In this document: positions 1 through 64,000 of the stretch, in pieces
Position numbering within the stretch: position 1 is the first letter of the stretch
How the letters are laid out: each line of letters starts with the position of its first letter
NCBI RefSeq assembly: GCF_016775155.1
Contig: NZ_JAEUGD010000065.1
Location: 1-64,000, forward strand
Source of the DNA: Fulvivirga marina
GTDB lineage: Bacteria > Bacteroidota > Bacteroidia > Cytophagales > Cyclobacteriaceae
Length of the DNA: 64,000 nucleotides
Direction: 5' to 3'
Program-made: the position numbers and the translations under genes
The notes under the pieces: model-generated
Databases searched by the model: none
Told to the model about the DNA's origin: nothing
The model's input: the letters and a program-made list of their open reading frames with translations, nothing else

Positions 1-583
1 TTAATTTGAAAATATCCCGCTCAGTAAATTCGGCGTCTATTAACAGGTGCCATTCCAAAGACCCCACTGGATTATAGTCGCTGTCAATCGTATGAATATA
101 ACGTTCCAGGAGCAATTGAAGATTTTTAATATACCGGTTCAGTAAACCTTCATCGGTAAGAGAAAACAATTTCTGGTAGAGGGTATCTATTACCCTTTTG
201 TATTCCTGGCTTAGTAAAAGATTATAATAGTAAAACCTGGCCTCTTTATTCGTCAGATGCTTAACATCAACCTCAAGGATCAGTTCTATCTGTCCGGGGT
301 AATATTGGAAAGTAGTTATCACTTTTCGATCTGCAGGAAGGTTATTTACCTTGGTGAGCAAGCTCGGATATTTATCCTTTCTTATCTGATGTTTCGAATA
401 CATCGGGTAAATGTCATGCAGACCTTTGAACCAATAGCTATTGGCATCTACGTATTCTATATGGTCTTCTGTAAAGTAAGTATGGTTATAGGACAATAGC
501 TTTGCTCCACCATCAACCTGTTCATTAAGTAACTTATTAAAATCCCTGTTTTTGTTCATGAAAGGGTTCAGGTCACCTTCCAT
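1..583 (-). CDS. Hypothetical protein, C-terminus cut by window edge
   Basis: An open frame on the minus strand starts at the ATG at 583 and runs without a stop to the left edge, giving 194 residues (MEGDLNPFMNKN... to ...TERDIFKL). An in-frame TAA lies about 65 bases upstream of this ATG; a TTG at about 621 is an alternative start. The protein is charged and rich in Tyr, Leu and Lys, with no signal peptide or membrane segment, and its second half looks helical. I do not recognise the family. Its upstream gap (584-1118) holds two palindromes that could regulate it. The frame is long and has consistent amino-acid composition, so I think it is real, but no function can be given. Confidence 0.6.
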   Translation of the reverse strand, partial: MEGDLNPFMNKNRDFNKLLNEQVDGGAKLLSYNHTYFTEDHIEYVDANSYWFKGLHDIYPMYSKHQIRKDKYPSLLTKVNNLPADRKVITTFQYYPGQIELILEVDVKHLTNKEARFYYYNLLLSQEYKRVIDTLYQKLFSLTDEGLLNRYIKNLQLLLERYIHTIDSDYNPVGSLEWHLLIDAEFTERDIFKL

Positions 584-902
584 AATATGGTGAAAAGTCT
601 CAAGAAGAAATGTGTCCAAAATTTGTTGATTTACTGTTTATAAAACTTAATAGCCTGTTTTATAGTACTTTAAAAGTATAAACATAAAAAATGTTGCGTG
701 AATTATTTAAAAAAAATAATAAAAAATTTGCAAATGATCATGGGGTAACCATTGTAGTACAAAATGGCTGGTATAGGTAAACATATAGAGGTGAAAATAT
801 TCAGATCCACACTAAAAAAACTCGGTCAATGACATTGAATTTCAGTAAGAAGCATAAGTTGCAAGGGAAGGGTTCAACCTGACAGATCATTCTTAAAACT
901 GT

Positions 903-923
903 AATTTTGTCACTGACAAAATT
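903..923. promoter_or_regulatory. Palindromic operator-like site
   Basis: Two perfect 10-base arms, AATTTTGTCA and TGACAAAATT, are separated by one base (C). The site is about 320 bases upstream of the minus-strand gene at 583. No -7 element was found at the spacing seen elsewhere, so its role is open. Confidence 0.4.
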
Positions 924-956
924 GTTTTTATATTCAACAAGGGATCGGGATATATG

Positions 957-1014
957 ACAATTTGCCAAATTTTGGAGAAAAAATTCAAAACTTGGCAAAA
1001 ACTTGGCAAATTGT
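957..1014. repeat. Inverted repeat with extra direct copy
   Basis: The arms ACAATTTGCCAA (957-968) and TTGGCAAATTGT (1003-1014) are exact reverse complements with a 34-base spacer. A further partial copy, CTTGGCAAAA, sits at 991-1000, giving two direct copies of ACTTGGCAAA-like sequence. It could be a regulator binding array or a weak hairpin downstream of the DUF302 gene. Confidence 0.4.
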
Positions 1015-1118
1015 AATTTTAGAAACTATAAACATTTTCAATATTCTGATTTTCAATAATTTATTTTTATTTGTTTACTAATTACAGATTACCTTTTACT
1101 ATTTACAGAAGATCAACA

Positions 1119-1508
1119 TCACAACTTCTCCAACACCCTTTTTAAGCGGTCCCTAACCTCTCCGGCAATACTCTCCAGGTCTTTGTTTCCTACAGCCTGC
1201 ATAGACGCAACAGGATCTACTACCGCCACATCTATGGTATCAACATCTGTCTGCTGCACAATCACATTGCAAGGTAGCATAGTACCAATCTTATCTTCAG
1301 CTTGTAGCGCTTTGTAAGCAAACTGCGGATTACATGCCCCAAGAATTTTGTATGGTCTGAAATCCACATCGATCTTCTTCTTGAATGTATCCCTCACGTC
1401 AATTTCGGTAAGTACCCCAAAGCCCTCTTCCTTCAAAGCTTCGGTCACCTTTTGTATGACCTTATCAAAATGGCCATGTTTGATCAATTTGTTGCTATAG
1501 TAATTCAT
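1119..1508 (-). CDS. DUF302 family protein
   Basis: A 129-residue cytoplasmic protein. The sequence has the DUF302 layout: an N-terminal helix (DKVIQKVTEALKEEGFGVLTEIDV), a central KKIDVDFRPYKILGACNPQFA stretch containing the family's characteristic LGACNP motif, and a second half with LPCNVIVQ and DTIDVAVVDP. The family is found in bacteria and archaea; its biochemical role is not established, though it often sits beside thiol or sulfur genes. Here it lies 30 bases downstream of an MFS carrier on the same strand and is probably cotranscribed with it. The pair is divergent from a rhodanese, which fits a sulfur or thiol-stress context (inference). Confidence 0.85.
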   Translation of the reverse strand: MNYYSNKLIKHGHFDKVIQKVTEALKEEGFGVLTEIDVRDTFKKKIDVDFRPYKILGACNPQFAYKALQAEDKIGTMLPCNVIVQQTDVDTIDVAVVDPVASMQAVGNKDLESIAGEVRDRLKRVLEKL

Positions 1509-1538
1509 AATAACCTTCGTTTTTAAATATAAAACTGA

Positions 1539-2795
1539 TTATATCTCAACTTGTTCTTTCTCTTTATGCTTTTTCTCCACCGAAGAATTCTGCATGCGAA
1601 TCATAATCACCACCGCGGATAATAAGGTGAGCAAACCAATAACAAGCACCGGCACAAGCATACCAAGCCAATCGGCAAGCACACCAGTTAAAACGGCTCC
1701 GATAGCGTATCCCAGATCACGCCAGAATCTAAAAGCACCAAGACTTTGAGCCCTGTCGTAAGGATGCGTAAACTCCGCAATTGTAGCCAGAAATGTAGGA
1801 TAAACCAGAGCCGTACCCAAACCCAACGCCACGGCAAGCACTATGAAATGTATAAAAGTACTGGCCAGTAAAAGCAATAAAATACTCACCGCCTGTAACA
1901 ACATCCCAAGGTAGAGCATTCGTTTTTTATTTACATGATCGGCCATTTTACCTGTAAAAAGCTGCCCCAGTCCCCAAACAGCAGGATAAGCCGCCGTTAC
2001 CACTCCTACTTGCTCCAGATCAAACCCTCGATAGGTTAGTATTAAGGGCAAAAGCCCCCACATCATTCCATCATTAAGGTTATTCACCAAGCCTGCCTGT
2101 GTTACAGTACCCAGGTTACGATCTCTCCATGATGTATCAATAAAAACATTTTCCAATCGCTTTACCAGGTTACTCTCTGCTTCTTTTTTCACATGGTGGT
2201 GCGTTTCTTTAACCAAAAAGACGCTTGAAAAAAAACCAGCAAAGACAAGGCCTATACCCAAATAAAATGGATAAGGCCTCAAACCATATTCTGAAGCAAT
2301 ATAGCCTGTTAAAAATGCCACAACAGCTACTGCAAGATATCCGGCAAACTCATTCAAGCCCATTGCCAATCCACGTTGCTTCTCCCCTACTATATCAATC
2401 TTCATTACCACTGTACTGCTCCAGGCTAGCCCCTGATTGACCCCCAATAATATGTTTGCAACAATGATCCATTCCCAGCTTCCCGCATACATCAGTATAA
2501 AGGGCACAGGAATCCCCACAAGCCAACCCAAAACCAGTAGCTTTTTCCTTCCTAATGTATTAGCCAACGCACCGGTAAAATAGTTGGAACTAGCTTTAAA
2601 AACACCGAATACAACAATGAATGATAGTATCGCCGTTTTTGCCGCCACTTGAAACTCTGCTTCGGCCAACTGCGGTAAGATACTCCTCTCAAGCCCAACC
2701 ATACCTCCAACAAAAGCATTAATGATTACCAAAAGCAGAAACTGAAGCCAGTTTTCCCTCAAACCAAGTCTCACATGGTCTTTATTCCCAATCAT
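1539..2795 (-). CDS. Major facilitator superfamily transporter
   Basis: A 418-residue protein with about 12 hydrophobic segments and the MFS layout: the loop 2-3 motif around GALANTLGRKKLLVLG (residues ~75-90), a charged central loop near residues 195-225, and a repeated motif in the second half (GKMADHVNKKRMLYLG). It is an inner-membrane carrier; the substrate cannot be read from sequence. DUF302 follows 30 bases downstream. Its promoter region is shared with the divergent rhodanese gene: on this strand a TAATTTTG -7 element lies at 2831-2824 with the palindrome GTAAC-N4-GTTAC centred 28.5 bases further upstream. MFS family assignment is firm; substrate unknown. Confidence 0.85.
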   Translation of the reverse strand: MIGNKDHVRLGLRENWLQFLLLVIINAFVGGMVGLERSILPQLAEAEFQVAAKTAILSFIVVFGVFKASSNYFTGALANTLGRKKLLVLGWLVGIPVPFILMYAGSWEWIIVANILLGVNQGLAWSSTVVMKIDIVGEKQRGLAMGLNEFAGYLAVAVVAFLTGYIASEYGLRPYPFYLGIGLVFAGFFSSVFLVKETHHHVKKEAESNLVKRLENVFIDTSWRDRNLGTVTQAGLVNNLNDGMMWGLLPLILTYRGFDLEQVGVVTAAYPAVWGLGQLFTGKMADHVNKKRMLYLGMLLQAVSILLLLLASTFIHFIVLAVALGLGTALVYPTFLATIAEFTHPYDRAQSLGAFRFWRDLGYAIGAVLTGVLADWLGMLVPVLVIGLLTLLSAVVIMIRMQNSSVEKKHKEKEQVEI

Positions 2796-2823
2796 TTATT
2801 ATTTTAACTTATATTAAGCAAAT

Positions 2824-2896
2824 CAAAATTATGTAATTACAAAAGCGTTTAAGTAACATTGGTTACAATTTAAAGAAATGCAATATCGTAGATTTG
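2824..2896. promoter_or_regulatory. Divergent promoter with one shared central palindrome
   Basis: The palindrome GTAACATTGGTTAC (2853-2866) is centred at 2859.5. On the plus strand TAGATTTG (2889-2896) begins 29.5 bases away; on the minus strand TAATTTTG (2831-2824) begins 28.5 bases away. Both match the Bacteroidota TAnnTTTG -7 element. A second palindrome, TGTAATTACA (2832-2841), overlaps the minus-strand promoter. One Crp/Fnr-type activator could serve both directions (inference). Confidence 0.55.
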
Positions 2897-2923
2897 CATA
2901 ACATGTCAACTAAAACCATATCA

Positions 2924-3361
2924 ATGATAAAAACGATATTTCTAATCATGATCACAACCAGCCTTTCTCTGGCTAGCTGCAAACAAAATTCAGAAGGAAG
3001 CAATGGACAAGAAACAAAACCCACACAGCAAACGGGAAAAATCGAGCGAGTGGATAGCGAAAAATTCGAAGCCATGCTACATGAGTACCCTGATGCTCAA
3101 CTTGTGGATGTGAGAACAGCCAGAGAATATAGCAGTGGTCATTTGGAGCATGCTGTTAATATAGATTATAACTCTCCTTCATTCAAGAATGATATAAGTA
3201 AACTAAAAAAAGATCAACCTGTGTTTGTTTACTGCGCAGTTGGTGGAAGAAGTGCATCTGCCTCCTATATACTCAAAGAGCAGGGCTTTACTCACATCGT
3301 TGACCTGGGAGGAGGTATTGCAGATTGGAAAAAAAGAGGAAAAAACTTAAAGCAGGACTAA
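2924..3361 (+). CDS. Rhodanese-domain lipoprotein
   Basis: From the ATG at 2924 the product has 145 residues. It begins MIKTIFLIMITTSLSLASC, a lipoprotein signal peptide with the lipobox LASC, so the protein is probably anchored on the periplasmic side. A single rhodanese domain follows, with the CH2A-like motif DVRTAREYSSGHLEHAVNI and the active-site loop YCAVGGRSASA, where Cys is the sulfur-carrying residue. Earlier in-frame starts (2894, 2903) are unlikely because the -7 element TAGATTTG occupies 2889-2896. The next gene starts 4 bases after the stop, so the two form an operon. Likely role: sulfurtransferase or thiol handling in the envelope. Confidence 0.85.
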   Translation: MIKTIFLIMITTSLSLASCKQNSEGSNGQETKPTQQTGKIERVDSEKFEAMLHEYPDAQLVDVRTAREYSSGHLEHAVNIDYNSPSFKNDISKLKKDQPVFVYCAVGGRSASASYILKEQGFTHIVDLGGGIADWKKRGKNLKQD

Positions 3362-3365
3362 TAAA

Positions 3366-4316
3366 ATGATGGAATACCTACAGCTCATCGCAGACTCCTA
3401 TACGGGATATGCCAATTACCTCTGGCAGGAGATAACCTCTCCTTCATGGCATAACTACTTTTACTGGCTTATAGGTGTTTCTTTGTTCTTTTTTGGTGTA
3501 GAGTGGTTTAGACCCTGGCGAAAGGATCAGCCTCCTTTCCGCAAGGATTTCTGGCTAGACGTATTCTATATGTTCTTTAACTTCTTCCTTTTTTCTCTGA
3601 TCATTTATAATGCAGCGTCAAATGTGGTCGTACATTTTTTCAATGACCTGCTAGCCTCTATTGGAATTACCAACCTACTAGCTTTTGAAGTTATGCGCTG
3701 GCCGATATGGACTCACCTGCTGATAGGTTTTGTCGTGCGTGACTTTGTTCAATGGTGGGTTCACAGACTTTTGCATAAGGTACCTGCATTGTGGGAGTTC
3801 CATAAAGTTCATCACTCGGTAGAGCAAATGGGGTTTGCCGCACATCTTCGTTTTCACTGGATGGAAAATGTCGTTTACCGCTCCATAGAATATATTCCTC
3901 TGGCTTTGATCGGTATCGGGTTAAGAGACTTCTTTATCATTCATATTTTCACTTTGGTTGTAGGGCATTTCAACCATTCTAATTTCAAGCTGAACCTTGG
4001 TCCATTAAAGTACATATTCAACAACCCTCAAATGCACATCTGGCACCATGCCTATGATTTACCAAAAGACAAACCTCTGGGTGTGAATTTTGGTCTGACA
4101 CTAAGCATTTGGGACTACCTGTTCAAAACGGACTACATTCCCTATGATGGCAGGGATATCAGGCTTGGGTTTCCGGGAATAGAGCAATTTCCAAAAGGAT
4201 TCATCAAACAAAATCTACATGGTCTCTCCAAACATAAATCAATCTCCACACCTGAGGGCACCCAAAAAACTGCAACACAGTCTGTAGGTGCCGGAAAGGA
4301 TGAGTTAGCTACTTAA
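3366..4316 (+). CDS. Sterol desaturase / fatty acid hydroxylase family membrane protein
   Basis: A 316-residue integral membrane protein of the fatty-acid hydroxylase superfamily. The di-iron histidine clusters are visible: HRLLH (~residue 133), HKVHHS (~145), HFNHSN (~200) and HIWHH (~222), the HxxxH, HxxHH and HxxHH pattern of the family. There are hydrophobic segments near residues 32-46, 62-85 and 112-125. The family uses O2 and a di-iron centre to hydroxylate or desaturate lipids; the substrate here is unknown. It follows the rhodanese lipoprotein by 4 bases in the same operon. The C-terminal ~40 residues are polar and probably disordered. Confidence 0.85.
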   Translation: MMEYLQLIADSYTGYANYLWQEITSPSWHNYFYWLIGVSLFFFGVEWFRPWRKDQPPFRKDFWLDVFYMFFNFFLFSLIIYNAASNVVVHFFNDLLASIGITNLLAFEVMRWPIWTHLLIGFVVRDFVQWWVHRLLHKVPALWEFHKVHHSVEQMGFAAHLRFHWMENVVYRSIEYIPLALIGIGLRDFFIIHIFTLVVGHFNHSNFKLNLGPLKYIFNNPQMHIWHHAYDLPKDKPLGVNFGLTLSIWDYLFKTDYIPYDGRDIRLGFPGIEQFPKGFIKQNLHGLSKHKSISTPEGTQKTATQSVGAGKDELAT

Positions 4317-4384
4317 TAGCTAGCTAAAACTGCATAGTGTAGGGTGCTGATACTTGTATTTGCAATACCAATAAACCATTTTTT

Positions 4385-4422
4385 TTAAGCAAACCTTAAG
4401 AAATAGCTTAAAAGAACTTAAC
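4385..4422 (+). promoter_or_regulatory. Response-regulator box (four TTAA repeats)
   Basis: TTAAG at 4385, TTAAG at 4396, TTAAA at 4408 and TTAAC at 4418 lie at 11, 12 and 10 base steps, i.e. on one face of the helix, just upstream of the response-regulator gene. The stretch TTTTAAGCAAAC-Y-TTAAGAA is repeated almost exactly upstream of the RND pump (6517). This is the tandem layout typical of OmpR-family binding. Confidence 0.65.
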
Positions 4423-4444
4423 TTATACTCACGATATTTGTATC

Positions 4445-5113
4445 ATGAGAATTCTGATAGTGGAAGATGAGCCTGGTATAGCCAATTTCCTGAAACAGGG
4501 ATTGGAAGAGGAGTCATTTGCTGTAGATATTGCAGAGAAAGGACATCAAGGGCTTGAACTGGCCCTGTCGGGCGAATACGACCTGCTGTTGCTTGACTGG
4601 ATGATACCCGGCATGAGTGGTATAGAGATTTGCAGGCAATTCAGAAAAACCTACAAGGAAACACCTATCATTTTTCTGACTGCTAAAGATACTGTTGAAG
4701 AAACCATATTTGGTTTACAAACCGGGGCCAATGACTACATCAAAAAACCATTCCATTTTGATGAGCTCCTTGAACGCATTAAAGTGCAACTACGACCTAA
4801 GTCAGGTGAACATTACAAGTTTAACCTGGGTAATATTACCTTGAACACAAATACTCATCAGGTTTTCAAAAATGATGAAGAGATAGCGCTGACTCAAAAA
4901 GAATTTGCGCTTTTGGAATACTTGATGAGAAACAAGGGTAAGGTCTGCCGCCGAACAAGGATCATAGAAAGTGTATGGGATATTCATTTTGAATATAATA
5001 CTGGTGTGATCGACGTGTACATTAATGCCCTGAGAAAGAAACTGAAGCTTGACAAAGATGAGAACTACATACAGACCGTAAGAGGAGTTGGATATATAGC
5101 CCGGGAGGTATGA
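4445..5113 (+). CDS. OmpR-family response regulator (CusR/CopR-like)
   Basis: A 222-residue two-domain regulator. The receiver domain (1-~118) has the acidic pair E7-D8, the phosphoacceptor D51 in LLLLDWMIPG, and K in YIKKPF. The winged-helix domain (~125-222) ends in YIQTVRGVGYIARE, the usual OmpR signature. The stop codon overlaps the ATG of the sensor kinase (ATGA), indicating translational coupling. With a metal-type RND pump immediately downstream, the likely job is sensing surplus copper, silver, zinc or a similar metal and inducing efflux. A four-part TTAA box precedes both this gene and the pump, suggesting autoregulation and control of the pump. Confidence 0.9.
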   Translation: MRILIVEDEPGIANFLKQGLEEESFAVDIAEKGHQGLELALSGEYDLLLLDWMIPGMSGIEICRQFRKTYKETPIIFLTAKDTVEETIFGLQTGANDYIKKPFHFDELLERIKVQLRPKSGEHYKFNLGNITLNTNTHQVFKNDEEIALTQKEFALLEYLMRNKGKVCRRTRIIESVWDIHFEYNTGVIDVYINALRKKLKLDKDENYIQTVRGVGYIAREV

Positions 5114-6489
5114 AGACCACTTTTAAGAACAGAATAGCACTTTACTACATGATTGCCACCGCCATAGTGGTTGCTGTACTATATGGTGTTCTATACATCA
5201 CAGTCAAAGGTACCGTTTATCAAAACCTGGATAGTACCCTCTCCTACGAGGCAAGTAAGCACACCAAAGAAATCCAGTTCGAGGAAGACATCATATACTT
5301 CATAAATAAGACCGAATGGGAAGAAAGGGAACATCGTGAAGCCCAGGTTAATCCGGTTTTTATCCAGATTCTTAACGAAAAAGGTGAGCTAATGGATAAA
5401 TCTCCAAACCTGAAAGAACAACAACTTCCGTTTTACAAATCCATGTTTGGAGAACATTTTGACACCAAGCTTAATAATCGGGCAATTCGGCAGGTACAGC
5501 TCCCTGTAATGTATCAGGGGAAAACCAAAGGTTATATTTTGGCAGCGGTATCACTGGAACCTGCCAGTGAAGTACTCCAAGACTTGAATTACATTTTACT
5601 GATCTCCTACCCTGTTGTACTGATCGGATTATTTTTCATTTCAAGGTTCCTTGCTGGTAAAAGTATAATCCCTGTCAGAAAGATCACTGATGCTTCCAGA
5701 AGGATCACACAAAATAGTTTAAACGAGCGTGTTCCTCTTCCGGCTAACGAAGACGAGCTTTATGACATGGCCAATTCCATCAATGCATTATTAGAGCGTA
5801 TGGAAAATGCCATGCAAAGGGAAAGGCAATTCACCTCTGATGCATCGCACGAATTAAGAACACCATTATCTTCACTGAGGGGCACCCTTGAGGTATTGAT
5901 TAGAAAACCCAGAACGCAGGCCGAATATGAAGAAAAGGTCAAATACAGCCTTACAGAAATAGATCGCATGACCGACATCCTTGAGCAGCTGCTATTGCTA
6001 GCCCGGTTTTATGATAGCCGTAAGACACACGCTAAGGGTCAGGTAGTGCTAATAGCTCTCCTGGATGAAATACTTCTAAGGCACACCTCGGAGATAGAAC
6101 AAAAAGGAGTAAAAATAAAAGTTAATTCGCAAGTTAAAGACATTGCAGTACACAGGTATTACGCTAACCTCATACTTGACAATGTAATAAACAATGCCAT
6201 CAAATATTCTGATCATGGTAAGGAGATTCACATATCCGTTGAAAAAGTTGGAAATAATATCGTTTGCCAGGTTCAGGATTATGGAATAGGCATTAAAAAA
6301 GAGGACATGCCGCATCTTTTTAATCCATTTTTCAGATCAGATGCGCTTGACCATAAACAGATAGCAGGAACCGGCCTGGGACTGTCAATAGCATATAAAG
6401 CAGCAGAAGCAATTAAAGCAACTATATCCGTAGAAAGTGAACTAAAAAAGGGCACAAAAGTGATTATTAAATTCCCTATGCTAACCTGA
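5110..6489 (+). CDS. Sensor histidine kinase of the metal-efflux locus (CusS-like)
   Basis: A 459-residue inner-membrane kinase. Membrane segment 1 is at ~10-32, followed by a periplasmic sensor domain (~33-152) rich in acidic residues and His (EREHRE), segment 2 (~155-176), a HAMP domain (~178-232), the dimerisation domain with the phosphoacceptor H247 in SDASHELRTPLSSL, and a HATPase_c domain with DNVINNAIKYS (N box), DYGIGI (G1) and GTGLGLS (G2). It overlaps the regulator by four bases. Architecture and context match CusS/CzcS-type metal sensors; the exact metal is not determinable. Confidence 0.9.
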   Translation: MKTTFKNRIALYYMIATAIVVAVLYGVLYITVKGTVYQNLDSTLSYEASKHTKEIQFEEDIIYFINKTEWEEREHREAQVNPVFIQILNEKGELMDKSPNLKEQQLPFYKSMFGEHFDTKLNNRAIRQVQLPVMYQGKTKGYILAAVSLEPASEVLQDLNYILLISYPVVLIGLFFISRFLAGKSIIPVRKITDASRRITQNSLNERVPLPANEDELYDMANSINALLERMENAMQRERQFTSDASHELRTPLSSLRGTLEVLIRKPRTQAEYEEKVKYSLTEIDRMTDILEQLLLLARFYDSRKTHAKGQVVLIALLDEILLRHTSEIEQKGVKIKVNSQVKDIAVHRYYANLILDNVINNAIKYSDHGKEIHISVEKVGNNIVCQVQDYGIGIKKEDMPHLFNPFFRSDALDHKQIAGTGLGLSIAYKAAEAIKATISVESELKKGTKVIIKFPMLT

Positions 6490-6516
6490 ACCGCCCTGCC
6501 ATTCACGGCAACGGTT

Positions 6517-6555
6517 TTAAGCAAACTTTAAGAATAGGTTGAGAAAAGCTTTAGG
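6517..6555 (+). promoter_or_regulatory. Second copy of the response-regulator box, before the RND pump
   Basis: TTAAG (6517), TTAAG (6528), TTGAG (6539) and TTAGG (6551) are spaced 11, 11 and 12 bases, matching the box before the regulator gene at 4385. It lies in the short gap between the kinase stop and the pump start, so the pump can have its own regulated promoter. Confidence 0.65.
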
Positions 6556-6597
6556 CATGTGGTTGCAACTTTGATGTATCATTCTAAAGGAAATAAA

Positions 6598-9500
6598 ATG
6601 TTAGAGCGCATTATCAACTACAGCATCCATCATAAGCTTATCATACTACTTCTTGTGGCGGGGATCATCGGTTTTGGTATTTATTCATTAATGAATATAC
6701 CCATTGGAGCTGTTCCGGACATCACCAATAATCAGGTACAGGTAATCACTACTTCGCGTAACCTTTCAACTCAGGATGTCGAAAAATTTCTTACCTACCC
6801 GGTAGAACTAGAAATGGCCAACCTACCTGGCGTGAAAGAAATACGCTCTGTTTCAAAATTTGGTCTTTCCGTAGTAACTATTGTTTTTGATGATGACATA
6901 GGCACCTACCTGCCAAGGCAGCTCATCGCTGAGAAAATCAAAAATGCCGAAGAAAAAATACCAGCAGGATTTGGTCAACCCTTTATGGGACCGGTCTCAA
7001 CGGGTTTGGGAGAAATATACCAGTACATCATTGATGTAAAGCCGGAATATTCAGATCAATATACTATAACCGACATACGTACCATCCAGGACTGGGTGGT
7101 CAAACGACAACTTGCCGGCATTCCCGGAGTTGTGGAGGTTAATACCTGGGGCGGCTACCTCAAACAGTACGAAGTAGCAATTAACCCAGAGCGCATCAGG
7201 GCCATGAAGGTTTCATTAACCAGTATATACGACGCCATGGCTAAAAACAATAGCATAGCCGGTGGTGGATATATAGAAAAGACAAATGAAAGCTTTTTTA
7301 TTCGTGGAGAGGGCCTCGTAAGTACTTTGGAAGACATTGAAAATATTGTAGTGACAACCCGCAATGGCGTACCGGTTTATATTAAAGATGTAGCAACTGT
7401 CGGATATGGGCATGCCACACGTTTTGGTGCTATTACAGGAAACGGGGAAGGCGAAAAAGTATTGGGGCAGGTGATGATGCTTAAAGGCGCTAACTCTAAA
7501 GCTGTTATCGAAGCCGTCAAAACAAGGGTAAGTGAAATACAATCTTCATTACCTAAGGGTATCACCATCAACCCCTTTCTGGAGCGCAGTGAGCTGATAG
7601 GAAAAACCACCTTTACCATTGCTGAAAATCTAATTCTCGGCTGTCTGATAGTAATATTTGTGGTAGTACTACTACTGGGCAACCTGCGGTCAGGGCTAGT
7701 GGTAGCTTCGGTTATCCCTCTGAGCCTGTTTTTTGCCTTATCTCTAATGTATATCTTCGGTGTTGATGCCAATTTAATGAGTCTTGGAGCCATAGACTTT
7801 GGGATCATCATAGATGGGGCTGTGATCATTGTAGAATTTATCGCCTTTAAAATAACCAGCGAGAGAAATAAAGTGCTGTCTCTCCCCAAACATGAGAGGA
7901 GAACTTTTATTGATAACATCACCTTTCAGGGTGCGTCTAAAATGATGCATTCGGCAGTATTTGGCCAATTGATCATCATTATCGTTTTTATCCCAATCTT
8001 CTCACTCATCAACGTAGAAGGCAAAATGTTCAGGCCTATGGCTGAGGTCTTCTGCTTTGCGCTCATAGGAGCCATGATTCTTTGTTTTACCTATGTCCCT
8101 GTTATGTCCTCCTTGTTTATTAAGCCATCTGCACAGGAAAAATCAACCATCTCATCACGCCTTATCTCATTTCTTGAAAGGAAGTATGAACCGGTTATTA
8201 AGTGGGCTCTAAAACAGAAAATTGCAGTACTGACAATGGCCAGTATACTTTTAATTGTTGTAGGATTCCTTTTTACCAAAATGGGTGGTGAGTTTGTACC
8301 TACATTAGACGAAGGTGATTTTGTAATCCAGCCGGTACTCAAAACAGGAACTTCATTGAGTAAAACCATTGAAACAACCACAAGAATGGAAAAAATACTC
8401 AAAGAATTCCCTGAAGTGGATCAGGTTGTAAGCCGTATTGGTGCTGCAGAAGTACCTACTGACCCCATGTCTATGGAAGAAAGTGATGTTATCATCAAGT
8501 TGCACCCTAAAAGCGAATGGGTATCTGCTGATAGCAAAGATGAACTTGCAGATAAGTTTAAAGAAGCACTGGAGGAGATTCCAGGGATTGATTACGAGTT
8601 CACGCAGCCAATAGAAATGCGCTTCAATGAACTTATTACAGGTGTTCGAGCAGACCTCGCCATTAAGATTTTCGGAGAAAACCTGAACATACTTTATAAA
8701 AAGGCTATGGAAGTACAAAAGGCCATACAAAATGTAGAGGGCGCCGCCGATATTACCGTAGAAAAAATTGCCGGTCTGCCACAGATGTCTGTCCAGTATG
8801 ATAGGCAAAAAATTGCCAAGTACGGACTAAATATAGCCGACCTCAACCAGATCATTACCACAGGCTTTGCCGGTTCCACAACAGGAACCATTTTTGAAGG
8901 TGAAAAGCAGTTTGATCTCGTCCTTCGCTTTGATGAGGAGCACAGAAAAGATATTGAGAATATAAAGAAGGCATCTATCCAAATGCCAGATGGCAACCAA
9001 CTTCCATTAAGCGAATTTGCTTCTATAAGCTATGCCAAAGGTCCGGCAAAAATCTCACGAGATAACACTAAGCGAAGAATTGTGGTTGGAGTAAATGTTC
9101 GTAACAGGGACCTGGAGTCAGTCGTTCAGGATGTGCAGAGTATCATCAGCAATGAGGTTAAAATGCCTGTTGGGTACACAGTGGAATATGGTGGGCAATT
9201 TGAAAATTTAAGAACTGCCAGGGAAAGACTGATGATAGCCGTTCCTATCGCCCTTTTACTCATCTTTGTGCTGCTCTATTTTGCGTTTGGATCTGTAAAA
9301 GAAGCTTTAATGATCTATAGTGCCATACCTCTCGCAGCAGTTGGAGGTATACTGTTGCTCTACATGCGCGGCCTGCCATTTAGCATTTCAGCTGGAGTTG
9401 GTTTCATCGCATTGTTTGGTATTGCTGTACTTAATGGTATTGTCCTCATTGAACATTTTAAAGAATTAAAAGCGCATGGCCTGCATGACATCAATGAACG

Positions 9501-10926
9501 CATCATTACAGGAACTAAACAACGGTTAAGACCCGTACTGCTAACAGCTTCTGCCGCAGCGTTAGGCTTTCTACCTATGGCCGTGTCGACCTCCGCAGGA
9601 GCTGAAGTTCAACGCCCGTTAGCCACAGTGGTTGTCGGCGGCCTGATTACTGCGACAGTACTTACGCTAGTAGTCCTTCCAGTATTGTATGCCATCTTTG
9701 ACAGAAAACCAAAAAGGTCTGGCTCCAAAGTTCTTGCTAGCCTGATCATTATAGCATTATCGGTTCTATCATTTACTGCTAATGCACAAACGCAATCATT
9801 ATCTTTGGATGAAGCCATCCGGATCGCTCTTGAGAATAACAAAGGCCTGCAAGCATCTGCTGAACGTATTGAACAAAGTAAACAGCTTTCAAAAACGGCA
9901 TTTTCCCCAGGTAAAACAGAGCTTTACTATAGCTATGACGAAAACAACCTGGCAGAGAATGGGGTACCATTAAAAGTCTGGGGAGTAAGTCAATCTCTAC
10001 AGTTTCCCACGGTATATACCGCTAAGAAAAGTGTACAGGAGAACCGTATAAACCTGGCAAAGTTACAACACGAACTGGATGCTGCCATGATCTCTAAAGA
10101 AGTATCTAAAGTGTATTACAAAGTGATATACTGGCAAACAGTGGTGGACCACTATCAGTATCTTGACAGCTTGTATAGTCAGTTTGCATATGCAGCTAAC
10201 CGCAAGTTTCAACTGGGAGAAAGCAACTATCTGGAAAAAATCACTTCTGAGACCAAACAAAGAGCTGTAAACCTCTCCCTGCAACAAGGTTTGGAAGAAG
10301 TAAGAAAATCATACCTCCAACTTCAGCAATGGATGCAATCTGATTCTAGTTATACAATATCTAAGGTTGAGATGCCGCGTCTGAGTCCGGCAATAAGTCC
10401 ATTGATCTCCTCAAATCATACAGGGTTAAAATATTATCAGGAGATGCTGCAACTCTCCAACAGCAACCTTATGGTTGAAAAACGACAGTTGCTTCCTGAA
10501 TTCAGACTCGAGGCTTTTCAAGGCACCAACAACGGTTTAAATTCAAAAACATATACCGGGTTCCAGCTGGGTATAGCGGTTCCATTGTTTTACAGTAGCT
10601 ATCGATCGCGAATAGCTTCAGCACGTACCGAAACCTCTATCCGAGAGCAGGAGTCTGACAATTATAACATCCAACTGAATGCAAGATTTCAATCGCTACT
10701 ATTAGACCTCAAGCAGTACAAAAGTGCATTAGATTACTATGATACCCATGGAAAAGCTCTGGTCGAAGAGTTAATTAGCCATGCATCCAGAGCATTTGAG
10801 GAAGGAGAAATTGACTTTCTACAATACGTTCAGCTTTTGGAGCAATCTGGTGATATTAAAATAAATTATCTGGATAATTTGCTCAAATATAATCACACCA
10901 TTCTCGAAGCCAACTATGTATTTTAA
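6598..10926 (+). CDS. Heavy-metal RND efflux pump fused to a TolC-like outer-membrane channel (CzcA/CusA-OMF)
   Basis: A 1442-residue fusion from the ATG at 6598 (preceded by AAAGGAAATAAA); an upstream GTG at 6559 is less likely. Residues ~1-1040 form a CzcA/CusA pump with 12 membrane segments; the HME-RND proton-relay signature is seen in DFGIIIDGAVIIVE in segment 4. Residues ~1044-1063 form a hydrophobic stretch ending SFTANA-Q, which looks like an internal signal peptide, followed by a TolC-type channel domain (~1064-1442) starting LSLDEAIRIALENN. Single-gene pump-channel fusions are known in Bacteroidota. The internal signal suggests possible cleavage into two proteins (inference). The adaptor gene lies 22 bases downstream. 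Confidence 0.93.
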   Translation: MLERIINYSIHHKLIILLLVAGIIGFGIYSLMNIPIGAVPDITNNQVQVITTSRNLSTQDVEKFLTYPVELEMANLPGVKEIRSVSKFGLSVVTIVFDDDIGTYLPRQLIAEKIKNAEEKIPAGFGQPFMGPVSTGLGEIYQYIIDVKPEYSDQYTITDIRTIQDWVVKRQLAGIPGVVEVNTWGGYLKQYEVAINPERIRAMKVSLTSIYDAMAKNNSIAGGGYIEKTNESFFIRGEGLVSTLEDIENIVVTTRNGVPVYIKDVATVGYGHATRFGAITGNGEGEKVLGQVMMLKGANSKAVIEAVKTRVSEIQSSLPKGITINPFLERSELIGKTTFTIAENLILGCLIVIFVVVLLLGNLRSGLVVASVIPLSLFFALSLMYIFGVDANLMSLGAIDFGIIIDGAVIIVEFIAFKITSERNKVLSLPKHERRTFIDNITFQGASKMMHSAVFGQLIIIIVFIPIFSLINVEGKMFRPMAEVFCFALIGAMILCFTYVPVMSSLFIKPSAQEKSTISSRLISFLERKYEPVIKWALKQKIAVLTMASILLIVVGFLFTKMGGEFVPTLDEGDFVIQPVLKTGTSLSKTIETTTRMEKILKEFPEVDQVVSRIGAAEVPTDPMSMEESDVIIKLHPKSEWVSADSKDELADKFKEALEEIPGIDYEFTQPIEMRFNELITGVRADLAIKIFGENLNILYKKAMEVQKAIQNVEGAADITVEKIAGLPQMSVQYDRQKIAKYGLNIADLNQIITTGFAGSTTGTIFEGEKQFDLVLRFDEEHRKDIENIKKASIQMPDGNQLPLSEFASISYAKGPAKISRDNTKRRIVVGVNVRNRDLESVVQDVQSIISNEVKMPVGYTVEYGGQFENLRTARERLMIAVPIALLLIFVLLYFAFGSVKEALMIYSAIPLAAVGGILLLYMRGLPFSISAGVGFIALFGIAVLNGIVLIEHFKELKAHGLHDINERIITGTKQRLRPVLLTASAAALGFLPMAVSTSAGAEVQRPLATVVVGGLITATVLTLVVLPVLYAIFDRKPKRSGSKVLASLIIIALSVLSFTANAQTQSLSLDEAIRIALENNKGLQASAERIEQSKQLSKTAFSPGKTELYYSYDENNLAENGVPLKVWGVSQSLQFPTVYTAKKSVQENRINLAKLQHELDAAMISKEVSKVYYKVIYWQTVVDHYQYLDSLYSQFAYAANRKFQLGESNYLEKITSETKQRAVNLSLQQGLEEVRKSYLQLQQWMQSDSSYTISKVEMPRLSPAISPLISSNHTGLKYYQEMLQLSNSNLMVEKRQLLPEFRLEAFQGTNNGLNSKTYTGFQLGIAVPLFYSSYRSRIASARTETSIREQESDNYNIQLNARFQSLLLDLKQYKSALDYYDTHGKALVEELISHASRAFEEGEIDFLQYVQLLEQSGDIKINYLDNLLKYNHTILEANYVF

Positions 10927-10948
10927 TTAAACAGGAAACTATCAGGAC

Positions 10949-12088
10949 ATGAAACTTATAAAAATTAACGGACTATTAGCAGTGCTCATTACATTGATCT
11001 CATGCACGGCAAATGAACCTGAAACAGGAGAAACCACTAACACACCTGAGGCAACTAACCATACAGTTACTTTGACTCAAAATCAGTTTACTTCTTCGGG
11101 TATGGAACTGGACACTATTAGTGTACATAACTTTCCCCGATCAGTAATTGCTAATGGCATTATTGATGTACCCCCTGAAAACAAAGCCTCTGTCAGCGCT
11201 TATTTCGGAGGCTACGTTAAAGCAATCAAACTTCTCCCCGGACAACCCATAAAGCAAGGGCAGGTATTATTTACATTAGAAAATCCTGATTACATCAATA
11301 TGCAGCGGGAATACTTACAAGCCAAAAGTCAATTAAACTACCTTAAAGTCGATTATGAACGCCAAAAAGAGCTGGCCAATGACAAGATAACTTCACAAAA
11401 GAATTTTTTGAAAGCCGAAACAGACTATAAAGTCACACTGGCTACATATGAATCTTTAAGAAAAAACCTCAGGCTTATGAACATAAACTCTGACTTGCTC
11501 AAAGAAAATAACATCAGGTCTACAATTGCGGTCACGGCTCCTATTTCCGGCTTCATAACCTCTGTAAACGCCGTCAAAGGTATGTTTTTAAACCCAGCAG
11601 ACATTGCTGTAACGATAACTAATACAGACCACTTACATTTGGAGTTAAGCGTATTCGAAAAAGATGTATCATCTGTAAGCGAAGGACAACCCGTTAAATT
11701 CAGGATACAGAACGCTGATAAGGAATACAACGCAATTGTTCACCTGATAGGAAAGTCAATTGATACAGAAAACAGAACAATAGCTATTCACGCACACCTA
11801 GATCAGGGAGAGTATCAAACACTTGCTCCGGGAATGTACGCTGAAGCGGAAATATTGACCGCTGCTCATCCTGCTTCTGCCCTTCCCGAAGAAGCTGTAG
11901 TAAATATAGAAGACAGTTTTTTTGTACTGGTCAAAAAGGAAGATGGAAATGAAAACATATATCTCGATAAAAAAGAAGTTAAAATTGGCCAGAGTCATCA
12001 AGGGTATATAGAAATTCTTAATAGCAATGATTTTAAGAAAGGAAGTCAGTTTCTGGTTAAAGGGGCATTTAATTTAATCATCGAATAA
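10949..12088 (+). CDS. RND efflux adaptor (CzcB/CusB-like membrane fusion lipoprotein)
   Basis: A 379-residue periplasmic adaptor. The N-terminus MKLIKINGLLAVLITLISC is a lipoprotein signal with lipobox LISC. A barrel-sandwich half-motif (GGYVKAIKLLPGQPIKQGQVLFTLENPDY), an alpha-helical hairpin (~120-175, with QAKSQLNYLKVDYERQKELA), and a second half-motif (TVTAPISGFITSVNAVKGM-type) are visible, followed by beta-barrel and membrane-proximal domains. It would join the pump and channel parts of the fusion. It is the last gene of the metal-efflux operon. Confidence 0.9.
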   Translation: MKLIKINGLLAVLITLISCTANEPETGETTNTPEATNHTVTLTQNQFTSSGMELDTISVHNFPRSVIANGIIDVPPENKASVSAYFGGYVKAIKLLPGQPIKQGQVLFTLENPDYINMQREYLQAKSQLNYLKVDYERQKELANDKITSQKNFLKAETDYKVTLATYESLRKNLRLMNINSDLLKENNIRSTIAVTAPISGFITSVNAVKGMFLNPADIAVTITNTDHLHLELSVFEKDVSSVSEGQPVKFRIQNADKEYNAIVHLIGKSIDTENRTIAIHAHLDQGEYQTLAPGMYAEAEILTAAHPASALPEEAVVNIEDSFFVLVKKEDGNENIYLDKKEVKIGQSHQGYIEILNSNDFKKGSQFLVKGAFNLIIE

Positions 12089-12356
12089 CGGCACGCAAGC
12101 AAATTCAAACAATAGGTAAATAAATTACGTAGGTATAAGTTCAGGTTATTTTTGTTACTATACGTCACCAAAAGAACTTGTTACTCATAGGGTTCAGCTT
12201 TTCAACAAGCCAATACCTTAAAACTAGCTGAACTGTGTCACCCTGATGCTAGAAACCATCAGGTTACAAATGCCCCTATGCATGGCTAAGAAGTCATAAA
12301 ATCCATGTTCGAATGAGAATTCACCCAAGCTGAAATGCATCATATTGTAGAAAACT

Positions 12357-12390
12357 TATTCTAAAATGATGAATGGACCATTTTAGAATA
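12357..12390. repeat. Perfect 12-bp inverted repeat
   Basis: Arms TATTCTAAAATG (12357-12368) and CATTTTAGAATA (12379-12390) are exact reverse complements around a 10-base loop. No T-run follows on either strand, so it is not an ordinary terminator; it may be a remnant of a small repeat element or an end of a decayed mobile element. Confidence 0.45.
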
Positions 12391-12513
12391 GAAAGCCCCA
12401 TTGGGCTTAAGGGGGTTGTGATTTCTTTCACATTGCGGCTGGAAAATTAAGTTTCAACAAGGATATTAGGACAAACTGTATCTTTTACGTCAATAAGGCT
12501 TACCCATTCCTAA

Positions 12514-12560
12514 AAATTAAAAAGAGCTGTATCATATACTTCGTTTGATACAGCTCTTTA
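12514..12560 (-). terminator. Rho-independent terminator of the globin gene
   Basis: A 14-base stem (AAAGAGCTGTATCA / TGATACAGCTCTTT, 12521-12534 and 12546-12559) is followed on the minus strand by a T-rich tail. It sits 15 bases after the globin stop. A related stem (GAGGCTGTATTA / GATACAGTCTC) ends the gene at 62414. Confidence 0.85.
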
Positions 12561-12574
12561 TCACTACAAACAAA

Positions 12575-12997
12575 TCAATAGCCTGATGTAACGAATTCGA
12601 TACCCTTATCCAGTACTTCATTCCAGGCCCGGCGTGTCTCCCCATCTAACTTCTTATCGTGCTGTACAATGGCACTCATTAGTGCATCTTTCCATAAGCT
12701 ATAGAACCTGGGGTCTATATTTAACCTAACTCGGCTGTGGCTATCCTTGATCCTCCTCAATCCAGCCTGCCCGGCAATGTTACCAGCAGCATACATAATC
12801 ATCAAATTAATGCCATGGCGTAATAATTTATGCTGCTGCTCAAAATCCGTATGTTTAAACCTTTCTTTGACTTCAACGCTGCTTGAAAGGAACTTCTGAT
12901 AAAAAGTCTCAAGTACCTTACCATTACTCAAGCACCTCCCATAACTGTTCTGCACAAGCGTTATTTTATCAGTTGCTGTTACAAGTTTTTCTGTCAT
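12575..12997 (-). CDS. Single-domain globin
   Basis: A 140-residue cytoplasmic protein with a globin fold of the flavohaemoglobin-like single-domain type. An all-helical pattern is visible; H87 in IKDSHSRVRLNI fits the proximal (F8) haem ligand, and PRFYSLWKDALMSAI corresponds to the helix after it (compare HFDIVGEALL in flavohaemoglobins). There is no reductase domain. Such globins bind O2 or NO and often act in low-oxygen or nitrosative stress. It stands alone on the minus strand with its own terminator; an exact TGAT-N4-ATCA site lies 207 bases upstream (13204), but without the promoter spacing seen elsewhere. Confidence 0.75.
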   Translation of the reverse strand: MTEKLVTATDKITLVQNSYGRCLSNGKVLETFYQKFLSSSVEVKERFKHTDFEQQHKLLRHGINLMIMYAAGNIAGQAGLRRIKDSHSRVRLNIDPRFYSLWKDALMSAIVQHDKKLDGETRRAWNEVLDKGIEFVTSGY

Positions 12998-13784
12998 TAT
13001 AATCTATATATTTTAGTTGTTTCGGTTTCATTTCTAAAATGTGAAATTACCTCAATATTGTTCATCTTTAGCCCTGCACTTTACAACATATATCAAGATT
13101 GATAGCCACACTTGCTCGGACAGAGTACAAACACTCCCGGATACCAGCCACAATGATATTACACTATCAACCAATGTTATATGACGTGAAGCAACATAAA
13201 AACTGATCTAAATCAGTTGATACTTTAGGTTTACCAAGTCAAGGTGATTTTGTTTATCTAAAGACTGCAGTTATAGAACACTACAACTTATATGTTAGCC
13301 TAATGAAAAGCCCCCGGTAATGATGCTCAAAACATTAGCATCTTCTGATTACATTATAAGAGGCATATAGCGTGTTTAGCTCCAATATTAATGTCTAATT
13401 TTCCGACATGCCGGACACATCCATCTGAAAGTTGCGATATTGAAGGTAAACAGCCGCCCTCTGTAAAAAAGCCTTTAACATGGTTTTAGTTTTTGTTTGC
13501 TCCTTTGCCAATTAACATAACCGAAAATAGTCTCACACATAAGTAATTTTGTATGTACTATTCCTGTATTAATACTTATATTTAACTAAGGTTATCAACG
13601 TAAGAATATCCTTGAATTTATGGCTAAGGTCAAAAGAAAGGTTAACAAACCTGATTAGTTGTCCCCCTACTTTACTCTTACAAAAGACTTTTAATGTTTT
13701 TATACCACGTACTTTATATGTATTATAAGAATATTTTCGTATTTTATTTCCAGTAATGTTATCCACCCCTAAACACTAATAATT
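12998..13784. other. Long intergenic gap (787 bases) between divergent genes
   Basis: No convincing protein gene. It contains the exact palindrome ACTGAT-CTAA-ATCAGT (core 13204-13215) and, 16.5 bases after its centre, the -7-like element TAGGTTTA (13226-13233). A transcript starting here would run ~540 bases before the next gene, leaving room for a leader or small RNA. Nothing else stands out. Confidence 0.4.
13204..13215. promoter_or_regulatory. TGAY-N4-RTCA site in the globin upstream gap
   Basis: Exact match TGATCTAAATCA, with the symmetry extending to ACTGAT/ATCAGT. It is 207 bases from the globin start and 570 from the next plus-strand gene. No -7 element lies at the 29.5-base spacing, so this copy is less certain as an activator site. 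Confidence 0.4.
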
Positions 13785-14333
13785 ATGGCACAATTTGTTT
13801 CGTATGATCCCAATGTTAAAGTAAATGGTCAAACCATTATGTCTGTAGTAAATGCTATGGAATTTGGTCGTGACACCAGACTCAACATTCTCAAAAAACA
13901 TGGACTTGAGAATATCGACATGGATGAATGGTACAACCAGCAAAAATGGCTTGATGCTTTTAAAGAAATATATAACAATATTGGAGAAAACACACTTTAC
14001 ATTATAGGAAAAGCAATTCCCTCAAATGCAAAGTTTCCTCCTGAGATAGACTCTTTGGAAAAAGCACTTAATGCTATAGACGTAGCATACCATATGAACC
14101 ACACCAAGGGAAAGATCGGGAGTTATAAAGTAACGGAATTCGACGAAAAGAAACGTCGCGCCGTAATGATTTGCGACAATCCGTATCCAAGTGATTTTGA
14201 TCGCGGCATCATCACCTCCATGCTGGTTCGCTTTAAGCCCAAAGATTCTACAAAGTATAATGTAACTCTGGATACCTCAAAAGAAACCAGACTTCAGGGC
14301 GGTGATAGCTGCACCTACATTATTAACTGGTAA
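13785..14333 (+). CDS. Conserved protein of unknown function (DUF2378/V4R-like fold possible)
   Basis: A 182-residue soluble protein without signal peptide. The middle (DMDEWYNQQKWLDAFKEIYNN) is helical; the second half alternates strands and ends with ICDNPYPSDFDRGIITSML and LQGGDSCTYIINW, a Cys-rich, Gly-rich ending reminiscent of V4R/TIGR02265-type ligand-binding proteins. I cannot assign it firmly. It lies just upstream of the class II ribonucleotide reductase on the same strand (108-base gap) and within the stretch of redox and stress genes, so a small-molecule sensing role would fit but is speculation. Confidence 0.6.
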   Translation: MAQFVSYDPNVKVNGQTIMSVVNAMEFGRDTRLNILKKHGLENIDMDEWYNQQKWLDAFKEIYNNIGENTLYIIGKAIPSNAKFPPEIDSLEKALNAIDVAYHMNHTKGKIGSYKVTEFDEKKRRAVMICDNPYPSDFDRGIITSMLVRFKPKDSTKYNVTLDTSKETRLQGGDSCTYIINW

Positions 14334-14358
14334 CTTAATAACTTGTTGTACTAACGAA

Positions 14359-14392
14359 TGACAAATATCCCGGTTTTTGCCAATGTATGTCA
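14359..14392 (+). promoter_or_regulatory. Weak TGAY-N4-RTCA-like sites before the class II RNR
   Basis: TGACAAATATCC (14359-14370, one mismatch) lies 72 bases before the start; CAATGTATGTCA (14381-14392, two mismatches) lies 30.5 bases before a TAATTTCC -7-like element at 14417. Neither is strong on its own. Confidence 0.3.
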
Positions 14393-14441
14393 TTTCGAAA
14401 ATGAACAAATGTAATCTAATTTCCTCTTAATAGAGGCTATT

Positions 14442-16202
14442 ATGTTACAGGCAAAAACCAATGGGAAGGTTCTACTTTCAAAAAATGCGTTAAAAGTACT
14501 CGAAAGTCGATATTTAAAGCGCAACACTTTTGGCAAGGTTACCGAAACACCTTTAGAAATGTTTCAGAGGGTGAGCAAGGCTGTTGCTCAGGCAGAGTTA
14601 TGTTGGGGTTCAAATACTGATGTTAAAGTATGGGAAGAAAAATTCTATAGGATGCTAACAGCATTGCATTTCCTTCCCAACTCTCCTACTCTCATGAACG
14701 CAGGCCTGTCTGCCCCTCAGCTAAGTGCCTGTTTTGTGCTTCCAGTGGAAGATCATCTGAAAGATATCTTTTCCTCATTAAAGCTAGCTGCATTAGTTCA
14801 AAAAAGTGGCGGTGGGACTGGCTTTAATTTCAGCCATCTTCGCCCCAAAAATGATCTTTTGATACACACTCAGGGCCAGGCTTCCGGACCAGTTGCTTTC
14901 ATGAAGATATTCAATACTGCCACCACCTACATTAAACAAGGAGGTAAACGCAGAGGTGCCAACATGGGCATACTGAATATTGACCATCCTGATATTGAAG
15001 AGTTTATATGCTGCAAACGCAGGGAAAATGCCTTCACTAACTTCAATATTTCCATTGGGATTTACGACCATTTCATGAATGCCCTGCAGGTAGATGGCGA
15101 CTGGCTACTAATACACCCCAGGACAGGAGCAATTACAAAAGTGGTAAAAGCAAAACACCTATGGAATCTTATTATTGAAAACGCATGGTCGGGAGGAGAT
15201 CCTGGTCTTATATTCCTGGATACCATTAACCAATTTAACCCCACCCCTTCTTTAGGTACCATTGAAGCTACAAATCCATGTGGAGAAGTACCTCTACTAC
15301 CTTATGAAGCTTGTAATTTAGGTTCCATTAATGTTGCCGCTTTTATTAAGCAAAAGAAGTTTGATTGGCCTGCCCTTGAGCAAACCGTAATATTGGCCAC
15401 CCGTTTTCTTGATAATGTAATTGAGGCTAGTGAATTTCCTTCTTTGCGAATAAAAAATATGGTAAAAGGAAACAGAAAGATAGGTCTTGGGGTAATGGGC
15501 TGGGCAGAAGCTTTAAGTAAACTTGAAATACCCTACGACTCAAACCATGCTGTAGAAACAGGCCGTACCCTGATGCGGTTCATTGCAGAAAAAAGTCTGA
15601 CAGCCTCATATATGCTTGCCAGGGAAAGAGGTCCCTTTACCAATTGGCAAAAGCATGCCAGCAACCAGCATATCCCGGTAAGGAATGCCACACGCACCTG
15701 CATCGCCCCTACAGGTACTATATCAATTTTAGCTAATACCTCCTCATCAATCGAACCTTACTTTGCCCTGGCCTACCGTAGGCAACACATTCTGGAAGGC
15801 AGCACACTCTACGAAAGTAACAACACCCTACTGGAATACCTGAAACAAAAGCATATCGATCCGGCAGGTGTGATCTCACATATCGAAAAAACAGGTACAC
15901 TTCGTGGAATGAAAAGTATACCCTCCTCTGTAAAAGCACTTTTCAAGACGGCACCGGAGATACACCCTTCATGGCATCTTAAACATCAGAAAGCTTTTCA
16001 GGAATTTACAGATAATGCGGTATCGAAAACAATAAACCTGCCACAAAAAGCAAAACCATCTGATGTGCACGATATATACTTTTCTGCTTGGGAAATGAAG
16101 CTTAAGGGAATAACCATATTTCGGCTCAATTCCCGTAAAAAGCAGGTGTTAGATTCAGGCATAAAAAGTGACGTAAAAAGCTGTAAAGTCTGTATAGAAT
16201 AG
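14442..16202 (+). CDS. nrdJ: Adenosylcobalamin-dependent (class II) ribonucleotide reductase
   Basis: A 586-residue compact class II enzyme that reduces ribonucleotides without oxygen, using coenzyme B12. Active-site residues are visible: C97 (SACFVLP) and C291 (ACNLGS) as the redox pair, the N278-C280-E282 triad in NPCGE as radical site, and a C-terminal reducing pair C581/C584 (SCKVCIE). The 11-residue distance between C280 and C291 is as expected for the family. Phosphate-binding CIAPTGTIS is also present. Oxygen independence fits the neighbouring low-oxygen and stress genes; such bacteria usually also carry a class I enzyme elsewhere. A weak TGAY-N4-RTCA-like site lies upstream. Confidence 0.93.
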   Translation: MLQAKTNGKVLLSKNALKVLESRYLKRNTFGKVTETPLEMFQRVSKAVAQAELCWGSNTDVKVWEEKFYRMLTALHFLPNSPTLMNAGLSAPQLSACFVLPVEDHLKDIFSSLKLAALVQKSGGGTGFNFSHLRPKNDLLIHTQGQASGPVAFMKIFNTATTYIKQGGKRRGANMGILNIDHPDIEEFICCKRRENAFTNFNISIGIYDHFMNALQVDGDWLLIHPRTGAITKVVKAKHLWNLIIENAWSGGDPGLIFLDTINQFNPTPSLGTIEATNPCGEVPLLPYEACNLGSINVAAFIKQKKFDWPALEQTVILATRFLDNVIEASEFPSLRIKNMVKGNRKIGLGVMGWAEALSKLEIPYDSNHAVETGRTLMRFIAEKSLTASYMLARERGPFTNWQKHASNQHIPVRNATRTCIAPTGTISILANTSSSIEPYFALAYRRQHILEGSTLYESNNTLLEYLKQKHIDPAGVISHIEKTGTLRGMKSIPSSVKALFKTAPEIHPSWHLKHQKAFQEFTDNAVSKTINLPQKAKPSDVHDIYFSAWEMKLKGITIFRLNSRKKQVLDSGIKSDVKSCKVCIE

Positions 16203-16231
16203 CCCCCAAGAACCAAAATCATTGTAAGTAA

Positions 16232-16274
16232 TAACAGACGTCATCGCTATAAATCCTCTATTGAATTAGGTTTA
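16232..16274 (+). promoter_or_regulatory. Activator site and -7 element before the GyrI-like gene
   Basis: TAACAGACGTCA (16232-16243, one mismatch to TGAY-N4-RTCA) is centred exactly 29.5 bases before TAGGTTTA (16267-16274). The start codon follows 27 bases later. Confidence 0.6.
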
Positions 16275-16301
16275 TACCAGTTCTATCAAAGTATACCAAC
16301 C

Positions 16302-17291
16302 ATGAGTAACTGGCATAAATTCTGGATATCCCTTCTGGCAATTTTGTTTATCCTCTTTCTATTGGCCGTGCGGTACAAAAGCACGCACATGATGAAGAAT
16401 GTTGAACCATTTGAAATAAATACTTCAACTGCTTCTCAGCGCATTGTTATTGCAACTCAGGGCAGCGAATTTAAAGACTCGGTTGTTAATATTGTAATTG
16501 ATGCCCTCAAGGCAAAACCGGTTTATATTAAAGTCATCGATGTAAATAAGCTAACGGAAATAAATGAAGATGACTGGGGTGCTATTGCCATTCTACATAC
16601 ATGGGAATACACCCAGCCACAGGAAGATGCCAAAGCCTTTGTAGAGAATGTAAAAAACAAAAATAAACTTATTGTAATGACCACATCCGGCGAAGGCTCT
16701 TATGTGCTGGACAGCGTCGATGGCATTTCATCAGCATCAAACCTGGCTAATGTTACTCAAAAAGCCAAGATCTTACTGACAAGAATCAATAAATTGCTAA
16801 ATAAGGGGGAGACTTATACAGATACGGTAAAATATGATATTGTTGAAGTTAACTGGCCTCAAAAGACCTTCATCACCAAAAGGGAAAAACTACGCTTTGA
16901 TCAGCTTTCCGATTTCTTCAGTAAAAACTACAAGGCCATATACTCTTGGATAGAAAAGAACGGTATTGAAACAAATGGAGTGCCTTCTGCAGTTTACTTT
17001 TCGATTGATGAAACAAAACAGGAAACTGACCTGGCGGCTGCAGTGCCTGTAAAAGGTGAGCTCCCCCAGTCTATTAATTTTGAAATTCTCAAAACTCCAC
17101 CTGCTAAAGTAATTACCACAACCCATTATGGCTCTTATGAGAGCATCCACCCTGCTTACTCTGCGCTAGATGGGTACCTGAAAAACAATGGTTTAAAAAA
17201 GGAACTAATTATCGAGGAATACTACTCTGACCCTGTAGAGGAAAAGGACACCTCTAAATGGATGACAAAGATCTACTTTGTCATCAAATGA
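16302..17291 (+). CDS. Membrane-anchored protein with flavodoxin-like region and GyrI-like effector-binding domain
   Basis: A 329-residue protein. A single N-terminal membrane segment (~7-24, WISLLAILFILFLLAV) is followed by a Rossmann or flavodoxin-like region (~46-165; RIVIATQGSEFKDSVVN, WGAIAILHTWEY, KLIVMTTSGEGS) and a C-terminal GyrI-like/AraC-effector-binding domain (~205-329; AAAVPVKGELP, THYGSYESIHPAYSALDGYLKNNGL, YYSDPVE). GyrI-like domains bind small organic ligands; here the domain would lie at the membrane with no DNA-binding part. The domain fusion is unusual to me. Its promoter carries the stress-regulon geometry (16232-16274), so it is probably a member of that regulon. Confidence 0.75.
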   Translation: MSNWHKFWISLLAILFILFLLAVRYKSTHMMKNVEPFEINTSTASQRIVIATQGSEFKDSVVNIVIDALKAKPVYIKVIDVNKLTEINEDDWGAIAILHTWEYTQPQEDAKAFVENVKNKNKLIVMTTSGEGSYVLDSVDGISSASNLANVTQKAKILLTRINKLLNKGETYTDTVKYDIVEVNWPQKTFITKREKLRFDQLSDFFSKNYKAIYSWIEKNGIETNGVPSAVYFSIDETKQETDLAAAVPVKGELPQSINFEILKTPPAKVITTTHYGSYESIHPAYSALDGYLKNNGLKKELIIEEYYSDPVEEKDTSKWMTKIYFVIK

Positions 17292-17477
17292 ATACAGCTC
17301 GTTAGGTAATTACTCCAATCAAAGGATATCAGACAGTTGATGGTAGTGACGAGGACAATATTTCAGCCCACCATGTAATACTTAAATAATAAAAATCTCT
17401 AAATGAGCATACCAGCGTCATCGCAATACAGTACCATACATTAGAAATTACGTCAACAAAACCGAAATACCAATATT

Positions 17478-18860
17478 ATGAAACATCTAATTTATGCATT
17501 CCTGGCAGTAATGATAGCCTTTACATTACAAGCCCAGGATCGAGATCAGGAAAGAGATCGGGATCAGGTTCGTTTGGAGGAACACCTGCTCATACAGGAT
17601 GGTAAAGTTTTACAAATTCAAGACAGAGACCGGGTTCAGTTACGTGAGCAATTGGCATTACAAGACGGATCGATTGTCTATCCGGATGGAACCTACAGAC
17701 ATGCAAACGGTCTAAAACTTCAATTACAAAACGGTCAATGCCTGGATATGAAAGGTAATTTTTATGGTTCATCTGAGCAGTTCCGGCAGCAAATGCAATT
17801 ACGCAATCAGGCAGAGAACCAATTGCATTATACGTTTATTGACGGCAAAGTACAAAGCATCCAAAATCAGGAGCAAAAGCAATTGCAACAGCGCCTGAAC
17901 CTTGCCAATGGCGGTGTACTCCACCCAAATGGCAACTTGCAGCTAAGAGACCAGGAACAAAAACGGCTACGTGATGGCGAATGTGTTGACCCTGAGGGCA
18001 ACCTGTACAATAACCGGGATCAATTTCGCCAGCACATGCAACTGCAGTTGCAAGCGCTTAACCAGGAGCATTTTATGTATCAGGATGGCCAAATGCACCA
18101 AATGCAGAACGGCAAACAGGAGCCGGTTAGGGAGCAATTAAAACTGCAAAGCGGACTGGTTGTAAACCCCAACGGAAGCTACAAGTTGCAAAACCAGGAA
18201 CGTATGCAATTGCAGCAAGGTGAGTACCTCGATGCGGCGGGTAACTCTTATGCATCCCGGGAACAATTTCGACAGCAGGCGCTTGTACGGCTTCAGGCCA
18301 TGAACCAGGCACACTTTGAAGCACATAATGGGCAACTGTATCATGTACAAAACCAAGTACGTGCCCGTGTGAATGAAACATTAAGTTTACCCAATGGCAT
18401 GACTGTTAATCCGGATGCCAGCTACAGACTTCAAAACAGACAGCAGAACAGGCTATCTGATGGGGAATGTTTAGATGGCGAAGGAAACCAATTTCGTTCG
18501 CAGCAACAATACCACCAGCATATGCAAACTCGAATAACGGCTATGTCGGAGCCTCACTTCCAATTCCAAGATGGAAATGTGTACCGCTTTCAAAATCATA
18601 TGCAGTATCAACTTCATGAGCCCTGGAAACTAGGGAATGGCGGTGTTATAAAACCGGATGGAAGTTATACACCCAAAAATGGTAAAAAGGAGATGCTAAA
18701 AAATGGTGAATACCTGGATATGGATGGCAAGCGATACGAAAACCGCGAGAGGTTCAAAGATAGAATGGAGCAACGTGTCCGGGATCGTATGGATCTGAGA
18801 GAGAGGGAAAAAAGGGAGCAAAGAGGAAAAGTAGGATCTGGTAAACGTATAGGTAATTAA
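17478..18860 (+). CDS. Secreted Gln/Arg-rich protein of five 81-residue repeats (DUF6799-like)
   Basis: A 460-residue protein with a signal peptide (MKHLIYAFLAVMIAFTLQAQ). After it come five repeats whose DG/NG anchor codons are at 17598, 17841, 18084, 18327 and 18570, exactly 243 nucleotides (81 codons) apart. Each unit contains DGxxxxxQ, a hydrophobic L-x-L-x-NG, V-x-PDGSY or similar, a GECLDxxGN turn and an EQFRQQMQ helix; DG..L..G.......DG patterns match the DUF6799 type seen in Bacteroidota. The protein is extremely rich in Gln, Arg, Asn and Asp, with a basic C-terminal tail (KREQRGKVGSGKR). A periplasmic or surface role is likely; function unknown. The next gene is an outer-membrane barrel 54 bases downstream. 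Confidence 0.8.
   Translation: MKHLIYAFLAVMIAFTLQAQDRDQERDRDQVRLEEHLLIQDGKVLQIQDRDRVQLREQLALQDGSIVYPDGTYRHANGLKLQLQNGQCLDMKGNFYGSSEQFRQQMQLRNQAENQLHYTFIDGKVQSIQNQEQKQLQQRLNLANGGVLHPNGNLQLRDQEQKRLRDGECVDPEGNLYNNRDQFRQHMQLQLQALNQEHFMYQDGQMHQMQNGKQEPVREQLKLQSGLVVNPNGSYKLQNQERMQLQQGEYLDAAGNSYASREQFRQQALVRLQAMNQAHFEAHNGQLYHVQNQVRARVNETLSLPNGMTVNPDASYRLQNRQQNRLSDGECLDGEGNQFRSQQQYHQHMQTRITAMSEPHFQFQDGNVYRFQNHMQYQLHEPWKLGNGGVIKPDGSYTPKNGKKEMLKNGEYLDMDGKRYENRERFKDRMEQRVRDRMDLREREKREQRGKVGSGKRIGN
17598..18812 (+). repeat. Five tandem 243-bp coding repeats
   Basis: Five in-frame units start at 17598, 17841, 18084, 18327 and 18570 with identical length but diverged sequence. Equal length with sequence drift points to old duplication under structural constraint rather than recent slippage. 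Confidence 0.75.
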
Positions 18861-18867
18861 AATTTAC

Positions 18868-18897
18868 GCCATAGCCTGTTTTTGAACAGGCTATGGC
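18868..18897 (+). terminator. Strong hairpin between the repeat protein and barrel genes
   Basis: A perfect 13-base stem, GCCATAGCCTGTT (18868-18880) and AACAGGCTATGGC (18885-18897), with a 4-base loop. No T-run follows, so it may be a processing or stability hairpin, or a partial terminator, that sets the relative expression of the two genes. Confidence 0.55.
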
Positions 18898-18914
18898 ACC
18901 TACCTTCTACAGCA

Positions 18915-19802
18915 ATGAAATGGTTACTTTTTATATTCATAGTACTTTCGGGCACTTCTGGAATCACCTTTGCCCAATCCGTCACCCGAGCTAATGATAC
19001 TACATCAACCGATTCGTATGTAAGGCTGGGGTTACGCTATAAAAGCGATTATTTCTACATGGGTAGAGCCGACTCTGCAAAAGCTCCGTATTTTGTACCA
19101 ACTGTTGGGTATTACCATAAGTCAGGATTATTCATCAATGGAGGCATGTCTTACCTCGCTACTGACACCGAAGGGCGAATTGATCTATTTACAGTTACTG
19201 CAGGATATGACTATTTTGGCAAAAAACTGATGACTGGAATATCTATTAGCGAGTACTTCTTTAGTGACCAAAGTTATGCTGTCCAGGCTGAAATGAATAC
19301 TTTCCTTTCTGCATATGCCGGATATGATTTCGAGGCCTTTATGCTGATTACTGATGCCAGTCTTGGTTTTAGCGAAAGTACAGACTTCTTTCTGGGGGCT
19401 GAATTGAGCAGGATGTTCTACATGGCACGCAACAAGCTCATCATTACCCCTTCCTTTTACACTAACTTGGGTACACAGCGTTATTACAACGAATACTACA
19501 CTAAAAGGAGCATAACTACAGGCTCTGGGGGTAGTGGGAAAGGTCACGGATCAGGTTCAAATGGAGGATCTTCTTCAACAACAATGAATATTGAAATTTT
19601 GGAATATGAAAAATTTCAGATACTTGACTATGAATTAGGTATTCAGGCAACTTATAAGCTCAAACAACTCAGGTTTACACTTGCCGGCACTCTATTGTTT
19701 CCTGTTAACCCTTCTACTGTAGTTACAGACCAAGAGACATACGAAGAGGACCTGGAAACAGGGTTTCTATGGTCTGCTAGTATCAGATATCTGCTCAAGT
19801 AA
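18915..19802 (+). CDS. Outer-membrane beta-barrel protein
   Basis: From the ATG at 18915 the product has 295 residues with the signal peptide MKWLLFIFIVLSGTSGITFAQ. An earlier in-frame TTG at 18882 lies inside a hairpin and is rejected. The mature part alternates aromatic and polar residues in about ten strands (YVRLGLRYKSDYFYMG, LFTVTAGYDYFG, FLSAYAGYDF and so on) and ends in LWSASIRYLLK, typical of an outer-membrane barrel. A low-complexity Gly/Ser loop (GSGGSGKGHGSGSNGGSSS, ~residues 208-226) is probably an exposed loop. Function is unknown; it follows the secreted repeat protein and may act with it. Confidence 0.75.
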   Translation: MKWLLFIFIVLSGTSGITFAQSVTRANDTTSTDSYVRLGLRYKSDYFYMGRADSAKAPYFVPTVGYYHKSGLFINGGMSYLATDTEGRIDLFTVTAGYDYFGKKLMTGISISEYFFSDQSYAVQAEMNTFLSAYAGYDFEAFMLITDASLGFSESTDFFLGAELSRMFYMARNKLIITPSFYTNLGTQRYYNEYYTKRSITTGSGGSGKGHGSGSNGGSSSTTMNIEILEYEKFQILDYELGIQATYKLKQLRFTLAGTLLFPVNPSTVVTDQETYEEDLETGFLWSASIRYLLK

Positions 19803-19824
19803 TAATCAAAATCCTCCCTATGAC

Positions 19825-19867
19825 TGATCATAATCATCGACAAGAGATGTAACACTCTTTAAATTTA
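19825..19867 (+). promoter_or_regulatory. Activator site and -7 element before the first BON gene
   Basis: Exact TGATCATAATCA (19825-19836) is centred 29.5 bases before TAAATTTA (19860-19867). The ATG is at 19926. Confidence 0.7.
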
Positions 19868-19925
19868 TTATCAACAAACAATGCTATAATAAATGATCTA
19901 AAACAAAGCTAAAAATCATACTACA

Positions 19926-20600
19926 ATGAAAACCAATGACCAACTTCAAAAAGATGTAATGGACGAGATCAGATGGGATCCTCAATTGCGTGATATCCAT
20001 ACAGAGATCGGGGTTTCCGCGAAGAATGGAGTGGTGACCCTTTCTGGTGTGGTGGATACTCTCAACAAAAAGGTAGCAGTAGAAAAAGCTGCGCAGCGCG
20101 TACACGGTGTAAAAGTGATAGCAAGTGATGTAGAAGTCAGGACTGACAACTTCAGCAAAAAAACAGATACCGAAATAGCCGAAGTAGTTAAAAACGCCCT
20201 TCGCTGGAACAGTGATGTTAATGAAGATAAAATAGAAGTAAAAGTTGACAAAGGCTGGGTAACTCTTGATGGCGAAGTAGAGTGGAAGTACCAAAAAACG
20301 ATTGCTTATAACAGCATTGAAGGACTGTTGGGTATAAGAGGTATATCCAATAACATCAAAATTAAGCCAGCAGCCATTGATGTGTCGGATGTTAAAAGTA
20401 AAATAGCGGCGGCGTTCCACCGCAACGCCACCCTTGACTCACACGCTATTCGCTTGGAAGCCGCAGGAAACCGCATTACTTTACGGGGAACGGTTATGTC
20501 ATATGCCGAAAGAGAAGAAGCGGAACGTGTGGCATGGTCTTCACCCGGCGTACTGGAGGTTAATAATCAAATAGAAATTGACACCGAAGTTTACGCATAA
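19926..20600 (+). CDS. Triple BON-domain protein (OsmY-like), copy 1
   Basis: A 224-residue protein of three BON domains at ~5-70, ~75-145 and ~150-222, each with the Gly-containing GxxxVTLxGxV core (NGVVTLSGVVDT, KGWVTLDGEVEW, GNRITLRGTVMS). No signal peptide is present, so it is probably cytoplasmic, unlike periplasmic OsmY. BON proteins are linked to osmotic, phospholipid or general stress. A close paralogue is encoded at 50153-50830 (same start, MKT-[N/D]-[D/E]-Q-x-x-x-D-V-x-[D/E]-E-I-R-W-D-P-Q-L). Its promoter has the exact stress-regulon architecture. Confidence 0.88.
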   Translation: MKTNDQLQKDVMDEIRWDPQLRDIHTEIGVSAKNGVVTLSGVVDTLNKKVAVEKAAQRVHGVKVIASDVEVRTDNFSKKTDTEIAEVVKNALRWNSDVNEDKIEVKVDKGWVTLDGEVEWKYQKTIAYNSIEGLLGIRGISNNIKIKPAAIDVSDVKSKIAAAFHRNATLDSHAIRLEAAGNRITLRGTVMSYAEREEAERVAWSSPGVLEVNNQIEIDTEVYA

Positions 20601-20620
20601 CTACTGTTGTCATGTTACCG

Positions 20621-20650
20621 GAAGGTTCGGAAGGAAACTCCGGACCTTCT
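20621..20650 (+). terminator. Terminator-like hairpin after BON copy 1
   Basis: Arms GAAGGTTCGGA (20621-20631) and TCCGGACCTTC (20639-20649) pair with one G-T wobble, followed by TTGTTACTCC. The T-run is short, so termination may be partial. Confidence 0.55.
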
Positions 20651-20681
20651 TGTTACTCCTCCCTATAACGGGAAAGTGTCC

Positions 20682-20693
20682 TGATACATCTCA
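20682..20693 (+). promoter_or_regulatory. Weak TGAY-N4-RTCA-like site before the DUF892 gene
   Basis: TGATACATCTCA has one mismatch and lies 99 bases before the start codon; no -7 element lies at the usual spacing. Confidence 0.25.
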
Positions 20694-20791
20694 GGAAATA
20701 AAAAGCTGGCAAATATCACCCGTAGCTACTTGTATAAGCCATAATAAACCTTTTCCTGTTGATTTAATATTTTTCACCCCTATGTAAAGCA

Positions 20792-21298
20792 ATGGAAGAT
20801 ATAACCACTATAAAGGAACTACTGGCTTACTTTCTGCGGCTGATATATGTCACGGAAAAGGAGCTTAGTGAAACTTTGCCTAAAATAAAAGATGAGTTAA
20901 CCGCACCAGACCTGAAGGAGTTTTTCGGCACGGAATCCGAGGGAAAACAGAAACAACAAATGAGGTTTGAAATGCTCCTAAGGCTTTTAAATGAGGACCC
21001 TTCTAGCACGAGTAGCAATGATATAGTAAAATACCTTGTATCTACCCAAAGGAAATTAAAGGAAAAGCATGGAAGCAGCGATACCGCCGATCATATAATA
21101 GTCACTCTTTATTATGCCTTGATCAATTATACGATCAATATTCATGAAGAGGCTATCAAGTGCTCAACATCATTGGGCTACGACATCATTACAAGAATGC
21201 TAAAAAGATCAATCCAAAAAGAGGGTAAACTTACAGAAAAGCTGCGAATTTTAGAAAAGTCACATGCACTTCCTGAGTCAGATGCCGCACTATACTAA
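20792..21298 (+). CDS. DUF892 (YciE/YciF-like) ferritin-like protein
   Basis: A 168-residue all-helical protein matching the DUF892 family: LLAYFLRLIYVTEKELSETLPKIK at the N-terminus, a central helix with LLRLLNEDP, and HIIVTLYYALINYTINIHEEAIKCSTSLG. The family has a ferritin-like four-helix bundle and is induced by stress in enterobacteria (YciE/F). Its 3' end overlaps by 17 bases the start of a decayed phosphoribosyltransferase gene. BON and DUF892 proteins commonly occur together in stress loci. Confidence 0.75.
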   Translation: MEDITTIKELLAYFLRLIYVTEKELSETLPKIKDELTAPDLKEFFGTESEGKQKQQMRFEMLLRLLNEDPSSTSSNDIVKYLVSTQRKLKEKHGSSDTADHIIVTLYYALINYTINIHEEAIKCSTSLGYDIITRMLKRSIQKEGKLTEKLRILEKSHALPESDAALY

Positions 21299-21960
21299 CA
21301 AGTCAATAGCCCCAAGGATAATCATAAAATTCAGAAACAGACAGGAGGCTACTCAAAGACTCGTCATAGCACTTGAAAAATATACTGCCCAGAGTGTACT
21401 TGTATTGGGCGTTCCACACGGAGAGGTGGTAACAGCTTACTACATCGCCAAGCATCTGAAAGCTGAACTTTCATTTGTTATCACCTGTGAGCTGAATTAC
21501 CTCTTTGATCCCCAAACGGGCTTTTGGAGCTGCGGCTGAAGATGGAAGCTTATATAGCGATACAAACTCAGTAACTATGAGATCGACCGTGTAATAGAAG
21601 AACAAAAAGAAGAGATACAACATAGACTTGAAAAGCTACGAAAGTCAAAGCCCCTACCTGTAATGAAAGACAGAACTGTAATCATCGCTGATGACGGAAT
21701 GGCTACAGAAGCAACCCTTTCTGCTACAATAGCTATGTGTAAAAAACAACATGCAAGTAAAATCGTGGTCACCACTCCTATTTTAGAAGAAAAGATGGTA
21801 AAAAATTGTGCTCGCTCGTAGATTATGTTATCATCCTTCATTCGCCATTAATTCACAAAGCAGTATTTCAAGCCATGATGAATTCCATAACTTTAGTGAC
21901 GAACAGATATTGTACTACCTTGACCTTTGGAAAAAAGGATCACCCCACAATGCAATAGAC
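21282..21960 (+). pseudogene. Decayed phosphoribosyltransferase gene
   Basis: Pieces of one phosphoribosyltransferase are spread over all three frames. The frame from ATG 21282 gives the N-terminus through SVLVLGVPHGEVVTAYYIAKHL and stops at 21539 (PQTGFWSCG); a second frame gives GAAAEDGSLYSDTNSVTMR; a third gives YEIDRVIEEQKEEI...TVIIADDGMATEATL...KIVVTTPILEEK (PRPP loop, ~21575-21820); a further frame gives DEFHNFSDEQILYYL, matching the usual family ending. At least three frameshifts are needed. An intact relative is encoded at 41825-42496. Its position after DUF892 suggests it was once in the stress regulon. Confidence 0.75.
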
Positions 21961-21982
21961 CAACCTACTTTTGCCCACAAGT

Positions 21983-22240
21983 TTACTCCGGCACCTCTCC
22001 TCTCTCATTTCCATCGTGGTCATCCATTGGAAAAGCTTGTTCCGTGTCCTGGCTTAGCACCTTTCCTTCTTCATTGAAATTAAGCTCATGGATATAGCCA
22101 TCTTTAGAAACTTCTACGGTATAAATCACCCCTTGTTCTCCCTTTCTTATCCTCTTTACATCAAATAAAAAGTCTTCTTTAAAATGATCATTAATGTAGG
22201 CTGATATCTTATACGGGAGCTTGTTATTTTTGTTATTCAT
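21983..22240 (-). CDS. Small PepSY-like protein
   Basis: An 85-residue protein from the ATG at 22240 (22249 is an alternative three codons longer). It overlaps the end of the upstream COG2187 gene, suggesting translational coupling. The core KISAYINDHFKEDFLFDVKRIRKGEQGVIYTVEV followed by IHELNFNEEGKVL resembles PepSY-like domains (helix, then a Tyr-Val strand, then LxFxxxG). The C-terminal 20 residues are acidic. There is no signal peptide. Probably the last gene of the PRPP-synthetase operon; function unknown. Confidence 0.6.
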   Translation of the reverse strand: MNNKNNKLPYKISAYINDHFKEDFLFDVKRIRKGEQGVIYTVEVSKDGYIHELNFNEEGKVLSQDTEQAFPMDDHDGNERGEVPE

Positions 22241-23312
22241 GACTTTCATTACGTTTGTAGGTAGTACTGTTGAACATTTTCTCACAATAATCTGAAGCAA
22301 TGTTGAGATAGTTTTCACACTTGCCCCTCCATTTTATTTCCTGATCACTATAAACCTTTTCCAATAAATGATGGATACACAACCAAGCACGAAGTAAAGC
22401 CCGCTTTGCCTTATAAAAATGTATCAGTTCTTCAGGAATATCATCCTTACTTTTCAACCGGTAAAAGTGTATAAATGTTTCGCCGGTTTCGGAAAACCCA
22501 AGTACTTCACACTCCAGGGTAAGGAAAGACAACTCCTCTGCTATATCCATCAATCTTAGATTCTCGTTAAATTCTATTCTATCTATCATTAGCGGTTCTG
22601 GGAAAAGACAAATATGTTCGGGCCTCAGATCTCCATGGCACTCTTTGACCCTACCTTCACTCACACGTAGGTCAAACAAAAACGAAAAGTGCATCAGGAA
22701 ACGAAGCAGATCAATGCCAATGCCCATGATCTGAGGCTTATAAAGACCAAATTCCTGGCTAAGAAGATTATTGATATCTATTTCAACCTTTTCTTTGATC
22801 ATTTCTCTATACTGATGCCCACTCATACACACAGGAGAGGTACTTAAGTAAAAATTCGTAAGCTTTTCGGCTGCCTTTTGTATCCAAGGCATTGGGACCC
22901 TGCCATTGTTCAGCAAGTTATCAAGCATATACTCATCCGGTAATCTTCTCATTTTTACTAACCAATCCACCAGCACACCCTTGCTGCCTAAACTCAAATG
23001 TTCACCATCAAACCGCATTGCAACAACCCCGAGATATACATCTGGTGCCAACACCTTGTTGACCCTAACCTCTTCCCTACAGTACTTGTGACGAGCCTCT
23101 AGCGTACTAAAATTCAGAAAATCATAGCAAACCGGCTTTTTTAATTTATATACATGGTCATCTGTTAGGAATACAAATGACATATGAGTTTCACGCACCA
23201 GGACCTCCTGCGTATGAGCATAACTCTCAGGTCTACTCAAAAACCTGACTTTGTCCATTAATAAAACAGTTTGTTCCGCCATTAAACCTGTATGAGCCGT
23301 AATTAAAACCAT
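22233..23312 (-). CDS. COG2187 aminoglycoside-phosphotransferase-like protein, copy 1
   Basis: Up to 359 residues with a protein-kinase-like fold. The N-terminal part contains ETHMSFVFLTDDHVYKLKKPV, the nucleotide-binding strand with Lys, and C-terminally ECHGDLRPEHICL is the catalytic HGDL loop, with MIDRIEFNE as the metal-binding motif (usual DxxE form). A paralogue is at 38139-39143. The start overlaps the PRPP-synthetase stop by 10 bases; internal starts at 23282 or 23258 fit the paralogue slightly better. Unlike copy 2 it has no adjoining P-loop kinase gene. COG2187 proteins recur in stress and dormancy gene sets, but their substrate is unknown. Confidence 0.8.
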   Translation of the reverse strand: MVLITAHTGLMAEQTVLLMDKVRFLSRPESYAHTQEVLVRETHMSFVFLTDDHVYKLKKPVCYDFLNFSTLEARHKYCREEVRVNKVLAPDVYLGVVAMRFDGEHLSLGSKGVLVDWLVKMRRLPDEYMLDNLLNNGRVPMPWIQKAAEKLTNFYLSTSPVCMSGHQYREMIKEKVEIDINNLLSQEFGLYKPQIMGIGIDLLRFLMHFSFLFDLRVSEGRVKECHGDLRPEHICLFPEPLMIDRIEFNENLRLMDIAEELSFLTLECEVLGFSETGETFIHFYRLKSKDDIPEELIHFYKAKRALLRAWLCIHHLLEKVYSDQEIKWRGKCENYLNIASDYCEKMFNSTTYKRNESHE

Positions 23313-24286
23313 TCAGCGTTCACCAATGATACCAGCGAACCACCCGAGCCTAATTTCTTTACTACTTCCGCCAAAAAGGGTGTAGAGTCCAGTATCTCCA
23401 GCTTTCCACCAGTCAGTTCTTCGTTAAGACTACAGCTGATCATACTGTTGGTAACAACTACCTTATCCAAAGACTCCTCCTTGAAAACAGCCAGCCCATT
23501 TTCAGCAAAAGCACCATGGGTAGCCAAAGCATGTACTTGCTTTGCTCCTGACATTTTGCACGCCCTTGCTGCCCTAGCCATTGTTGTACCACTACTGATA
23601 AGATCATCTAGTATCACCACAAACTTGTCCTGTACATCACCTACTATAGTCTCACCTTTGACTATTCCCTGGCTCCTCTGTTTTTCCATAAAGGCAAAGC
23701 CAACATCTGAAGAAAGGGCCTGCACTAGTTTGTCCCTGAAACGTTCTGCCCGCTTTACTCCGCCAATATCCGGTGACATAACTACTACTTCAGCACCCTT
23801 TGGTACTTCCCGCAGGCAATAGTTAATAAACAAATGATGAGCCTCAAGATGCTCTGCCATACACCTGAATGCGTTTTGATAGGCCTGTAGGTTATGTACA
23901 TCCATGGCAACAACGCAATCAGTCCCAACGGCCTCAAAGAGTGTGGCAACATAACGTAATGTTACAGGATCTCGAGGCTTTGTCCTACGGTCCTTTCTCG
24001 AATAGCACATGTAAGGAACAATAGCAGTCACGCTTCTGGCCCCTGCATCTTTGAGGGTAGCAATGAAAAATAAAAGTTTACAAAGTTTATCGTTTACGCT
24101 CTGCTCCTGATCACTCGCCAAAGTATGGATTACAAACACATCCTCATTTCGCACGCTTACCATAGGACGTATTTTATGTTCTCCATCTTCAAAATTGCGT
24201 TCTTCCAGCCAATCAAGGGGTCGGTTCAGATGCCTTGCTATTTCCTTTCCTAAAACATCGGTGGGGTGAAGCGCAAACAATCGCAT
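23303..24286 (-). CDS. prs: Ribose-phosphate pyrophosphokinase (PRPP synthetase), divergent form
   Basis: A 327-residue enzyme making PRPP from ribose 5-phosphate and ATP. Motifs present: NFEDGEHKIRP, VPYMCYSRKDRRT (ATP-binding region), VVAMDVHN, VMSPDIGGVKRAERF (signature) and VVILDDLISSGTTMARAA (PRPP-binding loop). It diverges from the housekeeping type and is likely a second, stress-linked enzyme (inference). PRPP feeds the phosphoribosyltransferases of this window (NAPRT at 26143, the 41825 gene). It heads an operon with the COG2187 protein and the PepSY-like gene. An 11-base-arm palindrome lies 34 bases upstream. Confidence 0.88.
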   Translation of the reverse strand: MRLFALHPTDVLGKEIARHLNRPLDWLEERNFEDGEHKIRPMVSVRNEDVFVIHTLASDQEQSVNDKLCKLLFFIATLKDAGARSVTAIVPYMCYSRKDRRTKPRDPVTLRYVATLFEAVGTDCVVAMDVHNLQAYQNAFRCMAEHLEAHHLFINYCLREVPKGAEVVVMSPDIGGVKRAERFRDKLVQALSSDVGFAFMEKQRSQGIVKGETIVGDVQDKFVVILDDLISSGTTMARAARACKMSGAKQVHALATHGAFAENGLAVFKEESLDKVVVTNSMISCSLNEELTGGKLEILDSTPFLAEVVKKLGSGGSLVSLVNAEWF

Positions 24287-24319
24287 AGGGTCAAATTTTA
24301 TATTACAAAGTAAAGCATG

Positions 24320-24345
24320 TCCATGTTATACTGTTATAACATGGA
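24320..24345. promoter_or_regulatory. Palindrome upstream of the PRPP synthetase gene
   Basis: Arms TCCATGTTATA (24320-24330) and TATAACATGGA (24335-24345) are exact reverse complements with a 4-base spacer, 34-59 bases before the prs start on the minus strand. It differs from TGAY-N4-RTCA, so a different regulator, or a hairpin, is implied. Confidence 0.5.
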
Positions 24346-25069
24346 TCATCTAAATACATGATTTTAGTTGCTCATAAAGTAGTGAAGCAGGTTTTGTTCA
24401 TTTTTATGAATGAATAAAATCACTGAATAGTTACGCTGAATTTGCTCACCCAATGAATGCTCACTATAGGTCTATTTGATCTTAATTCAGTTGGATGTTA
24501 AACTATAGTGAGAGCTTCTCAACAGCAAACCTTTACCAAACTTTTAGAAGTTTAGTAAAGTCGTCGGAAGTTCTTTGAAACCCACAACTGAAAATCGCAC
24601 TTTCTTAAGGAACTATAATTTCCTCTTTTAACTTGCACTACCTCCTAAGAGAAGAGTCCCAACTTGGACGATAATACCCAGGCATTTTGATAACATATAC
24701 TTATTTGTACCGCCCCTCAATCAGTACTGTTTGACCTGGCGATGAGAATAAGATTGCATAAAAAAGGCGGAACTTAATCCGCCTTTTCGGATAACATAGT
24801 TTAGTACCTTTTGAAGTAGTTATTCTATGTTACCTGCATAACCAAAACCTTCGATTAAGCGATTGCTGTAACTACAATCATCGGACGGAATAGTTTAATG
24901 CCTATTGCAGCAATTATATCTACTATCCTGTTTACCTCAATCAGTGAGACTTTGACTATGTTTATGATTCAAAATACTACTATACAGTCGGTTTTGCAGT
25001 AACAAAAATCATCAACTTGCAAGACCTTCATCATGTCTGACAGCCGAAAAAAAACAGCCCGATATCGCA
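24346..25069. other. Long gap with a terminator and an inverted repeat, no protein gene
   Basis: No coding frame is supported. It contains the inverted repeat CTCACTATAG (24460-24469)/CTATAGTGAG (24503-24512), a strong bidirectional terminator at 24761-24787, and no visible gene ending at that terminator. The terminator suggests an unrecognised transcript, for example a small RNA on the minus strand from ~25.0 kb, or a lost gene. Confidence 0.4.
24761..24787. terminator. Orphan bidirectional terminator
   Basis: Stem AAAAGGCGGA / TCCGCCTTTT with a short loop; on the minus strand it is followed by six T. No annotated gene ends within 450 bases on either side. Confidence 0.75.
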
Positions 25070-25081
25070 TGATAAAAATCA
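25070..25081 (+). promoter_or_regulatory. TGAY-N4-RTCA site before the SDR gene
   Basis: Exact TGATAAAAATCA, 74 bases before the start codon. I see no -7 element at the 29.5-base spacing, so this copy is less certain. Confidence 0.4.
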
Positions 25082-25154
25082 CTCTTTACCCATTCCATTA
25101 TCATTATTTAAAGCATACATAAAAGGTAATATTACCTTATAAATCACATAAGTT

Positions 25155-25910
25155 ATGGAAAAAATATTCGAAGATAAAGTGGCCTTAGTTACCGGAGGGG
25201 CTTTTGGTATTGGTAGAGCAACCGCAATAGCATTTGCTCAGCGAGGCGCCAAAGTGGTGGTTGCCGACTGGGTTGAGGACAACGAAACTATAGATGCTAT
25301 AAAAAAGGATGGCGGTACGGCAATTTTCGTCAAATGCAATGTTTCTGACACCGGAGATGTTGCCTCTATGGTCCATAAAGCCGTAGAACAATTTGGAAGT
25401 CTGGACTTTGCCGTCAATAATGCAGGTATTGAAGGCGATACTGCCCCAGTACATGAATGCAGCGAAAAAAACTGGGAGAAAGTATTGGGCGTCAACCTGA
25501 AAGGAGTATGGCTTTGTATGAAACATGAAATCCCCATTATGCTAAACCAAGGTAAAGGTTCAATCGTTAACCTAGCCTCCATTGCTGGGTTAGTAGGCTT
25601 TCCTGGACTACCCGCTTATGTAGCCAGCAAACATGCTGTGATAGGACTCACAAAAACTGCCGCTTTGGAAAATGCTAAACTTGGCTTACGGATCAACGCA
25701 GTTTGCCCGGGTGTGATCAAAACACCAATGGTAGATCGGGTAACAGGGAAAGATAAGACCGTAGAAAAGGCCTATGAGGATATGGAACCGGTCGGACGCA
25801 TGGGACGACCTGAAGAAGTGGCGGAAGCTATTGTATGGCTCTGCTCAGACGCCGCCTCATTTGTTACCGGAGAATCTATGGCTGTAGATGGTGGCTGGAT
25901 AGCAAAATAG
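25155..25910 (+). CDS. Short-chain dehydrogenase/reductase (glucose 1-dehydrogenase-like)
   Basis: A 251-residue classical SDR. The cofactor motif VTGGAFGIGRATA, NNAG at ~87-90, Ser in NLASIAG, catalytic YVASK and the C-terminal SMAVDGGWIAK are present. D in VVADW after the second strand points to NAD rather than NADP preference. The substrate cannot be assigned; closest general type is glucose/ribitol or 3-oxoacyl reductase-like SDRs. It precedes the NAD salvage genes with a 232-base gap, possibly as a separate unit. Confidence 0.88.
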   Translation: MEKIFEDKVALVTGGAFGIGRATAIAFAQRGAKVVVADWVEDNETIDAIKKDGGTAIFVKCNVSDTGDVASMVHKAVEQFGSLDFAVNNAGIEGDTAPVHECSEKNWEKVLGVNLKGVWLCMKHEIPIMLNQGKGSIVNLASIAGLVGFPGLPAYVASKHAVIGLTKTAALENAKLGLRINAVCPGVIKTPMVDRVTGKDKTVEKAYEDMEPVGRMGRPEEVAEAIVWLCSDAASFVTGESMAVDGGWIAK

Positions 25911-26142
25911 CTTGTACCGGCATCTACTAATGGGTTTATACCTGCAGAAAAACGGCCGATGAATTCCAGGGTATTAGGACTTATATCAGATTCCTTCATC
26001 CTTCTTAATGAAAAAGCTTCTAAAGTGTTTATCTTTCCGCTGCTTGATCGCTGACAGTTCAATAGCTCGTGATTCGTAGTTTTCCAGTTGCTGGTTTCCA
26101 TTACGAGAAGTATTGACCTTGGCAAGAACCAGAAAACCCAAA

Positions 26143-27552
26143 ATGAAAAACTTCTCCATAACAGGTACTTATACAGACCTTTACCAGTTAACGATGGCGC
26201 AGGTGTATTACCTGACAGGAAAAAATGACCAGAAAGCCGTATTTGATTATTTCTATAGAAGACATCCTTTTGACGGAGGTTTTACGATTTTTGCAGGGCT
26301 AGGTACTCTTTTGGAAGTTCTTCAGGATATTCACTTCACCCAGGACGACATAGAATACCTGAAACAGAATGGCCTTAATGCTGACTTCACCGACAGCCTG
26401 AAAGATTTCAAATTCACCGGTACTATTCACGCAGTAAAAGAAGGTGAGGTCATCTTCCCAAATGAACCTGTACTACGTTTGGAAGGTACTATTATAGAAG
26501 CTCAAATAGTAGAAACACTCCTACTGAATATTCTTAATTTCCAATCGCTAATTGCCACAAAGGCCGCACGCATTAGATCCGTGTCAGGTGACAAAGTACT
26601 CAGTGACTTCGGGTTACGCCGGGCTCAGGGCACTGGAGGGTATTATGCATCAAGAGCTGCTTTTATTGGAGGTTTTAACTCCACAAGCAACGTAAAAGCT
26701 GCCATGGACTTCGGTATTCCTGCAGTTGGTACTATGGCACATGCTTTTATTCAAAGCTATGATGACGAACTCACCGCATTCCGCGATTTTGCCATCCACA
26801 GACCCGATAACTGCATTTTACTGGTTGACACTTACGACACTTTAAAATCAGGAGTACCCAATGCCATTAAAGTGGCCCGGGAAATGAAGGAACGAGGACA
26901 AAACCTTCTGGCAGTACGATTGGATAGTGGTGATTTGTCCTACTTATCGAAGAAGGTTAGAAAAATGCTTGATGATGCGGGCTTTCATGAAGTCAAGATC
27001 ACCGCCTCAAACCAACTCGATGAATGGGTAATTAAAAGTCTTGAAGATCAGGGCGCACCTATTGACATCTTTGGTATAGGCACCAGCCTGGTTACCGGCG
27101 CACCAGATGCAGCCCTGGATGGTGTTTACAAGCTTTCCTTCTCCGGAGGAAAACCAAGGATAAAACTATCTGAAAACCTGAAAAAGCTCACATTACCGGA
27201 TATGAAACAAGTACATAGAGTCATGAATGATGATGGTAACTTTTTCGGAGCTGATGTTATTATCAAAGCTGATGAACAAGCCCCTGACATAATGTTCCAT
27301 CCTTCAGAGCCGGATAAATCCTTAAGCCTAAAAGGCATGAAGCAGGAGGCTTTGCTACATAAAGTTTTGGAAAATGGAAAGTTAATAGCTACAAGTCCAT
27401 CCCTCCTTGAAGTAGCAACTTACTGCCAGAAGCGGCTGGGCCAACTACCAGATGAACACAAACGTTTTTACAATCCCCATGTTTATAAAGTAGGTATCAG
27501 CGACACCCTCTTAAAAGAAAGAAACGAATTAAGAAGCCAATATAAAAAATAA
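26143..27552 (+). CDS. pncB: Nicotinate phosphoribosyltransferase
   Basis: A 469-residue enzyme forming nicotinate mononucleotide from nicotinate and PRPP with ATP hydrolysis. The start at ATG 26143 gives MKNFSITGTYTDLYQLTMAQVYY, the usual beginning; an upstream TTG at 26113 is unlikely. Visible motifs include DFGLRRAQG, the GTMAHAFIQS loop with the phosphorylated His, RLDSGDL and FGIGTSLVTG. Nicotinamidase follows 4 bases downstream, so the two make the Preiss-Handler salvage route from nicotinamide to NaMN. Confidence 0.95.
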   Translation: MKNFSITGTYTDLYQLTMAQVYYLTGKNDQKAVFDYFYRRHPFDGGFTIFAGLGTLLEVLQDIHFTQDDIEYLKQNGLNADFTDSLKDFKFTGTIHAVKEGEVIFPNEPVLRLEGTIIEAQIVETLLLNILNFQSLIATKAARIRSVSGDKVLSDFGLRRAQGTGGYYASRAAFIGGFNSTSNVKAAMDFGIPAVGTMAHAFIQSYDDELTAFRDFAIHRPDNCILLVDTYDTLKSGVPNAIKVAREMKERGQNLLAVRLDSGDLSYLSKKVRKMLDDAGFHEVKITASNQLDEWVIKSLEDQGAPIDIFGIGTSLVTGAPDAALDGVYKLSFSGGKPRIKLSENLKKLTLPDMKQVHRVMNDDGNFFGADVIIKADEQAPDIMFHPSEPDKSLSLKGMKQEALLHKVLENGKLIATSPSLLEVATYCQKRLGQLPDEHKRFYNPHVYKVGISDTLLKERNELRSQYKK

Positions 27553-27556
27553 CCCG

Positions 27557-28174
27557 ATGAATGCATTGATGATTGTTGATATCCAAAATGATTTTACACC
27601 CGAAGGAAGCCTGGCAGTACCTCACGGAGATGAAATTATTCCAATAGTAAATGAACTTCAGAAATCATTTGAACTGGTAATAGCTACACAGGATTGGCAT
27701 CCGCGAAACCATAAAAGCTTTGCCAGCAACCACCAAGAAAGAACCCCTTTTGAAACCACAATGCTTCAAGGGCTAGAGCAGATCCTATGGCCTGACCACT
27801 GCGTTCAGGGAAGTTCCGGAGCCAAGTTTCATGCCTCTCTCCACATGGAAAAAATTGAGGCCATTTTCAGGAAAGGTATGAATCCTGAAATAGACAGCTA
27901 CAGTGGCTTTTACGACAATGGTCATAAAAAATCAACGGGTCTTTCCGGCTACCTTAAGGAAAGAAAAGTCAAAAACGTCTACATCTGTGGGCTTGCCGCA
28001 GATTTCTGCGTTTTCTATACTGCCAAGGACGCCTTGAGAGAGGGTTTTGGCACTTATGTGATTGAAGATGCTACAAGAGCTATAGATCAGAATGGCTTCT
28101 TAAAGGCAAAATATGAAATCAAAGCTTTGGGAGGGAAAACCATAAAGAGCAAAGACATACTTGGACCAATGTAA
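27557..28174 (+). CDS. pncA: Nicotinamidase
   Basis: A 205-residue isochorismatase-fold hydrolase turning nicotinamide into nicotinate. Catalytic D8 (MIVDIQNDF), the metal-binding DWHPRNHKSF, the catalytic Lys in FRKGMNPEIDSYSGF and the nucleophile Cys in GLAADFCVFYTAKDA are all seen. It is coupled to pncB by a 4-base gap. No terminator is visible after it. Confidence 0.95.
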   Translation: MNALMIVDIQNDFTPEGSLAVPHGDEIIPIVNELQKSFELVIATQDWHPRNHKSFASNHQERTPFETTMLQGLEQILWPDHCVQGSSGAKFHASLHMEKIEAIFRKGMNPEIDSYSGFYDNGHKKSTGLSGYLKERKVKNVYICGLAADFCVFYTAKDALREGFGTYVIEDATRAIDQNGFLKAKYEIKALGGKTIKSKDILGPM

Positions 28175-28930
28175 GGGTTCTCACCATCCCTCCACCCTAT
28201 TCAGTAACTTTCATTTTGTTTCAGACAACTTTGCATGCCTACCATTCTTAATAATTTACTTATTTCCTAATAAGGCATGTAGCATGTCATGGGTACTTTT
28301 AAAGTTAACTTGGTCATAAATTCCAGAAAGAGTATCAACCTCTTCCATTTCCTGGTTAAGTCAACCTGTTTTGACTTCAATGCATTCGGCAGTTAAAATG
28401 GAAACTGCGAAGTTTTAATAAGATTTCATTTTAGCATCAACTAGAGAAGCGTGCAATATAGTGGAGTCAAAGGCACTAATACAGCAATAAAAGCAGCCAC
28501 ACATAGTGATTTAGACATAGATTATGAAGTTATAGTTTTGAGTAAGTCCCTCCAGTACTTTATCTGGAAACGCCTATCAGCAAATGTTATAAGCGCTTCT
28601 TATAACCCATTACACCTTTGGAACCCACTTGGTAGCCAGTGCTACCTGACCACGATGATTAGGTGCATGCTCGCAAACACGAAACCCGATATTTAATGGT
28701 TACTTCTCAGACTACATAGAACCAATGGCCATCAACCACTCATCACCCTTCTTTTAGAGTTCTTCAAGTGTCTTCTCTCTAACTTTGGTTATTACATCGA
28801 TGTACATTTATAGATTAACGTTGAAATAATTTAAAAAAAAGTAACACATCACCGCTCCACAATAATATTTAAAAGGGAATCATTGGCTTCTCCTTTATGT
28901 TTACGAATTTCGTAGCCAAATTTACACTCT
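28175..28930. other. Long gap with possible gene remnant
   Basis: No intact gene. On the minus strand around 28630-28700 a short frame reads VCEHAPNHRGQVALATKWVPK, which recalls the HxxHHRGQ end of DinB-type proteins, but stops interrupt it on both sides. A plus-strand frame at 28451-28696 has poor composition and no recognisable features. The region may contain a dead gene. Confidence 0.35.
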
Positions 28931-31126
28931 GTGAAGACATCCATTTTATTAATAACCCCCCCTTTTACCCAGATTAACACGCCATACCCGGCTACTGCGT
29001 ATATTAAAGGTTTTCTAAATACCCAGGGCATCACCTCTCATCAATCAGATCTGGGTATGGAAGTAGTACTCGAAATGTTTTCTAAGGAGGGCTTGAAGTC
29101 GATATTTAGCAGCATCCGGCCAAGTGGGGACTATTCTGATAATGCACTCAGAATGATTAGTCTGCAAACAGAGTATATAAGTACAATTGTCCCGGTGATC
29201 CGTTTTTTACAACATAAAAACCCAACACTGGCTTACAACATCTGCGAAGGGGGTTTTCTGCCTGAAGCCGGCCGTTTTGATCAATTGAACGATATGGAAT
29301 GGGCCTTTGGCGCCCTGGGCATACAGGATAAAGCTCGACACCTGGCCACACTTTACCTTGAGGATCTTGCCGATCTCATTAAGGAAACCGTAGACCCTCA
29401 TTTTGGTTTTAGCCGATATGCCGAACGACTCGGGAGATCTGCAACTTCCTTTGATACTTTAGAAGAAACATTAACTGAGGAGCCAAGCTTTGTTGACAAG
29501 GTATCGACAGATCTTCTGCAAAAGAAGATCGAAAGCCTTCAACCATCTATGGTCTGCTTATCCATCCCCTTTCCCGGAAACCTGTATGGAGGACTGCGCT
29601 GTGGTAAGTTCATAAAAGAGAATTACCCCGACATCAAAGTGGTGATGGGTGGAGGGTTTCCTAATACTGAATTACGCTCATTAACGGATTCTCGTGTATT
29701 CAATTATGTGGATTATATTACCTTAGATGACGGAGAAAGGCCTTTACTCAACCTGCTCGAATATATAGACGGAAAAAGAGATGCCGAGGAACTTAAACGT
29801 ACATTCTTACTTCAAAATAGTACGGTAAATTATATCAATGGAGGAAAAGAAGGTGACATTCCTTTCAACAAAACCGGTACCCCTGACTACACTGACCTGC
29901 CATTAGACCTTTATCTATCTGTAATTGAAATGGTTAATCCCATGCATCGGCTATGGAGCGACGGACGCTGGAATAAGCTTACTATGGCTCATGGATGCTA
30001 CTGGAAGAAGTGTTCTTTTTGTGATATCTCATTAGACTATATCAATAATTACGTACCGATTAATGCCGCACTTCTATGTGACAGAATGGAAGAAATGATT
30101 GAAGCTACTGGCGAAACAGGCTTTCACTTCGTGGATGAGGCAGCTCCACCCGCATTGATGAAAGAAATGGCATTAGAAATACTCAAGAGAAACCTTAAGC
30201 TCACTTGGTGGGCCAATATCAGGTTTGAGAAAAGTTTTACGGCTGATCTGTGCAAACTGTTGAAAGCGTCTGGTTGCATAGCTGTTTCCGGAGGACTTGA
30301 AGTTGCCTCGGATCGCCTGCTCATGTTAATGAAAAAGGGAGTCACAGTATCACAGGTTGCACAGGTTACAGAGAATTTCACAGCTTCGGGTATCATGGTA
30401 CATGCTTATCTGATGTACGGCTTTCCCACCCAAACTGCACAGGAGACCATAGACTCTTTAGAAATGGTCAGACAGCTATTCTTCAATGGTGTCATACAGT
30501 CTGGTTTCTGGCATTTGTTCGCTATGACAGCCCATAGCCCCGTAGGCCTTGAACCCAATACTTTTGGAGTGGTCAAGGTTGGCCCTGAAACGGGAGCATT
30601 TGCAAACAATGACCTTATTCATAATGACCCCTCGGGATGTGACCATGAGCAATTTGGCCATGGACTCAGCAAAGCCCTTTACAACTATATGCATGGAGTT
30701 GGGTTTGAAATGCCCCTCCAAGATTGGTTCGATTTTAAAGTTCCTCGTACTACTATACCCTATAACTTTATTGAAAGGGCCATAGACAGCCAAAACAGAA
30801 AACCATTAAAAGAAAAAGCCATACTAGTATGGCTGGGTAATGCACCAACTCTTGAAATCTACAAGAAAAAGAAAAAAGGAAAGTCTTTTAAAGCGGCTAA
30901 GCTGCACTTTCACAACAAGAGCAATTCATTAATCATCCATACCTCATTGGAGTCAGGAAAATGGCTACAAAAGGCTCTACAGGCATGGATACCTTCATCT
31001 GCAATGAGCAGGACATTGGCTGAAACCAAGGTTGCCTATCAAAAGGAAACAGGAGCTGATTTTAACACGATAATACAGAGCCAGGCATGGAAAGAACTGA
31101 GAAAAGAAGGGCTGTTACTGATTTAA
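28931..31126 (+). CDS. B12-binding-domain radical SAM protein
   Basis: A 731-residue protein with a GTG start (VKTSILLITPPFTQINTPYPA). Residues ~1-280 contain a cobalamin-binding-type Rossmann region (SMVCLSIPFPGN, VVMGGGFPNTELR). The radical SAM core follows with a cluster motif C356-x4-C361-x2-C364 (GCYWKKCSFCD), a CX4CX2C variant of the usual CX3CX2C. The C-terminal ~200 residues are of unknown type. The family performs methylation or rearrangement on unactivated carbons; the substrate here is unknown. It stands alone, so context gives no help. Confidence 0.85.
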   Translation: MKTSILLITPPFTQINTPYPATAYIKGFLNTQGITSHQSDLGMEVVLEMFSKEGLKSIFSSIRPSGDYSDNALRMISLQTEYISTIVPVIRFLQHKNPTLAYNICEGGFLPEAGRFDQLNDMEWAFGALGIQDKARHLATLYLEDLADLIKETVDPHFGFSRYAERLGRSATSFDTLEETLTEEPSFVDKVSTDLLQKKIESLQPSMVCLSIPFPGNLYGGLRCGKFIKENYPDIKVVMGGGFPNTELRSLTDSRVFNYVDYITLDDGERPLLNLLEYIDGKRDAEELKRTFLLQNSTVNYINGGKEGDIPFNKTGTPDYTDLPLDLYLSVIEMVNPMHRLWSDGRWNKLTMAHGCYWKKCSFCDISLDYINNYVPINAALLCDRMEEMIEATGETGFHFVDEAAPPALMKEMALEILKRNLKLTWWANIRFEKSFTADLCKLLKASGCIAVSGGLEVASDRLLMLMKKGVTVSQVAQVTENFTASGIMVHAYLMYGFPTQTAQETIDSLEMVRQLFFNGVIQSGFWHLFAMTAHSPVGLEPNTFGVVKVGPETGAFANNDLIHNDPSGCDHEQFGHGLSKALYNYMHGVGFEMPLQDWFDFKVPRTTIPYNFIERAIDSQNRKPLKEKAILVWLGNAPTLEIYKKKKKGKSFKAAKLHFHNKSNSLIIHTSLESGKWLQKALQAWIPSSAMSRTLAETKVAYQKETGADFNTIIQSQAWKELRKEGLLLI

Positions 31127-31168
31127 ACAGGTTGGCTTAAAGGTTGTGTGTATAAACCATTTAATTCC

Positions 31169-31606
31169 TTAAGTATCGATAGCAATACCTGACTCATAAA
31201 AAGACCCATTTTTACGCTTTCTCTGATCTTTTGTCATAACCTCAATTTGATCACTGTTTTTTCGCTTCCAGTGTCCATATATAAAGTATGGACCTAAAAA
31301 AAGTAAAGGATCAGTCCTATTGTAATTTGATTTTAATATTGATCCATGTGTAAAAATGGCTTCAACGGAATTAGGCAATTTAGATAATAGCTCTTGCTCA
31401 ATAAAACCCAGGTAATTATTGCTATAGCAGGAAATGTACTTACCATCCAGTTGCCTTAAAAACTTTGCGTACTTTCCTTCTGACAACTCATTTCTCGTCC
31501 AGATAAAGAGCTGAACGATGAACATTAGAGGTAATGAAATTATGATAAGAACCCCTTGCTCCATTAATAAGAATACACTCTTTACCGATTCAACTACTCT
31601 TCTCAT
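31169..31606 (-). CDS. Hypothetical protein with N-terminal membrane segment
   Basis: A 145-residue protein. Residues ~10-36 (VFLLMEQGVLIIISLPLMFIVQLFIW) form one membrane segment; the remainder is soluble, with LDGKYISCYSNNYLGFIEQELLSKLP and a basic stretch KRKNSDQIEVMTKDQRKRKNG. I recognise no family. It is convergent with the radical SAM gene and has a long empty upstream region. It is a plausible but unverified gene. Confidence 0.45.
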   Translation of the reverse strand: MRRVVESVKSVFLLMEQGVLIIISLPLMFIVQLFIWTRNELSEGKYAKFLRQLDGKYISCYSNNYLGFIEQELLSKLPNSVEAIFTHGSILKSNYNRTDPLLFLGPYFIYGHWKRKNSDQIEVMTKDQRKRKNGSFYESGIAIDT

Positions 31607-32677
31607 TTGTGACTCAAACAGAAGTTCTCCGAACTTCTGTTACTTAGTTTAGATAATTAAACTAGCCCCAACAAACCACACCAGATCAATGGAAATCAAG
31701 TTATAACGGGCTCAGAAACTCACAACTTCCTTCGGTAAAAGTAGCGGTTTGTTGGGCATAGGTTAACATCACGCAATAAAATGAATGAAACAATTTGGTG
31801 TCAACCATTAGTTCTTTTTCTTTATATATTGTATATTTTGCAAAATGCCTTATCAAGGGCTATGATTTAATAGTTAAAATAAAAAAGATGATGGTCCAGT
31901 ACATCAATTCTGACGCCCCATATATATCACCAGAGTTTGACGACTGAACCATTCATCTGTTCTCACAGACTTCCCGATCACGGGATTGAGAAACTTGCAA
32001 TCAACACTACTCGAAATTAATCCGACTCTCTACCCTTGAGGGTCTAGCCTTTCTTTTAATCCTAAACCATAAACTCAAACGTCTTCACTTTCCTCAACTA
32101 AAAACACAAGTATTAATACCTGAACAACACTTATGTATGAAGACTGTTTGTGTTATGTCTTGTGCAAAGGTAGCAACCAAAAAAACACTCAAACAAGGGT
32201 AAAAACCAATTGTCTACCTATTTGTCAACCTATTATTAAGTATATTGTCCTCTGAAGTGGAAAAAAATTCAGACAAAAATTGAAACACAAACAGTATTGG
32301 TTATTTATGATAAAATCGGCTGGTAAGCTTATAACCTCTAAGGTTGTAAATCTTAAATTCCCTGGCTATTGACAAAAAATGGTTGGATTCTTTTGAAATT
32401 AAAATATGAAAAATGATTGTCTCCCAACGAAGAAGATTGTAAACAGCTAATTTTTGTTCCATTGTGGATTAAATAGATATCCCCTTAACCAACATTTTAG
32501 TATTAAAAATATCAACCTTAAAAGTTATATACTTTTATCTTACGGCTCTTCGGAACACATTTTAATACTCAACGGACTCGGTACATTTTGCATACATACC
32601 TATATCACAACAATATTAAAGTAAAAGAATCTCCTTTTAAGTAGCTCGGCATATGAGAACATGAAAACACTTCCATT
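31607..32677. other. Longest gap in the window (1.07 kb), no gene seen
   Basis: AT-rich DNA without a credible coding frame, hairpin terminator or motif copy. It contains near-repeats such as GTCTACCTATT/GTCAACCTATT (about 32210-32240). It separates two minus-strand genes and may be decayed DNA or contain an RNA I cannot recognise. Confidence 0.4.
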
Positions 32678-34663
32678 TTACCCCTTCTCCATTTTCTTCA
32701 ACAGGCCGTGTTTATACAAATAATCTATGGATTGATAATAGGAAATGATTTCTGTCAACTGTTTTCTGTTTTCAGGCTGTAGGATAAGCCTATTAGTTGC
32801 TTTGTCCCATAGATAAAAATTATGCTGCTTTTGATCACCAAGCACGGTTAATGTATCCCCTTTCAATAAGCCAAGCTTTCTATAGTTTCCAATGAAGGCT
32901 CGCTGGTCATCCTTATCGAAAGTATTCACATCTCGGCCATAGAAAAATGTTTCGTAGTTCCAGTTTAAATAGCCGAACAGTGTAGGAAAAAGGTCAATCT
33001 GGGAACACTGAACACTGAGTTGGTGGGGCTCATGGCCCGGCATATTATAAATAATGGCCGGGATCCGGTATTTGCTAACATTAAGTTCCCATTTACCTGC
33101 ACTACTAGCACAATGATCTGCCATAATTACAAATACTGTATTTTTAAACCACGGTTTTTGCCTTGCTTCATTCAGAAAGCTCCTGATGGCATAATCGGTA
33201 TACTTTACGGCTCCGTTCCTTCCGCTACCAGAAGGAATATCAATTTTCCCTTCAGGGTAAGTATACGGGCGGTGATTGGAAGTAGTCATAATAAAGTTAA
33301 AAAAAGGTTTACCAGTAGAGAAACTTTTATCAGCCTCTTTAATTACTCGACTATAGACATCTTCATCACAAACTCCCCAGGCATTTTCGAAGGTCACCTC
33401 ATCATCCTCTATATTGCTGCGTTTGGTATCGAAAGAGTCGCCAAGCAGGTAGCCTCGGCCACGATCAACAATATTAAAACCATTCCCTCCAAAAAAACTG
33501 TTCATGTTATCGAAGTATCCATCTCCACCGTAGAAAAATGTACGTGAGTAACCTTTTTGCTCGAACACCTCACCAATATTATGAAGCCCATGATTTTCGA
33601 TCCGCTTTACAATGCTGCGGCCTGGAGATGGGGGCACCGACAAGGTTATGGCTTCCATGCCTCGTACGGTTCTGGTACCAGTAGCATAGATATTTTCAAA
33701 GTAAACACTGTTTTCGAGTAGTGTATCAAGGGTTGGCGTAATGTGGCTAGTATTACCAAAATGGGTTAAAAACTCAGCGCTAAGGCTTTCTATGCAGATA
33801 AAAATCACATTAGGCCTCACTTCTATACTGTCGTGCGTTACGGTCCGTTTAATATCAAACAAATCTTTAGAAGAAAGTTTCTCCTGCTGGGAAGTTAAGT
33901 GTGACCTGAGCGTGGCAAAAGTAGTTTTCAGGTTTTGTGTGTCATAAAAATCCGTATAACTCAACTCATTGTTCCTAAAAGCAGCAAAAACAGAATAGAT
34001 ACCCGCTTTAGAAAGTTCATTTTCATAGCGATTATCCGACCACTCGGCATCATTATTTTGTACAAATGCTACGTAAGAAACCGGCACCATCAAAACTAAA
34101 ATCAGACCAGCCTTTTGTAGCCGAGATAGCGTGCCCTCAAAAGTATATTTAAAAATGAACCTCTTGGAAAGGATGTAAAATAGAACCGCATCAACCGACA
34201 ATATGATGGCAAACAATAAAGGTATAGGATAAGATTCATTGATGTTTGCAATCACTTCATTAGTATACACCAGATAATCTACTGCAATAAAATTAAAACG
34301 ATTTTGAAATTCACCCCAAAAGGTAAATTCTGCAAAAAAAGAAAAAGTGATAATGATGGTAGTAATGGCATAATAAAAATAGGTAACCAACCGGTCTCCT
34401 CGGCTACCGCTCCACCTGTCGGGCAAAAACATGAGGTAAAATATATACGGTATACTGAAAAATGAAATTACACCCAGGTCATAAAAAGAGCCCGTGAAGA
34501 AAACCCTGACTAAGTGAGTAATTGAAAGTTCAATTTCGCTAAATGACCAGACATATAGAGATAGCCTGACGATGGCCGAAATGATGGTGAATTGTAAAAA
34601 AATTGCTTTTAAAAGGCTAAGTCTTCTGTTGTTCAGTGTTTTTAATACCGTTGTTCGTACCAT
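32678..34663 (-). CDS. LTA synthase/sulfatase family phosphoglycerol- or phosphoethanolamine-type transferase
   Basis: A 661-residue membrane protein. Five membrane segments occupy ~1-195, followed by an extracytoplasmic sulfatase-type domain (~270-620). Metal and catalytic motifs: NVIFICIESLSAEF (metal-binding E), THFGNTSHITPTLD, the catalytic Thr in ATGTRTVRGMEAITLS, NFIMTTSNHRPY, and VIMADHCASSAG (metal Asp-His). The family transfers polar head groups to lipids, glycans or lipid A outside the membrane. Bacteroidota lack lipoteichoic acid, so the acceptor is probably another envelope lipid or glycan (inference). Confidence 0.88.
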   Translation of the reverse strand: MVRTTVLKTLNNRRLSLLKAIFLQFTIISAIVRLSLYVWSFSEIELSITHLVRVFFTGSFYDLGVISFFSIPYIFYLMFLPDRWSGSRGDRLVTYFYYAITTIIITFSFFAEFTFWGEFQNRFNFIAVDYLVYTNEVIANINESYPIPLLFAIILSVDAVLFYILSKRFIFKYTFEGTLSRLQKAGLILVLMVPVSYVAFVQNNDAEWSDNRYENELSKAGIYSVFAAFRNNELSYTDFYDTQNLKTTFATLRSHLTSQQEKLSSKDLFDIKRTVTHDSIEVRPNVIFICIESLSAEFLTHFGNTSHITPTLDTLLENSVYFENIYATGTRTVRGMEAITLSVPPSPGRSIVKRIENHGLHNIGEVFEQKGYSRTFFYGGDGYFDNMNSFFGGNGFNIVDRGRGYLLGDSFDTKRSNIEDDEVTFENAWGVCDEDVYSRVIKEADKSFSTGKPFFNFIMTTSNHRPYTYPEGKIDIPSGSGRNGAVKYTDYAIRSFLNEARQKPWFKNTVFVIMADHCASSAGKWELNVSKYRIPAIIYNMPGHEPHQLSVQCSQIDLFPTLFGYLNWNYETFFYGRDVNTFDKDDQRAFIGNYRKLGLLKGDTLTVLGDQKQHNFYLWDKATNRLILQPENRKQLTEIISYYQSIDYLYKHGLLKKMEKG

Positions 34664-34895
34664 GTGATAATCTCATTAACTTGAGGGTGGTATGGGGATT
34701 TGTCATTAGTATGGGGCTTTGTTATCAGACTATCACGCAAGCTAGAATGAAAAGGATGGTTGATGCTGAAATATTATTGGAATATTTTGCTGGTTCTTAA
34801 TACATTACGGCCATTGGGTATTACAATATATAAGAGTAGTAATAATTATGAATTAATACCTAAACCTGGCACTGTATTTACGGAATGCTCCACTT

Positions 34896-35889
34896 TCAGT
34901 CAGATTCTATTAATTTGCTAACTTCTCTATAATATTCCAGCTGTAAACTCACATACCTTCGGCGATTAGACCATTTTTCCATATCACAAACAAGCTGGCA
35001 GCGTGTATAACTGATAGATGTAAATATTCCACCTGTTTCGGTCTGACAGTTTTTTAACTGTTCAAGACACAACATAAGCGCTTTGCTTACGCATACATTT
35101 TTTGATCTGCTTTTGCGTATAACCAAGTAACAGAAAGGCTTGAATCATATCTTGGGTCAGTTGATCATATTGATACGCATGATGCATAATGTCTCTTGTA
35201 TTGGTAAAGAGGGTTTGCTGCCCATTTTTAAGATCTTTGTAGACATCATACATATCATTAGTCAATTGTATGAGGTAGCCAAACTGCAGTATGCCCTGCC
35301 CTCTTGCTCTCTTTCTACCAAGGGATTAAAGCATCAATCTGAACAAAACCGTCCAGATACTGCCCTTTTCATAGGTGATTTCATGCAACTCTTCATCAGT
35401 CAGCGGCTTTTCTTCAAGTTGCAGTAAACGGTGATCCTGAGCTATTAGTGCCTGTCCCAAGGTTTCATAAAACAGTTTCTTATTACTATTATCTCTAATT
35501 TGGTCAAATAAATACTTTGGGAGCAACATATCGACAGCATTGTCTCCTTTATAGTTGTTGAGTTGTTCTAGTATTTCAATTGAAGAAAGCTTCAGGATAC
35601 CAGTCAAATCATCAAGCAAAGCGGTTAGTACACTGAGATAAAGTGTATTTTTCACCTCCGTTTTACTTAATTTTTCACCTCTCAACGTAGCAAAGCAAGA
35701 GTTCACATAAATGCCCAAAATTGTATATGTTGCAATTCTCTTCTTCTGATCGCCCGTAAGTTGCTGGCCATATTCAGTCAACAAGTCATTCAACTGCTTT
35801 ACTAGTTTGTTAAAATACCACCTTCGTAAAAAATATAGCTCATACAGTAGCTTAACATGTACAGATAATACTTGAATATAGTTAATCAT
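34896..35889 (-). pseudogene. Frameshifted class I isoprenoid-synthase-like gene
   Basis: The minus strand from ATG 35889 encodes 187 residues to a stop at 35326, containing LLDDLTGILKLSS (first metal-motif-like DDxxx). The reading continues in other frames: NPLVEREQEG, then LQFGYLIQLTNDMYDVYKDLKNGQQTL (second motif NDxxDxxKD) to 35062, then ALMLCLEQLKNCQTETGG to the stop at 34896. Three shifts, at about 35325, 35288 and 35090, restore one protein of ~330 residues resembling the class 1 isoprenoid biosynthesis enzyme family of Bacteroidota. Either a dead gene or clustered indel errors. Confidence 0.7.
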
Positions 35890-36188
35890 GCAGTAGCAAT
35901 AATAGGGTTGGTGAACTTAGTTTAAGATGGCGAGTGTTGCAAAGTTTGAAAGTTATAATGTGTTGCTGAGGCTAAGATTATGAGTTGCAACATTTTTAAA
36001 ATAAAATCCATGAAAAAAGTCATAATATTTTAACTTATTTCCTCAGCTTTGCGTTATCAAAAACAAGAAGTGCGCAACTTGCCTGATATCCGAATCTTGT
36101 ATTTATAATATAAATTTGTTCAGGCTATTTTTTTGATGCATCCCGAATATGAGAATGATTTTTAAACCCTTTTCGGCCTGTTTTTAGT

Positions 36189-36653
36189 ATGTTCATAGAC
36201 ATTCTTTTTACAATTTTGTTTAGCGTTTCTCCTTTGGGTGAAGCACGTGTAGGCATTCCTTACGGCATCTTAAATGGAGTACCTCCAGTATTGGCATTTC
36301 TGTCAGGACTTGCCGCTAACCTGTTGGTTTTTCCTATCATGCATACCATTGTAAAAGCTTTCGACCAAAGAATGTGGAAATACTCTCTGTATAAAAAGCA
36401 AAGTGTTCGGCTTTCTCGACGTGCCAAAAACATAGTGGGTAGCAGCATTGAAAAGTATGGATTTTGGGGGCTGATGATCTTTGTCATGATACCTTTACCT
36501 GTTACTGGTGCCTATATGGGGTCAATTGCTGCCATACTTTTCAAAATACCTCCCAAAAGAGCATTTTCTGCCATCAGTCTTGGTGTCATCATCTCTTGCT
36601 CTATCGTAACTTTGGGGGCTTATTTCGGCAATCTGGGTATTCAGTTGATCTGA
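36189..36653 (+). CDS. Small multidrug export family protein
   Basis: A 154-residue membrane protein of the putative small multi-drug export (PF06695) type. It shows the start MFIDILFTILFSVSPLGEARVGIPYGI, the characteristic P-x-x-EARxGIPYG motif, and the second PLPVTGAYMGSIAA motif after EKYGFWGLMIFVMI. Four hydrophobic segments are visible. The family is small and poorly characterised and the transport role is by homology only. It converges with the alcohol dehydrogenase gene. Confidence 0.8.
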   Translation: MFIDILFTILFSVSPLGEARVGIPYGILNGVPPVLAFLSGLAANLLVFPIMHTIVKAFDQRMWKYSLYKKQSVRLSRRAKNIVGSSIEKYGFWGLMIFVMIPLPVTGAYMGSIAAILFKIPPKRAFSAISLGVIISCSIVTLGAYFGNLGIQLI

Positions 36654-36707
36654 TTAATATTTTAGGATCAGCTAACATCACAAGTAAATATAAACAATAC
36701 CCCCAAC

Positions 36708-37754
36708 CTAACCTGCAACCATTAAAACCTTAGCTCCATTCACATGTTTATGCTTCAGGTCCAGCAAAGCTTCGTTGGCTTTTCCAAATGCATATATTTC
36801 CACTTTGGGTTTAATGGGTATTTTAGCTGCCAACTTGAGGAATTCCTCAATATCGGCCCGTGTAATGTTAGCAACAGACTTTATTTCTTTCTCCATCCAT
36901 AAATGGTCCTCATAGCTAATGTCCAGTAAAGCTTTTTGATCATAAGGTTCTTTGCGAATGGCATTGATCACTAACCGACCTCCTGGCTTAAGATATAACA
37001 AAGACCCGATGATCGTATTCCAAACAGGAGTAGTATCTATAATCGCATTGGCCTTATGCAGCGGTATATCCTTAATATCACCAGCCCACCGTGCTCCAAG
37101 TGAAAGAGCAAACTGTTGCTGTTCCTTACTCCTGGCAAACACGAATATCTCTGAGTTTGGGTAAAGATATTTTGTCATTTTCAGCACTAAATGTCCTGAA
37201 GCACCAAAACCGGTAAGTCCTAAGGTCTGCCCATCAGATAACTGGGCAAGGCACAACGACCTGTAACCAATAGCCCCGGCGCATAGCAACGGTGCGGCCT
37301 CTGTATCGGATATGCTTTCCGGTATTTTATAGGCAAAAAACTGATTAACAGTCATATATTCTGCATATCCTCCGTTAAAATCACGTCCGGTTGCCTTGAA
37401 ACGAGAACAAAGGTTCTCCTGCTCGGTCAAGCAGTACTCACATTGCCCACAAGCTGAGAATATCCACGCAACCCCTACCCTATCTCCTTTTTTGTGTCGA
37501 GTAACATTGAGGCCGGACTCCATCACCACTCCCACAACCTGATGGCCAGGAATGATGGGATAGCTATTGGGCTTGATCCGGCCCTCAATTTCATCAAGTT
37601 CCGTATGACATATTCCGCAACACAGTACCTTGATCAGCACCTCTCCTTCCTTAGGGCTGGGTATGGGAAGTTCGCCTGCTGCTAGTGGCTGGGTAATTTT
37701 GGAAAGGTCTGATACCTCATTGAGTAACCATGCTTTCATCGTCAACGAAGCCAT
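36708..37754 (-). CDS. Zinc-dependent alcohol dehydrogenase
   Basis: A 348-residue medium-chain dehydrogenase. The catalytic zinc is held by the Cys of CCGICHTELD and GHQVVG; structural zinc by CGQCEYCLTEQENLC; the cofactor loop is GLTGFGASGHLVLKM. It resembles the AdhA/YjgB-like group that reduces aldehydes in fermentative or aldehyde-detoxifying roles. A later ATG at 37739 (MKAWLLNEVSD) is an equally likely start. The gene is 9 bases behind the YtxH gene, whose promoter carries an exact stress-regulon site, so it is probably cotranscribed under that control. Confidence 0.9.
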   Translation of the reverse strand: MASLTMKAWLLNEVSDLSKITQPLAAGELPIPSPKEGEVLIKVLCCGICHTELDEIEGRIKPNSYPIIPGHQVVGVVMESGLNVTRHKKGDRVGVAWIFSACGQCEYCLTEQENLCSRFKATGRDFNGGYAEYMTVNQFFAYKIPESISDTEAAPLLCAGAIGYRSLCLAQLSDGQTLGLTGFGASGHLVLKMTKYLYPNSEIFVFARSKEQQQFALSLGARWAGDIKDIPLHKANAIIDTTPVWNTIIGSLLYLKPGGRLVINAIRKEPYDQKALLDISYEDHLWMEKEIKSVANITRADIEEFLKLAAKIPIKPKVEIYAFGKANEALLDLKHKHVNGAKVLMVAG

Positions 37755-37763
37755 GCTGCAAGC

Positions 37764-38018
37764 TTAAGAGGCTGCTGTCTTGTTCTTCTTAGGTTTGACC
37801 AAATCATTCTGCGCAAACTTAAACTTGGCAGTGATGGTATGCATGAGCTCATCAAATTTCTTATCGATTTTCTTATTCACATCTTTAGCGAAGTCCTCGC
37901 CTTTACCCAAAAGAATTTTTCTTGTATCAGAACCCTTTTCAGGCGCAAGTAATATCCCAATTACAGCTCCTGCGGCAATCCCTGCCATTACACCTAATAT
38001 CGCTTTTCCTGTGTCCAT
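37764..38018 (-). CDS. YtxH domain protein
   Basis: An 84-residue protein: a short N-terminal membrane segment (GVMAGIAAGAVIGILLAPEKGSDTRK, the family signature AGxxxGxLLAPxxGxxTR) followed by a Lys-rich helical tail. YtxH proteins are general-stress proteins in Bacillus and occur in many Bacteroidota. It is the first gene of a two-gene unit with alcohol dehydrogenase. Upstream is the exact site TGACCCACGTCA. Confidence 0.85.
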   Translation of the reverse strand: MDTGKAILGVMAGIAAGAVIGILLAPEKGSDTRKILLGKGEDFAKDVNKKIDKKFDELMHTITAKFKFAQNDLVKPKKNKTAAS

Positions 38019-38043
38019 AGCTTTAATTTTTTATATTCTAAAG

Positions 38044-38086
38044 ATAAGTTATAGGCTTAATCAGTAATTGTCGATGACCCACGTCA
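38044..38086 (-). promoter_or_regulatory. Activator site and -7 element before YtxH-ADH
   Basis: Exact TGACCCACGTCA (38075-38086; symmetry extends to GATGAC/GTCATC) is centred 29.5 bases upstream of TAACTTAT (38051-38044, minus strand). The start codon is 26 bases further. Confidence 0.65.
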
Positions 38087-38138
38087 TCACGATCATGAAA
38101 TTTTATCCGATAAGTTAAATTTTCATTATACTAGTAAT

Positions 38139-39143
38139 CTAGCCTCCCATATAGCTATACATCAGATCAATATATTTTTCCACTTCTCTGACATGTTTTT
38201 GAACCTCTTGTACATCATTGCTTTGGTCAATGCTCAAAGTATGTACCTTGGCACGCACATTAGCTCTCAGACTTTTGAAGTAATTAAGTAATGAATAATC
38301 TTCTTCAACCTCAAAACACGGAAAATTGTCGCTGTAGGTATTTAAAAATATTTCTGCCAATTGGGGTTGATAAAAGGCCTCCATATCCATGCACATAAAA
38401 GCCACTTCATACAATACATCAATTTGCCTATACTGATCATTAAACTCTATACAGTCAAAAATCACTGGCTTATCATCAAGAAACACATTACCACTGTGTA
38501 AATCTCCATGCACATCCCTCACAAACCCTCTCTCAATTCGCTCCTGAAATCTATTTGCATGCTTTCTTAAGAAGCCATCACTCCAAGTAATAACCTCCTC
38601 AATTTTTTTTGCATAGTGTAAACCAACCTGCTTTTGCACTATTCTTTTACAGGTATCTATGTCATTAAACAGAGCAATGGCTGTTGCTAACATAAAGGGC
38701 GCATAAACTTTATCAGCTTTTTGATGAAAAGCAGCCACCTGTAGGGCGAGTAGCTGAATATCTTCTGCATTGACTTTATTTTGCCTGAGCATGTTATCCA
38801 TCCGCATGTTAGTAGGAAGTCTTCTCATCATTACAGCGTAATCTACTACCAGTCCCTCTCCGTCGCCTAAAAGCCATGAATCTGCCATATGGCGAACAGG
38901 TACTACAGACTCATAAATATCTGTATAACGACTATTGAGTATTACCTCCTTTTCGCAGAATATTTTGCGAAACTTCAGGGTAGAGAAATCAAGAAATGAG
39001 AGTTTTACGGGCTTTTTAAGCTTGAAAGCATATTTCTTAGTCAATATCACCCATGAAATGTGCGTCTCCTCAATTTCTCCGTATAAAGGCTCTCCATTGT
39101 ATGATCCATTATCGGCTAGTGATCTAACCTCTTTTTCATTCAT
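38139..39143 (-). CDS. COG2187 aminoglycoside-phosphotransferase-like protein, copy 2
   Basis: A 334-residue kinase-fold protein. It has WVILTKKYAFKLKKPVKLSF at the N-terminus, VRDVHGDLHSGNVFL as catalytic loop and VIFDCIEFNDQYRQIDVLYE as metal-binding region (DxxEF). The start overlaps the upstream P-loop kinase gene by 8 bases; in many bacteria these two domains are fused in one chain, so here they probably form a complex. Paralogue of 22233-23312. Confidence 0.85.
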   Translation of the reverse strand: MNEKEVRSLADNGSYNGEPLYGEIEETHISWVILTKKYAFKLKKPVKLSFLDFSTLKFRKIFCEKEVILNSRYTDIYESVVPVRHMADSWLLGDGEGLVVDYAVMMRRLPTNMRMDNMLRQNKVNAEDIQLLALQVAAFHQKADKVYAPFMLATAIALFNDIDTCKRIVQKQVGLHYAKKIEEVITWSDGFLRKHANRFQERIERGFVRDVHGDLHSGNVFLDDKPVIFDCIEFNDQYRQIDVLYEVAFMCMDMEAFYQPQLAEIFLNTYSDNFPCFEVEEDYSLLNYFKSLRANVRAKVHTLSIDQSNDVQEVQKHVREVEKYIDLMYSYMGG

Positions 39144-39639
39144 GCCATTTGCTTTCGAGGTAGTTAACAGCCCTGTTCAGCATAGTGTTTATATTGTCAT
39201 CCGTTGACTCCAGTTCAAGGTGTGGAAATGTAAATGCTTCAAATTCTGCCTTTACCCGCTCATATACAGCAAAGTCAGCTTCGCTATTTTTCCTTGGTAA
39301 ACTTAATCGCTTTTTAATCAGCCCCTCATCAGCATAAACCACTATCATATGGATGACAGATGTATATTTCCGGGCTAGTGCAATAAAAATGTTACGGGTA
39401 GACTGCAGATAAAAAGTAGCGTCAACTACTACCGCCCTACCTTTCCTAAGTGAGTTTTCAGCCAGGGAAACCATTTTTCTATATACCTCCAGCTTATCCT
39501 GTAAATTATACTTTCCCATAGCCCCTAATCTTTTCCTTACCTGATCACTATTCACATAATCAGCATCTATTCTTGATGCCAGTTGCTCCGCTAAATAGCT
39601 TTTCCCACTCCCCGGTAGGCCTGTAATCAGTACTATCAT
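39136..39639 (-). CDS. P-loop kinase-like ATPase (COG0645 type)
   Basis: A 167-residue nucleoside-kinase-like protein. Walker A is LITGLPGSGKSYLAEQLA; VNSDQVRKRLG and AVVVDATFYLQSTRN are the expected substrate-side and Walker B-like motifs, as in zeta-toxin/gluconate-kinase relatives. It overlaps the COG2187 gene by 8 bases and follows the helical-family gene (39652-40098) by 12 bases, so the three form one operon. The phosphorylation target of COG0645-COG2187 pairs is not known. Confidence 0.85.
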   Translation of the reverse strand: MIVLITGLPGSGKSYLAEQLASRIDADYVNSDQVRKRLGAMGKYNLQDKLEVYRKMVSLAENSLRKGRAVVVDATFYLQSTRNIFIALARKYTSVIHMIVVYADEGLIKKRLSLPRKNSEADFAVYERVKAEFEAFTFPHLELESTDDNINTMLNRAVNYLESKWHE

Positions 39640-39651
39640 GATAATATTCCG

Positions 39652-40098
39652 TTATTGCCCTAATAAATGTTTTGCCTTTTCAGATTCCATGACATGCTCT
39701 GTATGTGCAAACACTTGCTTTTTAACTTCTCTAAATCGTTTCAGAAAATCAATGGTATCCACTTCCAGCTTCGCATGTGTCTCCTCATAATACTTCTCTG
39801 CTGATGCACTCTTTAGTTCTTCGGAAAGCTGTTTAAGATGATCATCCACACGCTGTTCCAATGCAAGCCGGTCCTTCTCAATATGGATTAGCTTATCGGC
39901 CAATTGCTTGGTTTTATCCATATTTTCACGCTCAATAAAATGAGAGAAATATTTATCGACCAGGCTTCTTAAAAACTGTAATTCATCTTTAAAAAATTGT
40001 AAATCTGACTTCCAGTATTCACTAATCGGGTATAATGTTTCAATAGCCATTTTTCCGGCATCATTTGCCTGCCCGCTGTTTTGATGCTGTATATCCAT
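39652..40098 (-). CDS. Unnamed helical stress-island family, member 1
   Basis: A 148-residue, highly charged, wholly helical protein with no signal peptide. It shares with two other proteins of this window (45902-46309, 60714-61127) a W-x6-[FW]-K-[DQ]-E-[LM]-x-F-x-x-L-[LV] motif near the N-terminus (here WKSDLQFFKDELQFLRSLV), a central [DE]-H-x-x-x-L (DDHLKQL), and a C-terminal K-x-[IVF]-F-[AH] segment (KKQVFAHTEHVMES). Predicted antiparallel coiled-coil. Function unknown. It heads the operon with the P-loop and COG2187 proteins. An exact TGAY-N4-RTCA site lies 115 bases upstream. Confidence 0.75.
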   Translation of the reverse strand: MDIQHQNSGQANDAGKMAIETLYPISEYWKSDLQFFKDELQFLRSLVDKYFSHFIERENMDKTKQLADKLIHIEKDRLALEQRVDDHLKQLSEELKSASAEKYYEETHAKLEVDTIDFLKRFREVKKQVFAHTEHVMESEKAKHLLGQ

Positions 40099-40212
40099 AA
40101 CTCTTTTTTTATCGAATTTTTAACTCCAACCTTTTACCTTTACCTGTGTCTTCCTTAGTAAAGGTGCTATTATTCAACAAAAAAGTTTATGACGCTAATA
40201 GAGGTAAATCTA

Positions 40213-40224
40213 TGATTTATGTCA
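40213..40224. promoter_or_regulatory. TGAY-N4-RTCA site between divergent genes
   Basis: Exact TGATTTATGTCA. On the minus strand a weak -7 candidate TAAACTTT (40189-40182) lies 29.5 bases away, reading to the helical-family gene. On the plus strand the Gre-like gene has its own good -7 candidate TACCTTTA at 40291, further away. Confidence 0.5.
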
Positions 40225-40334
40225 TTTCTATATTCATTCACCTCTTGCTAATATGATGAAGGTTTTAGAAACTCATAATGATTGTTATGATACCTTTAAT
40301 ATGACTTAATTACCTTGGGACTATGGTGGTTCAA

Positions 40335-40796
40335 ATGGAGAAAAAGAAGCTTAGAGAGCAAATCATGAGTGCCTGTATTGAACAACAGCAGGCATTAATG
40401 GACGATTTCAGCAAAAGAATCAAAATGCTGCTGTCAGAGATCCGAGAACTGTCACGCAAACAAACGGACTCAAAACCAGTAATTACCCAGGAAATTCTCG
40501 AAGAAGTTGACCTTCTCAATGATGCACTGATATTTGTGCAACTGGAAATGAATCGGTTGCGATACCTTCAATCAGTTAGCTACATGAACCACCAAGAAGT
40601 AGAACTTGGAGCCATAGTGATTACTAATATCCACACTATATTTATATCTTCCAGTATAGATCCCTTCAATCTCAATGGTAAAAAAATAACTTGTATCTCT
40701 ACGGAAGACACTATTTTCAACCAAATGAAAGGAAAAAGAAAAGGTGAGATATGCTTTCTGGACCAAAGGCCCTATGTGATCAGAGATATATTTTAG
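40335..40796 (+). CDS. GreA/GreB-family transcription factor
   Basis: A 153-residue protein from the ATG at 40335 (40323 is possible). The N-terminal half is an antiparallel coiled-coil (MEKKKLREQIMSACIEQQQ...EIRELSRK), and the C-terminal half a GreA/Rnk-type FKBP-like domain (VELGAIVITNIHTIFIS, ITCISTEDTIFNQMKGKRKGE). The family binds RNA polymerase through its secondary channel. The acidic tip residues of true GreA are not evident, so it may modulate polymerase rather than stimulate cleavage. It is the single plus-strand gene between divergent stress operons. Confidence 0.75.
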   Translation: MEKKKLREQIMSACIEQQQALMDDFSKRIKMLLSEIRELSRKQTDSKPVITQEILEEVDLLNDALIFVQLEMNRLRYLQSVSYMNHQEVELGAIVITNIHTIFISSSIDPFNLNGKKITCISTEDTIFNQMKGKRKGEICFLDQRPYVIRDIF

Positions 40797-40913
40797 GAAA
40801 CCAGCGAATTTTCCAAACATTACTCATCAGACCCCGTTCGTTCACTCCTGAAAAACCACTCGTCCCTATTTGAAATAAACTTCAGGGTAAAAATTCAACC
40901 CATCAGTATTACT

Positions 40914-41813
40914 TTACAGCTTAAACTCAAAATTAACATCTTTTTGCTTTTTATCCTTTACATTCTCCTTCACATTTAACTCTTTCATATTGATAACCAA
41001 CACGGGTATATCTTCATCCATAGCAACAGTCTCCGCAACACTATGTACAAGCAGTTTCAAAAAGCCTTTTCTACCGTGAGTGCTGATAGCTATCAGATCC
41101 ATCTTATAATCATTGGCATAGCGATGGATACCCTCTTCTTCATTAAAAGCATTATAAATAATAGGTGTATACTCAACTCCAGGGAATTGCTTCATAAATG
41201 TTTTTATAGCTATAAGACTGTCATGGGTTTCTTTAAAATGATACGGCGTATTGACATATAAGAGGTGTATGTCTGCCTTCCACACTTCTGCCAGTTGCTT
41301 AACGACCTCGAAAGACTTTACTGAATCGTCTTCGAAAGAAGATGCAAAAACAATCCTTCTAACAGAAAAATCGCTTAATGACTCCTTGATAACCAATACC
41401 GGGGCTGTTGCATGCCTGATAAAGCTCCGTGTATTTGAACCCAGCATTGCTTGTTTAATAGCTCTTTCGCCATGAGACCCCATAATAACAAGGTCAATAT
41501 CGTAAGGAGCTATATAGTCTTCTATGTTGTCATACCCCTCATTATATACTAATACCGGTGTAGCCTTTAGCCCCAATGCCTCAGCTTTTAACACAATAGC
41601 TGACAGGTGTTGTTTTGCCTGACCGTGTCTGGCATCTTGAGGTGTTTTATCGTAAATATTGGCATGTCCCGGCACATGCGGGTCACTATCCCTAACAGGA
41701 AAAAGGTGTAAAAAGAATAATTCCATCTTTGCCTTTTTCGCTATTTTCAACGCGACTTCCACAGCTGCATTAGCGCAATCTGAAAAGTCGACTGGTACTA
41801 ATATCCTTTTCAT
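40914..41813 (-). CDS. Tandem universal stress protein, copy 1
   Basis: A 299-residue protein of two UspA domains (1-~145 and ~150-280). The first has the full ATP-binding motif G-2x-G-9x-G-S (GSHGERAIKQAMLGSNT); the second is degenerate (STHGRKGFLKLLVHS). The tail (~280-299) is Lys-rich. Tandem UspA proteins bind ATP and act in stress survival. It lies 11 bases behind the phosphoribosyltransferase gene and is likely cotranscribed from the promoter at 42514-42556. Confidence 0.92.
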   Translation of the reverse strand: MKRILVPVDFSDCANAAVEVALKIAKKAKMELFFLHLFPVRDSDPHVPGHANIYDKTPQDARHGQAKQHLSAIVLKAEALGLKATPVLVYNEGYDNIEDYIAPYDIDLVIMGSHGERAIKQAMLGSNTRSFIRHATAPVLVIKESLSDFSVRRIVFASSFEDDSVKSFEVVKQLAEVWKADIHLLYVNTPYHFKETHDSLIAIKTFMKQFPGVEYTPIIYNAFNEEEGIHRYANDYKMDLIAISTHGRKGFLKLLVHSVAETVAMDEDIPVLVINMKELNVKENVKDKKQKDVNFEFKL

Positions 41814-41824
41814 CTTATTTTAAA

Positions 41825-42496
41825 TTAAGTGTTAAACTTCGCAGCTGTTTTCTGCTTCTCTTTTTGTTTTCTTAAGATATCTCTTACCGCATCATCATTT
41901 ATCACCGGAAAATTGGCATAATGCTGCTTCAAAGTTTCTTTATCGTTTCCCATTCTTAAAAAAATGAGATCATCGGCCTCCTCATTTATGATTCTTGCGG
42001 CTTCGGTATTTACAACCGGAACTGCAACTATAATCTTCAGTGGATTTTGTTTCCTGATTTCTCTCAGGCAGGCTATCATTGTATCGCTGGCTATCAACGT
42101 ATCATCAACCAGTATCACCGTTTTATATCTCAGCGAAACAGGCTCCATCCCTTCATAGTAAAATTTTTGCTGATAGTTAATCGCATTTCTCAGCAGGGCC
42201 ATCTGGTGATAGATATAATCCTGGGGAACATCAAAAGGACAATCGTGGATGCAAGCCTCCGTGTAACATACGGATCCAATAACTTTACCCTTGTCAGTGG
42301 GGTGCTTAATCTTTCGACAAGGCATCACTTCAAGAGGGAGCTTAAGTTTTTTAGCTATAATTGAGGCCACGCACACACCTCCATGAGGTATACCCACAAC
42401 TACAGCATTATCTTTTTGGTAAGTATTGAGTTTTCTACAGAGCAGTTCTCCTGCGTGCTCTCTGTCTCTGATCAATATTTCAGTGTACCCTTCCAT
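41825..42496 (-). CDS. Phosphoribosyltransferase domain protein
   Basis: From the ATG at 42496 the product has 223 residues (MEGYTEILIRDREHAGELL...). An upstream in-frame ATG at 42550 lies inside the activator site and is rejected. It is a type I PRTase fold: AVVVGIPHGGVCVASIIAKKL at the N-terminus, VILVDDTLIASDTMIACL as PRPP-binding loop (variant of VDDGxATGxT), and IIVAVPVVNTEAA. This group (COG1926) is often fused to or placed by hydrolases, and its base substrate is unknown. A decayed relative is at 21282-21960. It forms an operon with the UspA gene 11 bases downstream. Confidence 0.85.
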   Translation of the reverse strand: MEGYTEILIRDREHAGELLCRKLNTYQKDNAVVVGIPHGGVCVASIIAKKLKLPLEVMPCRKIKHPTDKGKVIGSVCYTEACIHDCPFDVPQDYIYHQMALLRNAINYQQKFYYEGMEPVSLRYKTVILVDDTLIASDTMIACLREIRKQNPLKIIVAVPVVNTEAARIINEEADDLIFLRMGNDKETLKQHYANFPVINDDAVRDILRKQKEKQKTAAKFNT

Positions 42497-42513
42497 AGTA
42501 ATAGCTTTGTTGC

Positions 42514-42556
42514 TAAAGCTATTAAAATGAGGACTTGTGATCAATGACATGGGTCA
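42514..42556 (-). promoter_or_regulatory. Activator site and -7 element before PRTase-UspA
   Basis: Exact TGACATGGGTCA (42545-42556, extends to ATGAC/GTCAT) is centred 29.5 bases upstream of TAGCTTTA (42521-42514, minus strand). Confidence 0.75.
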
Positions 42557-42592
42557 TGTCTGCCTAATGATTGTTATCTCATCCAAAAGCTA

Positions 42593-44326
42593 CTACCCGT
42601 CAGGGGTTATCCTTTTGAATTCCAGCTTAAATTCGGTGCCCTTACCCTCCACACTGGTCACTTCAACAGAACCTTTTAACATATCTACATAATGCTTCAT
42701 AATGTGTAACCCAAGGCCTGTACCCTGTACAGTGCCTGCGTTTGAAGCTCTATAAAACCTCTCAAATAAATACTTCATATCCTCTTCAGGTATACCTATA
42801 CCCATATCTTTAACTTTAAGGTGTATATGGCTATTGAGAGATGAGGAAACATGTATATCTGTATTCTCGGGTGAATATTTAATAGCATTAGTTACAAGGT
42901 TATTAACAATGTTCCCCAACAGTACAGGGTCTGAATATATCTCGTCTTCCCCTGTATGATCATAAATAATGTTTTGCCCCGACTTAGTGAAATTACGAAA
43001 ATTTAGGCACACATTCTGTAAGTATTCCTTAAGGTTCAGTTTCTCTATTTTAGGTTCAATCTTACCTTCTTCAATTTTGGTCACAGATAAAAATTCGTCT
43101 AGAATTGATGTCAGATTATTTACAGAAGACTTCACCCTGGCTATATGTTTCATTACAGCCGGTTGTTCATTATCATTTTTCAAGTACTTTTCGAGTAAAA
43201 AAGCTGAAGACAAGATAGTGGTAAGCGGGGTTCTGAATTCATGTGAGGCCATCGAAACAAAGTTTGACTTCATTTTACTTAACTCTTTTTCGACCTCCAA
43301 AGCACTTCTGATCTTTTCCTCTGCCTTCCTGTGCGATGTCATATCAGCAACTGCTGACATAAGGCACTCTTTACCTCTAATGCTAATTAACTGCATCGAT
43401 ATAGCAACCCAAACAGGCTCTTTATCTCTCGGTTTCAGGTAAGTTTCAATATCATGTGCCGTACCCTGCTCTCTGGCATCTTTTGTTATTTCTTCTCGCT
43501 GTTGATCAGACTCTAAAATATTCAGTTCAACCGCTGTTTTGCCCTCCATTTCTTCTTTACTGTAATTGATTAACTCTTCGAAAGATTTATTACAATCGGT
43601 AATAACACCGCTGTCATTTTGTGTAATTATTATACCGACAGGGCTTTCATGGAAAAGTCTACTGAAAAGATCATTTGCGTTTTGCAGCTTCTGCTCTACT
43701 CGAATACGCTTGTTGAAGTTATAACGGATAACAAAAAAAGTGGCCAATAACAGCAGGGCGATACCGGAAAGCAGCATGATGAGCAACCGATTAAACGTTT
43801 CGATGCTGGCTTGGTTAGCCTCCTCCCTGACTTGCATCAAGCGGCTTTCTTCACCCTTAATTTCATCAATTAACATAGTAAAATTTTCACGTAAGGCTTT
43901 TGCTTGCCTGATACGGTTGAGCAAATCTTCTTCAGAGCTTGCATTAGCTACTAATCCTGAATCACCAAAAAACAGCAGTTCATGAACTAGGCTGTCTAAC
44001 AAATCAACCTTAGCAATACCAAGAAACCTATCTGAAGAGAAGGCTTTTAAATTCTCTACTTTTGTAAGGATCAACGCCCTGGCTTCATAGTAAGGCTTTT
44101 CATAACCTGAATCACTACTTACAAAAATACCATTACTCTCAAGTTGAATATCTTTAGACAACGATGAAATGTCTTCAGCAAGGCGTATTACTCTCCGTGT
44201 ATCTTTAACGAGTTGTGAGGTGTCATCTACCACAAGAGAAGTACGGTATGAAACCAACCCTAAAACGGCAATTGAAGCTACCAGTATTCCAAAAAGTATA
44301 CCTAAAATAATTTTAAACGAAGTCAT
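42593..44326 (-). CDS. CHASE3-PAS sensor histidine kinase
   Basis: A 577-residue membrane kinase. Membrane segments at ~5-27 and ~183-203 flank a helical CHASE3-type sensor domain. A PAS domain (~215-330, with LFHESPVGIIITQNDSGVITDCN) follows, then the dimerisation helix with H362 in MASHEFRTPLTTIL, and a HATPase_c domain (NIVNNLVTNAIKYS, MGIGIPEE, GTGLGLHIM). It lies beside the receiver-CRP fusion gene (272 bases upstream on the same strand) and is the best candidate for its partner (inference). An exact regulon site precedes it, implying positive feedback. Confidence 0.9.
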   Translation of the reverse strand: MTSFKIILGILFGILVASIAVLGLVSYRTSLVVDDTSQLVKDTRRVIRLAEDISSLSKDIQLESNGIFVSSDSGYEKPYYEARALILTKVENLKAFSSDRFLGIAKVDLLDSLVHELLFFGDSGLVANASSEEDLLNRIRQAKALRENFTMLIDEIKGEESRLMQVREEANQASIETFNRLLIMLLSGIALLLLATFFVIRYNFNKRIRVEQKLQNANDLFSRLFHESPVGIIITQNDSGVITDCNKSFEELINYSKEEMEGKTAVELNILESDQQREEITKDAREQGTAHDIETYLKPRDKEPVWVAISMQLISIRGKECLMSAVADMTSHRKAEEKIRSALEVEKELSKMKSNFVSMASHEFRTPLTTILSSAFLLEKYLKNDNEQPAVMKHIARVKSSVNNLTSILDEFLSVTKIEEGKIEPKIEKLNLKEYLQNVCLNFRNFTKSGQNIIYDHTGEDEIYSDPVLLGNIVNNLVTNAIKYSPENTDIHVSSSLNSHIHLKVKDMGIGIPEEDMKYLFERFYRASNAGTVQGTGLGLHIMKHYVDMLKGSVEVTSVEGKGTEFKLEFKRITPDG

Positions 44327-44353
44327 TCCTTCTTCCTATACTATATCACTCAT

Positions 44354-44397
44354 GTAAATTAGGGACAAGACATGCCCTTACTCAATGATTCAGGTCA
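44354..44397 (-). promoter_or_regulatory. Activator site and -7 element before the CHASE3 kinase
   Basis: Exact TGATTCAGGTCA (44386-44397) is centred 30.5 bases upstream of TAATTTAC (44361-44354, minus strand). The start codon is 60 bases from the site. Confidence 0.6.
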
Positions 44398-44597
44398 TGC
44401 CAAAATAAAATAAACTTCAAAATAGTATAATGTGAATTTCATTTTCTATGACATTCATCAGGTTTTCATTTTTTTTATACTGAGAGCTGGCTACCACGAG
44501 CTAGTTAGTTTAAAAACTGTTTCTCATCCCTGACAATTTAATTATAATTCTCTGTTCAAGATTTACCTATTCTCGTTAAGTTATACAAAATACTAAT

Positions 44598-45656
44598 CTA
44601 GTGTAGAAGCTTCTCCAACTTCGCCTTATTGATTATTTTCAGTCCCTCCACAGATATTTGGATAAGTCCCTCATCACGAAAATCAGCCAGCGTACGATTT
44701 AGCGACTCTGTAGCTGTACCTACTATATTCGATATGTCGCGTCGGGCAATGGTAATAATGGTATCATTTTCTTCCTTTAAAAATTGACCATGTATTTTTA
44801 ATAAGGCACTGGCCACACGCTGCCTTACTGATTGGTAAGCAATATCCAACAGTCTGTCCTCCATTTCTTCAAGATTATTAGAAAGGAGTTTAATAAACTT
44901 CCTCGCTACATCTTTACTGGAGTAGATCAGGGTAAGGAAATCAGCTTTGGGTATTACAGACACTCTGACATCTTCCAATGCTTCTGCATTTTCATTATAG
45001 GGTTTTTCTTCTAACAATGGCAGGTAACCTAGAAAGTCACCATCTCCATGAATGCCAGTGATCAGTTCCTTGCCATCATAATTGATCTTATATGTTTTCA
45101 CTCTTCCTTTTTCAATATGATAAAGATCATTAGGATTTTGACCTTCCATGAATATCAGATCTTTCTTTTTAAAAGTACGAACTGGTCGATTTTCAGAGAG
45201 TTTCTGAAATTCTTTAAGTTCCCGTGCTTTATTGAAAAAGGTGCTTACATCACTAGGATTATTTCCATATTTTGACTTCAGCAGTTCACTTTTCTTTAGC
45301 CTCGTCTCCACGACTTTCAATAGGTCCAGACCATCAAATGGTTTAGTAATGTAGTCATCAGCTCCAAGGTTCATACCCGTTCTAAAATCACTTTGATCCG
45401 CTTTAGCTGTAAGAAATATGAAAGGGATATCTGCAGTTTCCGGGCTGTTGCTTAGAATATGAACCACACCGTACCCGTCCAGTTCAGGCATCATTATATC
45501 GCAAAGTATCAGGTCGGGAGGTTCAATTTGAGCAATACTGACACCAATCTTTCCATTTGAAGCATGTTTTACGTGATAATGTGCCAGTTCCAGGATACCT
45601 GTAATATTCTCAGCCATATCCTGATTATCTTCAATTAGCAGTATGGTATAGCTCAT
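44598..45656 (-). CDS. Receiver-CRP/FNR fusion transcription factor
   Basis: A 352-residue regulator. A receiver domain (1-~125; E9-D10, phosphoacceptor D53 in LILCDIMMPE, TAKAD, YITKPF) is followed by a cyclic-nucleotide-binding-type domain (~150-260; KKDLIFMEGQNPNDLYHIEKGRVKTYK) and a winged helix (~275-350; IARRDISNIVGTATESLNRTLADF). In the recognition helix T-E-S-L-N-R the Glu and Arg match those that read GA/TC in Crp/Fnr sites, consistent with TGAY-N4-RTCA. Fnr-type cluster cysteines are absent; phosphorylation is the likely input. Two sites upstream imply autoregulation. Confidence 0.92.
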   Translation of the reverse strand: MSYTILLIEDNQDMAENITGILELAHYHVKHASNGKIGVSIAQIEPPDLILCDIMMPELDGYGVVHILSNSPETADIPFIFLTAKADQSDFRTGMNLGADDYITKPFDGLDLLKVVETRLKKSELLKSKYGNNPSDVSTFFNKARELKEFQKLSENRPVRTFKKKDLIFMEGQNPNDLYHIEKGRVKTYKINYDGKELITGIHGDGDFLGYLPLLEEKPYNENAEALEDVRVSVIPKADFLTLIYSSKDVARKFIKLLSNNLEEMEDRLLDIAYQSVRQRVASALLKIHGQFLKEENDTIITIARRDISNIVGTATESLNRTLADFRDEGLIQISVEGLKIINKAKLEKLLH

Positions 45657-45820
45657 ACAATATGGGGTCTAAGGGGCGTTATTATATGTTTGAACAAACG
45701 GAATGAGTCAATAATTTAGCAGATTAACTCCTTTCCTAAAATGAACAGGATGTCATTACACTGCCTAAAAACTTAACAAATGCAAAAAACGAGGCATTCA
45801 CATCAGTATTCAGTTTGCTG

Positions 45821-45885
45821 CTAAATTATGTAAACCCTGTTTTGAATAGCATGATTTACGTCACATCAGATTATGACATAAATCA
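45821..45885 (-). promoter_or_regulatory. Tandem activator sites and -7 element before the receiver-CRP gene
   Basis: TGATTTACGTCA (45852-45863) is centred 29.5 bases upstream of TAATTTAG (45828-45821, minus strand); a second exact site TGACATAAATCA (45874-45885) is centred 22 bases further upstream, two helical turns. The predicted 5' leader is ~155 bases. Confidence 0.75.
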
Positions 45886-45901
45886 GAAATTTCTTTTACA
45901 C

Positions 45902-46309
45902 CTAGTTAGATTTTTCAACGAAGGCAAAGATTTCTTTCTTAAGTTCCCTGATCACCTGAAGCGTTTCCTGCATGCGCTTTAAGAATTTGCTATGAGCCTC
46001 CCGATAGCCTTCCTCTTTCAGCGATTTCGCTTTAAATAATCCTGCCAGCATTATTTCATGCTCTCTAACCTCGGTTTTGAGCTTTTCCAGTTCTACATTA
46101 CTGATACGAACAATTTCTTTTTCTATGGCAGCCAACTTATCTGAGGAAAAATGCACAGACAGCTTTTTCTTTGTAAGTAATTTATAAAAAAAAGCCATTT
46201 CATCCTTCCAGAAGTCTATCTCACTGAGCCAAGTCTTGCTCTCAGCATGGAGCGATTCGAGACTTGCACTGAGCAAGTAATCAGCTTTAGGGTTAGTTAA
46301 TAGTTCCAT
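45902..46309 (-). CDS. Unnamed helical stress-island family, member 2
   Basis: A 135-residue all-helical charged protein, paralogue of 39652-40098 and 60714-61127. Shared motifs: WLSEIDFWKDEMAFFYKLL near the N-terminus, VREHEIMLAGL in the middle, and ELKKEIFAFVEKS at the end. From its first residue to the FxKLL motif it aligns without gaps with member 3 (45 residues). It lies 20 bases behind a UspA gene and is probably cotranscribed with it from the promoter at 47192-47234. Function unknown; the family may form coiled-coil oligomers. Confidence 0.78.
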   Translation of the reverse strand: MELLTNPKADYLLSASLESLHAESKTWLSEIDFWKDEMAFFYKLLTKKKLSVHFSSDKLAAIEKEIVRISNVELEKLKTEVREHEIMLAGLFKAKSLKEEGYREAHSKFLKRMQETLQVIRELKKEIFAFVEKSN

Positions 46310-46329
46310 GGTTAAAATAATTAAAATTA

Positions 46330-47172
46330 TTATTCTCTTTCTTTAATAGTATAGGTCCATACCGGTACATCGGCATGATTCACAAGGTCTTCAGCCAAAC
46401 TGCCATTAAGAACATGCGCCAGTCCTTTACGACCATGTGTACCCAGTGCGATCATATCGGCCTTGATCAAGTGGGTAAAGTTGATCATGCCTGCCTCCTC
46501 ATTGGTATCATTAAATATATTTGTAGTGAAGTCCTTAAACATAAACCATTTACTAAAGCGCTTGAGCTCTTCACTAGTTACAACATCTCGTTGAAAGTTA
46601 GTGGGTGTATTCACCCACACAATATGTAATGCGGCTCCAAAGTGATGCTGTAAGGCCTTCACTTTCAATATTAGTTCCTCATCTGCATCGGATAGCAGCG
46701 TATTAGGGAAAACAATGTTTTTTATTCTTTCCGGCTTCACGTAGTTCTTCACGGCTATCACAGGTATTTTGGAAGCCCTGATTATTTTTTCAGTGTTAGA
46801 ACCTATAAGTAGCTCTCTCATTCCAGTCACTCCTTTGGTACCCATTACAATCAGGTCCATCTCATGACTATCAGCATACTTAAGTATGGTTTGTGAGATG
46901 TGTCCGAATACCACTTGTATTCTTATATTATTTAGTTTCGCTGAAAACTTGTTCAAAGCTTCTTCTTCCAACCTGGAAAGGATCTTCTTTTCAACCTCTA
47001 TTTTCAAGTCATCAAGCACCTCTTCGTCTATATTAAGAAAAGGTTTCGAAATCATTTCCACTACGTGCAAAATGTGCACTATCCGTTTCTGTTCTTCATT
47101 AAACTGCAAAGCAAACCTTAAAGCATTGGCTGCCTGAGTTGAAAAATCATATGGCACAAGAATGTTGGTCAT
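46330..47172 (-). CDS. Tandem universal stress protein, copy 2
   Basis: A 280-residue tandem UspA protein. Both domains keep the G-2x-G-9x-G-S ATP motif (GTKGVTGMRELLIGSNT and GTHGRKGLAHVLNGS). It is divergent from copy 3, and the 197-base intergenic region carries activator sites for both directions. The unnamed helical-family gene follows 20 bases downstream. Confidence 0.92.
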   Translation of the reverse strand: MTNILVPYDFSTQAANALRFALQFNEEQKRIVHILHVVEMISKPFLNIDEEVLDDLKIEVEKKILSRLEEEALNKFSAKLNNIRIQVVFGHISQTILKYADSHEMDLIVMGTKGVTGMRELLIGSNTEKIIRASKIPVIAVKNYVKPERIKNIVFPNTLLSDADEELILKVKALQHHFGAALHIVWVNTPTNFQRDVVTSEELKRFSKWFMFKDFTTNIFNDTNEEAGMINFTHLIKADMIALGTHGRKGLAHVLNGSLAEDLVNHADVPVWTYTIKERE

Positions 47173-47191
47173 CTGATTTATTATTTGTATA

Positions 47192-47234
47192 TAAAATTAG
47201 TGTATAACCGACTTCATATGCATGACCTGTATCA
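47192..47234 (-). promoter_or_regulatory. Activator site and -7 element before UspA copy 2
   Basis: Exact TGACCTGTATCA (47223-47234) is centred 29.5 bases upstream of TAATTTTA (47199-47192, minus strand), the same -7 sequence as at Hsp20. Confidence 0.78.
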
Positions 47235-47291
47235 TACTTTGAATGTGATTTTTAGCAGTTTACAGCTCAACCTTCAGGAGTTAACTTCACA

Positions 47292-47303
47292 TGACAATTA
47301 TCA
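47292..47303 (+). promoter_or_regulatory. TGAY-N4-RTCA site before UspA copy 3
   Basis: Exact TGACAATTATCA, 67 bases before the start codon. Two weaker copies follow: a GTCA half-site at 47323-47326 positioned 29.5 bases (by full-site centre) before TAACTTTA (47350-47357), and TGACTTATGTTG (47327-47338). The working arrangement here is unclear. Confidence 0.5.
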
Positions 47304-47369
47304 TATCAACCGGTAAATACCAGTCATGACTTATGTTGGCTGATCCAAATAACTTTAAAGAAAAAAGTT

Positions 47370-48182
47370 ATGAGACGAATACTGGTTCCTACCGACTTTT
47401 CAGAGCCATCAATGGAGGCTTTTAAAATGGCTCTAAGTATTGCCGCCATCAACAACAGCGAAGTCATTGTATTTCACGCAATATATATCCCTGGTGGAGC
47501 TCACTTGTCTTATGACCCGCTTTTGCTTGCCGAATTTGAAAAGGATACGGAAAAAGAGTTTGAAAAAATGAAAAAGCTCTCTGAAAATTACAAAAAATTA
47601 CACTTTGAAATGGTCTATGACGATGTGCTATCAGCCGTAACACATATGACGAAAAAAAAGAAGATTGACTTGGTAGTAATGGGGACAACAGGCATATCAA
47701 GAGTACAAGAAATGATCATTGGCTCCAATACTGAAAAAATAGTGCGCAACTCTAATGTACCAGTAATGGCCATACACGAAGCGATAGAAGCCGATACCAT
47801 TAAAAATATTTTACTGCCAACGAACCTTTCTCTCAAGCTAACCAAGTTTATTCACAAGGTAAAAGAGGTTCAGGAATTTTTTGATGCTACACTGAACATT
47901 TTACTAGTCAATACTCCTTCTCTTTTCAATAGTGATGCCGAGGCCAGCAGTGCTCTGGAGGAATTTGTTAAGCACTATAAGATAAATAACTATGCTCTGC
48001 ATTTCAGAAACTACCGCAGCGAAGAAAAGGGGATTATTGATTTCGCCAACAATGAGCCTATGGATATGGTGGTCATAGGTACGCATGCACGGAGCGGATT
48101 GGCTCACCTGTTTCACAAAAGTATTACAGAGGGGGTAATTGACCAAATCAAGTGTCCCGTGTGGACTTACGCTGCCTTATGA
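47370..48182 (+). CDS. Tandem universal stress protein, copy 3
   Basis: A 270-residue tandem UspA protein. The first domain has an intact ATP motif (GTTGISRVQEMIIGSNT); in the second it is changed to GTHARSGLAHLFHKS, so ATP binding there is doubtful. It starts MRRILVPTDFSEPSMEAF, the usual UspA opening. Divergent from copy 2; no gene follows on its strand, and it converges with the HPF-PfkB pair. Confidence 0.92.
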   Translation: MRRILVPTDFSEPSMEAFKMALSIAAINNSEVIVFHAIYIPGGAHLSYDPLLLAEFEKDTEKEFEKMKKLSENYKKLHFEMVYDDVLSAVTHMTKKKKIDLVVMGTTGISRVQEMIIGSNTEKIVRNSNVPVMAIHEAIEADTIKNILLPTNLSLKLTKFIHKVKEVQEFFDATLNILLVNTPSLFNSDAEASSALEEFVKHYKINNYALHFRNYRSEEKGIIDFANNEPMDMVVIGTHARSGLAHLFHKSITEGVIDQIKCPVWTYAAL

Positions 48183-48376
48183 TGCTCTCATTTCGGAAAT
48201 AAAACAGTATTTTCATCATAGTAAGTACGCGTTAAAGCCTAACCCCTGATCTCAAAGAATGTATTGACTTAGCACTTCGAATGAAGTTCAATTCAATAAT
48301 CACCTCCTTCAGTTTCGTTACCATAACTATAAAGAGAAAATTGTGAATTGGGATATGTAGAATCTCAGAACAACAC

Positions 48377-48405
48377 AAAAAAACCGTTCCAAGATCTTGG
48401 AACGG
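48377..48405 (-). terminator. Terminator of the HPF gene
   Basis: A perfect palindromic stem, CCGTTCCAAG / CTTGGAACGG (48384-48405), followed on the minus strand by seven T (48383-48377). It lies 25 bases after the HPF stop. Confidence 0.88.
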
Positions 48406-48429
48406 CTCTTTCACTCTACTTTACTTGAA

Positions 48430-48747
48430 TTATAAAGGTGTTGAATGAGTTTTTTTATTTTTAGAATCTTTCCAACGCTCTATTTGGTGCTTAATACCCT
48501 CTATAGCTTTAACCACTGCTTCTTCAAAAGAAGTGCTTTCTGCTGAAGCAAAAAGGTCATTACCAGGAATGAGGACTTTCAGTTCGCAAACTTTATTATC
48601 TCCATTATCTGAATTATTTAATTTTAGGTAAACTCTACTTTCAATTATTCTGTCACTAAACAAGTCCAGTTTGTCTGTTTTTTCCTGCACAAAATCCAAC
48701 AATTCTTGTCTTGCCTTAAAATTGGGTGTTTCAATAATGGTTTTCAT
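48430..48747 (-). CDS. hpf: Ribosome hibernation promoting factor (short HPF/RaiA)
   Basis: A 105-residue short-form HPF: MKTIIETPNFKARQELLDFVQEKTDKLDLFSDRI at the N-terminus, a central KVCELKVLIPGNDLFASAES strand-turn and SFEEAVVKAIEGIKHQIERWKDSKNKK at the C-terminus. The protein binds the 30S decoding site and stores inactive 70S or 100S ribosomes in slow-growing cells. It is the second gene after the PfkB kinase (44-base gap) and has its own terminator. The C-terminal extension of long HPF is absent. Confidence 0.88.
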   Translation of the reverse strand: MKTIIETPNFKARQELLDFVQEKTDKLDLFSDRIIESRVYLKLNNSDNGDNKVCELKVLIPGNDLFASAESTSFEEAVVKAIEGIKHQIERWKDSKNKKTHSTPL

Positions 48748-48791
48748 CTCTGTTCTATTTAAAATAATGATTTATATTACAACTATTTATG

Positions 48792-49970
48792 TCACTTAGC
48801 AAGCATCTGTTTATGCTTATCAGTATTTTTTAAAAGTTCATCTATCCAAATGCTGATATAATCTTTAATATCAGCCACATCCGGACTCTTTCCGTTTTGG
48901 ATATATGCACCTGATGCTGCCATTCCCAGCAACATACATAATGGCAATGAGAAGCCTGACATTAGCCCCATGCAATATCCTGCATTAAGATTATCGCCAC
49001 CACCGGTTAGCACCTTCGGTTCGGTCACCAGTCTTCCTGGAATTTCCAACATATCACCCTGATGAAACAGTATAGTCCGATCAACCGGATGCACAAGCAA
49101 ATAGTCAATGTTCATCACCTGATATATCAGCTTTCCTGCTTCCTGTACAGTAGGGAGTTTCTTTTTCATCCCTGGCTTACTAATATCCACACGATTTATG
49201 GCAGCCCATATTTTAAGTGCTTCATTTTCATTAATGCCTAGTGTCACTTTTCCATATGGAAAGAAGCTACTCATCAAACCCAGCACTTCGTCTATTTCCT
49301 CTGGTGATTTCTTAGACGGGTCAGACAGATCAAACAAAAAAAGAAAGTCTTTTTTGCCTGATGGCTTGATCAGGTCGTTAAGTACGCCTGTCCATATATC
49401 ACTGGCATGAGGTAGGTTTACCCAATTGACAAAAGCAATGAGATCACTCTCTCCTATAGCTCTCCTGATCTCATGGAGGTCTACTGTATTTCTGATATAT
49501 TCCCAATCGTATTTATCAAAAACACTAAGCTCACTAAATATCATTTTGCCATCATCAAACTCTATGGCATCACTTTCACCCGGATTCAGCACACTGATTC
49601 TCTTGCTCCTCTCATCCATCTGCTTGAATACTTCGTGCTCTTCGGGATATCCCATGCTTCCCAAACAAATGCTCTCTACACCTAACTTACCTAAAGTATC
49701 CGCCAAAATAGGCGCATTACCTCCTAATTTAATTTTCTCAGTGACCATTTCAACCTGTCCACTCTTACCTGAGGCAGCATTAATACGTTCGGAAAACTCA
49801 TTTAAAGTATTATAGTAGATCGTATCAAGTTTATTTTTCTGCTTTACGGCTTTCTTTATTTTATCTACGAAACCATCAAAGCCAACAAAGACGTGTTTGG
49901 TTATGGAAAGTTTACCTTCCTCCCCCAAACATTCACGCAATTCTGATAATAAAGCAACTGATTTATCCAT
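48792..49970 (-). CDS. PfkB family carbohydrate kinase
   Basis: A 392-residue PfkB/ribokinase-fold sugar kinase. Visible are an N-terminal VFVGFDGFVDKI, the KLGGNAPILADTLGKLG substrate-binding GG motif and the C-terminal LTGGGDNLNAGYCMGL, a variant of the DTxGAGDxF anion-hole motif with the catalytic Asp kept. It is longer than typical PfkB (~310 residues), with an insertion around 160-260. The sugar is unknown. PfkB kinases also occur in the mycobacterial dormancy set. Cotranscribed with HPF. Two activator sites stand upstream. Confidence 0.85.
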   Translation of the reverse strand: MDKSVALLSELRECLGEEGKLSITKHVFVGFDGFVDKIKKAVKQKNKLDTIYYNTLNEFSERINAASGKSGQVEMVTEKIKLGGNAPILADTLGKLGVESICLGSMGYPEEHEVFKQMDERSKRISVLNPGESDAIEFDDGKMIFSELSVFDKYDWEYIRNTVDLHEIRRAIGESDLIAFVNWVNLPHASDIWTGVLNDLIKPSGKKDFLFLFDLSDPSKKSPEEIDEVLGLMSSFFPYGKVTLGINENEALKIWAAINRVDISKPGMKKKLPTVQEAGKLIYQVMNIDYLLVHPVDRTILFHQGDMLEIPGRLVTEPKVLTGGGDNLNAGYCMGLMSGFSLPLCMLLGMAASGAYIQNGKSPDVADIKDYISIWIDELLKNTDKHKQMLAK

Positions 49971-49998
49971 TGTTTAAAAGTTGATCTTTTCCACGACC

Positions 49999-50063
49999 TA
50001 AAGGTAGGATCTCCCCCTTATGACCAATATGACAGATGTCGCTCAACCGGCTGACTTTAATCA
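49999..50063 (-). promoter_or_regulatory. Tandem activator sites and -7 element before PfkB-HPF
   Basis: TGACAGATGTCG (50030-50041, one mismatch) is centred 29.5 bases upstream of TACCTTTA (50006-49999, minus strand). An exact copy TGACTTTAATCA (50052-50063) is centred 22 bases further upstream, the same tandem spacing as at the receiver-CRP gene. TGACCAATATGA (50021-50032) overlaps. Confidence 0.7.
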
Positions 50064-50152
50064 TATAATTGAGAAATTCAATCCCCAGGTCTTTCATGGG
50101 TTAAAAAATGTTAATCTTTAAAGTTTATCGAGTTATTTCAAAGAAGGAGTTT

Positions 50153-50830
50153 CTAATGTTCAGCATAAATACTGGTGTCAATAACCAGGTTATTTAGTAC
50201 TTCAGTTACTCCTGGCATAGCCCAAGCCACATCCTCGGCATCTTCCCTCTCTGACCATGAGCTTACTTTCCCTTTTAGCGTTACTGTACTTCCGTTAACC
50301 TCAACAGTAATATTTTCAACATCAACGGTAGCGTGTCGATGAAAAGCATTGCTAATCTTCTTTTTAATATATTTGGGCTCAACAATTTCGTTTTCAACCT
50401 TAACTCGGTTAATTATGCCTTTTATGCCGATTATTTTTTCTATTGCTTTTTGGGCAGCTTTACGCTCATAGTCCCACTTCACCGTACCTGAAAGAGATAC
50501 CCAGCCATTATCAACCATAATTTCCAACCGGTCTTCATTGATTGCGCTATGCCAGGTAAGCGCATTTCTAATGGCCTCTCCAAGCTCTGCATCGGTTACT
50601 TTTTCACTTTGCCCTTTTAATTCAATGTCAACAGCTACCACCTTCACCCCACTAACCCTTTGTGCTGCTTTTTCTGTTGCCAGCTTTTGAGCATAGAAAT
50701 CTACCATACCGGAGAGTGTCACAACTCCATCATCTACGCTCACCCCTATATGAGGAGCTATATCCGTGAGTTGAGGGTCCCATCGGATCTCTTCAATAAC
50801 ATCTTGTTTTATTTGTTCATCGGTTTTCAT
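50153..50830 (-). CDS. Triple BON-domain protein, copy 2
   Basis: From the ATG at 50830 the product has 225 residues (MKTDEQIKQDVIEEIRWDPQL), aligning end to end with copy 1 at 19926. An earlier start at 50863 is not supported by that alignment. Three BON domains show GVVTLSGMVDF, GWVSLSGTVKW and STVTLKGKVSS. No signal peptide. It lies 127 bases behind Hsp20 on the same strand with no promoter motif between, so the two may be cotranscribed. Confidence 0.88.
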   Translation of the reverse strand: MKTDEQIKQDVIEEIRWDPQLTDIAPHIGVSVDDGVVTLSGMVDFYAQKLATEKAAQRVSGVKVVAVDIELKGQSEKVTDAELGEAIRNALTWHSAINEDRLEIMVDNGWVSLSGTVKWDYERKAAQKAIEKIIGIKGIINRVKVENEIVEPKYIKKKISNAFHRHATVDVENITVEVNGSTVTLKGKVSSWSEREDAEDVAWAMPGVTEVLNNLVIDTSIYAEH

Positions 50831-50957
50831 TTTACTGAGTAGTTTTGGTGTGTCAAAAAGCAATGAAGCAAAAGAGGATACCTTGCTACCGCTTAGATAT
50901 TACCAAACTTTCTGCGTATCTTCCTCTGCTTCATCAATATGTACACGCACTGGTTGG

Positions 50958-51416
50958 CTACGAAACATCAATTTTATGAGCCGGTTTTACAGGGCTCTCT
51001 TTGAGCTTGGGAATGGTCAAATTAAGAACACCATTTTCGTATTTAGCCTTGATGTTATCCTCCTTGATATTCTCAGGAAGCGTAAATGTTCTACAGAAGG
51101 AATTGAATGAATATTCTTTTCTTGAATAGTCACCCTCTTCCTCTTTCTTCTCTTCTTCTTTCTCTGCCTTGATGCTCAGAATATTATTGTCAATTTCAAT
51201 GATAAAATCCTTACGTTCCAGACCTGGAGCAGCCAGTTCCAATCTGTAATCTTTTGGGGATTCTTTAATATTTACTGTTGGCATATTTACCCCTAATCGT
51301 GTAGGCCATGCATCTGAATCGAAGTCAAAAAATTCGCGACCTAGTAATGAGGTGGGGCTGAAGAAGTCTGTTAGCAATGAAGGAAAACCTTCATTTTTTT
51401 TCACTGTTAAGTTCAT
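50958..51416 (-). CDS. Hsp20 family small heat-shock protein
   Basis: A 152-residue alpha-crystallin-type chaperone. The core is recognisable in VNIKESPKDYRLELAAPGLERKDFIIEIDNNILSIKAEKEEE, then FCRTFTLPENIKEDNIKAKYENGVLNLTIPKLKE, with the usual GVLNLTIPK. The N-terminal arm contains FFSPTSLLGREFFDFD. It prevents aggregation of unfolded proteins. The promoter carries a one-mismatch activator site at the exact regulon spacing. Confidence 0.92.
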   Translation of the reverse strand: MNLTVKKNEGFPSLLTDFFSPTSLLGREFFDFDSDAWPTRLGVNMPTVNIKESPKDYRLELAAPGLERKDFIIEIDNNILSIKAEKEEEKKEEEGDYSRKEYSFNSFCRTFTLPENIKEDNIKAKYENGVLNLTIPKLKESPVKPAHKIDVS

Positions 51417-51440
51417 AATTACCTCCGTGTTTTTATTTTA

Positions 51441-51483
51441 TAAAATTAAGCTAACGGAAGGTTTTCCGCCATGATCTATATCG
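51441..51483 (-). promoter_or_regulatory. Activator site and -7 element before Hsp20
   Basis: TGATCTATATCG (51472-51483, one mismatch) is centred 29.5 bases upstream of TAATTTTA (51448-51441, minus strand). Confidence 0.68.
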
Positions 51484-51539
51484 TTGGATCTTATGATTTT
51501 TGTTTGCAGTGGATACTCTATTTGTTTGTGAAAAGTGCC

Positions 51540-51911
51540 TTATTGCAAGAGGCGCTCAACGGTATCTATTAATTCATTAACGTCAAACGGCTTACATATA
51601 TAGGCACTAGCCCCCATATCCATAGCTTTTTGAATCTCTTTTTTTTCGGCACTTGCGGTAAGATAAATAAAAGGAATATTAGTGGTCGAAGAGTTGCCCT
51701 TAAGGTTTTCCAAAACCTCATAGCCATCAGTCAGAGGCATCATTATATCACATAGAATAATATCTGGCAACTCTTTTTCGGCGGCATGTATCCCTGCTTT
51801 ACCGTCTTCTACATCAATCACTCTATACCCTGCCAGTTCTAAAAGTTCAATAGTATTTTCTCTAATCTCTTTGTTATCTTCAATGACCAATACTGTTTTC
51901 TTCATAGTCAA
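51540..51911 (-). CDS. Stand-alone receiver-domain response regulator
   Basis: A 123-residue CheY-like protein with E11-D12, phosphoacceptor D55 in IILCDIMMPLTDG, TASAEK and YICKPF. There is no output domain. It overlaps the end of the upstream PAS-kinase gene by 32 bases (26 if the second Met is used). Likely a phosphorelay partner, possibly feeding the receiver-CRP factor (inference). Confidence 0.9.
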   Translation of the reverse strand: MTMKKTVLVIEDNKEIRENTIELLELAGYRVIDVEDGKAGIHAAEKELPDIILCDIMMPLTDGYEVLENLKGNSSTTNIPFIYLTASAEKKEIQKAMDMGASAYICKPFDVNELIDTVERLLQ

Positions 51912-53427
51912 TGTTTGGCAATTTAATGGTAAAATTGGTTCCCTTTCCTGATTTACTTTTAAAAGTAATAGTTCCGTTCATTAATTCCACATATCTCTTC
52001 ACGATTGTTAAACCCAGACCTGTACCTTGTACACTTCCTGTATTTGTAGCCCTGAAAAATTTATTGAATAAGTGCACCTGCTCTTCTTCAGGAATACCTA
52101 TACCATGATCCTGAATCATAACCTCCAAGGCCCCATTGTCATTTTGTATGTGAAGATCAATTTCTGTCCCGTCAGATGAATACTTTATTGCATTAGAAAT
52201 CAGGTTTTCTAAAACATGTCTGAACTTGTTAGCATCCAACAGCACCATATCTTCTCCTTTCACGTCCAGGTTTATCCTCTGTTCACCTTTCTTCAAAACC
52301 TGCATATTGGCAATAAGATCTTGAACAAATTCTGAAATATTCAAGGCATTAAATTCCAGTTTCACGTTACCTTGTTCCAGCTTATCTATAGATAAAAAAT
52401 CGTTGAGCACCTCGGTAAGGTTGTTTATAGATGTTCTAATTCTTTGCAAGTGTTTACCAATGCGTTCATCCTTATTCACTCCTCCTACGTACTGATCAAT
52501 CAACGTAACACTGGAAAGTATGATACTCAGTGGTGTACGGAACTCATGAGATGCCATAGACACAAACCTTGACTTCATTTCACTTACAGTCTTTTCACGA
52601 TCAAGGGCATCATTGAGCTCTTGAGTTCTCTGGTGCACTTTCAACTCCAACTCTTCCTGCGTGGTACGCTGGTCATTTACATCAGTACATGACCCTATAT
52701 AACCAGTGAATTCATATTCAGGAGAATAAGCCGGTTTTGCAATTTGCTGTATCCATCGATATTCCCCATCTCCTCTTTTTAACCTAAACTCTGTAATGTA
52801 GGGTTCTCTTTTTTCGTAAGCTAAATCAAAAGCTTCCAGCATTACACTCCTATCCTCCGGGTATACGTTATCCAACCACCCTAAACCTTTTTCATGATTA
52901 ATATCGCAACCAGTAAACTCCAGCCAGGTATGATTGAAATAGGTGTATTCCTTCTTTTCATCAGCTACCCAGATCATCGTAGGAGAGTTTTCTGCAATAC
53001 TTCTAAACCACGCCTCTCTTTCATCCACCATTTTCTGGGCTCTTACCTGAGCAGTGATATCCGTAACAAACGCTACGGCCAGTTTTTCACTATCAACCTT
53101 ATAATGTCCAAGGCTTATTTCGACAGGAAAAATCTCTCCGTTCTTCTTTTGAGCAAATAATTCCAATTCACCTCCCATAGACCGGGATTTAGGGTTCTTA
53201 AAATAATGCTCTCGGTGATCAAAATGTTTTTTTCTATGGTTTCCGGGAATCAGAGTTTCAATAGGTTTTCCCTTTAACTCATCAGGGAAATATCCAAAAA
53301 GCTTTTCAGCACATGGGTTTGACAGTTCAATATAACCCTTTTCATCAACAACCAAAATACTGATTGTTGCACAATCAAACAGCACCTTAAAACCCGCTTC
53401 ACTCTCAAGGAACCTCTGTCCAATCAT
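51880..53427 (-). CDS. Soluble double-PAS sensor histidine kinase
   Basis: A 515-residue kinase without membrane segments. PAS 1 (~10-125; FDCATISILVVDEKGYIELSN) and PAS 2 (~135-255; ENSPTMIWVADEKKEYTYFNHTW, with a PAC segment) are followed by a coiled-coil, the dimerisation helix with H294 in MASHEFRTPLSIIL, and HATPase_c (NLISNAIKYS, DHGIGIPEE, GTGLGLTIV). A cytoplasmic ligand, redox or gas sensor is plausible, but no haem-binding His can be identified. Overlaps its receiver gene. Divergent from the P-ATPase gene. Confidence 0.9.
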   Translation of the reverse strand: MIGQRFLESEAGFKVLFDCATISILVVDEKGYIELSNPCAEKLFGYFPDELKGKPIETLIPGNHRKKHFDHREHYFKNPKSRSMGGELELFAQKKNGEIFPVEISLGHYKVDSEKLAVAFVTDITAQVRAQKMVDEREAWFRSIAENSPTMIWVADEKKEYTYFNHTWLEFTGCDINHEKGLGWLDNVYPEDRSVMLEAFDLAYEKREPYITEFRLKRGDGEYRWIQQIAKPAYSPEYEFTGYIGSCTDVNDQRTTQEELELKVHQRTQELNDALDREKTVSEMKSRFVSMASHEFRTPLSIILSSVTLIDQYVGGVNKDERIGKHLQRIRTSINNLTEVLNDFLSIDKLEQGNVKLEFNALNISEFVQDLIANMQVLKKGEQRINLDVKGEDMVLLDANKFRHVLENLISNAIKYSSDGTEIDLHIQNDNGALEVMIQDHGIGIPEEEQVHLFNKFFRATNTGSVQGTGLGLTIVKRYVELMNGTITFKSKSGKGTNFTIKLPNIDYEENSIGH

Positions 53428-53494
53428 ATGAAATCCTTTTTCTTCAATTTAATAAATTATTCAATACAAACCTTCTCATTTTATCAGCATTTTA

Positions 53495-53506
53495 TGACAA
53501 TAATCG
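53495..53506. promoter_or_regulatory. TGAY-N4-RTCA-like site between the PAS kinase and P-ATPase genes
   Basis: TGACAATAATCG has one mismatch, the same G end as at Hsp20 and PfkB. It lies 68 bases before the kinase and 102 before the P-ATPase; no -7 element falls at the 29.5-base spacing on either strand. Confidence 0.4.
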
Positions 53507-53607
53507 TCTTATGTAATGCTAATACTCATATTATACCTTCGTCGATAAGCTGATCTTAGTATTCAGTTGGTTTAAATTTATGCTATCGTTTTCCTTACGT
53601 AATTAAT

Positions 53608-56211
53608 ATGAAATCTGCCTATAATCTAAAACCTGAACAGATATTCTCAGCTATGGGCATAACCCCTGAATCTGGACTCAACGATGAAGGAGTGACGGAA
53701 AGGCGTGAACAATATGGGGTCAATGATATACAGGAAGACAAAGGCCAAACCTGGGCAGACATTATACTGAGACAAGTTAAAAGTCCCATTGTTCTTCTGC
53801 TGTTTTTCGCAGCTGGAGCGTCATTCTTTTTTGGAGAGTGGCTTGATGGTATTGCCATCCTTATTGTGATTCTTATCAATACAGCTGTAGGTTTTTATAT
53901 GGAATACCAAGCTGATCGTTCCATGCAAGCTTTAAGAGACCTAACTTCAATAACTGCCAGAGGAATTCGCAACGGTATACTTATGGAGATAGACTCCAGG
54001 GAGTTGGTGCCAGGGGACATCATTTACCTGGAAGCCGGTGACATGGTACCTGCTGATGCTCGGATTTTCAAACTGGCCCTGCTCCAGATCAACGAATCGA
54101 CTCTTACCGGGGAATCGTTACCCGTGGAAAAAGGTATAGACGCTTTGCCTGAAGGAACTGCAGTTGCCGAACAGGTCAACATGGTTTTTAAAGGCACTTA
54201 TGTAACCAGAGGCAATGCTTCTGCAATAGTTACCGGCACAGGTATGGACACTGAATTGGGAAAAATAGCCAATCTTGTGAGTAAAGCTGAACAAGCCTCC
54301 ACCCCACTAGAAAAGAAACTAGAGGCCTTCAGTAAGCGACTGATCAAAGTCACTCTGTTACTTGTTTTGCTCATATTCATTGCCGGATGGCTCATGGGAC
54401 AGGATTTTTTCGAAATGCTAAGAACCTCTATTGCACTTGCTGTTGCGGCCATACCAGAGGGATTACCCATTGTGGCCACCTTAGGGTTAGCACGTGGCAT
54501 GCTAATAATGGCCCGACACAACGTCATTGTTAAAAAATTGTCTGCAGTTGAGACTCTGGGTAGCACCAATGTCATATGTACGGACAAAACCGGTACGCTT
54601 ACCGAGAACCAAATGAGCGTTCAAAGAGTAAAACCCAAACCATCGGAAGCCGATCCTGCTAATAGTAAAATACTACAAGCCATGGCACTTTGTAATACGG
54701 CTAACATCACAGATGACGGCACTGAAATCGGAGACCCTCTTGAAACTGCCTTGCTTAGGTATGTTAACACATATGGGGTATCTGATAGTATTCGAAGTCG
54801 TTATCCTAAAATAAGTGAAGAGCCATTCTCATCTGAAACCAAAAGGATGATAACCACCCATAAGGATGATGATGGCTCCATAGCCTTTGTCAAAGGGGCC
54901 GTTGAGGAGATACTTCTCATCTCTGACAAAATAGGTACCGAAAACACTGTGCTTACCAGTGAAAACAAAAAGGCTCTACTCAATGAGGCCTCAGAACTAG
55001 CCTCTTCGGGTTATAAAGTAATTGCACTGGCTTTTCAACAAAGCCCTTCTAATAAAATAAGGACTGCCGGATTTTCTTTTTTGGCAATTGTGGCTTTAAT
55101 GGATCCGGCAAGACCAGATGTAGCCCAGGCTATTGATGAATGTAAATCTGCCGGCATCAAAGTAATCATGATCACGGGCGACCACCCACAAACTGCAAAT
55201 GAGATTGCTACACAACTAAATCTCATTGACCGGAAAAATAAAGGCACTTCCACCGGCCTTATGGGTTCCGAAATGAAAGCCTATGAAGAACTTACGGAAG
55301 ATGATAAAACTCTTTGGACCGAAACATCCGTATTTGCGAGGGTAAACCCAGTTCAAAAACTCGACCTTATACAGGTATTGCAAGACCAAAAGTATGTTGT
55401 AGGCATGACCGGTGACGGCGTTAATGATGCTCCAGCTCTCAAAAAAGCTGATATCGGAATAGCTATGGGACAAAGAGGCACACAAGTGGCTCAAGGAGTA
55501 GCTGATATGATACTAAAAGACGACTCTTTCTCATCGATAGTAATGGCTATCAAACAAGGGAGGATTATATTTGAAAACATTCGAAAATTCGTTATTTACC
55601 TATTATCAAGTAATCTAAGTGAAATAATTGCCATAAGCATAGCTTCAGGGTTATCACTCCATTTCCAGCTCCTACCCTTACAGATCCTTTTTATCAACCT
55701 TGTGTCTGATGTATTGCCGGCTCTAGCTCTTGGGGCAACGGCTGCTCCCGGGGATATTATGAAGCAACCTCCACGAAATCAGGATAAACCTATTATCGAC
55801 CCTGGAAGATGGAGAGCCATAATATTTTATGCCATAACCATAAGTGCCTGTAGCTTGGGAGCTGTAGTAAGCTACCATTTTCTTATTTACCCTGCCGGTG
55901 AGTGGAACCCCGAGCTATATAATAACATTCTGTTTTTTACACTCATCAGTGCCCAACTGCTTCATGTTTTTAATATGAATTCATCTAGCAGTAATTTTTT
56001 CAGATCAGAGGTTATGAGGAACAAATATGTATGGTATGCGTTGGCATGCGGGGTTGGCATCATTGGCATTTTGTACCAATTCGAAATCTTCCGTGAAGTA
56101 CTCTCTCTTTACCCCCTAACCGTTGTTGACTGGCTGGTCATTGTAACTTTCAGTCTTTTGAATATGACTATAAACTATCTGGCAAAGTTTTTTAAAATCA
56201 TTGCTCATTAG
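53608..56211 (+). CDS. Type II cation-transporting P-type ATPase (calcium-pump-like)
   Basis: An 867-residue P-type ATPase. Motifs: the actuator TGES, the transmembrane PEGLP (AAIPEGLPIVATLGLARGM), the phosphorylation loop DKTGTLTENQ, KGA in FVKGAVEEI, MITGDHPQTA and GDGVNDAPALKKADIGIAMG. PEGLP and the lack of N-terminal heavy-metal domains place it with Ca2+ or Na+/K+-type (PacL/CtpF-like) pumps. Membrane segments at ~60-100, 250-295 and six near the C-terminus (residues ~665-865). The cation is not certain. CtpF, as I recall, belongs to the mycobacterial dormancy regulon. Confidence 0.92.
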   Translation: MKSAYNLKPEQIFSAMGITPESGLNDEGVTERREQYGVNDIQEDKGQTWADIILRQVKSPIVLLLFFAAGASFFFGEWLDGIAILIVILINTAVGFYMEYQADRSMQALRDLTSITARGIRNGILMEIDSRELVPGDIIYLEAGDMVPADARIFKLALLQINESTLTGESLPVEKGIDALPEGTAVAEQVNMVFKGTYVTRGNASAIVTGTGMDTELGKIANLVSKAEQASTPLEKKLEAFSKRLIKVTLLLVLLIFIAGWLMGQDFFEMLRTSIALAVAAIPEGLPIVATLGLARGMLIMARHNVIVKKLSAVETLGSTNVICTDKTGTLTENQMSVQRVKPKPSEADPANSKILQAMALCNTANITDDGTEIGDPLETALLRYVNTYGVSDSIRSRYPKISEEPFSSETKRMITTHKDDDGSIAFVKGAVEEILLISDKIGTENTVLTSENKKALLNEASELASSGYKVIALAFQQSPSNKIRTAGFSFLAIVALMDPARPDVAQAIDECKSAGIKVIMITGDHPQTANEIATQLNLIDRKNKGTSTGLMGSEMKAYEELTEDDKTLWTETSVFARVNPVQKLDLIQVLQDQKYVVGMTGDGVNDAPALKKADIGIAMGQRGTQVAQGVADMILKDDSFSSIVMAIKQGRIIFENIRKFVIYLLSSNLSEIIAISIASGLSLHFQLLPLQILFINLVSDVLPALALGATAAPGDIMKQPPRNQDKPIIDPGRWRAIIFYAITISACSLGAVVSYHFLIYPAGEWNPELYNNILFFTLISAQLLHVFNMNSSSSNFFRSEVMRNKYVWYALACGVGIIGILYQFEIFREVLSLYPLTVVDWLVIVTFSLLNMTINYLAKFFKIIAH

Positions 56212-56267
56212 CATGAATCCCTGGATATGTAATTATTCATTTTATTGATAACACTCACCCATTCATA

Positions 56268-56310
56268 TGATTTCAGTCATACCTGACAAACAATTGATGT
56301 ACTAGGTTTG
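56268..56310 (+). promoter_or_regulatory. Activator site and -7 element before the OsmC gene
   Basis: Exact TGATTTCAGTCA (56268-56279) is centred 29.5 bases before TAGGTTTG (56303-56310), a perfect TAnnTTTG element. The ATG is 32 bases downstream. Confidence 0.82.
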
Positions 56311-56342
56311 TGACATACAATAACACTTAAATAATATATTTA

Positions 56343-56807
56343 ATGGGACCACATTTTTATAATATCAATGTTACCTGGTCTAAAGAAAGAATAGGACTGA
56401 TGAGCTCTCCTGAACTTCATAACATGACCCCGGGAAACGGTAGCATAGAAGTAGCTACACCTCCGCAATTTCCAAAAGGTATTGAAGGCCTATGGTCTCC
56501 CGAACACTTGTTTACAGCAGCCGTAAGCAGCTGTTTCATGACTACCTTCCTGGCAATAGCAGAAAACTTTAAACTTAACTTCAAGGGGTTTTCATGTGAC
56601 TCAAGTGGAAAACTGGAAATGGTTGATGGAAAACTGTACATGACCGAGGTACATGTAAAACCTGTAGTAACATTATATGATGATGAAGATCGCGAGCGTG
56701 CTTTAAAAATACTGAACAAAACAGAGCGTTCTTGCCTGATCTCTAACTCTATTACAGCAAAAGTTATTATGGAGCCCTTGATACAAACAGTATTGTGCAA
56801 GGCCTGA
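56343..56807 (+). CDS. OsmC/Ohr family peroxidase-like protein
   Basis: A 154-residue protein with both catalytic cysteines of the OsmC/Ohr fold: AAVSSCFMTTFLAIAEN and ERSCLISNSITAKV. Preceding the first is GLWSPEHLFTAAV, the family's P-E-x-L motif. It would reduce organic hydroperoxides using a thiol donor. It is a single-gene unit with a strong regulon promoter and its own terminator. Confidence 0.9.
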   Translation: MGPHFYNINVTWSKERIGLMSSPELHNMTPGNGSIEVATPPQFPKGIEGLWSPEHLFTAAVSSCFMTTFLAIAENFKLNFKGFSCDSSGKLEMVDGKLYMTEVHVKPVVTLYDDEDRERALKILNKTERSCLISNSITAKVIMEPLIQTVLCKA

Positions 56808-56833
56808 TTAAAGCCTTAAAGAATTGATTTGAC

Positions 56834-56885
56834 AAGTGAAAGGTTATTAAGTCTAACGACCTAATAATCTTTCACTTTATTTTAT
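56834..56885 (+). terminator. Long-stem terminator after OsmC
   Basis: A 20-base stem (56834-56853 with 56858-56877; AAGTGAAAGGTTATTAAGTC side) with a TAAC loop, two wobble pairs, and a T-rich tail TATTTTATCTT. It can also act from the opposite side for the minus-strand gene at 57001. Confidence 0.8.
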
Positions 56886-57000
56886 CTTGCGTTTATTTCG
56901 GCATTTCACGACACCTATACACTTTGGTATATTCAATATGCTAAGCAATTCTTTGTTCCAAAGTTGTTTTTTAAGCATAGCATACACCTAATCCTATTCC

Positions 57001-58086
57001 TTATTTATTTTTATTTTGTTTATCATTTTTCATACCTAACATCATAGAGACGGTTGCCCACTTCGGGTTTTGATCTGCAATGAGCTTGATAATGCCGACA
57101 AATGGCACAAAAAGGATCATTCCAGCCATACCCCATAGTAAACCTCCCGTAAATATTGCAATGAGCATCACCAAAGTATTTACGTGCAACTTGCTGCTCA
57201 CTGCTAAGGGAAATATAACATTGGCCTCCAGATACTGAACAAAGGAAAAAACAGCAATGATCCCTACCGGGTGCCAGATGGAATCATAGGTAATCCATGA
57301 CATGGCTATGGGCAATAACGAACCTACAATTATACCCACATAAGGGATAAATGTTAAAACTGAAGCGATAAAACCAAACAATATGGCATGAGGAACCCCC
57401 AATATCAGTAGCCCGATACTATTTAAAGTACCTACCACCAGATAGACGATGGCCATGCCCTTGATGAAATCATAGTAAGTTTGAATGGTAAGAGAAATAA
57501 TTTTTAACATCCTTGTATTCCGTTCAGAAGGAAATACTCGATATAATATCTCCATCCAATAGCCTCTGTAGTATAGAATAAGGACTACATAAACTGGAAC
57601 AAGCAGCATAAGTACTACCGAAAATGCGGATGCAGAAACCGCGTTGCGTACAACTCTAAATATATTAATACCTGACTCATCTGACATTCGCGTCAATATA
57701 TTCTCTTGTTGAACCTTTGAAATATTAAACACATCAATAAGCATTTGACTCAGGTCCTGTAATGATTGCTTGAGTTTATCTTGCAACAAAGGCCATTCAT
57801 CAAGAAATGCTATAAACTGGCTGATTAAAAGTGTTAATAAGAGCAACCCTAAAAGAACTAGTATACTCAATGAAATAACAATAGCCGCCATACGGCCAAC
57901 TTTTTTCCTTTCGAGCCAGGCACAAATAGGGTATAAAATAAAGCTAATCAGTACAGCAAAGCTTATAGGCACAAATATATCTCTACCGAAGTATAAGATG
58001 GCAGCTCCAAAAAATATGAATTGTAACCACTTTAAAATGTGTAAACTTTCTTTGGCAATAGTTTTCTGAGTTGGCATATTTCTCAA
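57001..58086 (-). CDS. AI-2E family transporter (YdiK/PerM-like)
   Basis: A 361-residue membrane protein. About eight hydrophobic segments are visible, including FVPISFAVLISFILYPICAWLERK, the family's loop motif around FIPYVGIIVGSLLPIA and SFVQYLEANVIFPLAVSSKLHVNTLVMLIAIF. The family includes autoinducer-2 exporters and cation antiporters, so the substrate is not certain. It lies downstream of PEP synthase on the same strand (70-base gap) and may be read through from that promoter. Confidence 0.88.
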   Translation of the reverse strand: MRNMPTQKTIAKESLHILKWLQFIFFGAAILYFGRDIFVPISFAVLISFILYPICAWLERKKVGRMAAIVISLSILVLLGLLLLTLLISQFIAFLDEWPLLQDKLKQSLQDLSQMLIDVFNISKVQQENILTRMSDESGINIFRVVRNAVSASAFSVVLMLLVPVYVVLILYYRGYWMEILYRVFPSERNTRMLKIISLTIQTYYDFIKGMAIVYLVVGTLNSIGLLILGVPHAILFGFIASVLTFIPYVGIIVGSLLPIAMSWITYDSIWHPVGIIAVFSFVQYLEANVIFPLAVSSKLHVNTLVMLIAIFTGGLLWGMAGMILFVPFVGIIKLIADQNPKWATVSMMLGMKNDKQNKNK

Positions 58087-58156
58087 TTTATGAGGGAAGC
58101 TTTATCACTTAATCAACCTTCATCATGCAGGTTAAGATAAAAAGATGTTAAATGAA

Positions 58157-60559
58157 TTAAAAGCTTAAGCTAGAGTCCATCTTTGGCTTAGACCTTTTTT
58201 CGGCTTCAGCAATATTTTCAATACCTCTAATAATTGCATCAGGATTAAAGGATATAGAATCTATATTATTTTCGACCAGAAAACGAGCAAATTCAGGGTA
58301 ATCGCTTGGTGCCTGCCCACATAGGCCAACCTTCACTCCTTTGGTATGTGCCACCTTAATAAGGTGCTTGATAAGATAAAGAACAGCTTCATTTTTCTCA
58401 TTAAACAGACTACTTACTATAGCCGAATCTCGGTCCAGGCCGAGAGTAAGTTGTGTCAGGTCATTAGAGCCAATAGAGAAGCCATCAAATATGTCGGCAA
58501 ACTTATCCGCGAGTAGAATATTACTGGGTATTTCAGCCATTACATACACCTCAAGTCCATGCTGCTTCCTCTTTAGGCCAAACTGTGCCATAGTATCCAA
58601 TACTTTTTGGCCCTCCTCAACCGTACGGCAGAAAGGTATCATCACTTTAATATTGTCCAGCATCATTTCTTCTCTGGCTCTTTTAATAGCTGCACATTCC
58701 AGTCCAAAGCCTTCAGCATAACGTTCATTATAATACCTACTGGCACCCCTGAAACCAAGCATAGGGTTTTCCTCTTCTGGCTCGAAAAACTTGCCTCCCA
58801 ATAACTTGGCATACTCATTGGTTTTAAAATCACTCATCCTTACTATAACCTCCCTCGGGTAATAGGCTGCCGCCACCAAACCAACAGACTCGGCAAGATT
58901 ATCAATGAAAAATTTTTTCTTATCAGCGTAATGCCTTGTAAGAGCAGCTATTTGCTTTTTCTCATTATCATTTGGCAGCTCATCATATTTCACAAGCGCC
59001 ATCGGATGTACCTGAAGGCTATTACTGATGGCAAACTCCATCCGCATCAACCCTACACCCTTGTTAGGATATGTGGCCAGTAAAAGCGCCTTACCAGGGT
59101 CAGCTAAAATGAACATTGGAGCTGTCTTAGTATTGGCTACTGCTCCGAGCTCGACCTCCTTTTCCTCCCATTTCAGTTTCCCATCATAAACCAACCCTTC
59201 ATCTCCGCCTACACATGATATGGTAACAATCTGACCATCAATTAACTGCTCCGTCGCAGAAAGCGTACCTACTATAGCCGGAATTCCCAACTCACGGGCT
59301 ACAATGGAAGCATGGCTTGTTCTCCCCCCTTTATTGGTAATAATACTGACAGCTTTCTTCAGCAGTGCATTCCAATCAGGGTTTGTTATATCGGCAACGA
59401 TAATATCCCCAGCCTTAACTTTTGCTCCATCGGCCAGGGACTTCACAATCCTCACCTTACCGCTTACAATTGCCCTTCCCACGGCTTTCCCCCTCAAAAG
59501 AGGCTCTTTTTTAGTGGATATTTTGTAATCCTTGAGTGTGATATTCCTGCGATGAGAGTGTACGGTTTCAGGGCGTGCCTGTAGTATGTAAATCTGATCC
59601 GTTAGCCCATCTTTAGCCCATTCGATATCCATTGGGCTTCGGTAGTGTTTTTCTATAGCCAATGACCACTGCCCCAACAAGTTGATCTCCTCATCTGAAA
59701 GCACAAATTGGTCTCTGAGGGTTACAGGTGTTTCCTTCCACTTAGTTTCATGAGCTTCACTTTTACCATACACAACCATCTGCTGCTTAGAACCCATACT
59801 ACGATAAACAATAGGGTGTCCCTGATTTTCTAACGCAGGCTTGAACAGGTAAAATTCATCCGTATTGACTGCCCCCTGAACCACACTCTCACCTAGCCCC
59901 CAAGCTCCTGTAATGTATATAAGGTTCTCATTTCCATTCTCAGGTTCAATGGTGAAGATTACCCCGGCACTACCCTTGTCTGATCTTACCATCTGTTGAA
60001 CCCCAACGGAAAGTCCAACCTGCATATCAGCAAAACCATTGTCACTTCTGTATTTGATAGCTCTGTCATTAAACAGGGATATATAGCACTTTTTAGCTGC
60101 CTCTAGTACATGTTTTACTCCTGAAACATTCAAAAAAGAGTCATGCTGACCAGCAAAACTGGCTGTTGGTAAATCTTCGGCCGTAGCACTGCTTCTGATG
60201 GCAAATGTTGCCTTACCTTTTTCTTCAATAAAGCCTTGGTATGCTTCATGAATAGCATGTGCCACATCACTCGGCCAATCGGCTTTTGAAATGAGCTTTC
60301 GACATTCCTTACCTACTTCAGCAAGGTTTCCTAAGGTTTTTCGATCAAGTCTATTAAGAGTCTTCTGCAGTGGAACTTCAAGTGAGTTTTTAACAATAAA
60401 TGACCTGTAAGCACCTACAGTAATAGCAAAACCATCGGGAACCATGACCCCTAATGGGGATAAGGTACTGATCAGTTCACCTAACGACGCATTTTTACCT
60501 CCAACCTCCGGTATATCATTCATTGTTAGAAAGCTAAAAGGCTGAACAAAGTTTTTCAT
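58157..60559 (-). CDS. ppsA: Phosphoenolpyruvate synthase
   Basis: An 800-residue enzyme converting pyruvate and ATP to PEP, AMP and phosphate. Nucleotide-binding domain ~1-340 (VGGKNASLGELIS, FAIRSSATAEDLPTASFAGQHDSFLN); central swivelling domain with the phospho-His in GGRTSHASIVARELGIPAIVG (~420-440); C-terminal PEP/pyruvate TIM-barrel (MRMEFAIS, MIPFCRTVEE, GLCGQAPSDYPEFARFL). It lies behind an ideal regulon promoter. PEP synthase in a stress regulon suggests maintaining PEP and gluconeogenesis in non-growing cells (inference). Confidence 0.95.
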   Translation of the reverse strand: MKNFVQPFSFLTMNDIPEVGGKNASLGELISTLSPLGVMVPDGFAITVGAYRSFIVKNSLEVPLQKTLNRLDRKTLGNLAEVGKECRKLISKADWPSDVAHAIHEAYQGFIEEKGKATFAIRSSATAEDLPTASFAGQHDSFLNVSGVKHVLEAAKKCYISLFNDRAIKYRSDNGFADMQVGLSVGVQQMVRSDKGSAGVIFTIEPENGNENLIYITGAWGLGESVVQGAVNTDEFYLFKPALENQGHPIVYRSMGSKQQMVVYGKSEAHETKWKETPVTLRDQFVLSDEEINLLGQWSLAIEKHYRSPMDIEWAKDGLTDQIYILQARPETVHSHRRNITLKDYKISTKKEPLLRGKAVGRAIVSGKVRIVKSLADGAKVKAGDIIVADITNPDWNALLKKAVSIITNKGGRTSHASIVARELGIPAIVGTLSATEQLIDGQIVTISCVGGDEGLVYDGKLKWEEKEVELGAVANTKTAPMFILADPGKALLLATYPNKGVGLMRMEFAISNSLQVHPMALVKYDELPNDNEKKQIAALTRHYADKKKFFIDNLAESVGLVAAAYYPREVIVRMSDFKTNEYAKLLGGKFFEPEEENPMLGFRGASRYYNERYAEGFGLECAAIKRAREEMMLDNIKVMIPFCRTVEEGQKVLDTMAQFGLKRKQHGLEVYVMAEIPSNILLADKFADIFDGFSIGSNDLTQLTLGLDRDSAIVSSLFNEKNEAVLYLIKHLIKVAHTKGVKVGLCGQAPSDYPEFARFLVENNIDSISFNPDAIIRGIENIAEAEKRSKPKMDSSLSF

Positions 60560-60590
60560 CTTTATTATAATTTAACCCTTTTAAGGTAAA

Positions 60591-60633
60591 CAAACCTAAC
60601 CTAACATATCATAATCTCCGATGACCAAGGTCA
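60591..60633 (-). promoter_or_regulatory. Activator site and -7 element before PEP synthase
   Basis: Exact TGACCAAGGTCA (60622-60633) is centred 29.5 bases upstream of TAGGTTTG (60598-60591, minus strand), identical in sequence and spacing to the OsmC promoter. Confidence 0.85.
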
Positions 60634-60643
60634 AGCTAAAGGG

Positions 60644-60687
60644 TGATTAAGATCATTTCAAGAAAGTTACATGCATGCCTACCTTAG
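60644..60687 (+). promoter_or_regulatory. Activator site and -7 element before helical-family member 3
   Basis: Exact TGATTAAGATCA (60644-60655) is centred 30.5 bases before TACCTTAG (60680-60687) and 22 bases from the PEP synthase site on the other side. Start codon at 60714. Confidence 0.68.
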
Positions 60688-60713
60688 TTAGACAATTTAA
60701 ACAATTAAAGCCC

Positions 60714-61127
60714 ATGATATCTGTTACCTCAGCTACCGATAAGTACATTGTTCAGCCTAGTTTGCTGGACAAGCATAGGAAAACACTTGAGTGGTTATCT
60801 GCCACTTTACTCTGGAAGCAAGAGCTGGCCTTCTTTCAAAAACTATTGGACCAAAATGCTTCGAAATTCACTGAAATTGAAGACAAGAAACAAATAGATC
60901 ATTTTCAAAATCTGATCATTTATTATAGTGGAGAATTGATCGATACATTGAGGAGCAAGCTTCGCGACCATGAAAAGCAACTTGCCGGAATGCTCGGAGC
61001 CAGAAATGAGTCAAGAATAGAATACTTTAAAGAGCATAACGAAATTATGAATGAGCTGGAAGCATTTAACAAAAGTTTTATTGAGTATAAGGAAGATTTC
61101 TTCCATTTTATCGAAAGAGTGCTTTAA
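60714..61127 (+). CDS. Unnamed helical stress-island family, member 3
   Basis: From the ATG at 60714 the product has 137 residues (MISVTSATDKYIV...). The upstream ATG at 60675 lies ahead of the predicted -7 element, and the ATG at 60714 aligns without gaps to the start of member 2, so I chose it. Shared motifs: WLSATLLWKQELAFFQKLL, LRDHEKQLAGML and KEDFFHFIERVL. Fully helical, charged, no signal peptide. Divergent from PEP synthase with two facing regulon promoters in the gap. Function unknown. Confidence 0.78.
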   Translation: MISVTSATDKYIVQPSLLDKHRKTLEWLSATLLWKQELAFFQKLLDQNASKFTEIEDKKQIDHFQNLIIYYSGELIDTLRSKLRDHEKQLAGMLGARNESRIEYFKEHNEIMNELEAFNKSFIEYKEDFFHFIERVL

Positions 61128-61144
61128 GCTATTATCAAATTAAA

Positions 61145-61188
61145 TCCCTTGAGCGGTTCATTTTAAAAGTTGTTCAAGGGAGTTTTAT
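61145..61188 (+). terminator. Terminator after helical-family member 3
   Basis: Stem TCCCTTGAGC (61145-61154) and GTTCAAGGGA (61172-61181) with one G-T pair, followed by GTTTTATCC. Confidence 0.65.
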
Positions 61189-61423
61189 CCCCTTCATTCA
61201 CTCCAAGTTGATACTCTACAGCTTCGCTCAGGTATACCTAAAACCACTTCCTGAGTATCTACAGATTATAACCTGGCGTATCTTATCGATAATCCTCTTT
61301 CATATTCCCATAGGTCAAATCAGGACAGTTAACCTCTCTTGAAATTATTGATATAAAAATTCAGACCTGAAATTACTTCTTTGATGTTTGGTATCGTGTA
61401 CCTCTCAAGGTTAAATGGTAGTT

Positions 61424-61783
61424 CTATTCCGCTTGGGCACATTGCGCTTCTTTTATACTATTGATCATCACCAGACTTCCTCCCATACATCCCGTTGCGA
61501 AGCTTTCTACGTATTCAAAATCTACCTGAACATGCATTCCATCCACCAACTCAAGATCTTGCATAGGATCTTCTATAGGTTGTGCTGGCGTTTGGAGAAA
61601 GTATGACCATAATGGCTCAAGGTATTTCCCACTTTCTAATCTTAGTAGAAAACCGCAGCCATCGAGATCGGAATGATCTTTCATCACAGCATTATAACGA
61701 CATTGGTCAACTATTTCAATGGATTCAGAATGGCATGCAGCGAGTAAAACTACAGACACAATTAAAGCAAGACCTTTAAACAT
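61424..61783 (-). CDS. Small lipoprotein of unknown function
   Basis: A 119-residue protein with a lipoprotein signal (MFKGLALIVSVVLLAAC, lipobox LAAC at C17). The mature part contains Cys pairs (DQCRYN, GCGFLL, TGCMGG, AQCAQ) that may form disulfides, and DGMHVQVDFEYVESFATGC. Resembles small secreted Bacteroidota lipoproteins with an OB-like pattern; no specific family. It stands alone between plus-strand genes. Confidence 0.72.
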   Translation of the reverse strand: MFKGLALIVSVVLLAACHSESIEIVDQCRYNAVMKDHSDLDGCGFLLRLESGKYLEPLWSYFLQTPAQPIEDPMQDLELVDGMHVQVDFEYVESFATGCMGGSLVMINSIKEAQCAQAE

Positions 61784-61928
61784 AAATCTTGTTTTTTAGG
61801 ATTACCATTACCTATTAGACACTGGTTATGATTGATGAGTTGTAATACCAAGTGTATATAAAGTGAAGCAAACAGAAGTGTGTTTCAATTATTTATATCA
61901 AATTTGCTTTAATAAATACGAAATACAA

Positions 61929-62414
61929 ATGGATCAGAAAATACAAGAAATAAAAAGTGGTGAAGGTTTGGGACAACTTAAATTTGGCATGTCTACTAAT
62001 CAGGTAAAACAAATTTTGGGAGAACCTGATGAGGTTGAGACTTACTCTTATGAAACAGAAGAGGGAGAACTCAGCGAAACCTGGCATTACGATAGTGCAG
62101 AGTTATCAATATCATTTGACGAGGAAGAAGACTGGAAACTCGTTTCAATTGCTATAAGCGCTCAAGATGTACTATTCAAAGGCCATAAGCTTATAGGCTT
62201 AAAGTATGATGAATTGGTTAAAGCCCTGAAAAGCCTGGAAATTGGTCACCTGGAGTTTGAAGATTGGTCATCAGCAGAAAGCCCAAACCACAAACTTATT
62301 TCGGCAGAAGAGATTGAAATTAATTTCTGGCTTGACGATGACGTGTTATCAGAGATTCAACTAGGGCCACTCTTTGATGATGATGACAATATAAAATGGC
62401 CAGCTATAGGATAA
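61929..62414 (+). CDS. Small acidic protein of unknown function (BamE-like repeat motif)
   Basis: From the ATG at 61929, 161 residues; the upstream in-frame ATG at 61863 would add a Cys/Tyr-rich leader that looks non-coding. The motif GLGQLKFGMSTNQVKQILGEPDEVETYSYE resembles the G-x-s-x-x-x-V-x-x-x-L-G-x-P signature of BamE/SmpA-type domains and Bacteroidota immunity-like proteins. Very acidic C-terminus (LFDDDDNIKW). No signal peptide. Confidence 0.65.
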   Translation: MDQKIQEIKSGEGLGQLKFGMSTNQVKQILGEPDEVETYSYETEEGELSETWHYDSAELSISFDEEEDWKLVSIAISAQDVLFKGHKLIGLKYDELVKALKSLEIGHLEFEDWSSAESPNHKLISAEEIEINFWLDDDVLSEIQLGPLFDDDDNIKWPAIG

Positions 62415-62442
62415 CACCTATTCCGGCCTGTCAAAATAATTC

Positions 62443-62515
62443 GAGGCTGTATTAAATATTTTTTGTTATAGTATACTGCAAGGACTACAAATATTTGATA
62501 CAGTCTCTTCTCTTT
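62443..62515 (+). terminator. Terminator after the acidic protein gene
   Basis: A long imperfect stem, starting GAGGCTGTATTAAATATT (62443-62460), pairs with 62489-62507 (ending GATACAGTCTC), followed by TTCTCTTTTT. The sequence resembles the globin terminator stem. Confidence 0.65.
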
Positions 62516-62629
62516 TTACCCAAATAGTTATTTTTAAATATTTTCACATTTTATTTAAAATTTTTCTTTTTAGTACCAATTATAAACCATAAATTATGAA
62601 TTTAACTTGTTGGCTTTAAGTACTAAAAC

Positions 62630-63070
62630 ATGAAATTCAGTGAAATCCTAAATCTATTCAGGCAAGGTAAAAGCACTGCCAAGAGCCATATGAAAAATCT
62701 GATTGAAATGGCTGCAGCAGATGGTAACTTTGACGAAGTTGAATATCAACTTCTCCAACGTATTGCCAAGAGAAATGGCATCTCTAATGGACAACTAAAA
62801 TCTATCAGAAATAATCCTGATACTGTGCCTTTCGAGATTCCGGAAGACAAACTAGAAAGATTCTCTCAGCTTTACGACCTTGTTCATATGATGGTAATTG
62901 ACAATGATGTACATGGTGAAGAGAAAAAGCTATGTAATCTTTTTGCGATTAAATTCGGTTATCCCAAAGAGCGTATAGAAGAGATTGTCAGCACTATACA
63001 AAGCAACATAGACAATGGCAACGACCATGAAGATACTCTGCAAAGGGTAGAGTGGATGTTGATCTCATAA
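62630..63070 (+). CDS. TerB-like helical protein
   Basis: A 146-residue protein. The acidic helix pair MAAADGNFDEVEYQLLQRIAKRNGIS and MVIDNDVHGEEKKLCNLFAIKFGYPKERIEEI are TerB-type repeats with D-G-x-x-x-x-x-E metal-binding-like loops. TerB domains occur in tellurite-resistance and envelope-stress systems; here no other ter genes are nearby. Cytoplasmic. Confidence 0.75.
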   Translation: MKFSEILNLFRQGKSTAKSHMKNLIEMAAADGNFDEVEYQLLQRIAKRNGISNGQLKSIRNNPDTVPFEIPEDKLERFSQLYDLVHMMVIDNDVHGEEKKLCNLFAIKFGYPKERIEEIVSTIQSNIDNGNDHEDTLQRVEWMLIS

Positions 63071-63187
63071 CCACCTTTCTTTCTCAACCTAACCAACTAT
63101 TATATTCCTCTAAAATTAATACCGGGTTCCTGCCATTACTTAACATGACCTGACAGAAACCCCGGTATAACTATGACCGTTTCGTTA

Positions 63188-64000
63188 TTACAGTATGTAA
63201 TCTGTGCTTACAAAATTTGAAGCTTTACTCTCTAGTAATGCATTGAGTATCTCATTATTATAAGCATTGTCTTTAGAGGCAACAAATGTCCTGATTGAAA
63301 ACGAGCGCAACGCATCATATACGCTAAGTGTTGACACGGCAGAGTCCTTCCTGCCTGTAAAAGGATAAACATCAGGACCTCTCTGACAAGAACTGTTTAG
63401 GTTGACACGGCAAACCAGGTTCACAAGTGTATCTATCAACGGAGCTATGGTCTGGATATCCTTACCAAACAAGCTCACCTGCTGACCATAGTTTGATTCA
63501 GCCATATCATCAAGAGGTTCATCTATTTCCTTAAAGGAAAGAATGGGTACGACTGGACCGAACTGCTCTTCGTGGTATACCCGCATCTGTTTGTTGACAG
63601 GGTACAAGACTGCAGGAAAAATATAATTTTCAGTAGTTTCTCCCCCCTTTTCATTTATTATACTGGCTCCATTTGCAGTGGCATCATCAATAAGTTCTTT
63701 AATATATGCAGGTTTTCCTGGTTCTGGTAATGGTGTTAGTTTTACACCTTCATCCCAGGGATTACCAAATTTGAGTTGATCTACCCGGCGGGCAAATCGT
63801 TCATTAAACTCTTCAATGATATCTTCATGCACATAAAGCACTTTCAGGGCAGTACAACGCTGACCATTGAAAGAGAGTGCTCCTGCTATACATTCATCAA
63901 TAGTGAGGTCGAGGTCGGCATCGGGCAATACTATAGCAGGGTTTTTAGCCTCTAATCCCAGTACGAGGCGAAGTCTGTTCTTATGAGGATGTTGATCCTG
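63188..64000 (-). CDS. gapN: NADP-dependent glyceraldehyde-3-phosphate dehydrogenase (GapN-like), partial
   Basis: The 270 C-terminal residues of an aldehyde dehydrogenase; the start lies beyond the right edge. The frame continues unbroken to 64000 ([29 protein letters not shown]). The catalytic Cys is in [42 protein letters not shown] and [13 protein letters not shown] are features of the GapN branch. GapN oxidises glyceraldehyde 3-phosphate directly to 3-phosphoglycerate, making NADPH without ATP. Substrate identity is inferred from these motifs only. Confidence 0.85.

Follow-up and report, generated by a model that had tools for sequence, protein, structure and literature searches.

The window analysed here, a stretch of 64,000 nucleotides of Fulvivirga marina DNA, contains the short palindrome TGAY-N4-RTCA before genes for universal stress proteins (Usp), Hsp20, OsmC and other proteins. 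This raises the question of whether these copies are operators of a single regulon and, if so, which protein reads them and in response to what signal. An earlier note had taken them to mark an undescribed stress or dormancy regulon under a receiver-CRP protein encoded at 44598.

Abundance and placement of the palindrome

Every one of the 15 exact copies that had been listed was present at its coordinate, and the accompanying expectation of one copy per 16 kb is correct at equal base use; shuffling gives roughly one in every 13.7 kb. The count of exact copies in the window is 25, whereas 100 dinucleotide shuffles yielded 4.68 ± 2.26 (maximum 10). Intergenic DNA, as separated from coding DNA by greedy ORF calls, makes up 15.4% of the window and holds 15 of the 25 (binomial p 4e-7), a density of 1.52 per kb versus 0.18 per kb in coding DNA. 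These 15 differ from the earlier list in two places: the copy at 42545 overlaps a called PRTase ORF, and an intergenic copy at 44449 had been missed. Because the -7-like box belonging to 42545 also falls within that ORF, the true PRTase start is probably further in than called.

The copies are unevenly spread, with 12 in the 3.9 kb of intergenic DNA between 35 and 64 kb (3.1 per kb) and 3 in the 6.0 kb between 1 and 35 kb. Control stretches from the same genome (13 stretches, 260 kb in total, placed at round coordinates and chosen after a partial site list for contigs C1, C6 and C8 had been seen) held 2 copies in 21.1 kb of intergenic DNA (0.09 per kb) and 24 in 238.9 kb of coding DNA (0.10 per kb). 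The counts against coding and shuffled DNA that the earlier note had proposed thus gave an excess over both within the window, while in the 260 kb of controls, outside the clusters, intergenic DNA was no richer in copies than coding DNA. Across the whole genome (6.78 Mb), there are 735 copies versus 379 of the reversed pattern. One-mismatch palindromes are common in the window (35 intergenic, 106 coding), so a single such copy carries little weight; the four that had been added to the exact list (16232, 50030, 51472 and 53495) do exist, but belong to this frequent class.

Chance effects of the AT-rich composition of intergenic DNA can be dismissed as the source of the enrichment: the genome-wide excess over the reversed pattern is no more than twofold, but the idea is contradicted by the shuffles, by the own-genome intergenic stretches, by reversed-pattern and shifted-spacing controls, by the exact spacings to -7 boxes and tandem partners given below, and by the recurrence of the motif in 80 loci.

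Promoter layout and predicted targets

An unbiased dyad scan of 73 loci from relatives (all 4-mers, spacers of 0 to 16) ranked TGAT-N4, TGAC-N4, ATGA-N6 and GTGA-N6 first to fourth, so that TGAY-N4-RTCA also came out on top of motif discovery in relatives. The base at -1 of intergenic half-sites was mostly A or G, with T in 16%. The Bacteroidota -7 box, TAnnTTTG, lay 29 bp from site centres in 40 cases and 51 bp in 28, with at most 4 cases at any other distance; a palindrome centre 29 bp upstream of TAnnTTTG constitutes a strict promoter grammar. This distance would suit class II activation of the Fnr type, in which sites are centred near -41 (-41.5) relative to the transcription start. A second palindrome often stands exactly 22-23 bp upstream of the first: allowing one mismatch at most, 113 tandem partners lay at 22 bp and 32 at 23 bp, whereas every other distance between 13 and 59 bp gave 0-5. 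Among 80 genomes of the same class, composites of site and -7 box numbered 442 with N22-24 versus 60 with N17-19, and the reversed tandem pattern was found in none of these 80 and in none of all 296 genomes.

Several genes in the window are predicted targets by this layout. Tandem palindromes at 60622 and 60644 with the -7 box TAGGTTTG (60591..60655, minus strand) precede a PEP synthase gene (58157..60559, minus strand; Pfam, and NCBIfam TIGR01418 above cut-off) and also face the ORF at 60675, while a one-mismatch distal site at 56246, an exact site at 56268 and the box TAGGTTTG (56246..56310, plus strand) precede the gene of an OsmC family protein (56343..56807, plus strand). Another pair, 50030 (one mismatch) and 50052 (exact), spaced by 22 bp (50030..50063, minus strand; -7-like box TACCTTTA), is assigned to a sugar kinase (48792-49970) and a short HPF/S30AE protein (48430-48747), both within 48430..49970 on the minus strand; the kinase, Khk/PfkB-like, had been labelled PfkB, and its best fit is instead to the Pfam ketohexokinase family. 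Single sites with -7-like boxes were found at 42545 (TAGCTTTA; 42514..42556, minus strand) before a PRTase-Usp pair (41825-42550 and 40914-41813, spanning 40914..42550, minus strand), at 47223 (TAATTTTA; 47192..47234, minus strand) before a Usp gene (46330..47172, minus strand) and at 19825..19867 (TAAATTTA; plus strand) before a BON protein gene (19926-20600). A one-mismatch site with TAATTTTA (51472..51483, minus strand) precedes Hsp20, a probable target (50958..51416, minus strand), downstream of which lies a gene for a BON-domain protein (50153..50863, minus strand). A further site (13204..13215, minus strand; -7-like TAACATTG) lies 218 bp before a globin gene (12575-12997). A gene for a B12-dependent ribonucleotide reductase adjoins this globin gene.

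Elsewhere in the window, the site at 47292..47303 (plus strand), before a possible Usp target (47370..48182, plus strand), has a poor -7 box with two mismatches, as do the two exact sites at 44386 and 44449 (44386..44460, minus strand) before a histidine kinase gene. Sites also stand at 38075..38086 (minus strand), before a short ORF (37764-38018, the YtxH of the earlier note) and an ADH gene (36708-37754), and at 40213..40224, between divergent ORFs (39652-40098 and 40323-40796) with poor -7 boxes. Two copies are doubtful members: the exact palindrome at 25070..25081 (plus strand), 85 bp before an SDR gene, previously counted as a regulon site, has no acceptable -7 box, and a one-mismatch copy at 53495..53506 lies between genes for a PAS kinase (51880-53427) and a P-type ATPase (53608-56211).

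In relatives, against a base rate of 24%, a site was found before hemA in 15/16 cases (p 4e-9), ccoNO in 6/13 (p 0.06), Hsp20 in 13/17 and Usp in 32/66; together with the dyad scan, these counts bear out conservation upstream of relatives' genes. Sites, spacing and conservation are in this respect established from the sequence. Sites elsewhere in the Fulvivirga genome precede ccoNO, NorB, globin and HemA genes and that of an ScdA-like protein, so the cbb3 oxidase and hemA, the combination that characterizes a FixK/FnrN regulon, lie under the motif both in relatives and in this genome. Its tandems also occur upstream of genes without an oxygen link (MlaE, FtsH-like, LolA-like, glycogen debranching).

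The receiver-FNR fusion, its likely partner kinase and stand-alone homologues

The protein encoded at 44598..45656 (minus strand) comprises 352 aa and joins a receiver, a cNMP-type barrel and a Crp-type HTH with Glu/Arg recognition residues (Pfam Response_reg, cNMP_binding, HTH_Crp_2). Among 78 such fusions, D53, K105, E317 and R321 are invariant, E9 is found in 78, D10 in 77 and T83 in 77 (one Ser); the fusions thus possess the phosphorylatable Asp, acidic pocket, Thr/Ser and Lys of two-component receivers, and their Pfam domains together with E317 and R321 place them in the Crp/Fnr superfamily. Two familiar modes of control were ruled out. The only Cys of the 352 residues is C52, in the receiver, which leaves no 4Fe-4S cysteine cluster of the FNR type, and position 222, which we take to correspond to CRP R82, is Glu in 59/78 and Asp in 10/78 rather than the CRP-type cAMP-phosphate Arg.

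A CHASE3-PAS histidine kinase, the likely partner, is encoded at 42593..44326 (minus strand; Pfam). A histidine kinase gene lies within 600 bp of the fusion gene in 67/78 loci, on the same strand in all of them, and the two genes overlap in 30/78. Sensor inputs vary (CHASE3-PAS in the window, an N-terminal receiver in locus L011), and the two kinases searched matched PDB entries mainly through the kinase core, their sensor parts differing between loci. A FixL-type heme PAS common to all partner kinases was unsupported, given these varied sensor parts.

Tandem palindromes at 45852-45863 and 45874-45885, 22 bp apart, with the -7-like box TAATTTAG (45821..45885, minus strand), stand 207 bp before the regulator start. 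Since exact sites occur at 39 of 72 regulator operon heads but also at 128 of 382 other heads of the same loci, autoregulation is only moderately enriched. In counts that ignore phylogeny, tandems were present in 34/41 class genomes with the fusion versus 10/39 without it, in 29/43 versus 7/30 of a second set from the same class (12 genomes in common with the first), and in 29/43 versus 22/253 across all 296 genomes; in one family (f7), the exact tandem was absent from 11/15 fusion-bearing genomes. Twenty of 61 tandems lay within 20 kb of the fusion gene, against 0.64 expected, and 21 of 99 composites, against 1.06 expected. Residue 316 of the fusion's helix (Lys or Thr) covaries with the -1 base, T standing there at 22% or 5%. 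Co-occurrence and proximity are thus likewise established, and the earlier choice of the 44598 protein as likely regulator gains support from tandems that track it, cluster beside it and precede its own gene; the Crp/Fnr-type core of the palindrome and the sharing of one regulon are supported as well.

Most of the sites might nevertheless be operators of stand-alone FNR-type regulators (C49:120882 and C37:168550 are examples in this genome), with the clustered fusion controlling few of the sites or sharing them. The motif is not exclusive to the fusion, because site-plus-box promoters occur in 27/39 class genomes without it at the cut-off and because its GTATE[ST]xxR helix is common to 15 of 27 distinct stand-alone Crp/Fnr proteins in the examined loci (one of the 15 being a fragment at a contig end). 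Composite promoters had a median of 7 without the fusion and 6 with it in one same-class sample (p 0.51), ruling out their restriction to fusion genomes there, although the second sample differs (mean 3.05 without versus 7.88 with). Own-genome sites are also grouped near the stand-alone Crp at C49, and in a genome without the fusion at the cut-off (G273) each of the 3 tandems has a stand-alone FNR gene within 4 kb. Stand-alone homologues probably share the single sites with the fusion and, in some cases, tandems too. As an account of most sites, however, this appears improbable to us: in two genome sets tandems follow the fusion gene, and within 20 kb of it they exceed expectation about 30 times; the flanking base covaries with the helix of the fusion itself; the fusion-bearing part of the window (35-64 kb) contains 12 of its 15 intergenic copies; and no stand-alone Crp/Fnr was found among the 60 ORFs called in the whole window.

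A predicted low-oxygen regulon and its relation to known systems

From the sequence evidence, it is probable that the locus belongs to a Bacteroidota low-oxygen/NO survival regulon, with the palindromes as operators and the receiver-FNR fusion as the likely activator; many Bacteroidota show this layout. The histidine kinase, usually encoded by the adjacent gene, would phosphorylate receiver Asp53, and the active fusion dimer would bind RTGAY-N4-RTCAY some 41 bp ahead of the transcription start, serving as a class II activator for sigma-A polymerase reading TAnnTTTG. Many promoters would take up a further dimer two helical turns (22-23 bp) upstream of the first. Besides its own gene, the fusion may in this way activate those for kinases, Usp, Hsp20, HPF/sugar kinase, PEP synthase and OsmC; probable targets in other parts of the genome are hemA and the genes of the cbb3 oxidase, NO reductase and globins.

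With the same regulator and sites, the signal could instead be energy, redox or starvation stress. Many of the targets (Usp, Hsp20, HPF, OsmC) are genes of general stress, partner kinase inputs vary, and tandems elsewhere in the genome precede genes for MlaE, an FtsH-like protease and a glycogen debranching enzyme. We consider this rather unlikely, as the motif precedes hemA, cbb3 oxidase, FixG, NorB and globin genes and the B12-dependent ribonucleotide reductase gene adjoins a globin gene. Similarly, the "stress or dormancy" of the earlier note is too vague, because hemA, the cbb3 oxidase, NorB, globins and the ScdA-like protein point to low oxygen/NO first.

It is also conceivable, although we lean slightly against it, that a two-component FNR is spread through much of the Bacteroidota class and that phosphorylation of its receiver lets two dimers stack side by side on sites 22-23 bp apart, forming a kinase-gated cooperative switch for a combined programme of microaerobic respiration and dormancy. 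A single protein would then match what DosR and FixLJK do elsewhere. If the proposed low-oxygen/NO regulon is real, the palindrome, its 22-23 bp tandem and the 29 bp to the -7 box would provide a readable promoter grammar for a large environmental phylum, from which low-oxygen regulons could be predicted in many genomes.

An open-access literature search returned no description of the motif or of a fusion regulon, in keeping with the earlier "undescribed", and the best reading is of a FixK-like regulon with DosR-like contents. To our knowledge, HcpR, DNR and NnrR have no receiver. Parts of one source (PMC1274295) describe them as Crp/Fnr family members without Fe-S cysteines that bind palindromes of the same family, with an HcpR2 motif of GTAAC-N4-GTTAC and a predicted regulon of hcp only in most Bacteroides. 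As far as that account goes, they resemble the fusion in family, lack of Fe-S cysteines and related palindromes, but the HcpR2 motif differs from TGAY-N4-RTCA. The Bacteroidota Crp-like proteins MalR and Crp-Pg control carbon utilization or virulence factors, according to portions of their reports (PMC8510549, PMC12040651), and the word "receiver" is absent from the texts of these two papers. They share superfamily and phylum with the fusion.

In FixLJ systems, the receiver and FixK are separate and FixJ acts on FixK in a cascade, whereas here the receiver and a FixK-like output form one protein. Excerpts on the alphaproteobacterial FnrN/FixK regulon describe a Crp/Fnr-type factor, a palindrome of the TTGA-N6-TCAA class and targets comprising cco (cbb3), hemA and an Hsp20 (PMC4999443, PMC11784457). 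On these excerpts, factor type, palindrome class and the cco, hemA and Hsp20 targets are alike in both; the mostly A/G base at -1, the 22-23 bp tandems and the Bacteroidota -7 box set the present system apart.

DosR has a LuxR-type output domain and an operator different from TGAY-N4-RTCA, whereas the output here is HTH_Crp_2. Both are under two-component control. The mycobacterial DosR regulon, in the sections of two papers that bear on it, includes hspX, pfkB, ctpF and a Usp-like protein (PMC4082495, PMC8044303), and these members resemble the Hsp20, the Khk/PfkB-like kinase, the P-type ATPase (a doubtful member) and the Usp proteins described here. This partial convergence on Usp, Hsp20 and a PfkB-like kinase suggests that a similar set of genes is repeatedly drawn on to survive the loss of oxygen, and the fusion, if our reading is true, would represent a third wiring of the hypoxia response, in which a kinase acts directly on an FNR-type factor rather than on a LuxR-type factor or through a FixJ-to-FixK cascade.

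Distribution of the palindrome in F. marina and its relatives

The window contains 25 exact copies of TGAY-N4-RTCA, as compared with 4.68 in shuffled sequence, including all 15 copies that had been listed in an earlier note as marking a stress or dormancy regulon. Greedy ORF calls placed 15 of the 25 between genes. The intergenic positions listed earlier agreed with this assignment, except that 42545 runs into the start of a called ORF, and an additional intergenic copy was found at 44449. Intergenic density exceeded coding density in the window but not in 13 control stretches, each 20 kb long, from other parts of the 6.78-Mb F. marina genome (0.09 and 0.10 sites per kb, respectively), which were placed at round coordinates with a partial genome site list already known. 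Intergenic density reached 3.10 sites per kb at 35-64 kb of the window, 1.63 and 1.04 in the 20 kb around the genome's second and third genes for the receiver-Crp fusion (44598-45656 in the window, minus strand), and 1.17 in five stretches chosen for holding composites, in which a site is joined at set spacing to a -7 box.

The fusion protein matched at least 589 stretches of genome contigs, at least 575 of them encoding a relative. We kept the best 80 (L001-L080), which are labelled as Bacteroidota apart from L020 (Thalassovita) and L014 (uncultured bacterium); the closest relative among the matches listed was Fulvivirga kasyanovii, with a 91% identical fusion. Motif discovery in these relatives, a check proposed in the earlier note, recovered the same palindrome: a scan of every palindromic 4-mer with spacers of 0-16 in L008-L080 was headed, in intergenic DNA, by TGAT-N4 (90 occurrences; median 6 at other spacers), TGAC-N4 (45; median 2), ATGA-N6 (61; median 5) and GTGA-N6 (18; median 1). 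The same scan of coding DNA gave no excess of TGAT, ATGA or GTGA, and a twofold excess of TGAC. Sites with full flanks numbered 275 in intergenic and 131 in coding DNA of L001-L080, and the -1 base of intergenic half-sites was A in 49%, G in 19%, T in 16% and C in 15%.

Spacing relative to the predicted promoter

We examined 290 intergenic sites from the 80 loci and the window, in both directions. The sequence TAnnTTTG started 29 bp from the site centre 40 times and 51 bp (29 + 22) from it 28 times, and no more than four times at any other distance. An excerpt of PMC10620806 reports the Bacteroides sigma-A -33/-7 consensus as TTTG/TAnnTTTG, which would place the site at a predicted -41. A partner palindrome with at most one mismatch lay 22 bp away for 120 of the 290 sites, in 42 of 81 sequences. 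Across the F. marina genome the composite pattern occurred nine times and tandems (palindromes 22-23 bp apart) eight times, with none of either in reversed controls; allowing N23 and one mismatch gave 37 composites versus 7 reversed. Composites totalled 442 with N22-24 and 60 with N17-19 in 80 genomes of the window's class, and 565 versus 42 reversed controls in the 73 same-class members of a set of 296 Bacteroidota genomes. In one count of the latter set G271 had the most composites (32), and G351 had 34 in another count.

The candidate regulator

Residues were compared in 78 fusions, from the window and 77 of the 80 loci, none being detectable in L034, L048 and L080. The receiver residues are invariant or almost so, the position that we take to match the cAMP arginine is acidic, and the fusion has no Fe-S cysteines. 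Among the best 25 of 95 NCBIfam models none matched at cut-off, the best matches to the C-terminal half being FixK and Fnr models that scored below it. For 67 of the 78 fusions a histidine kinase gene lies no more than 600 bp away (overlapping in 30, upstream in 65); only in the window and L001 does it come after the regulator gene. Exact sites were present at 39 of 72 regulator operon heads (six further regulators had no head inside the stretch) versus 128 of 382 other heads in the same loci. In two Pontibacter loci the kinase ahead of the fusion appears to start with a receiver domain, judged from PDB matches at L011:8763-9995 and from sequence at L008:8763-9995; such an N-terminal receiver would suggest a phosphorelay.

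At E<=1e-60 the fusion was called present in 41 of the 80 class genomes and in 43 of the 296, the latter all belonging to the window's class. Composites distinguished fusion-bearing from fusion-free genomes in the class set but not in the phylum-wide set. Tandems were found in 34/41 genomes with the fusion and 10/39 without in the class set, in 29/43 and 7/30 of same-class genomes in the phylum set, and in 29/43 and 22/253 of the entire phylum set; removal of 12 genomes common to both sets left 28/35 and 9/33. A shifted-spacing control gave similar means in the two groups (0.80 and 0.69), evidence against an effect of genome size or composition. Complete tandem lists covered 19 of the 29 fusion-bearing genomes that have tandems; 20 of the 61 tandems in them lay no more than 20 kb from a fusion gene (expected 0.64), as did 21 of 99 composites in 19 genomes (expected 1.06).

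The sites might instead be bound by stand-alone Crp/Fnr homologues, which lack the receiver and are 27-39% identical to the CRP half of the fusion. Counting against the fusion as binder, its helix recurs in 15 of the 27 distinct stand-alone proteins encoded in the loci analysed, all three tandems of the fusion-free genome G273 lie within 4 kb of two such homologues, and 11 of 15 fusion-bearing genomes in one family (f7) lack an exact tandem. The -1 base was T in 22% of half-sites at fusion loci with Lys at helix residue 316 (328 half-sites, 42 loci) and in 5% with Thr (202 half-sites, 21 loci), a possible link that is suggestive only, the loci being related to one another. Rodionov and colleagues (PMC1274295) describe a comparable association of operator bases with helix positions 180/181. 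Separately, G271 carries four tandems and two adjacent stand-alone Crp/Fnr genes, with no fusion at E<=1e-60.

Predicted targets and related regulons

Pfam analysis of 136 genes drawn at random from the 270 that bear a site in the 80 loci, fusion genes included, gave HisKA 19, Usp 13, GlutR (hemA) 7, COX1 6, HSP20 6, FixO 4, CBS 4, PEP-synthase domain 3, FixG 3 and YtxH 3. A random 132 of 442 genes that have 80 bp or more of intergenic DNA but no site gave HisKA 8, Usp 2, CBS 4, HTH_Crp_2 4, Cytochrome_CBB3 3 and FixP_N 2, with hemA, HSP20, FixO and FixG absent among the best 25 families listed. For homologues of 33 window and own-genome proteins (base rate 323/1369), upstream sites were significant after correction for 33 tests for hemA (15/16), Hsp20 (13/17) and Usp (31-32 of 65-66); BON (5/6), P-ATPase (7/13), PEP synthase (4/7) and ccoNO (6/13) failed correction. 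The remainder, including PRTase, HPF, ADH, AAA_33 and SDR, had no support or too few homologues.

Elsewhere in the genome, sites precede ccoNO, an acetyl-CoA hydrolase family gene, Hsp20, HemA, a bacterial-like globin, NorB, a ScdA/hemerythrin protein, cytochrome c and PPK2. The eight tandems precede the fusion gene, PEP synthase, cytochrome c, a LolA-like protein beside the second fusion, MlaE, an FtsH-like AAA protease, glycogen debranching enzyme and an unnamed 305-aa protein, a mixture that makes the regulon wider than respiration. A second motif-rich cluster (L126; G000:C49:118001-138000) holds NorB, ScdA/hemerythrin, cytochrome c, PPK2, an eCIS-core protein and a stand-alone Crp/Fnr gene. 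In the window, a B12-dependent (NrdJ) ribonucleotide reductase, of a class that functions without oxygen, scores above the NCBIfam cut-off at 14442-16202 near the globin gene; one protein (17478-18860) contains five DUF6799 stretches; and an APH-like gene adjoins an AAA_33 P-loop gene (38139-39639), a pair presumably resembling mycobacterial Rv2004c of the DosR regulon.

The best reading of these sequences is a regulon for survival at low oxygen or under NO, controlled by a proposed kinase-gated FNR, in which activation, phosphorylation and signal are all predicted. Its contents overlap the FnrN/FixK targets given in excerpts of PMC4999443 and PMC11784457, and the DosR gene list as it appears in parts of PMC4082495 and PMC8044303.
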